Shown here piece after piece: positions 1 to 36,673 of a stretch of 36,673 nt of DNA. Location of the stretch: the NCBI GenBank assembly GCA_017459345.1, contig JAFUDC010000151.1, forward strand, positions 1 through 36,673, written 5' to 3'. Numbering within the stretch: position 1 is the stretch's first letter; every line of letters begins with the position of its first letter. Made by a program: the position numbers and the translations under genes. The stretch comes from Eubacterium sp. Its GTDB lineage: Bacteria > Bacillota > Clostridia > Lachnospirales > Lachnospiraceae. The notes beneath the pieces are model-generated. The model searched no databases. It saw only the letters and a program-made list of their open reading frames with translations, and was not told where the DNA came from.

Positions 1-128
1 CCGCCGCCCGGCGCTGCCATGGGCTGGGTTCTGTCAGACGGGCCTGCCCCTGCATTCTGACAGTGGGGACAGGAGTCGAATTTATCCTTATCATAAAAGT
101 GTCCGTTGCTGCATCTGGTAAGATTCAT
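1..128 (-). CDS. N-terminal zinc-ribbon protein, partial (probable FHA protein)
   Basis: Only the first 42 codons are inside the window; the gene runs off the left edge. The start is ATG at 126-128, preceded by GGAGG at 139-143. The product begins MNLTRCSNGHFYDKDKF and continues with a CPHC pair, so it carries a four-ligand zinc-ribbon-like motif of the form CxxGHFYDxDKFxxCPxC. The FHA protein encoded at 4279-4959 begins with the same pattern (KCEKGHFFDVDKFGKCPYC), so I infer that this is a paralogue with an FHA domain further on, which cannot be seen. It starts 21 bases after the stop of the upstream phosphatase gene and is therefore the next cistron of the same operon. The zinc motif is directly visible; the FHA assignment is inference. 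Confidence 0.7.
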   Translation of the reverse strand, partial: MNLTRCSNGHFYDKDKFDSCPHCQNAGAGPSDRTQPMAAPGG

Positions 129-149
129 AAAATTAATACCTCCTAATTT

Positions 150-1004
150 TTATTCCCTGTATAATAACATCACTATTGATGTATTATCCTGTACTCTGGG
201 GGAAGCCAGATGGGCTTCCTCCTGAAGCTCCTGTAAGGTTTTTTCGATATTTACAGGATTCTTTCTGATGATGGAATAGATCTGATCCTCACTCAGGGCC
301 TTATATAAGCCGTCGCTGCATAGCAGGAGGATATCCCCATCCCGAAGCTTTAAGGGGTTGGGGTTAAAATCCATCAGGCTGACATTGCCCATGCCCAGAT
401 AGGAAATCAGTGCCTCCCCTCTCTTTGCCTCCCAGTTATACTCCTCCTCCGAGATCTGACCTTCTGCCAGCTGCTCATTGAGAAGGAGAAAATAGTTATG
501 TTCCTTTGTCACACATACCATATCGTCTCCGCGTATGATATATATCTTGCTGTCACCGACAGATATCCACTGGAGATAGCCGTCCGTCACCGAGACAGCC
601 ACGAGAGTGGTGCCGGCATGGAGATAGTCTCCATACTCATCCTTGAGATTGGCCACCATGGTATCGATGTCGATCATCTCACTGCGGAAGAAATCACAGA
701 AGTTCTGCTGACTGTAGCGGATCTCCTCAAAGTCCTCGATGAACATCTTCACTGCGCTCTGGCTGGCAATCTCTCCGCCTGCAAGGCCTCCCATTCCATC
801 ACACACGATTCCCACCGCATAGGTCTGATCCGTGATATTCACATAGCAGGAGTCCTGCTGGTTTTCTCTTGTCCCCAGCACACTGCTCATGCTGCCGTAC
901 ATTTCATACCGGCTGTAATCTCCCATGGTCCCCTGGTCGCTGATCAGCCGCTGGCTTTCCTCCTGGGACAGCTGCTGTGTCACATCGTTAGAATAATCTT
1001 CCAT
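150..1004 (-). CDS. PP2C-family Ser/Thr protein phosphatase
   Basis: Cytosolic metal-dependent (PPM/PP2C) phosphatase expected to remove phosphate from Ser/Thr residues written by the neighbouring kinases. The family motifs are in order: TRENQQDS near the N-terminus, CDGMGG, a GTT strand, VGDSKIY, LLLCSDGL and a C-terminal QDNTS. The metal-binding aspartates are all present, so it should be active. There is no signal peptide or membrane segment. An ATG at 1016 extends the frame by four codons but has no good Shine-Dalgarno. The ATG at 1004 has GAGG six bases upstream, so I prefer 1004 (284 residues). Compared with the second PP2C at 4991-5719 it carries a longer polar N-terminal extension of about 40 residues. 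It follows the kinase-FHA gene after 34 bases. Function is confident; substrates are inferred from context. Confidence 0.93.
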   Translation of the reverse strand: MEDYSNDVTQQLSQEESQRLISDQGTMGDYSRYEMYGSMSSVLGTRENQQDSCYVNITDQTYAVGIVCDGMGGLAGGEIASQSAVKMFIEDFEEIRYSQQNFCDFFRSEMIDIDTMVANLKDEYGDYLHAGTTLVAVSVTDGYLQWISVGDSKIYIIRGDDMVCVTKEHNYFLLLNEQLAEGQISEEEYNWEAKRGEALISYLGMGNVSLMDFNPNPLKLRDGDILLLCSDGLYKALSEDQIYSIIRKNPVNIEKTLQELQEEAHLASPRVQDNTSIVMLLYRE

Positions 1005-1038
1005 ATCAATCCTCATTCATTGTCTTTGTTATCTTCTT

Positions 1039-2562
1039 CTAGCCTTCAATCACTTCCAGCCGGAAGATGCAGGAATCCCTGGCCAGGGATAGCCAGCTTC
1101 CGGGCTGGGCCGGATAGATCTTGCCGGGGTCGCAGACAACACCGTTTAAGACCGTCTGGTTTACCGAATGGTTATCGGCAATATAAAAGAGATTGTTATA
1201 GGTGTCAAAAAACAACTCCAGATGTTTCCTGCCGATCACATGCAGGGGAATCATGATATTGCTGGACTGGGATCTCCCGATGCTGATCATGGTATTGACC
1301 GGGAGGAAATAGCGGTAGCCCTTTACCGGCTTGGTCATCCCCTGCAGGTATGGCCGGTATCTGGGAGGAGGAGGAGACGTCGGTACCTCCACAGGGTCCT
1401 TATCTTTTTCAGGCGGATCCGGGAGTTTAGTCGCTTCCAATCCACCTGGATCCTCCTTCTCCCCGGACGGCTCGGGATCAACAACAGTCTGTACCTCCGT
1501 GGCGCCTCCGCCTGATTCCCCATTAGCTTTCCCGCCGGACTTTTTCCCTTTCACATGAGTCTCCCAGTACTCATTATACTGGATAAGCTCCTGGGCGAAG
1601 GCCTTCATGGTCTGGGTCCGCTCCTTGGCATTCACCTTCAGCGCATTATCCAGTACGATAGTGAGCTGGGCGTATTCCTCACCCAGGAAAGAATATTCTT
1701 CCAGGGGGACGACCCTCCTGTTCTCCCCATCCGGATCCAGCCGGTCCGGAGCAGAGGGAACCTTCTTTCCCGTCAGGATATAATAAAAGGTGGATGCCAT
1801 GGCATAAACATCAGTAAATGCTCCCTGCTTGCCGCTGCTGGTATACTGCTCCGGAGGAGCATAGCCCGGCTTTAATACGACAGAGAGGTTCTGGCTCTTC
1901 TTTCCATGTATGTACTTGGCTGTTCCGAAATCGATCACCTTGACATGATTGTCCCTGGTGATCATGATATTCTCCGGACTGATATCCCGGTGAAAGATGT
2001 TGCCCTTGGAGTGAATCTCCTCCATGCAGGTGACAGCCTCCAGAATCACCTTGTAGGCCAGATGGTAGGGCAGCCGCCCCCCTGCCTGTCTGCGGACCGC
2101 ATTCAGATTGCTCCCGTCCAGATACTCCATCACAAAGTAGGCAGTTCCATTCTCCGAAAAGCAATCATATATCTTAACCACATCAGCGATTTCCTGGAGC
2201 TTCTTTAAGGTATCCGCCTCATCTAAGAACTTCTTCTTGCCGTACTCGAATAACTCTCTCCTGCTGGAGCTGGTGGGATTTAAGGACATATCGCCCTTGT
2301 TCCGGCTGGCGTTTTCCAGAGGAACGTACTCCTTGATGGCACAAATCCTCTGATGCTTGATATCGAAGCTCTTGTAGGTGATCCCGAAGCCGCCGGCTCC
2401 CAGGATCTTTCCTGCGATATAACGATTCTTCAGAACCCAGTTCGTGGGAAGGGCCAGCTGGTTTTCCCGGTTAAATTCATGAAAGCCGCAGTAGGGGCAC
2501 ACATCCGCCTGTTCACCGATCAGATGAAAACAGTTGGGACAATAATCCTGACTTGATGCCAC
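1039..2562 (-). CDS. Zinc-ribbon Ser/Thr kinase with C-terminal FHA domain
   Basis: Soluble Hanks-type kinase of 507 residues. Residues 8-26 form a zinc ribbon (CPNC...CPYCGF). The kinase domain spans about 48-340, with glycine loop GAGGFGITY, ATP lysine in AIKEY (K77), catalytic HRDISPENI (191 on), DFG (211-213) and APPEQY. A proline- and acid-rich linker follows, then an FHA domain at about 415-500 (SIGRSQSSN). No transmembrane helix is visible, unlike the other kinases here. The FHA core deviates: the usual Ser of SRxH is Gly (IGRKH), so phosphothreonine binding may be altered. Start is GTG at 2562; an in-frame stop lies just upstream and an AAGGTGG site sits seven bases away. The gene begins five bases after the VWA-FHA gene ends, so translation is probably coupled. 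Role as kinase is confident; targets unknown. Confidence 0.93.
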   Translation of the reverse strand: MASSQDYCPNCFHLIGEQADVCPYCGFHEFNRENQLALPTNWVLKNRYIAGKILGAGGFGITYKSFDIKHQRICAIKEYVPLENASRNKGDMSLNPTSSSRRELFEYGKKKFLDEADTLKKLQEIADVVKIYDCFSENGTAYFVMEYLDGSNLNAVRRQAGGRLPYHLAYKVILEAVTCMEEIHSKGNIFHRDISPENIMITRDNHVKVIDFGTAKYIHGKKSQNLSVVLKPGYAPPEQYTSSGKQGAFTDVYAMASTFYYILTGKKVPSAPDRLDPDGENRRVVPLEEYSFLGEEYAQLTIVLDNALKVNAKERTQTMKAFAQELIQYNEYWETHVKGKKSGGKANGESGGGATEVQTVVDPEPSGEKEDPGGLEATKLPDPPEKDKDPVEVPTSPPPPRYRPYLQGMTKPVKGYRYFLPVNTMISIGRSQSSNIMIPLHVIGRKHLELFFDTYNNLFYIADNHSVNQTVLNGVVCDPGKIYPAQPGSWLSLARDSCIFRLEVIEG

Positions 2563-2566
2563 TTCC

Positions 2567-4294
2567 TCACCACCTTACCTTTAAGCTGACGCTGCCCGCC
2601 TTGATTACAGAGCCGTTGTGCAGCTTTGTCTTTGTCATTATTATCACATCATCCACGGCTGTTCCTCCCGTGGAATCCAGATCCGTCACATAGAGCTCTC
2701 CATTATCGACCTCCAGGGCAAAGTGCTGTCTGGACATGGAAAGATCATCAAAATAGACATCGCACATGCTGGCCCTGCCGATGATGGCACTGCCGTTAAT
2801 CTGGACCGGCATCTCCCGAATCTCCGAGGCAATCCCGCTCACCAGGAATACCACATTCATGGTGGACCTGTCGTCATTCTTCACGTGCTGCTTTTTCTCC
2901 ATATTGGAGCCCAGAACCATCTCATCCTCAACAACCATGATCCCTCTGTGCTTTTTGATATAGAGGTAAATCGCCAGCAGGATGAGGAGAACAGCCAGAG
3001 CCAGCAGCAGGGCCCAGAAACGCCCCAGCTTTCTGTAGAAGGCCTTCAGGGCCCCGTCTCCATCAAGCTTTCCTGTCCAGGCTTCGGTCAGCTCATTTTG
3101 TTCGTTGGTATTATCCGTCACATTGTATAAGCTTACTTCATAGCTTCCCTTTTCCAGGGGGTCATTCAGGATGAGCTTGGCCTCGTAGACCTCATCCTTT
3201 GCGATATAGGTAGCCTCTGAGACGGTAAAGTTCTGTTTCTCATTCTTCCGGATAGAGTAGTTGCTCTTATTATCCGCCCCCCGGACATCCTCACTGAAGG
3301 ATACATATAAAGTCCGGTTATCCTTCTCGTCCTGTCTGACCTCGGTGATGACCGGTTTTTCATCGTCCGGCCTGGCCCGGTTCAGATAGACATGCTCCCT
3401 CTTTAAAACCTGGTCTCCTGCTGAGAGCTCCAGAACCTTCTCCTCCTCATACTCTCTGTTGGAGGAGGAGTGAACAGTGAGGGCACTCTCACTCATCAGC
3501 TGATCATGAAGACCTGTCAGCAGGGTCTTTTTCTTATCCTGATCAAATACGGCAAATGTACCTCCGGTCTTGCGGAGGAAGACGCCCATGTCATCCTGGA
3601 GGGATACCTTGGCCGTTTTCAGGCAGAAACCATACAGGGGCGTGCCGGTTCTTTGCAGCTTCTTAAGCGCTTCCTCCTGGGAAGTCAGACCTCCTGCCTC
3701 CTTGACCTCTGCCCAGTCTGTGAGGATGATCCCCACATGCCTGATGCTGTCGGTATCCCCATCCTTCATGGCCTGGTCCTTCCGGTCGGCCACCTGGTCA
3801 GACAGCTTGTTGATTCCTTCGTAGAGGTGGGTCTTTCTTTCTCTCCCCACCTTTTTTAAGGTTTCCTTCACCTTTTTGCTGCTCTCGCCGCCCTCTAAGA
3901 CCACTTTTATCTTCCCGGCAAAGGTGATGACCTCCAGCCGGTCGCCTTCTCTTAGATGATCGGATAGAGAGATAACGGATTCCTTCATGTCCTCCAGCTG
4001 GGCCTCACTCACCGACCGGGATGTATCCAGCAGGACATGGTAGAATATCCCTCTGCCGGTATTTTCGAACTCTTCTGCTGATTTGACGGTAAGGGTCATG
4101 TCCGCCCCCTTGATGTCGGCGGCTATGTCTTCCTTGTTATCGATCCCGCTCTGATATACATAGATATCCGGCAGATAGACGTCCACCTGGGAGATGGCTG
4201 CCTCCCCCTCGGCCTGAACGGGGGCTGCCCCCCACAGGGTCAGAAAGCCAAGTCCCAGCAGCAGAAGAAAGAATCTTCTTATTCTTTTTTCCAT
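2567..4294 (-). CDS. Membrane-anchored VWA-domain protein with cytosolic FHA
   Basis: 575 residues if translated from the ATG at 4294, which has AGGAG seven bases upstream; an ATG 18 bases earlier (4312) lacks a good site. A signal peptide (MEKRIRRFFLLLLGLGFL, cleavage near VQAEG) is followed by an extracellular von Willebrand A domain with the metal site DTSRS at about 90-94, and then a region with a beta-strand character. A single transmembrane helix at about 425-447 (ALLLALAVLLILLAIYLY) leads to a cytosolic FHA domain (IIGRASMCD, SMSRQHFAL). The FHA domain keeps GR and SRxH, but the loop usually written STNGT reads STGGT, losing the asparagine. VWA domains bind protein ligands through the metal, so this looks like an outside-in or inside-out adaptor. 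It overlaps the preceding FHA gene by 16 bases. Domains are clear; ligand unknown. Confidence 0.9.
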   Translation of the reverse strand: MEKRIRRFFLLLLGLGFLTLWGAAPVQAEGEAAISQVDVYLPDIYVYQSGIDNKEDIAADIKGADMTLTVKSAEEFENTGRGIFYHVLLDTSRSVSEAQLEDMKESVISLSDHLREGDRLEVITFAGKIKVVLEGGESSKKVKETLKKVGRERKTHLYEGINKLSDQVADRKDQAMKDGDTDSIRHVGIILTDWAEVKEAGGLTSQEEALKKLQRTGTPLYGFCLKTAKVSLQDDMGVFLRKTGGTFAVFDQDKKKTLLTGLHDQLMSESALTVHSSSNREYEEEKVLELSAGDQVLKREHVYLNRARPDDEKPVITEVRQDEKDNRTLYVSFSEDVRGADNKSNYSIRKNEKQNFTVSEATYIAKDEVYEAKLILNDPLEKGSYEVSLYNVTDNTNEQNELTEAWTGKLDGDGALKAFYRKLGRFWALLLALAVLLILLAIYLYIKKHRGIMVVEDEMVLGSNMEKKQHVKNDDRSTMNVVFLVSGIASEIREMPVQINGSAIIGRASMCDVYFDDLSMSRQHFALEVDNGELYVTDLDSTGGTAVDDVIIMTKTKLHNGSVIKAGSVSLKVRW

Positions 4295-4959
4295 ACTCTT
4301 TCTCCTTTGCAAAAGCTGATGAATACAAAGCGGCTTTCACCTATCTCCAGTTCATCTCCATCAAGCAGTTTTGCCGGCCTGCGAACGATCTCTCCCTTAA
4401 AGTAGGTAAGGGTCCCGTTGCCCGGAACGACAAAGAACTGATTCTCCTTGTCGTCATAGACGATGGAGCAGTGAGTATCCCGGGTCACTGTGGGGTCGGT
4501 TTTCAGATAGATGTCCATCTTCGGATCCCTTCCCACATGGTTAAAGCCCCTGACCAGCCGGTAGTCCTTGCCCATGTCCTTTCCGCTCGTGCAGACCAGC
4601 CACCCGGTCACCGGATCAATGCCGCTCTCAAACTGGAAGAGACTTACCGTCTTACCGTCATCCCCCGTCGGCTTCTCTGACCATTCAGGGGGCTGTGGCG
4701 CCGTAAAGACCGGCTCCTCCTTAAAGATATCCGTCTTAGGCATGATGGTCTGCCCGGTCACATGGGGTTTCTTGATCTTCCGGGCCGAGCCCGCAAACAT
4801 ATTCTGGGCAACGGTGACGGCATCATCCAGATCGTCCTCAATATTGCCCTGTATCTTCAGATTCTTATTCTTATTTGCGACGGGATTGCAGTAGGGACAT
4901 TTCCCAAACTTATCCACATCGAAAAAATGTCCTTTTTCACATTTTATGATCTTGCTCAT
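4279..4959 (-). CDS. Zinc-ribbon FHA-domain protein
   Basis: Soluble protein of 226 residues. The N-terminus has a zinc ribbon of the form CxxGHFFDxDKFxxCPYC (residues 7-24). The middle is polar, and an FHA domain occupies about 115-220 (HVGRDPKMD, VTRDTHCSI, PGNGTLTY). The fork-head-associated fold normally binds phosphothreonine peptides; here the SRxH element is the variant TRDTH, with arginine and histidine one residue further apart than usual. There is no membrane segment, so it is probably a cytosolic reader or scaffold for kinases such as the one at 1039-2562. Start ATG at 4959 has GAGG nine bases upstream. It follows the second PP2C by 31 bases and overlaps the VWA gene. Its first 26 residues resemble the truncated gene at the left edge of the window, suggesting a small family in this operon. 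Confidence 0.9.
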   Translation of the reverse strand: MSKIIKCEKGHFFDVDKFGKCPYCNPVANKNKNLKIQGNIEDDLDDAVTVAQNMFAGSARKIKKPHVTGQTIMPKTDIFKEEPVFTAPQPPEWSEKPTGDDGKTVSLFQFESGIDPVTGWLVCTSGKDMGKDYRLVRGFNHVGRDPKMDIYLKTDPTVTRDTHCSIVYDDKENQFFVVPGNGTLTYFKGEIVRRPAKLLDGDELEIGESRFVFISFCKGERVWKKE

Positions 4960-4990
4960 CTACTTCCACCTCAGCTTCCTGCCCTTTTTG

Positions 4991-5719
4991 TCACAAAACA
5001 AATGCCCCAACGGCTGAATAATTATCCATATTGGTTCCTCTTCCGTTCTTTAAAACAATCCGTTCCATGCGGCCAAGCCACTCATGGACGGTGGAAGATT
5101 TTCTCAGGCAGGCCTCCATCTGGGCTTCCTCGATGTTCTCCCAGAAACCGTCTGAGCAAAGGAGGAAGGCCTGATTTCTCTCCGCATTCATATAGGGAGA
5201 CAGCTGGTACTTGGGTGAGTCCCAGTCGATTCCCATAACCCGGATCAGGCGGTTCCTGTCCGGATGGTGGCGGATCTCCTCCGGAGTGATCTCACCGGAT
5301 ACCACCAGCATCTGCGGTACGCTGTGGTCCTTGGTCTGGTCCATCAGATATCCATCCTTAAAGTAGTAGAGCCTGGAGTCACCCACATGCCCCCACTGGA
5401 TCTGTCCCTGATAGAAGCGGAGCAGGACCAGGGTACTCTTAAGATCCCTTCGGGCTCCCTCATTGATCTGTTTCTGTATCAGGGCTTTCTGGCTGACTTC
5501 AAAGCAGCGGGCCAGGCAGTCCGGATCTCTGTAGTGCCAGCGGAAGATCTCCTGGGATTGCTGGGTGATCAATGCAGAGGCATCCTCCCCTCTCCCATGG
5601 CCTCCCAGCCCGTCAGCCAGGATCATCAGGGCGATATCAGGACCCAGCTGTACAAAACCTACGCTGTCCTCATTGACTTCCCTTTCCCCGACTTCTGATA
5701 ATTGTGCAAAAGTTATCAT
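4991..5719 (-). CDS. PP2C-family Ser/Thr protein phosphatase (second copy)
   Basis: A compact cytosolic PP2C of 242 residues, close to the minimal length for the bacterial PstP/PrpC type. Motifs in order are VNEDS, ILADGLGGHG, STLVLL, GHVGDSRLYYF, LLCSDGFW and TNMDNYSA, so all metal-coordinating aspartates are present. It lacks the N-terminal extension of the first phosphatase. Start ATG at 5719 has GGAGG five bases away. It lies 20 bases after the FHA-ABC exporter gene and 31 bases before the zinc-ribbon FHA gene. PrpC-type phosphatases usually pair with PASTA kinases of the PrkC type, and this operon contains such kinases upstream. Having two distinct PP2Cs in one operon suggests separate substrates or locations, which is inference. 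Confidence 0.94.
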   Translation of the reverse strand: MITFAQLSEVGEREVNEDSVGFVQLGPDIALMILADGLGGHGRGEDASALITQQSQEIFRWHYRDPDCLARCFEVSQKALIQKQINEGARRDLKSTLVLLRFYQGQIQWGHVGDSRLYYFKDGYLMDQTKDHSVPQMLVVSGEITPEEIRHHPDRNRLIRVMGIDWDSPKYQLSPYMNAERNQAFLLCSDGFWENIEEAQMEACLRKSSTVHEWLGRMERIVLKNGRGTNMDNYSAVGAFVL

Positions 5720-5739
5720 CTTAACCTCCTATCACTATC

Positions 5740-8079
5740 CTACCGGTCTTTTGATACATTTCTGAGGAAGAGGATACTGGCCGCGGCAAGTACCACAATA
5801 AACAATAAGAGAATTCCCCAGGTCTGCATCAGATGGTCCGCGCCATGCCGGAAGAGATCATCCGGCTTGTACTCAATCTGCTGATACATATGTCTTAAGC
5901 TGTTCAAATCAACAACATTGCCCAATCCCTCGACAGACCACCTGCTCACCGTGAAGTAGGAGATGATCTCGCTGGCTCCCTTGAGGCTGAACAGGATCCC
6001 CGAAAAGAGGAGCTGGATGATCAGCAGGAAGGGGCTGACTGCCATAGCCCGGTCGCCGTTCTTCATCACAGAGGATACCAGGAGACCCAGGGCAGAGGAG
6101 GAATAGATGGTCAGCCACATGGTGATGAAAATCTCCAGGAAGCATGGCAGTATCACTCCATCTGAAGGCAGGTTGCCCATAAGCAGGGCAAAGAGTCCCA
6201 CGAAGACCAGGGTCTGTACCAGGGAGATGACAAACTGTACCAGATACTTGGATAGTATGTATGTGGTCAGCCGCAGGTTTGACATGTACTCCCTCTTGAC
6301 GATGGGCCTCTCCTTGCAGACCTCCTGTATGGTATTGAAGATACCGATCCAGATTCCCGAGCAGGAGAAGGTGAAGAGGATCTGCTTGGTGGGCTCAAAG
6401 ACCTCAAACACATCATCTCCCGACACAATCTTGATCAGAATAGCGATCAGGATAGGCTGGATCAGTAGCAGCCCAAGCCTTGGCAGGTCGTTGATCACCA
6501 GCTCTCCATAACGTCTGGTGAGGGTGAAGAGCTGACGGATGGCTGATTTTCTCTTTGGTTTTTTTACCGGCTCTTTGTCCATGGAGCGCTCAAAGTCCAC
6601 CGGGGGATTAAACTGGTCAAACTGTCTGGCCCAGGTTTCGGTGTCCTCCTCCAGAAGATTGTAGATCTCGATCAGGCTGTCCACGCCAAAGAACATCTTA
6701 GCCTCCTCAGGGGTCCCCATGAAGGCCAGGGTTCCCTTCTTTCCCATGAAGATTATCTTATCACACAGGTCAAGGCTCTGGGTAGTGTGGGTGACCATGA
6801 CGATGGTCTTTCCCTGGGTTTTGGACAGGCGGTTTAATACCCGCATCAGCTTCTGCTCTGTTCCGGGATCCAGTCCGGATGTAGGTTCATCCAGGAAGAA
6901 CATGCCGGGATCGGCCAGCAGCTCCACGGCGATACTGGCTCTCTTTTTCTGGCCGCCGCTTAAGTTGCGGATCATGGTGTTCTGATGCTCTGACAGCTCC
7001 ACCAGGCGGAGCACCTCATTGATCCTGTCAGTGATCTCCTTTGGAGAAATGTTATCCGGCATCTTCATCTTGGCGGTGTAATAAAGCATCTTCTTCAGAG
7101 ACAGATTCTCAAAGACGATGTCCTCCTGAGGAACATAGCCGATAATATTTTTCAGTACATTGTAGTTCTGTTTCAGGGAGATACCATTATAAAAGACATC
7201 CCCCTCATAGAATTTATCATAACCGCCCAGGGTTTTCAGCAGGGTGGACTTACCTGCACCCGAACCGCCCACGATGGCAACAAAGTCATTGCTGTCGATG
7301 GTGCAGTTCACATGGGACAGAATCATTTTCTTTCCGTGGTCAACCCGCTTTACCAGATCAAGCATGGACAGCTGGATTCCATCGGTTTTGGTCTTGCAGA
7401 TCAGGGTCTCACAGCTGAAGATAATCAGGCTTCCGCCAATCTGGATCAGGTCCTTCTCATGGATTTCCTGAAGGCCTCTGACCGCAATACCATTGACAAA
7501 GACGCCGTTGGCACTGTCCATATCTTCTATGTAAAAGCGGTTATCTTTCTTATATACCCTGGCATGCCGCCGGGTCACAGCCGGATGGTCCAGAACGATA
7601 TCGCATTCCTTTGACCGTCCGATTACATATTCATCATCAAATACCGGAAATCTCTTGTACTCCTGCCGGTCGTCCCCGTTGGTGACGATTACCAGGATGG
7701 ATTCCTTCTTTCCCTCTGCCCGGATGTTGCCTTTGGAGCCAAGCAGAAGCATCTCCCCCACTCTCAGGGGTCCCATATATCTCTGAGGCTGCAGCTTGTG
7801 ATAGGATCCGCTTTTAAAGACATAGGTTCCGTTGGTGCTGTTCATGTCTCCCAGAAAGACCTGTCCATGTTCCAGCTTCAGTCTGACATGGGTTCCCGAT
7901 ATCACCGGAGAATTGATGACGATGTCGCAGGAAGAAGGATCCCGGCCCAGCACCAGTCTGCTTTTATTAAAGCTTTTTAAGTTGATATCCTGGATTCCGT
8001 CGCTTACGCTTACAATCAGCAGATTCAGATTGCTTCCCGCCCGGCCGGCTCCCATGGTATCATAGTATTGAGTTTCCAT
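5740..8079 (-). CDS. FHA-FHA-ABC transporter, fused ATPase and membrane domain
   Basis: 779 residues with two FHA domains (about 20-118 and 128-225), an ABC ATPase (about 235-470) and a C-terminal ABC-2 type membrane domain with about six helices (540-775). Both FHA domains have intact cores: GRDPSSCD, SGTH and STNGT in the first, GRSKECD, TRRH and SANG in the second. The ATPase has Walker A GGSGAGKST (271-279), signature LSGGQKKR, Walker B FFLDEPTSGLD and a switch histidine in VTHTTQ. The layout is that of the ABCG-like half-transporters with FHA modules, such as mycobacterial Rv1747, whose activity is controlled by binding a phosphorylated partner. Here it is the strongest candidate for an output of the kinase network. 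Start has GGAGG seven bases upstream. The substrate is unknown. Confidence 0.95.
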   Translation of the reverse strand: METQYYDTMGAGRAGSNLNLLIVSVSDGIQDINLKSFNKSRLVLGRDPSSCDIVINSPVISGTHVRLKLEHGQVFLGDMNSTNGTYVFKSGSYHKLQPQRYMGPLRVGEMLLLGSKGNIRAEGKKESILVIVTNGDDRQEYKRFPVFDDEYVIGRSKECDIVLDHPAVTRRHARVYKKDNRFYIEDMDSANGVFVNGIAVRGLQEIHEKDLIQIGGSLIIFSCETLICKTKTDGIQLSMLDLVKRVDHGKKMILSHVNCTIDSNDFVAIVGGSGAGKSTLLKTLGGYDKFYEGDVFYNGISLKQNYNVLKNIIGYVPQEDIVFENLSLKKMLYYTAKMKMPDNISPKEITDRINEVLRLVELSEHQNTMIRNLSGGQKKRASIAVELLADPGMFFLDEPTSGLDPGTEQKLMRVLNRLSKTQGKTIVMVTHTTQSLDLCDKIIFMGKKGTLAFMGTPEEAKMFFGVDSLIEIYNLLEEDTETWARQFDQFNPPVDFERSMDKEPVKKPKRKSAIRQLFTLTRRYGELVINDLPRLGLLLIQPILIAILIKIVSGDDVFEVFEPTKQILFTFSCSGIWIGIFNTIQEVCKERPIVKREYMSNLRLTTYILSKYLVQFVISLVQTLVFVGLFALLMGNLPSDGVILPCFLEIFITMWLTIYSSSALGLLVSSVMKNGDRAMAVSPFLLIIQLLFSGILFSLKGASEIISYFTVSRWSVEGLGNVVDLNSLRHMYQQIEYKPDDLFRHGADHLMQTWGILLLFIVVLAAASILFLRNVSKDR

Positions 8080-8123
8080 ATATTTCCTCCGTGTTAAGGA
8101 TTATCAAGCAGTACTGACGGTGT

Positions 8124-9230
8124 CTAGAGCAATCTGAATTCATCTTCTCTGCTCACCAGAAACCTGGTGCCCCGGGGAAGATAGCATACCCTCCCTCTCT
8201 CCAGCAGCTCGCCGTTGGGCAGGTAGGTTCCGTTTCTCGAATCATTGACCAGGAGATAGCGGTCTTCCACAGCCTGATAGGAAACCCGGCAGTGTCTTCT
8301 GCTGACCCTGGGATTGGTCAATATCAGATTGCAGATGTTGTCCCGACCGATCTCAATCCATTCTCCCGATTCGATGGGAATCCGGGCACTTTCGTACTCT
8401 CCCCGGACACCAATCAACATTCCCCCGCTTATCCCGGGAAAGGAGGGGGCGGAGATGGGGCCGGGATCAGAATGGATAAAGAGGTCCGAATCCGTCCAGG
8501 TGGTCACCGTGCGCATTTCCTGTCGGCCGGCCTGACCCGGATCCATCCGGGAATCGCCGAAATGGGGAGCCCTTAAGCGGGGCTGACCTTTTAAAGCCGG
8601 GGCCTGGACCTCACTCTCCCGGATCCGGTACATAAGCAGCAGGTCTTCCAGAAGCAGAATCAGGGTCAGCAGCAGGAAGATGAAAAAGCCTGCGTGAGGA
8701 TATACCTTGATTGTGATGGAATTCTGGATGACATCATTCAATTTGCTGCCGAAAATGGGGATGGAAGACAGGCCGTCTTCTGCCTGATTCTTTAAGTCTT
8801 TTACCTCCATATGGACTCCGATGATGAATATGATCTGACCGGCTGCCGCCAGAAAGAAGGCAATTGCCGGCAGGATGGCATACAGCCTGGACATCTTCCC
8901 CCGCAGGAAAGCCGCCAGGTGGAGTACCATATTGATAAAGATCAGAATCAGAGGCAGGATCAGGCAGATGATAATCAGGGCTCTCATATAGACACTGCCC
9001 TTCTCAATCAGGTCTGTGTAGGCTGCCAGGTCCGAATCCACCATACTCTTAAGGTCCGGCAGGCTTCGGATCAGATCAAGCCCGGTATAATTCTCTGTCC
9101 TGGTGATGGTGGCGTAGATGCTGACCTCCGCCTTTATGATCAGCCAGGGCAGGAATATGGTCAGAAGGGACAGGACTGCCAGGATCATATACTGGATCAG
9201 CAGGATCAGGTTTTTCTCCTTCTGGTTCAT
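8124..9230 (-). CDS. Four-helix membrane protein with C-terminal FHA domain
   Basis: 368 residues. Hydrophobic helices occur at about 10-30, 85-107, 118-138 and 180-200, with an extracellular loop of about 55 residues between the first two. A linker precedes a C-terminal FHA domain (269-368) with an intact core: EIGRDN, VSRRHC and NDSRNGTYL. With four helices both termini would be cytosolic, which fits FHA function. The FHA domain is preceded by a GVRGEYESARIPIESGE stretch, closely matched in the proteins at 11275-12234 and 17731-19701, so these three FHA modules form a subfamily. The membrane part is not one I recognise. Start ATG at 9230 has GGAGG eight bases upstream, 24 bases after the preceding kinase gene. 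Likely a membrane docking point for a threonine-phosphorylated partner; this role is inferred. Confidence 0.87.
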   Translation of the reverse strand: MNQKEKNLILLIQYMILAVLSLLTIFLPWLIIKAEVSIYATITRTENYTGLDLIRSLPDLKSMVDSDLAAYTDLIEKGSVYMRALIIICLILPLILIFINMVLHLAAFLRGKMSRLYAILPAIAFFLAAAGQIIFIIGVHMEVKDLKNQAEDGLSSIPIFGSKLNDVIQNSITIKVYPHAGFFIFLLLTLILLLEDLLLMYRIRESEVQAPALKGQPRLRAPHFGDSRMDPGQAGRQEMRTVTTWTDSDLFIHSDPGPISAPSFPGISGGMLIGVRGEYESARIPIESGEWIEIGRDNICNLILTNPRVSRRHCRVSYQAVEDRYLLVNDSRNGTYLPNGELLERGRVCYLPRGTRFLVSREDEFRLL

Positions 9231-9254
9231 CTGGCAGGCCTCCTTTCATTAGCA

Positions 9255-11255
9255 TTAATACTCACAGCTGTTCAGATACTGTCTGAACTGCGTCTCTCCG
9301 TCGTTCTGGTTTCCGTAGTAGGTCAGGTTATTGGCCCATACAGCAGCAAAGGAATCAATCGCCTTCTTGTTGATGGGCAGTACAGACCGGTCATCCGGAA
9401 GGAGCTCCTGGAATTCCGTCTGGTTTGAAACCATGTAATTAACAAAAGCTTCTGCTTCCATCTTTGCCTGCACGTCTATCTGATCGGATATGCTGACATA
9501 GTCATAAAATACTGCCTTCATGGGGCTGGTCTCAGCCGGATAAACCACCGAGAGCTTCATTCTGGCCCCCTGATTCAGGATAATATTCTTATAATCCAGC
9601 CAGTCAGTAAAGTAGAAGGCTCCCTTGCCGGACAGAAACTTTGCTTCATCCGGATTCTCCACAAGATACTGCTCATCCGGATTCAGGGCGGCTGTCTGGT
9701 CAAAGACGGAGGCATTCACCTCATAGAGGCTGATCTTCTTGCTCTCCTTAAGCAGAGCCAGGTCTGCTACGCTTGCCGGCTCCTCGATATCAGCCCCCCT
9801 CTCCCGGTTTTCAATCAGGAAGGGGACCATGAAAAACATGGGGAGATCTTTGGCATGATCTTCATCCTTATAGTAGCTTTCAAGGAAATAGCAGTTACTG
9901 ATGACATCTTCCTCCAGATACTCCCGGATATCTTCTGCCTGATTAAGGACTGCAGCATCCATACCGTCACTTAAGAAGATGGCGGTTTCGTCTTTTTCTT
10001 CCAGGCCGGTTTTCACCTTGGCTTCATACTGGTCATCGGGTATGGCAATAGTCTTTATGGATTCATCCTTAGTCCGAACACGGTACTTGTTGGCGATTTC
10101 TTCATAATAGTCCCTCTTGCTCTCAGGCACATAGAAATTAATGTCCCCGCCATAGCCCACCGGCAGCAGCCTGCTGTGATGGATCAGTCCCCAGACCAGT
10201 CCGCAGCCAAGGGCTGCAACGGCCACTGTAGCTGCCAGGGCTTTGAGCCAGCCCCTGTTTTTCTTCTTCCGTCCGGACTTTTTCTTCCGGGCGGTCACTT
10301 TTCTCTTTCTTAAGGCATCGGAGAATTCTTCTGCCGTCTGGAAACGATCCTCCGGATCCATAGCCATGGCCCTCAGGATGATCTCATTGATATAGTCCGG
10401 TATATCCGGATTCAGATCTTTGGGCTGGACCAGGCTGTCCTCCATGGACCGGCTCATGGAATCCACGGGAAGAACCCCGGTAAGCATATGGTACATGCAG
10501 GCGCCCACTGCATAGAGGTCAGAGTAGGGACCCTGCTTGCTCTTGGTCCTGTACTGCTCTGCCGGAGCATAGCCGGGTTTTACCACGGCGGAGAAGGACT
10601 CCGGTGTCTCCCCGCTGGAGAACCTGGCTGCCCCGAAATCAATAATCTTAACCCGGTCTCCCGAACAGAGGAAAATGTTATCCGGGCTGATATCTCTGTG
10701 AATGATATTATGAGAGTGAACTTCAGACAATGCATCCAGCACCCGGAGGGTGATGTCGATGGTCTTGTCCATGTCCATGGGTCCCTTGGATTCAAGCTCT
10801 TCCCGGAGAGAAATCCCATCCAGCAGCTCCATGGCGATATAGGCCGTGTTGTTCTCCTCAAAATATTCGTAGAGACTGACTATATTGGGGTGGGAAAACT
10901 CCGCCATATTCCTGGCTTCCACCAGGTAGCGGGCCACGCCCTTCCTGAAGAGCTCCATGTTCTTACCGGCATAGACAATCACATTCCGCTCGCCCACCAG
11001 GCGGTTCACGCTGCCGCTGGGAAAATACTCCTTGATGGCCACAGTCTGTTCCATCTGGGCATCCCAGGCCCGGTATACGATTCCGAAACCACCATGGTCA
11101 AGAGAGGTGCCGACAATATACCTGTGGTTGAGGATCTCTCCCGGTTTGAGGAAATAAGGCTCCTTGGGAGGGGTTCCCTCTATGTATCCGCAATAGGGAC
11201 ACACCTCGTAGGCTTCCTCGTATTCCTTCATACAATTAAAACAACGTTTCTTCAT
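9255..11255 (-). CDS. Transmembrane Ser/Thr kinase with solute-binding-like ectodomain
   Basis: 666 residues. A zinc ribbon (CFNCMKEY...CPYCGY, residues 5-24) precedes a Hanks kinase domain (46-320): DHGGFGIVY, AIKEY (K75), HRDISPDNI (186 on), DFG (206-208), APAEQY. A Lys/Arg-rich stretch (315-335) leads to one transmembrane helix (336-358). The outside part (about 365-666) resembles family-1 extracellular solute-binding proteins of ABC importers: DINFYVPESKRDYYEEIANKY at its start, a DDQYEAKVKTGL segment, an IFLSDGMD segment and a C-terminal AFVNYMVSNQTEFQ helix. There is no lipobox, because the domain is tethered by the kinase. The simplest reading is a receptor kinase that senses a small ligand. 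Start has GGAG eight bases upstream. Kinase activity is well supported; the ectodomain assignment is from pattern only, and the ligand is unknown. Confidence 0.9.
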   Translation of the reverse strand: MKKRCFNCMKEYEEAYEVCPYCGYIEGTPPKEPYFLKPGEILNHRYIVGTSLDHGGFGIVYRAWDAQMEQTVAIKEYFPSGSVNRLVGERNVIVYAGKNMELFRKGVARYLVEARNMAEFSHPNIVSLYEYFEENNTAYIAMELLDGISLREELESKGPMDMDKTIDITLRVLDALSEVHSHNIIHRDISPDNIFLCSGDRVKIIDFGAARFSSGETPESFSAVVKPGYAPAEQYRTKSKQGPYSDLYAVGACMYHMLTGVLPVDSMSRSMEDSLVQPKDLNPDIPDYINEIILRAMAMDPEDRFQTAEEFSDALRKRKVTARKKKSGRKKKNRGWLKALAATVAVAALGCGLVWGLIHHSRLLPVGYGGDINFYVPESKRDYYEEIANKYRVRTKDESIKTIAIPDDQYEAKVKTGLEEKDETAIFLSDGMDAAVLNQAEDIREYLEEDVISNCYFLESYYKDEDHAKDLPMFFMVPFLIENRERGADIEEPASVADLALLKESKKISLYEVNASVFDQTAALNPDEQYLVENPDEAKFLSGKGAFYFTDWLDYKNIILNQGARMKLSVVYPAETSPMKAVFYDYVSISDQIDVQAKMEAEAFVNYMVSNQTEFQELLPDDRSVLPINKKAIDSFAAVWANNLTYYGNQNDGETQFRQYLNSCEY

Positions 11256-11274
11256 CTCGTCATCTCCAAATATA

Positions 11275-12234
11275 CTAGAGCAATCTTACCGATTCGTTGG
11301 ACTGAGCAAGCTGCAGGCTTGTCCCGGACCGCTGTCTTACCGCCTGGTTTTTGGGAAGCCGTCCGCTCTCTGAGCTGATGGTCCCGTTGGTGGATAAGTC
11401 TGTCACCATATAGAATCCATCCTGATACTGAATAGCAACATGGGCTCTGGAAATCTTGTCGGATTCACAGACCAGGGCACATCTTGCCGGATCCCGGCCG
11501 ATGGTGATGGTCTCTCCCGGTCTCATCTGAATCCGGCTTCCTGCATACTGGCCTGTGGCCATAAGCACCCCGCCCTCATGCCAGGGGGCAGCGGCAGGCT
11601 GCGGCGGATTGACATAGGGAGCCTGCATGATTTCCGGAGCCGGCGGCGGTGCGATCTTTGGTGCCGGCGGCGGCAGCACCGGTTTTTCTACCGGGCTGTG
11701 CAGAGCCCGCGCAGAACCTGCTTCCGGTCTGGAGGGAATGCCGTCAAGCTCCCTGTTATAAGCCCTGCAGAGCACATTTAAGTCACTGTAGAACTTATTA
11801 TAGGCCTGCAGTCTCATAACCAGGGCTACAATCAGCAGTACCAGATAAATGATCCAGCCCAGGATCGGAATGATCACAAGAAGTGCACCAAGGATTATCA
11901 TCAGATAAGAGATGATAATACTGTTGATGGCGGTCCGGTCCGGGTCAATGTATTCTCTCCTGATGCCATAGGCATCCCCCACGTTGGACATCCTCTTGCC
12001 CTGCTGGTTGATCCAGTAAAGTTCATAGATGCCGGCAGTGACCATATTCAACAGGAAGAATATAAGGTAGCTGACCGACTTCTGGGAAGTATCATTTCCC
12101 TCCTTGCGGCCGCAGGCGATGTTTAATGATTTGATGGCATCATACTGGAAGAACATCCCGTAGATGAATCCGAAGGGGACAAATCCAATCAGAAACACCA
12201 GATAATAATTTCGATCTTCTTTTAATTTTTCCAT
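11275..12234 (-). CDS. DUF4234-like membrane protein with C-terminal FHA domain
   Basis: 319 residues. The N-terminal 150 residues are membrane-embedded, with a hydrophobic start and a segment resembling DUF4234 proteins (YLIFFLLNMVTAGIYELYW, then a basic turn), followed by two long helices at about 105-145. A proline-rich linker (PPPAPKIAPPPAPE) joins an FHA domain at about 220-319 with an intact core: TIGRDPARC, ISRAHVAI and DLSTNGT. The pre-FHA segment TGQYAGSRIQMRPGE matches that of the proteins at 8124-9230 and 17731-19701. DUF4234 proteins have no firm function. Start ATG at 12234 has GGGAG six bases upstream. It sits 15 bases after the LRR gene and 19 bases before the solute-binding kinase gene. 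I infer a membrane scaffold that recruits phosphorylated partners. Confidence 0.85.
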   Translation of the reverse strand: MEKLKEDRNYYLVFLIGFVPFGFIYGMFFQYDAIKSLNIACGRKEGNDTSQKSVSYLIFFLLNMVTAGIYELYWINQQGKRMSNVGDAYGIRREYIDPDRTAINSIIISYLMIILGALLVIIPILGWIIYLVLLIVALVMRLQAYNKFYSDLNVLCRAYNRELDGIPSRPEAGSARALHSPVEKPVLPPPAPKIAPPPAPEIMQAPYVNPPQPAAAPWHEGGVLMATGQYAGSRIQMRPGETITIGRDPARCALVCESDKISRAHVAIQYQDGFYMVTDLSTNGTISSESGRLPKNQAVRQRSGTSLQLAQSNESVRLL

Positions 12235-12249
12235 GCTTTGCTCCCGCTT

Positions 12250-13068
12250 TTATTGTGACTTGATTGTCAGGTTTCCTCTTTTGGCTTCTTTTTTTAATTT
12301 GGCAGGCACTTTGCCCGGATAGGAGATGTAAGAATGCTTTTTCTTAGATCCGGCTTTGTAGAAGGCGAACTCTCCGCACTTGTTCAGTTTTCCGCCAAAT
12401 ATGAATTCTTTCACATTACCGCATTGGTAGAAGCAGGCATAGCCCACACTCTTCATGCTTGTCGGGAATTCAAATCTCCTGGCAGCCTTACACTGGTAGA
12501 AAGCATAATTACCCAGTGATTTTAAGCCATCGCAGAATTCAAGATCGATATCCTTAAGCTTTGTACATCTTGCAAAACAGCCATATCCGATTTTGGATAC
12601 CCCTTTAAGACTTACCTTTTTCAGCTTCTTGCACTGTAAGAAGGAGCTGTTGCCTAATTCAACTTTTCCTTTTTTCCCATTGATCTGTACTGTAGTAAGG
12701 TTATTGAGATAGGCGAAATATCCGTTGCCTACATAAGTAATACCTTCTTCAATTACAAGTTTTTTGACATCCTTGGCATATTGCTGGAAGGCACGCTTCT
12801 TCACCTGGCCGGGAGCTTTCTTCTCATTCAGCTTCTTAAAAAGGTTGTTCATCTTTCCCGTTCCGGAAATGGTAAGCAGACCCTTATTATTGGTATTATC
12901 GAAGGTATAACTGATGGTACTGGTTATCTTGCCGGAGAAGACCTTGTCCCCGGGATTTTCCGTCGCAGCCGCCGCAGGGGCTGTCTCTGCCGCAAAGCTT
13001 TTAATTCCACCTGCCAATAAGACCATCGACAGGATGGTTATCCCAATCAATCTCCTGATATTTTTCAT
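12250..13068 (-). CDS. Secreted BspA-like leucine-rich-repeat protein
   Basis: 272 residues from the ATG at 13068, which has GGAGG five bases upstream; the ATG four codons earlier (13080) overlaps that site and is less likely. A signal peptide (MKNIRRLIGITILSMVLLAG, cleavage near SFAAE) is followed by a short beta-rich segment with KITSTISYTFDNTN, then BspA-type (LRR_5) repeats from about 100 to 255. The repeats are of the form NGYFAYLNNLTTVQI, GCFARCTKLKDIDL and YAFYQCKAARRFEF. The C-terminus is Lys-rich with no anchor motif, so the protein is secreted or loosely wall-bound. LRR_5 proteins often bind host or cell-surface ligands. It carries no signalling domain of its own, so it may be an extracellular partner or ligand-binding accessory of the neighbouring receptor kinases. 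That role is inference. Confidence 0.85.
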   Translation of the reverse strand: MKNIRRLIGITILSMVLLAGGIKSFAAETAPAAAATENPGDKVFSGKITSTISYTFDNTNNKGLLTISGTGKMNNLFKKLNEKKAPGQVKKRAFQQYAKDVKKLVIEEGITYVGNGYFAYLNNLTTVQINGKKGKVELGNSSFLQCKKLKKVSLKGVSKIGYGCFARCTKLKDIDLEFCDGLKSLGNYAFYQCKAARRFEFPTSMKSVGYACFYQCGNVKEFIFGGKLNKCGEFAFYKAGSKKKHSYISYPGKVPAKLKKEAKRGNLTIKSQ

Positions 13069-13088
13069 AACTTCCTCCATTGATCCTA

Positions 13089-15449
13089 TTATTGTTTCGT
13101 TCCTAAATCACCAGGACCGGTCTCCTTTTTACTTGCAGTAGTGCTCTTTCGTTTGCTTCCTCCTCCGCTGGAGCTTCCTCCGGAACTTCCTCCGCTGCCC
13201 TGAGTTTCTCTCGGCCTCTGTGTGGTGGGCTCCGGCCCCCTGCTCACGGTCAGGGTTACCTTATCTCCCCAGACTACTGCGTAGTTTTTGTACTCATCGT
13301 CACGGCCGCTCTTATCCGTATTGCTTTCCACAGAAGTTGAGATCACAGTGCCTTCACTGTACTTACTGCTATAGACTCTCTCCGATTCCACGCTGATATT
13401 CTGTCCCTCCAGGGCAGTCTTGGCTTTTGCAAAGCTTGATGCACCATAGGCGAACTTATCATCCAGCTCATCCTTTGTCTTATAGACGCCCTTGGGTCCC
13501 TTGCTCAGGGTGAGCAGGAGCTGGTCTCCGGTTTTGATGCTCTTTTCGCTATCCAGGGTCTCCTCAGACCGGACTACCTTCGCAACCTGGCCTTTCACTG
13601 CGTCTTTTGGAACGGTGTAGGTCTCCTCGCCGCTGTAGCCCACATAGAAGCCCTTTTTCTTTGCCATAGCAAGGGCATCCTCAAAGCTCTCTCCTGAAAG
13701 GCTCCCGGCCTTCATGCCGCTTATCACCTCTCCGGTCTCCAGGTCCTCCCGGGCCTTTCCGATGACCATTCTAAGCTTGCTGTAGTGAGGAATCTCATCA
13801 GTAAGACTTATGGTCTCTCCACTGCTGTCATCTGCATCGTAGTCCTCAAAGTACTCCGCCTGCATCATGTAACCGGGGATATATCCGCCGTCTTCTTCCT
13901 CTACCTGCAGATTGAAATTCTTCTCCAGATCATCTCTGATCTCATCGGTGAAGGGATACCCTTTAAAATCATCCAGAGCATCAAGCCCCGTATAGTCTTT
14001 CAGAGAAACCGGCTTCCCATACACAACCACATCCACGGTGCCGGAAGCATTGACTTTCTCTCCGGGGCCGGGGTTCTGGGTTTTTATGATATTGTCTTCC
14101 TCAGCCTTCTCGGTTGCAACGACATTTACCCTGTTTATGGTAAGTCCCATCTTCTGAAGATCCTCCAGGGCTTCGTCATAATCGGATCCGATGATGCTTT
14201 TCACCAGGCCGCTGGCCGCCACGGAAGTTTCTTCCGTTCCTGCCTCCGGTCCCTGGACCGTCTCCTCTTTCTTGACATCCGCTATCTGCCCGGCCTTCTC
14301 ACCGGACCGGAGTCTGCTGAAAGCAAATATTCCTCCCACGATCAGAACCAGGACCACCACAGGGATGATGGCAAATATTGCCTTGTTGGCCTTGTCTGAA
14401 GCTATCTCATTCCTTGTGGGCGGCCGGACTGCGTCAGGATTCAGGCTGATATTGTCGACCCGGTCCACAGGCCGGATGGACACCATCTGCCTCAGCAGTT
14501 CATGCATGGAGGATGTGCGGCTTGCCGGGTTGGGATTAAGTCCGTTCATCACAGCATTGTTTCTATCCTCATCGATAGCCGCTCCCTTTTCCAGGGGAGA
14601 CGGCATGGCATCCCTTCTCATCCGGTCTATGCCATTATCCGGGCTGGTCCCGGTCAGCATCCGGTAGAGAATGGCGCAGACGCTGTAGACATCTGCCGAG
14701 CCTGTCACCTTCATGGAGCCGATCTTAAGCTCCGGCGCCAGATAATCCTCCGATTCCTTTACCGCATGCTTTCCGTCCTGGTCCAGCAGGACGGAGGCGT
14801 AGCGGTTGGTATCCATGAGCTTCACTTCGCCTCCCGGCAGCAGCAGGATGCTGCCCGGGTGCACATTCAGGTGGAGCATCCCGCTTCCATGCAGCTGATT
14901 TAAGGCCTCCATAACCGGAATCATGGTGGCAAGACTTTCCTCCAGGCTGAAGCGGCTTTTCTTCTTTAGAAGCTGTTCCAGGGTAACATCCCCCTGGTAC
15001 TCCAGGACGATATAACCCGTCTGGTTCTGGTTGAACACATCCCAGGTACGGATCAGGCCCGGAATCCGCAGGCCGGCCTGGTCCCTTCCATCCTTGATAA
15101 AGCGGTCCAGACCCCGGCGGAAGACATCACCGTATTCTTTCTTCTTTATGGTTACAGCATTATCCTTGTCATTCCTGCTGCAATAGGTCCTGGGAAAATA
15201 CTCTCTGACCAGGACTTTTACGGTATCATCACTCATCAGGTCAACACCGATATAGGTGATACAGAACTCATCCTCCTCCATCGCCAGTCCCACCTGGTAG
15301 CGGCGGTTCAGGATCGTCTCCGGTTTAAGATGGACATGATCTCCGGAAGCAGCATTCCTCCTGAAGTTCTGCCTCTCCGTCCCGCAGAAAGGGCAGACAT
15401 CGTAATTGGAATCATACTCTTCCATGCATCCCATACATCTTATTTTCAT
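13089..15449 (-). CDS. PASTA-repeat transmembrane pseudokinase with zinc ribbon
   Basis: 786 residues from the ATG at 15449, which has GAGG seven bases upstream; a GTG one codon earlier is also open. Residues 6-24 are a zinc ribbon (CMGCMEEY...CPFCG). The kinase-like domain (about 48-325) has lost its catalytic elements: the glycine loop is MEEDEFCITY, the ATP lysine position reads VLVREYF (Arg83), HRD is replaced by HLN (194-196) and DFG by DTN (214-216). The fold landmarks survive (YIVLEY, LAPEL, ADVYSVCAILYRMLTG). A transmembrane helix at 358-378 leads to about four PASTA-like repeats and a Ser/Gly-rich basic tail. PASTA domains bind peptidoglycan fragments or beta-lactams. Its nearest relative is the active kinase encoded just upstream (15572-17701), so a duplication followed by loss of catalysis is likely. 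It probably acts as a sensor or allosteric partner; this is inferred. Confidence 0.92.
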   Translation of the reverse strand: MKIRCMGCMEEYDSNYDVCPFCGTERQNFRRNAASGDHVHLKPETILNRRYQVGLAMEEDEFCITYIGVDLMSDDTVKVLVREYFPRTYCSRNDKDNAVTIKKKEYGDVFRRGLDRFIKDGRDQAGLRIPGLIRTWDVFNQNQTGYIVLEYQGDVTLEQLLKKKSRFSLEESLATMIPVMEALNQLHGSGMLHLNVHPGSILLLPGGEVKLMDTNRYASVLLDQDGKHAVKESEDYLAPELKIGSMKVTGSADVYSVCAILYRMLTGTSPDNGIDRMRRDAMPSPLEKGAAIDEDRNNAVMNGLNPNPASRTSSMHELLRQMVSIRPVDRVDNISLNPDAVRPPTRNEIASDKANKAIFAIIPVVVLVLIVGGIFAFSRLRSGEKAGQIADVKKEETVQGPEAGTEETSVAASGLVKSIIGSDYDEALEDLQKMGLTINRVNVVATEKAEEDNIIKTQNPGPGEKVNASGTVDVVVYGKPVSLKDYTGLDALDDFKGYPFTDEIRDDLEKNFNLQVEEEDGGYIPGYMMQAEYFEDYDADDSSGETISLTDEIPHYSKLRMVIGKAREDLETGEVISGMKAGSLSGESFEDALAMAKKKGFYVGYSGEETYTVPKDAVKGQVAKVVRSEETLDSEKSIKTGDQLLLTLSKGPKGVYKTKDELDDKFAYGASSFAKAKTALEGQNISVESERVYSSKYSEGTVISTSVESNTDKSGRDDEYKNYAVVWGDKVTLTVSRGPEPTTQRPRETQGSGGSSGGSSSGGGSKRKSTTASKKETGPGDLGTKQ

Positions 15450-15516
15450 CACTTCACCTCACTTATGTCCATCAATACTTATCAACCAACATGTTTCCGA
15501 TCTATTGTTTTCAGTA

Positions 15517-15540
15517 CCCCGACTAAGTTATTATCCGGGG
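15517..15540. repeat. Small inverted repeat in the longest intra-operon gap
   Basis: CCCCG and CGGGG are inverted copies 14 bases apart in the 119-base gap between the active PASTA kinase gene and the pseudokinase gene. No T-run follows on the minus strand, so it is not a clear terminator. Confidence 0.3.
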
Positions 15541-15571
15541 CAGCTTTAATTCGCTTTCTCTGACAAGCCAG

Positions 15572-17701
15572 CTAATTCACATACTCCATCGAGTTATAGG
15601 AGGATCCTCCCGATTTCTTCTTGCTTCCGGATTTTTTCTTTTTCTTTGACCCGGATGACTTGTTGGATTTATTTGACTTGCTGCTTCCGGAACCGGAAGA
15701 ACTGCTGCTCTTGGGGGCAGGCTTTTTGCCCATACTCACTGTCAGCTCAACCGTGCTTCCTTCCTTAACCTTCTCGCCGGGATCGATGCTCTGGGAGATA
15801 ACGAATCCTTCCTCCACTGAATCACTGTATTCCTCATGGCGGGCAGGCACAAGCCTGGCTTTTTCAAGCATCTCTGAAGCCTCGCCATAGGACTTGCCGT
15901 GCAGATCGGGGATTTCCATCATCTCAGGCCCCTTGCTGATCACCACAAGAATCTTCTCCTCCGGACCCAGCTGCTCATTCTCCTTTAATGACTGCTGACA
16001 GATCTGGCCTTTTTTTGCCACCGTCTCATCCGCGAAGTAGTCCTGCTTCTCGATCCCGATATAGAAGCCTTCCTTCTCCGCAATCTGAAGTGCCTCCTCG
16101 AATGTCTTCCCCAAAAGGGCAGGCATCTTGCCGGGTGTGAGGCCGCTGTAATCCCGGCCCGCAGAAAGAGACAGGCTGATGGCAGACCCTTCCGGGATCT
16201 TCTCTCCCTTTTTCGGCTCCTGAGTCACCACATATCCGGGTATCAGACTGCTCTCCACTTCATTCTCAAAGTTGAGAATCAGTTTATCCCGGGCGGTAAC
16301 ATCTTTCTCGGCTTTCTCCCTGGAATAGCCGTAATAAGACTTCATGGTCTGCTGCTTGTCACCAGCACTGACGATAACTTCAACAGTACCTCCGGAAGGA
16401 AGCTTGCTGCCGGCAGCCGGATTCTGGTTAATGATCTTACCCTCACTGCCCTCCACATCATTCTCCCGGTCTACAATCTTTAAGGTGATATGCTTCTCGG
16501 CAGCCTTCTTCTCTTCTTCCTCAAAAAACTGGCCATAATAGCTGTCCACATCGACATAATCCGCTGTGGGACCGGAATCATCCCCCGGACTGACCGGTCC
16601 GGGCTGCATTTTTATGTAGAAGGCCCCGCCTGCCAGCAAAGCCAGCATAGCCGCCCCGGCCAGCACAAAGGGGAACTTGCTCCTTTTCGGCCTAGTTTCT
16701 CCATCCACAATGCGGGAGACCGGCTCCTCATCAAAGAGCTGGCACTTAAATGTCTCCATATCCTTAGTCCTGCTGACAATGGACAGGTTTAAGGCATTCA
16801 GAAGGGCATTCTCCTGGAATTTATCTATCTTTATCTTGAGTCTGGAAGGAGGAAGCAGGCTGTCCTCTCCCATCCTTTCCATGGAATTCTCCGGAACCAG
16901 CCCCGTCAGCATCTGATAGATGACCGCCGCCAGGGCATATACATCTGTCCAGGGACCCTGATTTCCGTTAATCTGATACTGCTCAGGGGGAGCGTATCCG
17001 GGTTTAACGATCACGCTGAGATTGGACTCCTCCGACAGGGCTACATGCCTGGCAGAGCCGAAGTCCAGAAGCTTAACCTCCCCGGTCCAGGTGAGAAAGA
17101 TATTATCCGGTGATATATCCCTGTGGATCAGATTCTCCTTATGGACCATCTGCAGTGCCTCCATGATGGGGAGCATATATTCCTGAACCTGATCCATGGA
17201 CATGGGTTCCTTATCCCTGGCAAGCTTACTCTTAAGCGTCTCACCGTCCAGATATTCCATTACGATATAAGCGGTATTATTTTCCTCAAAGCGGTCAAAT
17301 ATCTGCACAATTCCCGGCAGACTATGAAACTTCATCAGGACTCTGGCCTCTTCCAGGAATGACCGCAGACCCTTGGTAAACTGCCGGCCCTTGTCTCCGG
17401 AATAGACACTGACCCTCTCCGTACCCGCAGCCCTGGTACCAAACTCTCTGGGCATGTACTCCTTGATGGCCACCTTGCGGCTTAAGACCTGGTCCCAGGC
17501 GATGTAGGTGATTCCGAATCCCCCATAGCCCAGCACCTTGCCCAGCAGATACTTGCCGGCGAGAACCGACCCCGGCTCCAGGTGATAGAGCTCCGTGGGG
17601 GGCGTCCCGTTGACATAGCCGCAGTAGGGGCAGATGTCATCATATGCTTCATAGATCTCCATGCAGCCCATGCATTGAGTCATCCTTTTTTCGTCTCTCA
17701 T
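15572..17701 (-). CDS. PASTA Ser/Thr kinase with zinc ribbon
   Basis: 709 residues. Zinc ribbon at 10-28 (CMGCMEIY...CPYCGY), active Hanks kinase at about 50-325 with GYGGFGITY, AIKEY (K80), HRDISPDNI (193 on), DFG (213-215) and APPEQY, and one transmembrane helix at 343-364. About four PASTA repeats lie outside, the last two being the most typical (IPDLHGKSYGEASEML...SDSVEEGFVISQSIDPGEKV). The C-terminus is a low-complexity Ser/Lys/Gly tail ending in SSYNSMEYVN, almost the same ending as the kinase at 25711-27762. Architecture matches PrkC/PknB/Stk1 kinases, which sense peptidoglycan and control cell-wall synthesis, but those lack the N-terminal zinc ribbon. Start ATG at 17701 has GGAG seven bases upstream. 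A 119-base gap, the longest inside the operon, separates it from the pseudokinase gene. Confidence 0.95.
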   Translation of the reverse strand: MRDEKRMTQCMGCMEIYEAYDDICPYCGYVNGTPPTELYHLEPGSVLAGKYLLGKVLGYGGFGITYIAWDQVLSRKVAIKEYMPREFGTRAAGTERVSVYSGDKGRQFTKGLRSFLEEARVLMKFHSLPGIVQIFDRFEENNTAYIVMEYLDGETLKSKLARDKEPMSMDQVQEYMLPIMEALQMVHKENLIHRDISPDNIFLTWTGEVKLLDFGSARHVALSEESNLSVIVKPGYAPPEQYQINGNQGPWTDVYALAAVIYQMLTGLVPENSMERMGEDSLLPPSRLKIKIDKFQENALLNALNLSIVSRTKDMETFKCQLFDEEPVSRIVDGETRPKRSKFPFVLAGAAMLALLAGGAFYIKMQPGPVSPGDDSGPTADYVDVDSYYGQFFEEEEKKAAEKHITLKIVDRENDVEGSEGKIINQNPAAGSKLPSGGTVEVIVSAGDKQQTMKSYYGYSREKAEKDVTARDKLILNFENEVESSLIPGYVVTQEPKKGEKIPEGSAISLSLSAGRDYSGLTPGKMPALLGKTFEEALQIAEKEGFYIGIEKQDYFADETVAKKGQICQQSLKENEQLGPEEKILVVISKGPEMMEIPDLHGKSYGEASEMLEKARLVPARHEEYSDSVEEGFVISQSIDPGEKVKEGSTVELTVSMGKKPAPKSSSSSGSGSSKSNKSNKSSGSKKKKKSGSKKKSGGSSYNSMEYVN

Positions 17702-17714
17702 AGCTAATCTCCGA

Positions 17715-17733
17715 TGATCATTTTTTATGATCA
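17715..17733. repeat. Intergenic inverted repeat overlapping a stop codon
   Basis: TGATCAT and ATGATCA form a perfect 7-bp inverted repeat with a five-base spacer. It covers the TGA of the WG-repeat gene and ends about four bases before the ribosome site of the PASTA kinase gene. It could be a weak hairpin tuning translation or mRNA processing. Confidence 0.4.
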
Positions 17734-19701
17734 GTGCCGGTTCCCCAGCTCAAACAGAGTTTCCTCACTTCCGATACAGAGGACAGTTCCCTCCTGCAGA
17801 ACGACGTCCATATTCCGGGGAAGCCGCTTTCCACCCACAAGATATACCCCGTTGGATGAATAATCAACCACGTTGTAGGTCCTCTGTGCCCCATTGTAGG
17901 TGATCACGCAGTGTCTTCTGCTCACCTTTGAATTGTTGATGATCAGGTCATTGCCCTCATGACTTCTGCCGATCCGGAGGCTCTCCCCCGACTTGATGCG
18001 GATCAGGGCTCCTGCGTACTCGCCCTTGATTCCCTTCAGATAGCCAGACGGAACTGTCTGGACTGCAGACTGGCCGGCATGTCCGTCATAGAACTGCTGA
18101 GACCGGATGGAGGACTCGATGTCTGCAGGCACCCGCCTGGGAGGATTATTCCTCGGAACATCTTTACGCATGGCTCTGCGCCGCTCCATGGCTTCCTTCT
18201 TCCTCCTCTGTTCCTCCAGAAGCTTCTCCTGACGGAGTCTCTCCTCAGCCTGCTTTTTCCGGTTTCTGACAACAACCAGAATGATGACCAGGATCAGCAG
18301 GACGGCCAGGACAATTGCCAGGATGATCAGCAGCTTCTTATGCTCTTCGACGAAACCCCCGGACTTTTTCTCTCCGCTGCTGTAAGCGTGAACATCATAC
18401 TTCTCGCCGCTGTTTTTCACTATTGTGACACAGTCCCTGGAATAGAAAGCCATTTCCCCGTTATCCAGAGTATCCTTCTCGTAATCTCCATAACCCAGGA
18501 TCAGGTCTCCGTTCCGGTCCATGACCGCATATTTATCATCATCATCTTTCAGCAGGACATAACCGCTGTCCTTAAAGATGACCTCCTTAAAGGCACCTTC
18601 AATTTCTTTTTTCTGAAGCAGACTGTAGAGACGGTATTTCCCTTCCTTCTCAAAGAGCATGAAGGCACGTTCTGCCTGTCTGCTTTCCTTGGATTCCAGG
18701 GAGGTTTCATCTCTGGTATAGCCGTCAATGCCGATATCCCCGGCGACCTTCTCTCCATTTTCATCGATGATCATCAGGTCACCGTCCATATTCGTGGCAA
18801 AGGCCAGGTTATCGGTATATGGTCCGACGGTTTTGAACTTCTCACTGAAGCGGTCGTTCTCCACATCATAGATGACCTTAAAACTCGTCTTCCCCTTAGG
18901 CATCTTCATCTGGATCAGGATGGAGTGGTCAGAAACCGCCTTCTTGAGAATGAGCTTTGCATCAATGACCTCATCTTCATCCTCTGCCCACTGTTCCTTG
19001 GGGGTGACAATCTTCTTCTCATCGCCATCACTGTTGAATATGCGGATATAGCGGTCTACCCGCAGCTTATTGTAGAAGGTCTCTCCTTCAGCCTTGTAGT
19101 ACTGGGCTGCGATATCCTTACCCACGCCAAGGATTACCGATGAGGTTGTCCCTTTCTCGTTATCCTCATAGAGCAGGCCCTCCTCCTTGAGGTCGATCAG
19201 CTTATTGTCCCGGTCATTGCGGATATCTGACTCCCCGGCGAAGGCTGTATCTGTAAGTACCTTGCTGTAGTTTCCGGAAAGGGAGCTTTTCTGCTCCTTT
19301 CCCTTCTCGTTGTAAAGAAATGTCTTGTTGCCATCATAGCCTGCTGCCATGGAGTGGCCGTCACTGTAGGCCCCCACCTGATTGTAGCTGAAGGGAACAA
19401 GGACATCCCCGTCATAATTGAGGATTCCCCAGTTCTCACCCTGTTTGGCTATCACGTAGTCATACCTCTCCGTGTCCTCGGCAAAGCTCATGTCAGCGTA
19501 GTCAAATTCTATGGCTTCCTCGCCCTTCTCATCCAGGAGGCCGTAATTGCCGGCACGGTCCCTGGCGATAAAATAGCCATCCTCTCCATCCACTATAGTG
19601 TAGGATGTATCAAAACGAATCTCCTCGGCAGCTGACACCCTGACGGGAGCCATGCAGCATAGGATGGCAAATGCAAGCAGTATACTCAATCTTTTTTTCA
19701 T
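17731..19701 (-). CDS. Exported WG-repeat protein with transmembrane helix and cytosolic FHA
   Basis: 656 residues. A signal peptide (MKKRLSILLAFAILCCMAPV) leads to an extracellular region of about 420 residues with WG-type repeats, for example DRAGNYGLLDEKGEEAIEF and ENWGILNYDGDVLVPFSY, and a late copy DDKYAVMDRNGDLI. WG repeats form beta-propeller-like or solenoid folds with unknown ligands. A strong helix at 456-478 is followed by a highly charged, probably coiled segment (EERLRQEKLLEEQRRKKEAM) and an FHA domain (553-656) with an intact core: RIGRSHEGND, VSRRHC and DYSSNGVYL. The FHA belongs to the same subfamily as those at 8124-9230 and 11275-12234. Start ATG has GGAG eight bases upstream. 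Its leader carries a sequence also found before the gene at 28104-28955. Role as a transmembrane sensor or adaptor is inferred. Confidence 0.9.
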   Translation of the reverse strand: MKKRLSILLAFAILCCMAPVRVSAAEEIRFDTSYTIVDGEDGYFIARDRAGNYGLLDEKGEEAIEFDYADMSFAEDTERYDYVIAKQGENWGILNYDGDVLVPFSYNQVGAYSDGHSMAAGYDGNKTFLYNEKGKEQKSSLSGNYSKVLTDTAFAGESDIRNDRDNKLIDLKEEGLLYEDNEKGTTSSVILGVGKDIAAQYYKAEGETFYNKLRVDRYIRIFNSDGDEKKIVTPKEQWAEDEDEVIDAKLILKKAVSDHSILIQMKMPKGKTSFKVIYDVENDRFSEKFKTVGPYTDNLAFATNMDGDLMIIDENGEKVAGDIGIDGYTRDETSLESKESRQAERAFMLFEKEGKYRLYSLLQKKEIEGAFKEVIFKDSGYVLLKDDDDKYAVMDRNGDLILGYGDYEKDTLDNGEMAFYSRDCVTIVKNSGEKYDVHAYSSGEKKSGGFVEEHKKLLIILAIVLAVLLILVIILVVVRNRKKQAEERLRQEKLLEEQRRKKEAMERRRAMRKDVPRNNPPRRVPADIESSIRSQQFYDGHAGQSAVQTVPSGYLKGIKGEYAGALIRIKSGESLRIGRSHEGNDLIINNSKVSRRHCVITYNGAQRTYNVVDYSSNGVYLVGGKRLPRNMDVVLQEGTVLCIGSEETLFELGNRH

Positions 19702-19733
19702 GGGGTCATCTCCTCTGTAAACTCATCTTTTTC

Positions 19734-19754
19734 CTAACTGATATTGTCAGATGC
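19734..19754 (-). promoter_or_regulatory. Shared leader motif, copy 1
   Basis: On the minus strand the 21 bases end in GACAATATCAGTTAG and lie 32 bases before the start of the WG-repeat FHA gene, just after the upstream kinase stop. The second copy precedes the secreted protein at 28104-28955 at nearly the same distance. It may be a regulatory or leader RNA element. Confidence 0.45.
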
Positions 19755-19761
19755 TCAGGGC

Positions 19762-21729
19762 TCACTTTTTGGTTCCCATATCTGTCGGCGGCAGGAACTG
19801 GTCGTAGGTCCGGGGCAGATAAGTTGTGCCGCCAAAAGACAGGTACCTGTATACACAGTCGATCACGTAATCGATCGGATCATAATCATAATGAGGCTGG
19901 GAATCCGGATAATACATCTCCATGATATAATTCTTCTTGCCATTGTTGGCAGCAAGTATGTACGCCAAAGTCTGCTCGGTGGAATCTGTAGGTCCTGTAA
20001 CAATCCCCCTTGACATGCCGTCAGAATTATTCTTTGGAACCTTCTTATAGTTAACGTGATATAGTTGTGAGTAATAGTCGTTGTAAAGATTGGTAGCATT
20101 GGTCAATGCATCCCCCTCATTGATCTCCTCGTAAACATGGAGGATCATGGTATCCTCCCCACCGTCAAAGCTTAACCAGTAGTCAGTTCCCGAATCATTG
20201 ACAGTGCAGTTGTTGAACATGTATTTGGGGTAGCCGAAGCTAAACTCTCCATCTCCGCTGGTCACGATATGGTAGGCGGAAGGTTCAAGGCATGAATCAA
20301 TGTCAATATAATCATTATCCATGAAGGGCAGAGCCGGCTCCTGGGCGGCTTCCTCTGTCACCGCCTCCTCTTCCGTTTCGGCAGGGGCCGGCTCCGTCGT
20401 CTCTTCTGCGGTTTCTTCCGTATCATCCGTTCCATCGGACTTTGTCGTGTTCTCTGCCGAGACTGTGATTTCCGAACCCGAATTGTCAGCCTTATTCTTA
20501 TCCCCCCGGCTGATCCGGACCATCATGAAGATGCCCACCGCCACCAGTGCAGCAGTCAATGTGATCAGAACCACAATGATGGTATTCATGCCGGTCTGGG
20601 TCTTGTCATTGCCGGTCTGCAGCTGCTGTCCGGAAGATCCGTCCTGGTAAAACTGCTGGGATCTCTGAATCTGCTGAGATGTATGCAGCTGCTGGGATCT
20701 CTGTATCTGCTGAGAATTATACAGCTGCTGGGAGGTATGCATCTGCTGAGAGATCTGGGCCTGCTGGGCCTGCATCTGCTGCAGGGCATAATACTGCTGC
20801 CAGTCATAGCTCTGACCTGCGGAATTCATCCCCACGGTAACCTCCCCCTCCTGGGAGTAGAGGTCCGCACAGAGATCAGCGATATTCTGATAGCGGTTCT
20901 CCTGGAGAACAGCCAGCCCCTTCATCAGAGCCTGCTCTGTTCTCGGATTGATGGGAACTCCCAACTGGGAGGGCCAGAGCAGAGTATCCTCCCGGCCTCT
21001 CTCTATGGACTGCATGGGAGTGACTCCGGTGATACACTTATAGATGGTGGCACAGAGGGCATAGATATCCGTCCAGGGCCCCTGTATGCCCTTGCTCCTG
21101 TACTGCTCTTCCGGTGCATAGCCATGCTTTAAGACCACAGTCAGGCTCTTCTCTCCGAAATTGGTATACTCCCTGGCAGCACCGAAATCCATCAGCTTCA
21201 CGCCGCCGTCGGGAAGGAGCATGATATTATCCGGGCTGATATCCCTGTGGATCAAGCCCTGTCTGTGGATGGCATCCAGGGCTTCCATCAGGGGAACCAG
21301 AAGGGACAGAAGTTCATTGGGCATGATCAATCCGTTCTGGGCCACGAAGTCCTTGAGATTAATACCATCCAGATACTCCATAACGATATAGGCCGTGTTG
21401 TTCTCCTCGAAGAAGTCATTGACGCTGACAATACCCTCTTCTTTATTAAACTTTGCCAGAGTCCTTGCCTCCTGGAGAAACTTCTCCTTTCCGGCCTGGA
21501 AGAACTCTCTGTACTTGGGCTGACTCAGGGTCAGCTCCTCACTGTATATACTGTTCCTTGTGACAAAACCCTGGGGGTAGTACTCTTTTACCGCCACCTC
21601 CACATCCAGCACCTGGTCAATGCCGGCATAGGTAATGCCAAAGCCCCCCTCACCCAGGACATCCCTGATGACATACCTGCTGTGCAGGATGGTTCCGGGC
21701 GCAAGAGTATGTAGATCTCTTGTTTCCAT
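19762..21729 (-). CDS. Transmembrane Ser/Thr kinase with Gln-rich juxtamembrane repeats
   Basis: 655 residues. Active Hanks kinase at about 18-290: GEGGFGITY, AVKEY (K48), HRDISPDNI (161 on), DFG (181-183), APEEQY. Unlike most kinases in this operon it has no zinc ribbon. Residues 310-372 form a Gln/Ser-rich stretch with repeated SQQ(I/L/M) units such as HTSQQIQRSQQ. A transmembrane helix at 383-404 and a Thr/Glu-rich acidic spacer (410-460) lead to an extracellular domain of about 190 residues (SAYHIVTSGDGEFSFGYPKY...) that I do not recognise. It has an aromatic-rich beta pattern like secreted ligand-binding or lipoprotein domains. The intracellular kinase core resembles that encoded at 25711-27762, which also lacks a zinc ribbon. 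Start has GGAG six bases away. Kinase is confident, ligand unknown. Confidence 0.93.
   Translation of the reverse strand: METRDLHTLAPGTILHSRYVIRDVLGEGGFGITYAGIDQVLDVEVAVKEYYPQGFVTRNSIYSEELTLSQPKYREFFQAGKEKFLQEARTLAKFNKEEGIVSVNDFFEENNTAYIVMEYLDGINLKDFVAQNGLIMPNELLSLLVPLMEALDAIHRQGLIHRDISPDNIMLLPDGGVKLMDFGAAREYTNFGEKSLTVVLKHGYAPEEQYRSKGIQGPWTDIYALCATIYKCITGVTPMQSIERGREDTLLWPSQLGVPINPRTEQALMKGLAVLQENRYQNIADLCADLYSQEGEVTVGMNSAGQSYDWQQYYALQQMQAQQAQISQQMHTSQQLYNSQQIQRSQQLHTSQQIQRSQQFYQDGSSGQQLQTGNDKTQTGMNTIIVVLITLTAALVAVGIFMMVRISRGDKNKADNSGSEITVSAENTTKSDGTDDTEETAEETTEPAPAETEEEAVTEEAAQEPALPFMDNDYIDIDSCLEPSAYHIVTSGDGEFSFGYPKYMFNNCTVNDSGTDYWLSFDGGEDTMILHVYEEINEGDALTNATNLYNDYYSQLYHVNYKKVPKNNSDGMSRGIVTGPTDSTEQTLAYILAANNGKKNYIMEMYYPDSQPHYDYDPIDYVIDCVYRYLSFGGTTYLPRTYDQFLPPTDMGTKK
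20640..20800 (-). repeat. Gln/Ser-codon tandem repeat in kinase gene
   Basis: Inside the kinase gene at 19762-21729 the plus strand repeats CTGCTGGGATCTCTG and CTGCTGAGA units of about 15-30 bases. They encode SQQ(I/L/M) blocks such as HTSQQIQRSQQ, just before the transmembrane helix. The near-identical DNA units suggest recent expansion. Confidence 0.8.
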
Positions 21730-21792
21730 CTTTCTCTCCTCGTGGTAAATAATAAAAAATGCTTTATATCATCACTTTTTTTAATCTGCAGA

Positions 21793-22833
21793 TCATAAGT
21801 GAATTATTCTCTTTAATAATGCTAAAAATCTCTGAAAGAAGGGAATGGATTCTGAATCCGCCTCCGCTCCTTTATCCGAATCAATCTTCTGATCTTTTTC
21901 TGTGCTTGATTCTTTATCTGTATTTATTTTCTCCCTAGAATCTTTATCTGTTTCAGAGCCTTCATCTGTTCCCGGCGCATCAATTGGTTCCCGCTCAGAT
22001 TCCTTACTTAAATCCCCCCGGGTCTCATAGAAGACCTCTGTTCTGGTCTCGGTCTCGAATCCTTCCTTGAAGGTCACCAGCTTCTCCTCATAATTCTGAA
22101 GATCGGGGAGAGCTTCCTCCCCATCCCGGGTCAGACCATAGTATCTGGCAATTCCCCTGGCGTCGGCCCGGGCCAGAGCCCTCAGGGATTCGTCTGAGCT
22201 CAGGTAATTCCCGAAGTCCCGGGCATGGTCTACGTAGGCATGTTCAATCAATACCTGCATGCGGTTGTTAAGTATCCCATCCTTGATAATCCGGTAATAG
22301 TCTGCCAGCTTCCCGTTGGGATAGGTAGTGCCTGTCTCAGAAGCCCGAAGCAGGATGCCCTGCTCCTCAATTCCCAGCTCAGAAAGTTCATGCAGGATAC
22401 AGCAGGCAAGCTTCTGCTCCTCATGACTGAGTTCTTCCCGGTAAGTGCCTCCCCCTGTGAGGACAAAGCAGCCATGGTCATATCCGGAACTCCCATCGTA
22501 GGCATTGTTATGGAGACTGACCAGAAGATCCGCCTCATAATCCTCTGCAATCTGAGATCTTACATCCAGTCCCATATCCCGGTCATCATCTCTGGTAAGA
22601 ATGACCTGAACCTGGTCATATTCCAGGAGGTCTTCCTTCAGATAACGGGCAATGGTCAGATTTAAGTCCTTCTCCTGGGTCCGCCCGTCTATGGCCTCCG
22701 CACCGGACTGACTGCCGCCATGACCCGGGTCCAGGACGATGGTCAGGCCCTTACCCGCCGCGTGAGATGTCCGGGAGAAGGACAGTATGATAGATAAACT
22801 TAACAAGATAACATATACATAGAACTTCTTCAT
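21793..22833 (-). CDS. Secreted N-acetylmuramoyl-L-alanine amidase (Amidase_3)
   Basis: 346 residues. Signal peptide at 1-26 (cleavage near SHAAG), then an Amidase_3 catalytic domain at about 30-235. The zinc ligands fit the family: H38 in LDPGHGG, E54 in QEKDLNL and H108 in SLHNNAY; the catalytic glutamate is E197 in VLIEHAYVDH. It should cleave the amide bond between muramic acid and the stem peptide of peptidoglycan. A highly charged Asp/Glu/Lys/Ser-rich tail (about 260-335) replaces the SPOR or SH3 wall-binding domains of many amidases and ends in a short hydrophobic segment (FFQRFLALLKRII). The start has only a weak AGCAGG site. As second gene of the operon it places a wall hydrolase under the same transcription as PASTA kinases, which sense the muropeptides that such enzymes release. 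That link is inferred. Confidence 0.93.
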   Translation of the reverse strand: MKKFYVYVILLSLSIILSFSRTSHAAGKGLTIVLDPGHGGSQSGAEAIDGRTQEKDLNLTIARYLKEDLLEYDQVQVILTRDDDRDMGLDVRSQIAEDYEADLLVSLHNNAYDGSSGYDHGCFVLTGGGTYREELSHEEQKLACCILHELSELGIEEQGILLRASETGTTYPNGKLADYYRIIKDGILNNRMQVLIEHAYVDHARDFGNYLSSDESLRALARADARGIARYYGLTRDGEEALPDLQNYEEKLVTFKEGFETETRTEVFYETRGDLSKESEREPIDAPGTDEGSETDKDSREKINTDKESSTEKDQKIDSDKGAEADSESIPFFQRFLALLKRIIHL

Positions 22834-22881
22834 CCGGTCAATACCTGCTGGGAAATGCTCCTCAGTAAAAGACAGGCTCTT

Positions 22882-23709
22882 CTAGTCGCCCATCTGCTTC
22901 TCATAGCCTAGAATCAATTCTGCATTCTTCTTCTCATAAGTGTTAAGCACACCCTCATTGAAGGCATCCGCACTCACCGTTCCCCTGTACCAGCTCTGGC
23001 TGTCAAAATAGTTCTGAAGCTCGGAATCCTTAAACCGGCGTCCATGTCTGGCATAGATCTCATTCCGGGCCAGCCGCAGCTCCTTTTTGCTGAGATAGGA
23101 AATGTCCGAGACAGCCAGATAGCGGCTATTGCTGTCCGGAAGGATATAGTAGGCATCACCGGCCGGGGTCGGCTGGGAAGGCTGCTGAGTGGTCGGCTGG
23201 GCTGCCGGCTTCTGCTCTGTGGTAAAATCACAGACGACCGTGCAGCGGTCAGACAGGCTGCCGGAAGAAGCTGTGATGAAAGTAGTCCCCTGGGACACAG
23301 CCGTCACCTTGCCGTTGGCGTTCACCTTGGCAATATCCGGGTTCTCACTGTCCCACTCAATGGTGGATTCATCAGAAATGTCTGTGGAATAACCCAGATA
23401 CTCCTGATCCCCCTCCTCGGTAAGCCTGAGCTTATCCGCACTGATATCAATATAGGTTCCATCCATCTCAGTCTGGCTTTCAGTCAGAATCACCTTATCC
23501 TCCCCGGATTCCACCTCTTCTTTATCTTTCTCATCCTCTTCATCCGCATCTTTATCCCCGGAATCATCCGTCTGTTCTGACCTGTGGAGAAATGGCACTG
23601 AAATGACATCTGCCAGAATCAGGTCCGCAAAGAGAACCGCCAGCAGTACGATCACAATACATACGATAAGAATGATCTTAATCTGAAAGGAATTCCTTGA
23701 ATTGCCCAT
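22882..23709 (-). CDS. Membrane-anchored Ig-like and YARHG-domain protein
   Basis: 275 residues and the first gene of the long operon. A transmembrane anchor lies at about 9-31 (IKIILIVCIVIVLLAVLFA), followed by an acidic spacer (GDKDADEEDEKDKEEVESGE). A bacterial Ig-like (Big_2) domain follows at about 75-165, with WDSENPDIAKVNANGKVTAV, then a Pro/Gln/Thr linker. The C-terminal YARHG domain (about 190-270) has the signature LRLARNEIYARHGRRFKD and YFDSQSWY. YARHG domains are extracellular and common in Firmicutes; they are thought to act on or near the cell wall, but the function is not established. Start ATG at 23709 has GGAGG seven bases upstream, and a candidate promoter is just ahead. It probably acts at the cell wall together with the amidase encoded 48 bases downstream. 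Confidence 0.88.
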   Translation of the reverse strand: MGNSRNSFQIKIILIVCIVIVLLAVLFADLILADVISVPFLHRSEQTDDSGDKDADEEDEKDKEEVESGEDKVILTESQTEMDGTYIDISADKLRLTEEGDQEYLGYSTDISDESTIEWDSENPDIAKVNANGKVTAVSQGTTFITASSGSLSDRCTVVCDFTTEQKPAAQPTTQQPSQPTPAGDAYYILPDSNSRYLAVSDISYLSKKELRLARNEIYARHGRRFKDSELQNYFDSQSWYRGTVSADAFNEGVLNTYEKKNAELILGYEKQMGD

Positions 23710-23748
23710 AGAAATACCTCCTGTAATCTATGCTTTTTATTTAAGTAA

Positions 23749-23777
23749 ATTTTATCATACTTAAGAGCAGTTTTCCA
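23749..23777 (-). promoter_or_regulatory. Candidate sigma-A promoter of the long signalling operon
   Basis: On the minus strand TGGAAA (23772-23777) and TAAAAT (23749-23754) are separated by 17 bases, giving a fair -35 and a good -10. The -10 ends 39 bases before the start of the YARHG gene. It lies directly after the adk terminator, so the operon needs a promoter in this gap. Confidence 0.5.
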
Positions 23778-23834
23778 CCATATTATTTATCAATTATTAC
23801 GGTCTGACAGGGCTTTGAAAGGAAAAATTAAGAT

Positions 23835-23880
23835 TAAAAAAGAGCACTGCCGGCGGAAATTTCACTGGCAATGCTCTTTG
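23835..23880 (-). terminator. Rho-independent terminator of adk
   Basis: On the minus strand an 11-bp stem (AGAGCATTGCC with GGCAGTGCTCT, one G-T pair) with a 15-base loop is followed by TTTTTT. It begins about 20 bases after the adk stop and separates adk from the signalling operon. Confidence 0.92.
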
Positions 23881-23900
23881 AAAAGCAATTCAAATCTCTA

Positions 23901-24542
23901 TCATCCAAGCTTCTTAACGATGGTGTCAAATACCACCTGAATATCCTGGGTTCCGTCCACTGTAAAGAGAGCACCTTTTTTCTCATAATGGTCAATCAGA
24001 GGCTGAGTCTGCTCATGATAGACATCCAGTCTCTTCTTCACCGTCTCAGGCTTATCATCATCACGAAGAATGAGCTCCTGCCCGCACTGGTCACATACGC
24101 CCTCTGCCTTTGTGGGATTATAAACCACATGATAGGTTGCCCCGCAGCCTACACATGCTCTTCTGCCGGACATCCTCTCAATGATATTCTCATCCGGAAC
24201 ATCCACGTTGATGGCATAATCAATCTTCTCATTCTGGTTATTCAGAGCGTAATCCAGAGCCTCTGCCTGGGGAATGGTCCTTGGGAAACCATCCAGGATA
24301 AAACCTTTCATGCAGTCTGCATTCTTAATCCGGTCCACAACCAGATCAACAACCAGCTCATCCGGAACCAAGGCACCCGCATCCATGTAGCTCTTGGCTT
24401 TCTTTCCAAGCTCTGTGTTATTTTTGATGTTGGCCCGGAAAATATCTCCCGTGGAAATATGCGGAATCCCGTATCTCTCGGAAAGCATCTTGGCCTGTGT
24501 TCCCTTACCTGCGCCAGGGGCGCCTAACATAATAATCTTCAT
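23901..24542 (-). CDS. adk: Adenylate kinase
   Basis: Cytosolic enzyme that interconverts ATP + AMP and 2 ADP. 213 residues, the usual length of the long bacterial form. The P-loop [10 protein letters not shown] is at residues 7-16, the AMP-site motif DGFPRT follows, and the LID carries four cysteines in CVGC...CDQC, the zinc-binding type of Gram-positive enzymes. Start ATG at 24542 has GGAGG six bases upstream. In many Firmicutes adk lies in the ribosomal-protein spc operon between secY and map; here it stands alone between a secreted protein gene, 46 bases upstream, and the phospho-signalling operon. No obvious promoter or terminator is seen in that 46-base gap, so adk may be partly cotranscribed with the secreted protein and the PASTA kinase further upstream. 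It ends in a strong terminator. Confidence 0.98.
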
Positions 24543-24588
24543 AAAATACCTCCTGTTCTTTCGTTTGTATAAACTTTGATAATCTTGC

Positions 24589-25605
24589 TTATTTGATTTT
24601 TACCTTCTTTACCTTACTCCACTTGCCATAGATGGTCTTCCCTCCTGATTTCTTATAGGGACGCATCTTGACATAGAATGTCTTCTTCGATGGGAAATGA
24701 TTAATCGTATCGCTGGTCTTGCTCTTCTTATACTTTCTCTGGAGAGTCTTGGACTTAAAGTTCTTCTTCTGGGAGAAGTAGAACTGATAACCTGTGACAC
24801 CGCTGATCTTCTTCCACTTCAGAGAAATCTGCATTTTCTTTGTAGACTTAAGAGTCTTTATCTTGCCCTTCTTGTTGAGGGTTTTCGTCTTAGCAGCCGG
24901 CTTTGTGGCCGGTTTTGCGGCCGTTGTGGTGGCTGGCTTCGGGGCTGCTGTGGTTGGCTTCGGAGCCGCTGTGGTTGGGGTCGGAGTTGGGGTCGGGGTC
25001 GGATCCGGAACCTTGGTGATATCCATATCAAAAGATTCACAGTACATGTTTAAATTAATGAACAATTTTTGACCAGCAGTCAACTTAATCTCTCCGTACC
25101 TGCTCTCCAAATTCTGTTCAAACAAATCATATGAATCCGCATCTGAGGTATTCCCTAACCAAAGAGTACTATTTTTCCCTCCTTCAGTGTCTACCGTCTG
25201 TTTATTCAAATCGCCATTTTCTACAAGCATCAGCGAAAAACTTCCATTTGCTTCATCCCAATCCTCGGCATTCAAATTAGAGACAGTGATACGATAATAG
25301 CCCGTAACCGTTGGTACAAAATTTAAATAACCTTTTCCACAATAGTACCCACCATAGTACTCTTCATCCTCTTCATCATAATAGGTATCTAAATAGGCAC
25401 AATATATTTTATGTGTACCAAGTTCCACTGAATATGATTTCAAATAATCTTCGTACTCAGAATCCATATCTATATAGGCTATTTTATCATCTTCATCATA
25501 ATAATACCATGTTGCACTCGCACTAGCAGGAAGAACTGCTATAAGCATTGACAATATTATCGACATCATTAATAGCATTTTTAGCATTTTTGCTGATTCA
25601 TTCAC
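24589..25605 (-). CDS. Secreted protein with Thr/Pro-rich linker and C-terminal Fn3-like domain
   Basis: 338 residues from a GTG start at 25605 with AGGAG seven bases upstream. Signal peptide ([19 protein letters not shown], cleavage near SASA), then a Tyr/Asp/Glu-rich segment ([13 protein letters not shown]) and a beta-sandwich-like domain with [18 protein letters not shown] and [25 protein letters not shown] and TTAAPKP linker (about 208-245) joins a basic C-terminal domain of about 85 residues resembling fibronectin type III ([17 protein letters not shown] ... [23 protein letters not shown]). The protein at 28104-28955 has the same layout and a nearly identical C-terminus. The N-terminal coding part (25060-25605) looks clearly AT-richer than the rest. 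No enzyme motif is seen; likely a surface or matrix protein. It probably shares transcription with the PASTA kinase 105 bases upstream. Confidence 0.85.
24905..25005 (-). repeat. Low-complexity Thr/Pro/Ala linker repeats in the secreted protein
   Basis: Within the gene at 24589-25605 the DNA repeats short GTCGG-type and GGCTTCGG-type units on the plus strand, encoding PTPTPTPT followed by repeated TTAAPKP units. This is a flexible, possibly wall-spanning linker prone to length change. Confidence 0.75.
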
Positions 25606-25710
25606 CGCTCTTCTCCTTTCTGTTATTTTCCTGTTCTTTGATTGATTGTAAAGTAAGTCAAATCAGATTTTTATACTAGTAATACTGACTTTTCTAACCT
25701 TAATACCATC

Positions 25711-27762
25711 TTAATTCACCCACTCCATCGACTTATAGCTGGATCCGCCTGATTTCTTCTTGGAAGATCCGCTGCTCTTCTTGGAAGAACCTGAGCTCTT
25801 CTTGGAGGATGATCCTGAGCTCTTGCTTGAGGATGATCCTGAAGATCTTGATGAGCTTCCTGATGAGCCGCTTGACCTGTAGGTTGGCTCCGGTTCGGGT
25901 TCGGGCTCGGGTTCCGGTCCTTTGCTGACTGTGACGCTGACCTTCTTGTTCTTGTCGACCTTCTTGCCTGCTTTGATGGACTGGCTGATAATCTGGTCTT
26001 CCTTTACGCTGTCACTGTATTCGCTCTCCTGAGCGTCTGCGTTATATTTGAGCTTGGCCTTCTTAAGTAAGGCCTTGGCTTCCTTCACAGTTTTGCCCTT
26101 AAGGTCTGGTACTTCAACCTGTTCGACTCCGTCGCTGATGACGATGGTGACCTCAGCGCCTTCCTCAAGCTTTTCACCGGCGGCAACGCCCTGGCTGATT
26201 ACCGATCCCTTCTTGACATCGTCAGACCACTCATTCCCGGATACGGTACAGACAAGACCAGCGTCCGTGATAGCTTTCTCCGCCTTCTTCTGGCTTAAGC
26301 CAGCCACAGAGGGAACTTCTTTGAGAGCGCCTTTGCTGACCACGACTTCGATCTGGTCACCCTTCTTAAGAATCTCTCCGGCTTCAACGTTCTGAGAGAT
26401 GATGCTGCCCTTCTCCACATCGTCAGAGTACTCGCTTCCGCTGTCTATCACAAGAAGGGATTCGTCATCTCCCTCTGCCAGCTTGGATGCCTCCTCCAGG
26501 GTCATGTTGGTCAGGTCAGGCACTTCCCTCTCCAGGGATTTCTGATAGCTATGGTAGCCTGCTCCGCCTCCGATACCGATCAGGAGAACGAGGGCAGCCG
26601 CTATCATCGGCAGCTTGCTTTTCTTTTTACCTCCGCCTTCCGCCACGGCTTTTTCAGGGACAGATTTCTTTACTTCAACTGCCTGGTCTGCAGGTTCATC
26701 CTCGGGAAGAGAGATTACTTCTTCCTCTGACTTTGGTTCGGTGTCAGGGGAAGTATCATTAACCGGGGCAGCAGCGGAAGCACCCTGGTCACCGGAAGAC
26801 ATTTCTTCCGGATCAGGCTCTTCCAGAGCAATGGCTTCTGTTCCATCCATTGCTCCGACCTCCGGGGCAATATCCGTTCCCTCCTCCAGTTCACTGTAGA
26901 GGTCATCGCAGAATTCCTTCAGATTCTGATAACGTTTTGAAGGATCCACGCTCATTCCCTTCATCAGGGCATGCTCTATCTGAGCTGGCAGCTGGACACC
27001 CAGCTCGGAAGGAGCCTTCAATGTATCATCCAGGACTCTTTCCAGGGAATCCTCCGGAACCACTCCGGTGACACAGCGATAGAAGGTAGCACATAGTGCA
27101 TAAATATCCGTCCAGGGTCCCTGCATCCCCCGGGTCTGATACTGCTCCACCGGGGCATATCCGGGCTTTAAGATGACGGACAGACTCTTCTCGCCAAACT
27201 CGGTGTAGTCTCTGGCAGCCCCGAAATCCATCAGCCTGACCTCTCCGTTAGCCATCACCATGATGTTGTCGGGACTGATATCCCGATGGATCATGCCGGC
27301 CTTGTGAATCTCATCCAGGGACTCTAAGAGGGGGGCCATGATGACCAGCATATCATCCGCCGTCATGGGGCCGTTCTCTTTCAGGAACTCCTTCAAAGTA
27401 ACTCCCGCCAGATACTCCATGACAATGTAGGCTGTATTATTGGCCTCGAAGAAGTCATTGACATTGACGATACCCTTGCTCTTCTGGAACTTGGCCATGA
27501 CCTTGGCCTCGCTGATAAAGCGGTTCTTTCCGCTCTCGAAGATCTCCGGCGATGCCGTGTAAGAGATTGAGACTTCGTTGCTGATATCATGGTTTCGGAG
27601 AACAATGCCATTAGGGTAGAATTCCTTAATGGCAACCGGGGTATCAAAGAGGGTATCCCTGCCTATATAGGTGATACCGAATCCACCCTCTCCCAGTATA
27701 TCCTCCACGACATATCTGCCGTGGAGCTCTGTACCTTTATTCAGGTAATGCGCATCTAACAT
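25711..27762 (-). CDS. PASTA Ser/Thr kinase (second locus)
   Basis: 683 residues from the ATG at 27762, which has GGAG nine bases upstream and aligns with the N-terminus of the kinase at 19762-21729. A TTG 63 bases earlier is open but poorly spaced from any ribosome site. Kinase domain about 15-290: GEGGFGITY, AIKEF (K46), HRDISPDNI (159 on), DFG (179-181), APVEQY. An acidic juxtamembrane region of about 90 residues follows, then a transmembrane helix (384-403) and three PASTA repeats, for example VPSVAGLSQKKAEKAITDAG and VPDLKGKTVKEAKALLKKA. An EPEPEP stretch and a long Ser/Gly/Lys tail end in SSYKSMEWVN. No zinc ribbon. PASTA kinases of the PrkC type sense peptidoglycan. The gene is outside the big operon but shares its tail motif with the kinase at 15572-17701, suggesting a common surface partner. 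Confidence 0.94.
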   Translation of the reverse strand: MLDAHYLNKGTELHGRYVVEDILGEGGFGITYIGRDTLFDTPVAIKEFYPNGIVLRNHDISNEVSISYTASPEIFESGKNRFISEAKVMAKFQKSKGIVNVNDFFEANNTAYIVMEYLAGVTLKEFLKENGPMTADDMLVIMAPLLESLDEIHKAGMIHRDISPDNIMVMANGEVRLMDFGAARDYTEFGEKSLSVILKPGYAPVEQYQTRGMQGPWTDIYALCATFYRCVTGVVPEDSLERVLDDTLKAPSELGVQLPAQIEHALMKGMSVDPSKRYQNLKEFCDDLYSELEEGTDIAPEVGAMDGTEAIALEEPDPEEMSSGDQGASAAAPVNDTSPDTEPKSEEEVISLPEDEPADQAVEVKKSVPEKAVAEGGGKKKSKLPMIAAALVLLIGIGGGAGYHSYQKSLEREVPDLTNMTLEEASKLAEGDDESLLVIDSGSEYSDDVEKGSIISQNVEAGEILKKGDQIEVVVSKGALKEVPSVAGLSQKKAEKAITDAGLVCTVSGNEWSDDVKKGSVISQGVAAGEKLEEGAEVTIVISDGVEQVEVPDLKGKTVKEAKALLKKAKLKYNADAQESEYSDSVKEDQIISQSIKAGKKVDKNKKVSVTVSKGPEPEPEPEPEPTYRSSGSSGSSSRSSGSSSSKSSGSSSKKSSGSSKKSSGSSKKKSGGSSYKSMEWVN
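25745..25870 (-). repeat. Ser/Gly/Lys-encoding tandem repeat in PASTA kinase tail
   Basis: Units such as TTCTTCTTGGAAGATCC and TTCTTGGAGGATGATCC recur on the plus strand, encoding repeated SSGSSKK and SSGSSS units outside the membrane. The kinase at 15572-17701 has a similar but shorter tail. Slippage could change its length. Confidence 0.75.
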
Positions 27763-27896
27763 CTTATCCAACTCCATTAGCTGCAGACCGGTTTTCGAAA
27801 TGATGAGATGAAAAATTACTGCCAATATCCTTCAAAAGCACCATAGAAGAGTCTTTCGAAAACACGATCAGTATGTGAAACGTTATTATTAGTAAT

Positions 27897-27926
27897 AGTT
27901 TAGCACATTCTAATGGAATCTGTCAC
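27897..27926 (-). promoter_or_regulatory. Candidate promoter of the PASTA kinase gene
   Basis: On the minus strand GTGACA (27921-27926), an 18-base spacer and TAAACT (27897-27902), the latter preceded by TGC as in an extended -10. It matches consensus only moderately, but some promoter is needed because a strong terminator lies just upstream. Confidence 0.35.
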
Positions 27927-28053
27927 TATAATTCTTTATCAATATTTGCGGTTTTTGTGAAAAATGCATAGACTTATTTGTATGTATTGAAAGTGATTTG
28001 CTTTTTGAAGGTAAGCAGGATTGGGAGCCGAATCAAAGAAGCAGGCAGATCAC

Positions 28054-28098
28054 AAAAAAAATCCTGGAATACCCTATTGTATTCAGGGTATCCAGGAT
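28054..28098 (-). terminator. Rho-independent terminator after the secreted-protein gene
   Basis: On the minus strand ATCCTGGATACCCT pairs with AGGGTATTCCAGGAT (14 bp, one bulged base, 9-base loop) and runs into eight T residues. It starts six bases after the stop codon of the gene at 28104-28955. Confidence 0.95.
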
Positions 28099-28103
28099 AT
28101 ATA

Positions 28104-28955
28104 TCACTTTATTTTAATCTTCTTTACCTTGCTCCACTTGCCGTACAGGGTCTTCTTCCCGGACTTCTTATAAGGCCGCATCTTGACATAGAAGGTTTTC
28201 TTTGACGGGAAGCCATCGATTTTAACGCTGCTTTTGCTCTTGCTGTAGCTGCACTGAACGGTATTCCTTTTAAAATTCTTGCTCAGGGAAAAATAAAACT
28301 GGTAGCCGCTTATGCCGCTGACCTTCTTCCACTTCAATGACATCTGCTGTTTTCCGGGGCAGCTGATTTTGGTAATCTTTCCTGTCTTTTTAATCTGACT
28401 GGAGGAAGTGGGCAGCGCCTTACCTTTTATATTCAGCTTCAGGGAGGCTGCATTCGTACTAAAATAGATGAATACTTTCTGCTTTTTTGCAAGCATAATC
28501 TCCCCGTACCTTGAGGACAGAGCGACAACAGTATAACCGTCAATGGTACGGGTAATCGGCGGGTTGCTCACCCACATTACATCATCGATACCGCCCTGAG
28601 TGTTGACGTTGGCAATAAAGATAGAACCGCCATCAATAGTCATAATATTAATAAATCCCACCGCAAGATTATAATCCGGCTTTTTTGTGAGATCAGAAAA
28701 TGTGAATGTATATGTCCCGTCTTTAGGGGCAGTAAAAGCCAGATATCCTTTATCAACCCCGGTAGGAAAATTAATGGTTTGCGTGCCGGTCTTCACTACC
28801 CTGGCAGTCCGTTCAGCCGTTTTTTTGCTGGTAGTGAAATCCTGCTGGACAACGGATACTGTCCCGGCACTGACTGGCAGGCAGATAAAGGCCAGGGCAA
28901 TCAGCATGGTTCCCATGATTCCGATTCTTTTTAGATAATTCCATACTTTAGTCAT
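28104..28955 (-). CDS. Secreted protein with C-terminal Fn3-like domain (paralogue)
   Basis: 283 residues. Signal peptide (MGTMLIALAFICLPVSAG region), then a beta-sandwich-like domain with GYLAFTAPKDGTYTFTFSDL and SSRYGEIMLAKKQKVFIYF, and a basic Fn3-like C-terminal domain (ISGISGYQFYFSLSKNF ... [23 protein letters not shown]). It parallels the protein at 24589-25605 throughout, without the long Thr/Pro linker, so the two are paralogues that flank the PASTA kinase gene. No anchor motif or catalytic site is seen; probably secreted or held to the wall by its high positive charge. Start ATG at 28955 has GGAG about seven bases upstream, and the leader shares a motif with the WG-repeat gene. The gene is monocistronic, with a strong terminator behind it. 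Confidence 0.85.
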   Translation of the reverse strand: MTKVWNYLKRIGIMGTMLIALAFICLPVSAGTVSVVQQDFTTSKKTAERTARVVKTGTQTINFPTGVDKGYLAFTAPKDGTYTFTFSDLTKKPDYNLAVGFINIMTIDGGSIFIANVNTQGGIDDVMWVSNPPITRTIDGYTVVALSSRYGEIMLAKKQKVFIYFSTNAASLKLNIKGKALPTSSSQIKKTGKITKISCPGKQQMSLKWKKVSGISGYQFYFSLSKNFKRNTVQCSYSKSKSSVKIDGFPSKKTFYVKMRPYKKSGKKTLYGKWSKVKKIKIK

Positions 28956-28985
28956 AAATCTCTCCTCTACTACTTATGTTTTTTT

Positions 28986-29006
28986 CTGACTAATGTTGTC
29001 GGATGC
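28986..29006 (-). promoter_or_regulatory. Shared leader motif, copy 2
   Basis: On the minus strand the 21 bases end in GACAACATTAGTCAG and lie 30 bases before the start codon. They match 17 of 21 positions of the sequence at 19734-19754, and all four differences are transitions. An A-rich run and AGAGGAGA follow in both copies. Confidence 0.45.
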
Positions 29007-29058
29007 AAGTATTTTCCGGTTATTTTTTATTCTATCACATATCTGCCGATTCCGCCAT

Positions 29059-29218
29059 CATCAATTTGTAACTACTCAGAGCCATGTAGATTTTTGGACA
29101 AAATGACTGAGAAAGCTTGCTTTCAGAAGACATATTGTGCAAAAATCTATAGGGCGAGAGACCACATCGAGATGAAGCGAAGTGTAATCGAGATGGGGTT
29201 ATGAGTAGTTACATCAAT
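29059..29218. repeat. MITE-like structured element with terminal inverted repeats
   Basis: Terminal inverted repeats TGTAACTACTCA (29067-29078) and TGAGTAGTTACA (29202-29213) match over 12 bp. CATCAAT occurs directly at both outer edges (29059-29065 and 29212-29218), like a target-site duplication. Inside, a second stem pairs TAGATTTTTGGACAAAATG with the segment ending CAAAAATCTA (17 of 19 positions), capped by CTGAGAAAGC/GCTTTCAG. ATCGAGATG occurs twice as a direct repeat. No coding capacity. Confidence 0.65.
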
Positions 29219-29238
29219 CTTTGGATTTTCGTAAACAC

Positions 29239-29277
29239 AAAAGGGGCGCCATGAATCAGTCCCTGATTCATGGCGCC
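29239..29277 (-). terminator. Rho-independent terminator of the DUF2325 gene
   Basis: A perfect 15-bp stem (GGCGCCATGAATCAG with its complement, 29245-29259 and 29263-29277) with a three-base loop is followed on the minus strand by CCTTTTGTG. It lies about 55 bases after the DUF2325 stop codon. Confidence 0.88.
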
Positions 29278-29331
29278 TTCAAATCACACTGGTATAAGAC
29301 AGTTAAAATCTCCGCTATTCATCCTGTTTTT

Positions 29332-29616
29332 TCAGGCTCCGCAGGCCTGCTCTAAGATATCATTCAAGGCTGTCCCGCTGCTGGTATGGCAGCGTACGAT
29401 ACTGGCATTACATTTCTCCGCCTCATTGACGGCACATTTCACCATCTTGTGAGATACAGTGTTGGTAAAGAGAATCAGCAGGTCCGGACTCCCGATCAGA
29501 GTGCTCAGATTCCCGCTCATCTGGGTGAATACCTTCGCCTTGCAATGGTGTTTTTTACATATCTTCTTATACTGACAGACCATGCGGTCGTGACCTCCAA
29601 CGATGACAACGCTCAT
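29332..29616 (-). CDS. DUF2325 domain protein
   Basis: A small cytosolic protein of 94 residues, the typical length of stand-alone DUF2325 proteins. It begins SVVIVGGHDRMVCQYKKICK, has a central LLILFTNTVSHKMVK strand-helix and ends RCHTSSGTALNDILEQAC, all family hallmarks. Several Cys and His residues (C14, C20, H23, H24, C25, C62, C70, H72) could bind metal or respond to redox, but the family has no settled function. It has its own strong promoter with an embedded PerR-type box and its own terminator, and it follows the P-type ATPase gene by about 150 bases. Start ATG has GGAGG six bases upstream. The context suggests a role in metal or peroxide stress, which is inference. Confidence 0.9.
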   Translation of the reverse strand: MSVVIVGGHDRMVCQYKKICKKHHCKAKVFTQMSGNLSTLIGSPDLLILFTNTVSHKMVKCAVNEAEKCNASIVRCHTSSGTALNDILEQACGA

Positions 29617-29686
29617 AATAGCCCTCCTGATGTATTCGAGTCTTGCTCAGAATTATACAAAAACTTATTAGTAAGCTTTCGTAATA

Positions 29687-29722
29687 GTTAGTTATATCTA
29701 ATTTATAATTATTATAACTAAC
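29687..29722. promoter_or_regulatory. 10-bp inverted repeat overlapping the DUF2325 promoter
   Basis: GTTAGTTATA (29687-29696) and TATAACTAAC (29713-29722) are perfect inverted copies 16 bases apart. They bracket the -10 element and the PerR-type palindrome, so a repressor bound here would block transcription. Confidence 0.6.
29703..29717. promoter_or_regulatory. PerR/Fur-family 7-1-7 operator (PerR box)
   Basis: TTATAATTATTATAA is a perfect 7-1-7 palindrome equal to the known PerR box TTATAATNATTATAA of Bacillus. It covers the -10 element of the DUF2325 promoter, a typical place for a repressor. An AT-rich sequence can match by chance, but an exact fit at the -10 makes function likely. Confidence 0.7.
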
Positions 29723-29739
29723 TCATCAGTTTTCGTCAA
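29711..29739 (-). promoter_or_regulatory. Sigma-A promoter of the DUF2325 gene
   Basis: On the minus strand TTGACG (29734-29739), a 17-base spacer and TATAAT (29711-29716): five of six and six of six consensus positions. It is about 95 bases ahead of the start codon. Confidence 0.85.
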
Positions 29740-29769
29740 TCGTTGAAATTGAGAGTCTTTTTCAGTTAA

Positions 29770-31977
29770 TCACATTTCCTCATCCAGCAGGCTGCGCATG
29801 CTCATCAGGCTGATGCCCAGGGTGGAGGCATTGTGGAGCAGGGCAGATGTGGTGGGCATGATGATCCCCAGGACGCCCAGGGCAATCAGGCCGGTATTAA
29901 AGCCCACGATAATGCGGTAGTTGTACTTGATCCGCCTCATGAGCCGGTCGCTGATCTTCTTCAGCACCACCAGCTGATTTAAGTCATTGGCACTGACGGT
30001 GATGTCAGCGATTTCCCTGGCAATTTCTGCCCCGTCACTGATGGCGATGCCCACATCCGCAGCAGACAAGGCAGGAGAGTCATTTACTCCGTCACCAATC
30101 ATGATCACCGTATGTCCGGCTTCCTTCTCCCGGTCCACAAATCCGGATTTATCCTCCGGCAGGACTTCCGAATAATACTCATCCACGCCGACCCGGCCCG
30201 CGATGGCTGCGGCTGTCCGCTCGCTGTCTCCGGTCATCATTACGGCCTTTGTGATTCCTTCCTCCTTAAGCCGGCGGATGGCTGAGGGTGCTTCTTCTCT
30301 TAAAGGATCTTCGATGCAGATGACACCCACCAGCTTCTTCTGAATGGCCAGATAGAGGTGGGAGTACTCCCGGGGCAATGCCGCAAAGCGCTCTTCCATC
30401 CCCTGGGGAATCTTGCACCGCTCATCCTCAAAGACAAAATGGTAGCTGCCTATGACGGCCTTCTTGCGGGAGATCCTGGTGGAAATGCCGTGGGCCACGA
30501 TGTACTCCACCTTGCTGTGCATTTCCTCATGATGGAGTCCCTTTTCCATGGCGGCGTGGACAACGGCCTTGGCCATGGAGTGGGGGAAATGTTCCTCAAG
30601 GCAGGCGGCAATCCGCAGGATCTCATCGGGGCTTTCCTCACAGAAGGATACCACATCGACCACTGTGGGGGTTGCCTTGGTCAGGGTCCCCGTCTTATCG
30701 AAAACAATGGTATCCGCATCCGCCACAGCCTCCAGGAACTTGCCGCCCTTAACAGTTATCTTATGTAGGCTGGCCTCCCGGATTGCCGACAGCACCGAGA
30801 TGGGCATGGCAAGCTTAAGTGCACAGGAAAAGTCTACCATCAGCACAGACAGTGCCTTAGTCGTGTTTCTGGTGAGCAGCCAGGTCAGGCCTGTCCCAAG
30901 AAATGTCAATGGCACCAGCCGGTCTGCCAGGTGCTCTGCCCTGCTCTCCAGGCCGGACTTGAGCTTCTCCGACTCCTCGATCATGGTGACAATCTTCTCA
31001 AAACGGCTGTTTCCGCCGACGCTCTTTACCTGGACGGTAATCTCACCCTCCTCAAGAACTGTACCTGCATATACATAAGAGTCTATGGTCTTGCGGACCG
31101 GCAGGGACTCGCCGGTAAAAGAAGCCTGGTTGACCATGGCCTCCCCGGCATGAACCTCACCGTCGAAGGGGATGACATTTCCCACTCTGACCACAACAAG
31201 ATCATCTTCTTTGATGGTATCGGCAGGGACCAGCTCTTCCTTCTTTCCATTAATCTTCCAGACATTGCTGATATTTAAGGACATGGACCGGGCCAGGTCA
31301 TCCACGGACTTCTTATGGGTCCACTCCTCAAGCAGTTCCCCGATATCCAGCAGGAACATGACAGAGCTGGCCGTGGTGAAGTCTCTCCGCAGGATGGACA
31401 CACCGATGGCAGTAGCATCCAGCACCGGCACCTCGATCTTACGCTTCAGCAAAGTCGCCGCGCCCTCTTTTATGTACTTGACAGAACGCAGGACAGTAAT
31501 GGCAGAGAGAATCGGGGTGGGGATGATAAACTTGGATATGTATCTTCCAAGCACTCTGAAAATCAGCTTCTCCCTGTACTCTTCATTCAGAACCCTGCCG
31601 GTATGAGGAGTCTTATTTAAGTTTCTCTTCTGATCGGGATTCGGAAAACCGGCCGGCTTGCTTAAAGATGCTGCATTATTATGTACATTGAGTCGGCATT
31701 CGGCCCCTGCAGGGGAACTGGAAGCTGACTGACTTTCATATGTCTCCGGACAGACGGATTCCATCTGATACTCTCTGACCGCACGGAGAATCCTGTTACG
31801 ATCATCCCGGTAATAAATCACCGCATCAGCTGTTCTTTCATAAACCTTAGCCCGGCTGACTGAAGGAAGAGTTTCCAGATAATACAAAAGCAGATCTGCC
31901 TCCTCGCAGCTCATCCTTTTCCTGTCTATATGGATGCGTATGCGCCCCGGCACTTCATGCTTAATCATAAACTTCAT
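29770..31977 (-). CDS. P1B-type heavy-metal-transporting ATPase
   Basis: 735 residues; an integral membrane pump that exports a metal cation using ATP. The actuator motif FTGESLPV, the phosphorylation site FDKTGTLT, MMTGDSERT and the hinge GDGVNDSPAL are all present. The cytosolic N-terminus (1-70) has a heavy-metal-associated-like fold pattern (VPGRIRIHI...) but no CxxC. The metal-site motif before the phosphorylation domain is DFSCALKLAMP, so Ser-Cys-Ala replaces the CPC of copper, zinc and cadmium pumps, and the SPC of P1B-4 pumps. The last helix pair ends GIIMPTTSALLHNASTLGIS. The substrate is therefore not obvious; Fe(II) or Mn(II) are the candidates I favour from the PerR/Fur-like sites nearby. 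It follows the DUF6110 gene by 28 bases and is probably cotranscribed with it. Confidence 0.94.
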   Translation of the reverse strand: MKFMIKHEVPGRIRIHIDRKRMSCEEADLLLYYLETLPSVSRAKVYERTADAVIYYRDDRNRILRAVREYQMESVCPETYESQSASSSPAGAECRLNVHNNAASLSKPAGFPNPDQKRNLNKTPHTGRVLNEEYREKLIFRVLGRYISKFIIPTPILSAITVLRSVKYIKEGAATLLKRKIEVPVLDATAIGVSILRRDFTTASSVMFLLDIGELLEEWTHKKSVDDLARSMSLNISNVWKINGKKEELVPADTIKEDDLVVVRVGNVIPFDGEVHAGEAMVNQASFTGESLPVRKTIDSYVYAGTVLEEGEITVQVKSVGGNSRFEKIVTMIEESEKLKSGLESRAEHLADRLVPLTFLGTGLTWLLTRNTTKALSVLMVDFSCALKLAMPISVLSAIREASLHKITVKGGKFLEAVADADTIVFDKTGTLTKATPTVVDVVSFCEESPDEILRIAACLEEHFPHSMAKAVVHAAMEKGLHHEEMHSKVEYIVAHGISTRISRKKAVIGSYHFVFEDERCKIPQGMEERFAALPREYSHLYLAIQKKLVGVICIEDPLREEAPSAIRRLKEEGITKAVMMTGDSERTAAAIAGRVGVDEYYSEVLPEDKSGFVDREKEAGHTVIMIGDGVNDSPALSAADVGIAISDGAEIAREIADITVSANDLNQLVVLKKISDRLMRRIKYNYRIIVGFNTGLIALGVLGIIMPTTSALLHNASTLGISLMSMRSLLDEEM

Positions 31978-32005
31978 GATTCAATATCCCTTCTACATCT
32001 CAGGA

Positions 32006-32356
32006 TTACTCTTCTGTATCAGCAGACGGCTCAGCATCACTCTCGTCATCTGCTCCATCCTCCGGATCCTTATCCTCAGAAACCACCAGATCCTCTCTAT
32101 CATAGAACTCATCCCAAAGATCTCTCTGGGCATTGATTGCCTTAGCTTCCTCATAGATATCCTCTGCATTCTCCTGGATATCAGTTGCAGTCTTCATGAC
32201 GCAATCCTTGGCCCTGAGTACTGCAGCTGTGCAGTTAGCATATAAACTTTTGGCATCCTTGCTGGTAAGAACCTTGATCCCAGCTGTCCCAAAAAAGACA
32301 CCTGCAGCAAACAGGCCGCTCTTCTTATACTTGAATTTTTTTAAACAATCTAACAT
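32006..32356 (-). CDS. DUF6110 family membrane-associated protein
   Basis: 116 residues. A short basic start (MLDCLKKFKYKK) is followed by a Gly-rich hydrophobic segment (SGLFAAGVFFGTAGIKVL) and then the conserved SKDAKSLYANCTAAVLRAKD and AEDIYEEAKAIN stretches of the DUF6110 family. The C-terminus is very acidic (EDKDPEDGADDESDAEPSAD). In Clostridia this family is regularly found next to a P1B-type ATPase, as here, and is probably a partner or accessory of the pump; its biochemical role is not known. The acidic tail could bind cations, which is speculation. Start ATG at 32356 has AGGAGG about eight bases upstream and a good promoter ahead. Confidence 0.88.
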   Translation of the reverse strand: MLDCLKKFKYKKSGLFAAGVFFGTAGIKVLTSKDAKSLYANCTAAVLRAKDCVMKTATDIQENAEDIYEEAKAINAQRDLWDEFYDREDLVVSEDKDPEDGADDESDAEPSADTEE

Positions 32357-32395
32357 AATATATGTCCTCCTTTTTTGATCTAAAGATTAAATTAT

Positions 32396-32424
32396 ATTAT
32401 AAATCTTCCATTTTTCGAGGACAA
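32396..32424 (-). promoter_or_regulatory. Promoter of the DUF6110 / P1B-ATPase operon
   Basis: On the minus strand TTGTCC (32419-32424), a 17-base spacer and a consensus TATAAT (32396-32401), about 40 bases before the DUF6110 start. A second possible -35 (TTGTCA at 32471-32476) with a weaker GATAAA -10 lies upstream and overlaps a Fur-like site. Confidence 0.65.
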
Positions 32425-32471
32425 TGATTATGTTGCTTATTAATAAAATTTATCATTTTATATGGTTTAAT

Positions 32472-32515
32472 TGACAAGTATTATCATTATTATTGATTAT
32501 TGAATATCATTATCG
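32472..32515. promoter_or_regulatory. Two Fur-like 7-1-7 sites upstream of the metal module
   Basis: TGACAAGTATTATCA (32472-32486) fits 12 of 14 positions of the Fur box TGATAATNATTATCA, and TGAATATCATTATCG (32501-32515) fits 11 of 14. Further ATTAT half-sites lie between them. The region is AT-rich, so the case is weaker than for the DUF2325 box. Confidence 0.4.
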
Positions 32516-32574
32516 TTATGATAGATGTCTGCCTTGACTCAGCCTTTTGATGAACACATCCTGCTTCCACAAAC

Positions 32575-32632
32575 AAAAAGAATCCAAAGATGTTTCAGAC
32601 TTTTCAAAACCTGAAGTCAGCTCTGGATTCTT
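32575..32632 (-). terminator. Rho-independent terminator of trpS
   Basis: On the minus strand AAGAATCCA pairs with TGGATTCTT (9 bp) around a roughly 37-base internal part that can pair further (GACTTCAGGTTTT with AAAAGTCTGAAAC), followed by TTTTTGTTT. It lies about 30 bases after the trpS stop codon. Confidence 0.8.
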
Positions 32633-32662
32633 ATTAATTCGTTATATTAATTATGCAAAGTC

Positions 32663-33745
32663 CTACTTATACTTTGCCTCCTGTTCTTTGATCATCTCAT
32701 CATTGTCAAAGTAATTAATCCGCATGGCAGCCTTGACATCCTTGAGAGTATCTGCAGCCACCAGCTGGGCCTTCCGGCTGCCTTCCCTTAAAATCTCATA
32801 AACCTCCGGAATCTTCTGTTCCCACTCCTTTCTGCGGGCACGGATCGGGGCCAGTTCAGCCTGAAGTACTTTATTTAAGAACTTCTTCACCTTCACATCA
32901 CCCAGGCCGCCTCTTTCATAGTGGGCTTTCAGTTCATCCAGGTTAGCATAATCCGGCCAGAACTCAGCAAAATGTTCAGGCTTGCTGAAAGCTTCCAGGT
33001 AGATGAAGACAGGATTACCCTCTGTCTTTCCCGGATCTTCCACACGAAGATGGTTTGGATCCGTGAACATGGACATTACCTTCTTCTTTACTTCCTGCTC
33101 TGTGTCAGACAGATAGATACAGTTCCCCAGGGACTTGCTCATCTTGGCCTTACCATCGATGCCGGGCAGACGGAGACAAGCCTTGTTATCCGGAAGAAGA
33201 ATCTGGGGCATCACAAGTGCTTCCCCGTAAACCGTATTAAACTTATGCACGATCTCACGGCACTGCTCCAGCATGGGCATCTGATCTTCGCCAACCGGCA
33301 CAGTTGTTGCCTTGAAGGCCGTGATATCTGCAGCCTGGCTGATCGGATATGTGAAGAAACCGACCGGGATGCTGGCCTCAAAGTTTCTCATCTGAATCTC
33401 ACTTTTTACGGTGGGATTTCTCTGAAGTCTTGACACTGTAACCAGGTTAGAGTAGTAGAATGTCAGCTCAGTCAGTTCAGACACCATGGACTGGATAAAC
33501 AGTGTTGATTTCTCAGGATCCAGCCCCACAGACAGGTAATCAAGAGCGACTTCCATGATGTTCTGGCGAACCTTCTCCGGATGGTCAGCATTATCAGTCA
33601 ATGCCTGAGCATCCGCAATCATGATGAAGATCTTTTCGAACTCTCCGGAGTTCTGCAGCTCCACCCTTCGTCTGAGAGATCCCACATAATGTCCTACATG
33701 AAGTCTTCCTGTCGGTCTGTCCCCTGTTAATATTATCTTTCCCAT
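32663..33745 (-). CDS. trpS: Tryptophanyl-tRNA synthetase
   Basis: Class I aminoacyl-tRNA synthetase that charges tRNA-Trp, cytosolic. 360 residues, slightly longer than the common form of about 330. The nucleotide-binding signature is HVGHYVGS (the HIGH motif) near residue 17, preceded by GDRPTGRLH, and the KMSKS loop is present as KMSKSLGN. The tryptophan-site region includes SQAADI and [10 protein letters not shown]. Start ATG at 33745 has AAGGA about ten bases upstream. It is a single-gene unit with a strong promoter and its own terminator. Many Firmicute trpS genes are controlled by a T-box leader; the leader here is only about 60 bases and I find no T-box sequence, so it is probably constitutive. 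Confidence 0.98.
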
Positions 33746-33814
33746 ATAATTTTCTTCCTTTAACTATATCTTTTTTCAACTAAACTGTATTATGAATGGA
33801 TTGAAACAATATTT

Positions 33815-33843
33815 AATATACCCACTGTCCTCTTCTTTGTCAA
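33815..33843 (-). promoter_or_regulatory. Sigma-A promoter of trpS
   Basis: On the minus strand a consensus TTGACA (33838-33843), a 17-base spacer and TATATT (33815-33820). It is about 70 bases ahead of the trpS start codon. Confidence 0.9.
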
Positions 33844-34061
33844 CGTTTCTGAGCCGATTAACTTTTTTCATTAGCTCCTGGGCAGACAAGAACATGGACT
33901 ATTTCATGAACAGACTCCTTAACAAACACATATGGATAAACATCAATATTAAAAAATCTCAAACATCTTTTAAGCCTAAATTACAGGTAACCTGATACCA
34001 TATGTATTGCTCCGTTCACTTCTTCAGTGACCATCGGGCTGTAAAAAAATTGAACTGCCCT

Positions 34062-34076
34062 CAGCCCTTCGGGCTG
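34062..34076. repeat. CUUCGG hairpin flanked by direct repeats
   Basis: CAGCCCTTCGGGCTG forms a tight stem, with a UUCG-type loop on the plus strand. GTTCACTTCTTCAGT (34014-34028) and GTTCATTCTTCAGT (34087-34100) are near-identical direct repeats on each side. The unit resembles a dispersed palindromic repeat; other copies cannot be checked here. Confidence 0.45.
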
Positions 34077-34423
34077 TCTCACTTTGGTTCATTCTTCAGT
34101 CTATGGCTGGCCAAAAGGTATTTGACAAGTTAACTTTTCATAATACCTGTGACCAGATTAAGATAAAGGGGATCGGTGATCGGTCAGGAGGCTTTTCAGG
34201 ACAGCCAATATAATAGATTATCATTTTAACAGTATGAATAACCTTTGAAAAACAGAAAGCCAAAGAGTTCCGGGAGATACAATTCCCATCTTCATGGCAT
34301 CTTTATCGTAGTTTTATGATAATATTTACAACTCCGACCATCTTTATCCACCCATAAACTGCTGCAGGAGCCCAAAACTAATTTTTAATTCTTTTGTAGT
34401 AGATAGTATGATGCATATCTTGT

Positions 34424-34451
34424 CTTATTATCAACATAAGTGGATAATAAG
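34424..34451. repeat. 9-bp perfect inverted repeat
   Basis: CTTATTATC and GATAATAAG are perfect inverted copies around a 10-base spacer. No T-run follows, so it is more like a protein-binding site or a remnant than a terminator. No gene adjoins it closely. Confidence 0.4.
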
Positions 34452-34647
34452 GATGATTAAAGATGTTTATATCTCCTGCTACTCCAGGCGAACCTTTTCA
34501 AAGAGAAAAAAGGTGGGTACAATGTACCAGAAGAGGAAATTATATCCACCAAATCAAAAAGTATTATCTTTGCTGAGTGCCTGAACAAATCCCACGCCTT
34601 GCTCAGCCGCTGCGCAGCTCTCCGGCAGGCTCGCACCCAAAGCCTTC

Positions 34648-36546
34648 TCACTTCCCCGCATTCATTATCAGCATCTGCAGCCGGTTCTCTATATTGGCAA
34701 AGCTCACGTCCGGGTCGTAATCCAGAGGCAGGATCTGCACATCGGGGAACATCTCCTTAAGCCGCTTGGCGATGCCCCGGCCTACCACATGGTTGGGCAG
34801 GCAGCCGAAGGGCTGCAGGATCACAAAGGCCTTGCAGCCGTGCTTTGCATGGTGGATGATCTCGCCGGGGATGAGGACTCCCTCTCCTGCGTCGAAGGTG
34901 TGGTGGATGATGGGGTCGCTGTCTGCCACCAGCTCATTCATCCGGGTGGCCCGCTCATAGAGGGGATGGGCGGAGGCGATTGCATCGGCGGCATTGTGGG
35001 CCAGGTCGAAGAGCTGGTCCGCGGTCCGGTACCAGGCTTTCTCTGCGAACGGCTTGTCTATATGGTATTCTTTTATCTGCATATCCTGGTAGAAATAGGT
35101 TTTTCGGATGACGTCCGTCATCCTGGCTTCGATGATCTCGAAGCCGTTTCTTTCCAGGTAATCTTCTATATCATGGTTGGCGCCGGGGTGGAAATTGAGC
35201 AGGTATTCTCCCACGATCAGGACCCGGGGCTTTAGCCGGCTCCGGTCATAGGGGACACCCTTCATGATCTCGATGGCGCGCTTAAATCCCTTCCTGGCCC
35301 CCCGGATTCCCTGGGCTTCCAGGCCAAAGATCAGTGCATCCATGGCCTCCTCAAAGGCTGCATTGGCACTTCCGGCACTAAGCTCATAGGGACGGATCTT
35401 GCGCAGGAGTTCCTCCAGCACATCGATCATGGGCAAGGCGAAGGCTATCCGGGCGGCGGACAGGAAATTCATCTTAAAGCCCGGGTGCATATCATGATAA
35501 TCCACATCATCATTGGTGATGACAGGCACATGGGCATATCCTGCATCATCCAGAGCCTTCCTGAGCAAAGAGCCGTAGTGGGTCAGTCTGCAGTCGCCCA
35601 CATATTTACCCATGGCGATGCCCACATTGACATGGTCATATTTTCCGCTTCTGAGAGCCGCCAGTGCCTCCCCGATGACGATCTGGGCAGGAAAACAGAT
35701 ATCATTATGGACATACTGCTTGCCCAGCCGGATGGCCTCCTCACGGCCGATTTCCAGGGGCACCGCCCTAACATGCTGGGTCCGCATGGCTGCGGTCATG
35801 ACCCGGCAGAAGGCATGGGAGCTGTTGGGAACCAGAACAACCGTATCCTGGCGGTTTTCTTTGGTGTATTTGACCGGGTAGGGGTCAGCCAGGGCATGAA
35901 TCTCAGGAACATAGCCGCCTGCCCGCCGCATGGCGATGGTCTCCGCAAAAGAACGCACACGGATGCGCAGAGGCCCCTGGATATCACTCTCATCCACTTT
36001 CAGGATCAGGGGAGCTTTCCCGGAGATCTCCCGCATCAGCCGGACGATCTCATCGGACAGGTAGGCATCATGGCCGCAGCCGAAGCTCACCAGCTGGACA
36101 TATTCCAGATAGTCATGCCGGGCCGCCAGAATGGCAGAGGACAGCATGCGGGCATGATAGTTGTTGACCACGTCAATCCGGCTGTTCCTAAGCTCCACCT
36201 CATTGACATCCGGCAGGGAATCTGCCGTCAGCACGGGGATGCCCAGCCGGGTAAATGCCTGGGGCAGGTCATGGTTTACCAGGGCATCATTCTGATAGGG
36301 GCGGGCCGCCAGGACGACGGCGTAGGTCCCCTTCCTCTTCACTTCTTCGATAATCCTTTTTCCGGCTGCCCTAAGGTCCCGGCGGAAGCTGTCCTGGGCC
36401 AGGTCTGCAGCCTCTATGGCCTTCAGGGTGATTTCCTCGGCTATGCCGAAGGTTTCCCTGATCCAGGCAGGAAGCTGCCGGTCCCGGTCCTTGCTGCTAT
36501 GCCAGTGAAAGAGGGGGGCATCAAAGGGAATCTGAACTGCTTCCCG
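34648..36546 (-). pseudogene. 5'-truncated CoA-dehydratase-activase relative (DUF2229 / C-terminal part)
   Basis: Frame open from an in-frame stop at 36547-36549 down to 34648, 632 codons. The product resembles the C-terminal part of the large (about 1,400-residue) activase-like proteins related to the 2-hydroxyacyl-CoA dehydratase activator: IPFDAPLFHWHSS, VLAARPYQNDALVNHDLP, VSFGCGHDAYLSDE, LVPNSSHAFCRV, DICFPAQIVIGEAL and FGCLPNHVVGRG are family-like. The N-terminal ASKHA ATPase domains of full-length members are missing, and the similarity stops abruptly at about 36546. The first usable start inside is a GTG at 36342, which would give 564 residues. Beyond the break the sequence is unrelated and AT-rich. 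It is most likely a pseudogene made by deletion or insertion, although a shortened protein could still be made. Remaining motifs are not obviously decayed, so the event may be recent. Confidence 0.75.
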
Positions 36547-36579
36547 TCAAGAGGACAATGAAAAAATATAAGATTTTTC

Positions 36580-36613
36580 CGACCAGTAACGTTATAGTTG
36601 CTGGTCGTTTTTT
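36580..36613 (+). terminator. Terminator-like hairpin on the plus strand
   Basis: CGACCAGTAAC pairs with GTTGCTGGTCG (11 bp, one G-T pair, six-base loop) and is followed by TTTTTT. There is no plus-strand gene before it in the window, so it may be part of the inserted sequence that truncated the activase-like gene. Confidence 0.7.
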
Positions 36614-36616
36614 GAT

Positions 36617-36673
36617 ATGAGTCATGCTGCAAGCATGTAAGACTCATGTTTTTCCATCGGTGAAAGGACACCA
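36617..36673 (+). other. Second hairpin and possible leader of a gene beyond the window
   Basis: ATGAGTC...GACTCAT (36617-36623, 36641-36647) encloses an inner ATGC/GCAT stem and is followed by GTTTTTCC, again terminator-like on the plus strand. The last bases (GAAAGGACACC) resemble a ribosome site, so a plus-strand gene could start just past the right edge; this is a guess. Confidence 0.4.

Follow-up and report, generated by a model that had tools for sequence, protein, structure and literature searches.

Analysis of a 36,673-nucleotide stretch of DNA from a Eubacterium sp. (the window; genome G000) identified an island whose gene content, motifs and gene order recur in relatives and whose adaptor proteins share a conserved threonine. 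With moderate confidence, we propose that the island represents a conserved, patchy threonine-phosphorylation circuit of Lachnospiraceae, in which surface kinases would act through zinc-ribbon-FHA adaptors on an exchangeable export or wall-acting output. All of the parts are of known kinds, and their assembly appears to be new. Positions 1-23709 contained 17 minus-strand open reading frames, from g1 (at 23709) down to g17 (at 1), encoding four kinases with intact motifs, one pseudokinase, two PP2C phosphatases, seven FHA proteins and an ABC exporter with two FHA domains. The intergene gaps from g1 to g17 were 48, 63, 60, 29, 119, 8, 15, 19, 24, 44, 20, 31, -34, 4, 22 and 21 bases, where the -34 overlap of g13 and g14 presumes a TTG start for g14 and would be smaller with the ATG six codons on. 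These coordinates bore out the original prediction of 17 co-directional genes with gaps of at most 119 bases, as did the domain assignments for its kinases (g3, g5, g9 and g15), pseudokinase (g6), two PP2Cs (g12 and g16) and seven FHA proteins (g4, g8, g10, g11 with two domains, g13, g14 and g15).

The candidate readers carried FHA domains in a variety of settings (all features described here lie on the minus strand; Pfam values are given in brackets). The g4 protein (17731..19701) had a signal and WG-repeat ectodomain (WG, 6.2e-7), a transmembrane segment and a cytosolic FHA domain (7.5e-13), and g14 (2567..4312) a predicted extracellular VWA domain (5.5e-10), a transmembrane segment and a cytosolic FHA domain (9.8e-16), as assigned by Pfam and alignments. 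A DUF4234 membrane part was joined to FHA in g8 (11275..12234; 3.3e-10 and 2.9e-9), and g10 (8124..9230) was a polytopic membrane protein with a C-terminal FHA domain (5.5e-12). The adaptor g13 (4279..4959) consisted of a zinc-ribbon-like N-terminus, a linker with a conserved threonine and an FHA domain (2.6e-8). Only the 5' part of a second zinc-ribbon-FHA adaptor, g17 (1..128), was present, as the contig edge cuts the gene after the first 42 amino acids. Because its complete orthologue in genome G011 carries an FHA domain above the Pfam cut-off (31.8 versus 20.7 bits), the FHA proteins of the island probably number eight. The FHA residues G-R, S/T-x-x-H and N-G were present in g4, g8, g10 and both domains of g11; g13 and g17 had one residue more (S/T-x-x-x-H), and the g14 and g15 domains of G000 deviated at the N-G or S position. 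Thus, some FHA domains of the island need not bind phosphothreonine.

Among 39 zinc-ribbon-FHA adaptors, one linker threonine was kept in 38, while the rest of the linker was variable. The strict motif surrounding it, [DE][DE]xKT[VI]G[IFY][FY], was found in 22 of the 39, compared with a mean of 0.5 and a maximum of 4 in shuffles. A second conserved threonine, behind the zinc ribbon (35/37), may partly be an alignment effect. The conservation of the linker threonine is newly observed here, and its pattern resembles that of a phospho-switch.

The kinases combined intact catalytic domains with differing ectodomains. The K, HRD, N and DFG motifs were intact in g3 (19762..21729; Pkinase, 3.2e-33), a Ser/Thr kinase with a transmembrane segment whose ectodomain has a possible PsbP/Mog1/DcrB-like fold (the model was of low confidence, and Foldseek matches were weak). 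The Ser/Thr kinase g5 (15572..17701; Pkinase, 4e-36) also had intact motifs, with N-terminal CxxC pairs and four PASTA stretches (1.1e-48). The same CxxC pairs were found in the transmembrane Ser/Thr kinase g9 (9255..11255; Pkinase, 1.1e-38), which has a solute-binding-like ectodomain, and in g15 (1039..2562), a soluble kinase with intact motifs and a C-terminal FHA domain (Pkinase, 7.9e-35; FHA, 3e-9). The g6 product (13089..15452) joined a PASTA ectodomain to a pseudokinase, as defined by loss of the HRD aspartate: K was replaced by R, HRD by HLN, N by S and DFG by DTN. The catalytic Asp was also missing from the g6-type proteins of G011 and G007, and 9 of 24 collected loci encoded an Asp-replaced kinase-fold protein. 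An AbiV-HEPN Pfam match in g6 fell under its cut-off.

The predicted PASTA, WG and VWA ectodomains scored above Pfam cut-offs, while the solute-binding-like assignment came only through relatives and a PDB profile. The g9 ectodomain of G000 itself had no Pfam match; its profile matched sugar-binding proteins in the PDB (best E 1.2e-6). Two of seven relatives scanned had a solute-binding domain above cut-off (SBP_bac_8, cut-off 27 bits; SIG302 at 31.9 and G183 at 49.3), G383 fell below it (21.4), G011 had a weak SBP_bac_1 match (16.6 versus a cut-off of 26), and G134, G166 and G007 had no solute-binding Pfam match in this ectodomain. In a kinase tree, the g9 clade (7 rows, 96/92) and the g15 clade (13 rows, 100/100) both spanned genera, which suggests that the island kinases were inherited as a set. 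The g3 kinase was not kept as one position, and the G011 kinase at its place was not its closest relative there; in addition, a kinase on contig C57, outside the island, was sister to the kinase on contig C124.

The g11 gene (5740..8079) encoded an FHA-FHA-ABC exporter with its ATPase ahead of the membrane part (ABC_tran, 2.2e-26; ABC2_membrane, 2.9e-21) and with Walker A, LSGGQ and Walker B motifs; its AAA_21 Pfam match is this same ATPase. ABCA lipid transporters ranked ahead of ABCG2 in the PDB sequence comparison, and the best NCBIfam model, TIGR00955, remained under its cut-off. Two PP2C phosphatases flanked the adaptor, VWA and kinase genes: g12 (4991..5719; 1e-10), with DG..GG, GDS, SDG and DN motifs, and g16 (150..1016; 5.5e-14), with metal-site motifs present. 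At the other end of the island lay g1 (22882..23709), which encodes a membrane-anchored or secreted protein (YARHG, 1.2e-25; Big_2, 1.4e-9), and g2 (21793..22833), an N-acetylmuramoyl-L-alanine amidase (Amidase_3, 2.8e-30, exceeding its Pfam cut-off) and candidate wall output. A secreted BspA-type leucine-rich repeat protein was encoded by g7 (12250..13080; LRR_5, 6.5e-33).

A terminator-like hairpin in the adk/g1 interval (23830..23895; -24.6 kcal/mol, z -4.9), followed by a U-run, sets g1-g17 apart from adk. The predicted promoter of g1 (23749..23777) was present as a 9/12 consensus match with TG ahead of the second hexamer, although such matches were at chance level (24 found versus 19.6 +- 4.3 in shuffles). 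Terminator-like matches in 5001-24900 were above chance (30 versus 17.5 +- 4.5), of which 6 were on the coding strand, as were 2 of 9 in 1-6000; all of these coding-strand matches fell within open reading frames. Runs of at least four T occurred in three gaps (g1-g2, g2-g3 and g16-g17), with no G+C-rich stem directly ahead of them, and the 119-base g5-g6 gap could fold (-30.5 kcal/mol) and had no T-run. The absence of a convincing internal terminator was thereby upheld.

The island was found in 3 of 24 genomes of the genus and its VWA-FHA marker in 18 of 397 genomes of the family; the system is therefore conserved yet patchy, in scattered distant Lachnospiraceae. The order g4-g17 was repeated in G011 and in part in G007, and the gene cluster is thus more than a chance assembly. 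In G007, the gene next to g17 encodes a kinase; amidase, fn3 and subtilase genes come after it, ahead of another kinase gene. In G000, adk (23901..24542; ADK, 6.9e-61; the single match in the genome) flanks the island, and contigs overlapping end to end encode two further kinases and a protease-FHA protein before reaching map. Since adk and map are adjacent in 14 of 17 related loci, the island probably sits inside the adk-map junction; in G007, the phospho-system and adk-map lie on separate contigs. All 24 collected loci encoded a zinc-ribbon-FHA protein, 23 an active kinase and 21 a PP2C (VWA-FHA was present in 24/24 by construction, as the collection marker). With lower-bound counts, several loci lying on short contigs, 7 loci had the FHA-ABC exporter and 9 a pseudokinase, so that neither can be central to the system in every locus. 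Identity to G011 and G007 was 31-42% for the PASTA, solute-binding, WG and g3 (G007) ectodomains and 57/53% for VWA, compared with 60-65% for active kinase domains, 64-69% for PP2C and, for the exporter, 90/87% (ATPase) and 81/76% (membrane part), the most conserved stretches among those compared. Sensory inputs thus appear to vary while the core is retained. Collectively, the gene set kept in relatives sustains the original prediction of one conserved, co-directional system linking several ectodomains with shared FHA readers and PP2C erasers. Its two proposed outputs were upheld in part: the exporter within the genus (no exporter turned up in 17 of the 24 core loci), and the amidase through an Amidase_3 protein adjoining a g3-type kinase in G007. 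CHAP proteins were encoded in the loci of SIG296, SIG302 and G063, and subtilases in those of G254, G147 and G007.

From this arrangement we infer a direction of signaling, phosphorylation sites, an output and its cargo. Membrane kinases with differing ectodomains (PASTA for wall fragments, solute-binding-like, possibly PsbP/Mog1-type) would sense the envelope, and their kinase domains would phosphorylate the shared adaptors g13 and g17 at the near-invariant linker threonine, as well as, probably, one another and the pseudokinase. Phosphothreonine would then be bound by the FHA domains of the adaptors, the receptors (g4, g8, g10 and g14) and exporter g11, bringing the components together at the membrane. 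For this genus, the predicted result is gating of the FHA-ABC exporter by the assembled complex; wall-acting enzymes would act as additional outputs, and g12 and g16 would reset the circuit. A broader version, to which we give somewhat less than an even chance, is a modular, undescribed Lachnospiraceae "plug-in" pathway, in which exchangeable sensor kinases, often with a pseudokinase, write on the adaptors via a T[VI]x[FIY] switch and the adaptors drive the neighboring export machine (FHA-ABC in one lineage, type VII in another).

The island might instead serve mainly cell wall homeostasis, as an enlarged PrkC/Stk1-type locus to which the exporter is incidental. PASTA domains in g5, g6 and a further kinase upstream of adk (25711..27825; assigned by Pfam, sister in the tree to a kinase on contig C52), the amidase g2 and the CHAP-containing loci are consistent with this account. 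We consider it rather unlikely, however, as g5 scored 309.8 bits against the Stk1/PknB PASTA model NF033483 (curated cut-off 450), a distinct PASTA kinase with an adjoining PP2C is encoded on contig C126, an active g5-type kinase was called in only 8 of 24 loci, and the exporter was the most conserved protein compared within the genus. A role in defense or inter-bacterial conflict is very improbable. The island is patchy in the genus, with more than one site, and PADLOC kinase models, PD-T4-6 and mad6 among them, match its kinases; however, these matches are generic (28-34 models per protein in all five kinase-fold proteins scanned), Pfam found no nuclease or restriction part in g1-g16, and g14 had no match among phage or plasmid records.

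A tie between the phospho-core and type VII secretion, which would be compatible with the proposed circuit, is doubtful on present evidence. The original prediction had suggested that an effector, such as a type VII-like secretion ATPase, might lie to the left of the window. The contig stops at that edge, G007 has a kinase at the position following g17, and EssC of G000, with an FHA domain and two WXG100-like genes, is on contig C169. Pfam found no EssC/EccC ATPase or WXG100 among g1-g16, which lie on the near side of the gap between g17 and contig C124. The guess thus found no support as to the next gene in G000 but was right in kind for G166, where YukD, WXG100 (four above and a fifth below cut-off), two DUF4176, trypsin-FHA and DUF6382-FHA genes precede the core on one strand; a trypsin-FHA protein is also encoded on C52 of G000. 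EssC was present in 10 of the 18 marker genomes versus 87 of the 379 lacking the marker (p 0.0037 by Fisher's test), in 9/17 versus 88/380 (p 0.0091) without G130, whose marker match itself sits in an EssC locus, and in 7/15 versus 90/382 (p 0.061) for strong marker matches, values that take no account of relatedness. By profile, 7 of 9 EssC loci viewed (G130, G134, G264, G147, G004, G380 and G395) lay near kinase, PP2C, FHA or VWA-FHA genes. Against this tie, WXG100 genes were found in just 1 of 24 core loci, an EssC match at 1e-60 was absent from 8 of 18 marker genomes, and VWA-FHA proteins of EssC loci scored 48-49 with the g14 profile versus 54-324 in 21 core loci outside the genus, a border that is not sharp (the lowest were G395 at 62 and the cut-off G170 at 54). 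A 2024 paper (PMC11217815) described type VII subtypes equipped with kinase, PPM phosphatase, FHA and vWA proteins, a precedent that favors such a tie and qualifies the earlier claim that no system of this composition had been described.

If correct, the proposed circuit would be a many-to-few design, in which many surface kinases converge on few common adaptors and the output is swapped across lineages, uniting the two-gene Rv1747 exporter, phospho-equipped type VII subtypes and the type VI pathway. Lachnospiraceae are common in guts. The adaptor threonine offers a single residue on which the circuit can be tested, and the island provides a bacterial pseudokinase that recurs next to active kinases.

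Several known systems resemble parts of the island. As in PknF-Rv1747 of Mycobacterium tuberculosis, g11 has two N-terminal FHA domains, an ATPase and an ABC-2 membrane part in a single chain, with a kinase in the same predicted operon (g9 upstream on the same strand, with short gaps and g10 alone between). Its FHA region matched the solved Rv1747 FHA domain (6cah, E 4.2e-6), with OdhI and others slightly better, in a comparison confined to solved domains of Rv1747. In contrast to PknF-Rv1747, a two-gene operon (PMC3908365), the island exporter lies amid five kinase-fold proteins (four active and one pseudokinase), two PP2Cs and six or more further FHA proteins. Type VII subtypes c-j (PMC11217815) share the same signaling domain types, whereas the window lacks EssC and WXG100, and its VWA domain is predicted to be outside and FHA-fused while TscE is cytoplasmic. 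The type VI PpkA-PppA-Fha pathway likewise has an export machine gated by a kinase, a PP2C and an FHA adaptor; the island differs in its several kinases and receptors, and no type VI part was named among the window proteins scanned with Pfam. Like GarA/OdhI, g13 and g17 are FHA proteins with a conserved threonine N-terminal to the FHA domain and a predicted switch role. The GarA/OdhI threonine motif is ETTSVF, whereas the island adaptors have the motif described above, a zinc-ribbon-like N-terminus and a long linker, and g13 scored 33.3 bits against the OdhI model NF041660 (cut-off 200). Finally, PrkC/Stk1-PrpC, a single kinase with a single phosphatase, shares with the island the pairing of a PASTA kinase and PP2C, although g5 and both phosphatases (g12 at 145.7 and g16 at 144.8 bits against the Stp1/IreP model NF033484, curated cut-off 230) fall under the family cut-offs.

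The window is the whole of contig C127 from an assembly of 2.96 Mb in 188 contigs (97.4% complete, 3.1% contamination). Its island consists of 17 minus-strand genes (g1 to g17) running from 23709 to 1 with intergenic gaps of at most 119 bases. By Pfam, these encode, in order, a Big_2/YARHG protein (g1), an amidase (g2), a kinase (g3), a WG-FHA protein (g4), a kinase-PASTA protein (g5), a degenerate kinase-PASTA protein (g6), an LRR protein (g7), a DUF4234-FHA protein (g8), a kinase (g9), an FHA protein (g10), an FHA-FHA-ABC exporter (g11), a PP2C (g12), an FHA protein (g13), a VWA-FHA protein (g14), a kinase-FHA protein (g15) and a second PP2C (g16); g17 is truncated after 42 residues, and its orthologue in the related genome G011 carries an FHA domain. 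The catalytic lysine, HRD, N and DFG were all intact in g3, g5, g9 and g15, while g6 carries R, HLN, S and DTN at the kinase motif positions. The Pfam domains and the kinase motif check thus bear out the gene and domain inventory of the original prediction, to which g17, judged by its orthologue, probably adds one FHA protein. The G+C content of the island (51.0%) lay inside the range of nine other contig stretches of the genome (46.8 to 51.4%), so no foreign composition was seen. The window gave no matches in Rfam or tRNA scans, PADLOC returned generic kinase matches, and among the NCBIfam matches listed for the island proteins all fell below cut-offs (g11 matched 193 families, 25 of them listed).

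Searches at E 1e-60 detected the exporter g11 in 5/24 genomes of the genus and 13/200 of the family, counting the window genome. The VWA-FHA marker g14 was detected in 3/24 genus genomes (E 1e-20), 18/397 family genomes (E 1e-30) and 8/391 class genomes, where every match except the window's own spans the VWA half only. Matches to the FHA end only, in one Chloroflexi and one Planctomycetota MAG, were not counted among the loci compared below, and phage and plasmid records contained no match to g14. Named relatives include the MAGs SUG1983 (G011), MI.10_7 (G007), SIG296, SIG302 and RUG12671. The same gene order, which the original prediction proposed to look for, was recovered for g4 to g17 in G011, with one additional gene between g5 and g6, but G007 holds only part of it, namely g6, a g7-like gene, g9 to g12 and g14 to g17; g8 and g13 were not called there among profile-assigned ORFs. 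In G011 the position of g3 is held by a kinase more distantly related to it, and the relative closer to g3 stands after g17. Downstream of the core in G007 (locus L040, 191-7596) lie a gene judged VWA-like by eye and genes for a macrodomain protein, a kinase and a subtilase; G254 and G147 too have a subtilase in the core locus.

The composition of the core was compared across 24 VWA-FHA loci, drawn from 17 of the 18 marker-bearing family genomes (G130, whose match lies inside an EssC locus, was omitted), G011, G007, SIG296, SIG302, S26M, RUG12671 and STB_2. VWA-FHA was present in all 24 by construction. Zinc-ribbon-FHA adaptors likewise occurred in 24 loci, and 23 had an active kinase. At least one PP2C was found in 21 loci and both types in 14, a pseudokinase in 9 and FHA-ABC in 7; absences are lower bounds, since views covered 4 to 60 kb and many contigs were short. 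Locus ORFs were called mechanically and assigned to families with profiles made from at most three genus members. The FHA-ABC gene was also seen without the core in view, beside a more distant kinase, in G147 (contig C253), G168, G108, G149, G033 and G006, the last three with weak PP2C matches too; the FHA-ABC loci of G093 and G097 had no called kinase. In two joined stretches, FHA-ABC appears as two adjoining genes (L064 of G128, 18037-20389, in L064+L065; L061 of G037, 20785-23145, in L061+L062).

In a tree of 52 kinase domains of at least 200 residues, taken from 15 loci and two more contigs of the window genome and including three controls, the g9, g15, g3 and g5/g6 lineages remained separate across genera. 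One clade (97/92) united the pseudokinases from five loci and a second (100/100) those from G383 and G134, and both clades joined g5 with lower support (84/74). Relative to G011 and G007, the sensor ectodomains were least conserved (31 to 42% identity), compared with 42% for the pseudokinase domain, 46 to 72% for FHA, 53 to 57% for VWA, 60 to 65% for active kinase domains, 76 to 81% for the membrane part of the exporter and 87 to 90% for its ATPase. These ranges omit the g3 counterpart in G011 (kinase 52%, ectodomain 26%), which by the tree is not its closest relative. Within the genus, inputs vary while core and output stay constant. The ectodomains carry PASTA in g5 and g6, WG in g4 and VWA in g14. 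That of g9 is solute-binding-like, with Pfam matches above cut-off in 2 of 7 relatives and a PDB profile match; its AlphaFold2 model from four sequences (mean pLDDT 37) was set aside, and no fold is claimed from it. The g3 ectodomain model (two sequences, pLDDT 55.6) gave a best Foldseek E of 2.2e-3 (DcrB, PsbP, Mog1) with TM-scores below 0.5, a hint only that this domain is perhaps PsbP/Mog1-like.

The 39 zinc-ribbon-FHA proteins of the 24 loci (g13 and g17 types) have variable linkers of 36 to 171 residues. One linker column nevertheless holds threonine in 38 of the 39 sequences, within the context [DE][DE]xKT[VI]G[IFY][FY]S, and in 24 of these 38 it lies exactly 36 residues ahead of the start of the FHA NxxGR stretch. 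A strict pattern was matched by 22/39 adaptors; 200 shuffles gave 0.5 matches on average and never more than 4. Following the zinc ribbon, another threonine recurs in 35 of the 37 rows that have a residue at that position, a regularity to which the aligner may have contributed. GarA and OdhI carry a comparable threonine motif, and by this likeness the linker threonine is the best candidate for a kinase-written site. Extrapolating beyond the sequences, we infer a circuit in which the island kinases would write phosphate, the FHA receptors and adaptors would read it and the PP2C proteins would erase it; the pseudokinase g6 may serve as scaffold or allosteric partner of g5. The FHA-ABC exporter would be the likely output in this genome, by likeness to PknF-Rv1747 (PMC3908365).

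A tie between the core and type VII secretion was also considered. In G166, genes for YukD, WXG100, DUF4176, trypsin-FHA and DUF6382-FHA precede the core on one strand. This was the single locus of the 24 with WXG100, by a profile built partly from G166 itself; by Pfam, four of its five WXG100 proteins exceeded the cut-off and one fell below (23.0 vs 27.3). EssC, the type VII ATPase, occurs in 97/397 family genomes and in 10/18 marker genomes (p 0.0037), 9/17 when G130, with its match in its own EssC locus, is left out (p 0.0091), and 7/15 among strong marker matches (p 0.061), all uncorrected for relatedness. Seven of the nine EssC loci viewed have, by profile, their own kinase, PP2C, VWA-FHA or FHA genes, in agreement with the published type VII subtypes as far as the consulted part of PMC11217815 describes them. 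The EssC loci of G130 (L118/L119), G134 (L122) and G264 (L124) each contain a distant VWA-FHA gene of their own close to WXG100-like genes, and those of G130 and G134 also PP2C and kinase. The original prediction had suggested that such an ATPase might lie past the left edge; as the next gene there it was unsupported: the EssC with FHA of the window genome sits on contig C169, and the part of the island in view has none. Since the core lies beside type VII genes in G166 and phospho-signalling genes recur in EssC loci, the phospho-core may be an upstream pathway common to different machines. The window itself is no type VII locus.

Upstream of g1 lies adk (23901-24542), the sole adk match in the genome, with a terminator-like hairpin between the two genes. 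As originally proposed, no convincing internal terminator was found, no gap in the cluster having a G+C-rich hairpin followed directly by a T-run; matches to the proposed promoter are present before g1, but their frequency is at chance level. The first 141 bases of C127 matched nowhere else in the genome. Contigs C124 (an LRR protein and a g3-type kinase), C52 (a trypsin-FHA protein and a kinase) and C21 can be joined through end overlaps of exactly 141 bases. Their order rests on these overlaps and on reading frames continuing across them; 141 bases may be the assembler word length, and a wrong branch is thus possible. C21 continues to map (M24 peptidase by Pfam) and then to a small protein that follows map in relatives too. 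Seventeen other genus genomes have an adk match; in 14 of them map comes after adk, directly or past two small ORFs (G003 and G004; adk of G007 was placed by the adk search), and the ORF calls gave no map beside adk in G005, G019 and G020. A kinase, FHA or PP2C ORF after adk was called in none of the 17. The order in G006 is trpS-like, adk, map, its trpS-like gene being 90.7% identical to the window tRNA synthetase (32663-33745). The simplest reading is that the island fills the adk-map junction, given a putative g17-C124 link, and that about 8 kb including another PASTA kinase would sit between trpS and adk. In G011 and G007, system and adk-map lie on different contigs, so the three genomes do not all share one site.

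Within the upstream segment, DUF2325, P-type ATPase and DUF6110 genes (29332-32356) stand between trpS and the upstream kinase; G006 lacks them between trpS and adk. That PASTA kinase is flanked by two proteins (24589-25605 and 28104-28955) that look secreted, gave no Pfam match and have C-terminal regions alike by eye. In G224, five tandem g3-type kinases lie beside the core (L112, 4877-12191), about 8 kb downstream of an apparent ribosomal alpha operon with map and adk, which makes this another instance of the core in the vicinity of that operon.

Every part of the island is of a known kind. No core combining zinc-ribbon-FHA adaptors with the conserved threonine and a recurring pseudokinase was met in the open papers searched. 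Searches of open papers on Lachnospiraceae found none for FHA domain, threonine kinase and PP2C, and only unrelated-looking titles for forkhead-associated and protein kinase; for type VII secretion and FHA, the accessible portion of PMC12419801 touches the terms only in its reference list. The section consulted of PMC7159879 describes kinase-PP2C-vWA trios in GTPase systems; their kinases frequently carry a zinc ribbon. On contig C136 of the window genome (locus L027, 11012-13950), three genes stand in a row, for a PP2C, a kinase and a small VWA-like protein whose VWA_4 score falls just short of the cut-off, with an FHA gene and, by sequence inspection, FtsW-like and PBP-like genes nearby. As far as that section describes them, the published trios resemble this C136 trio and are closer to it than to the window.
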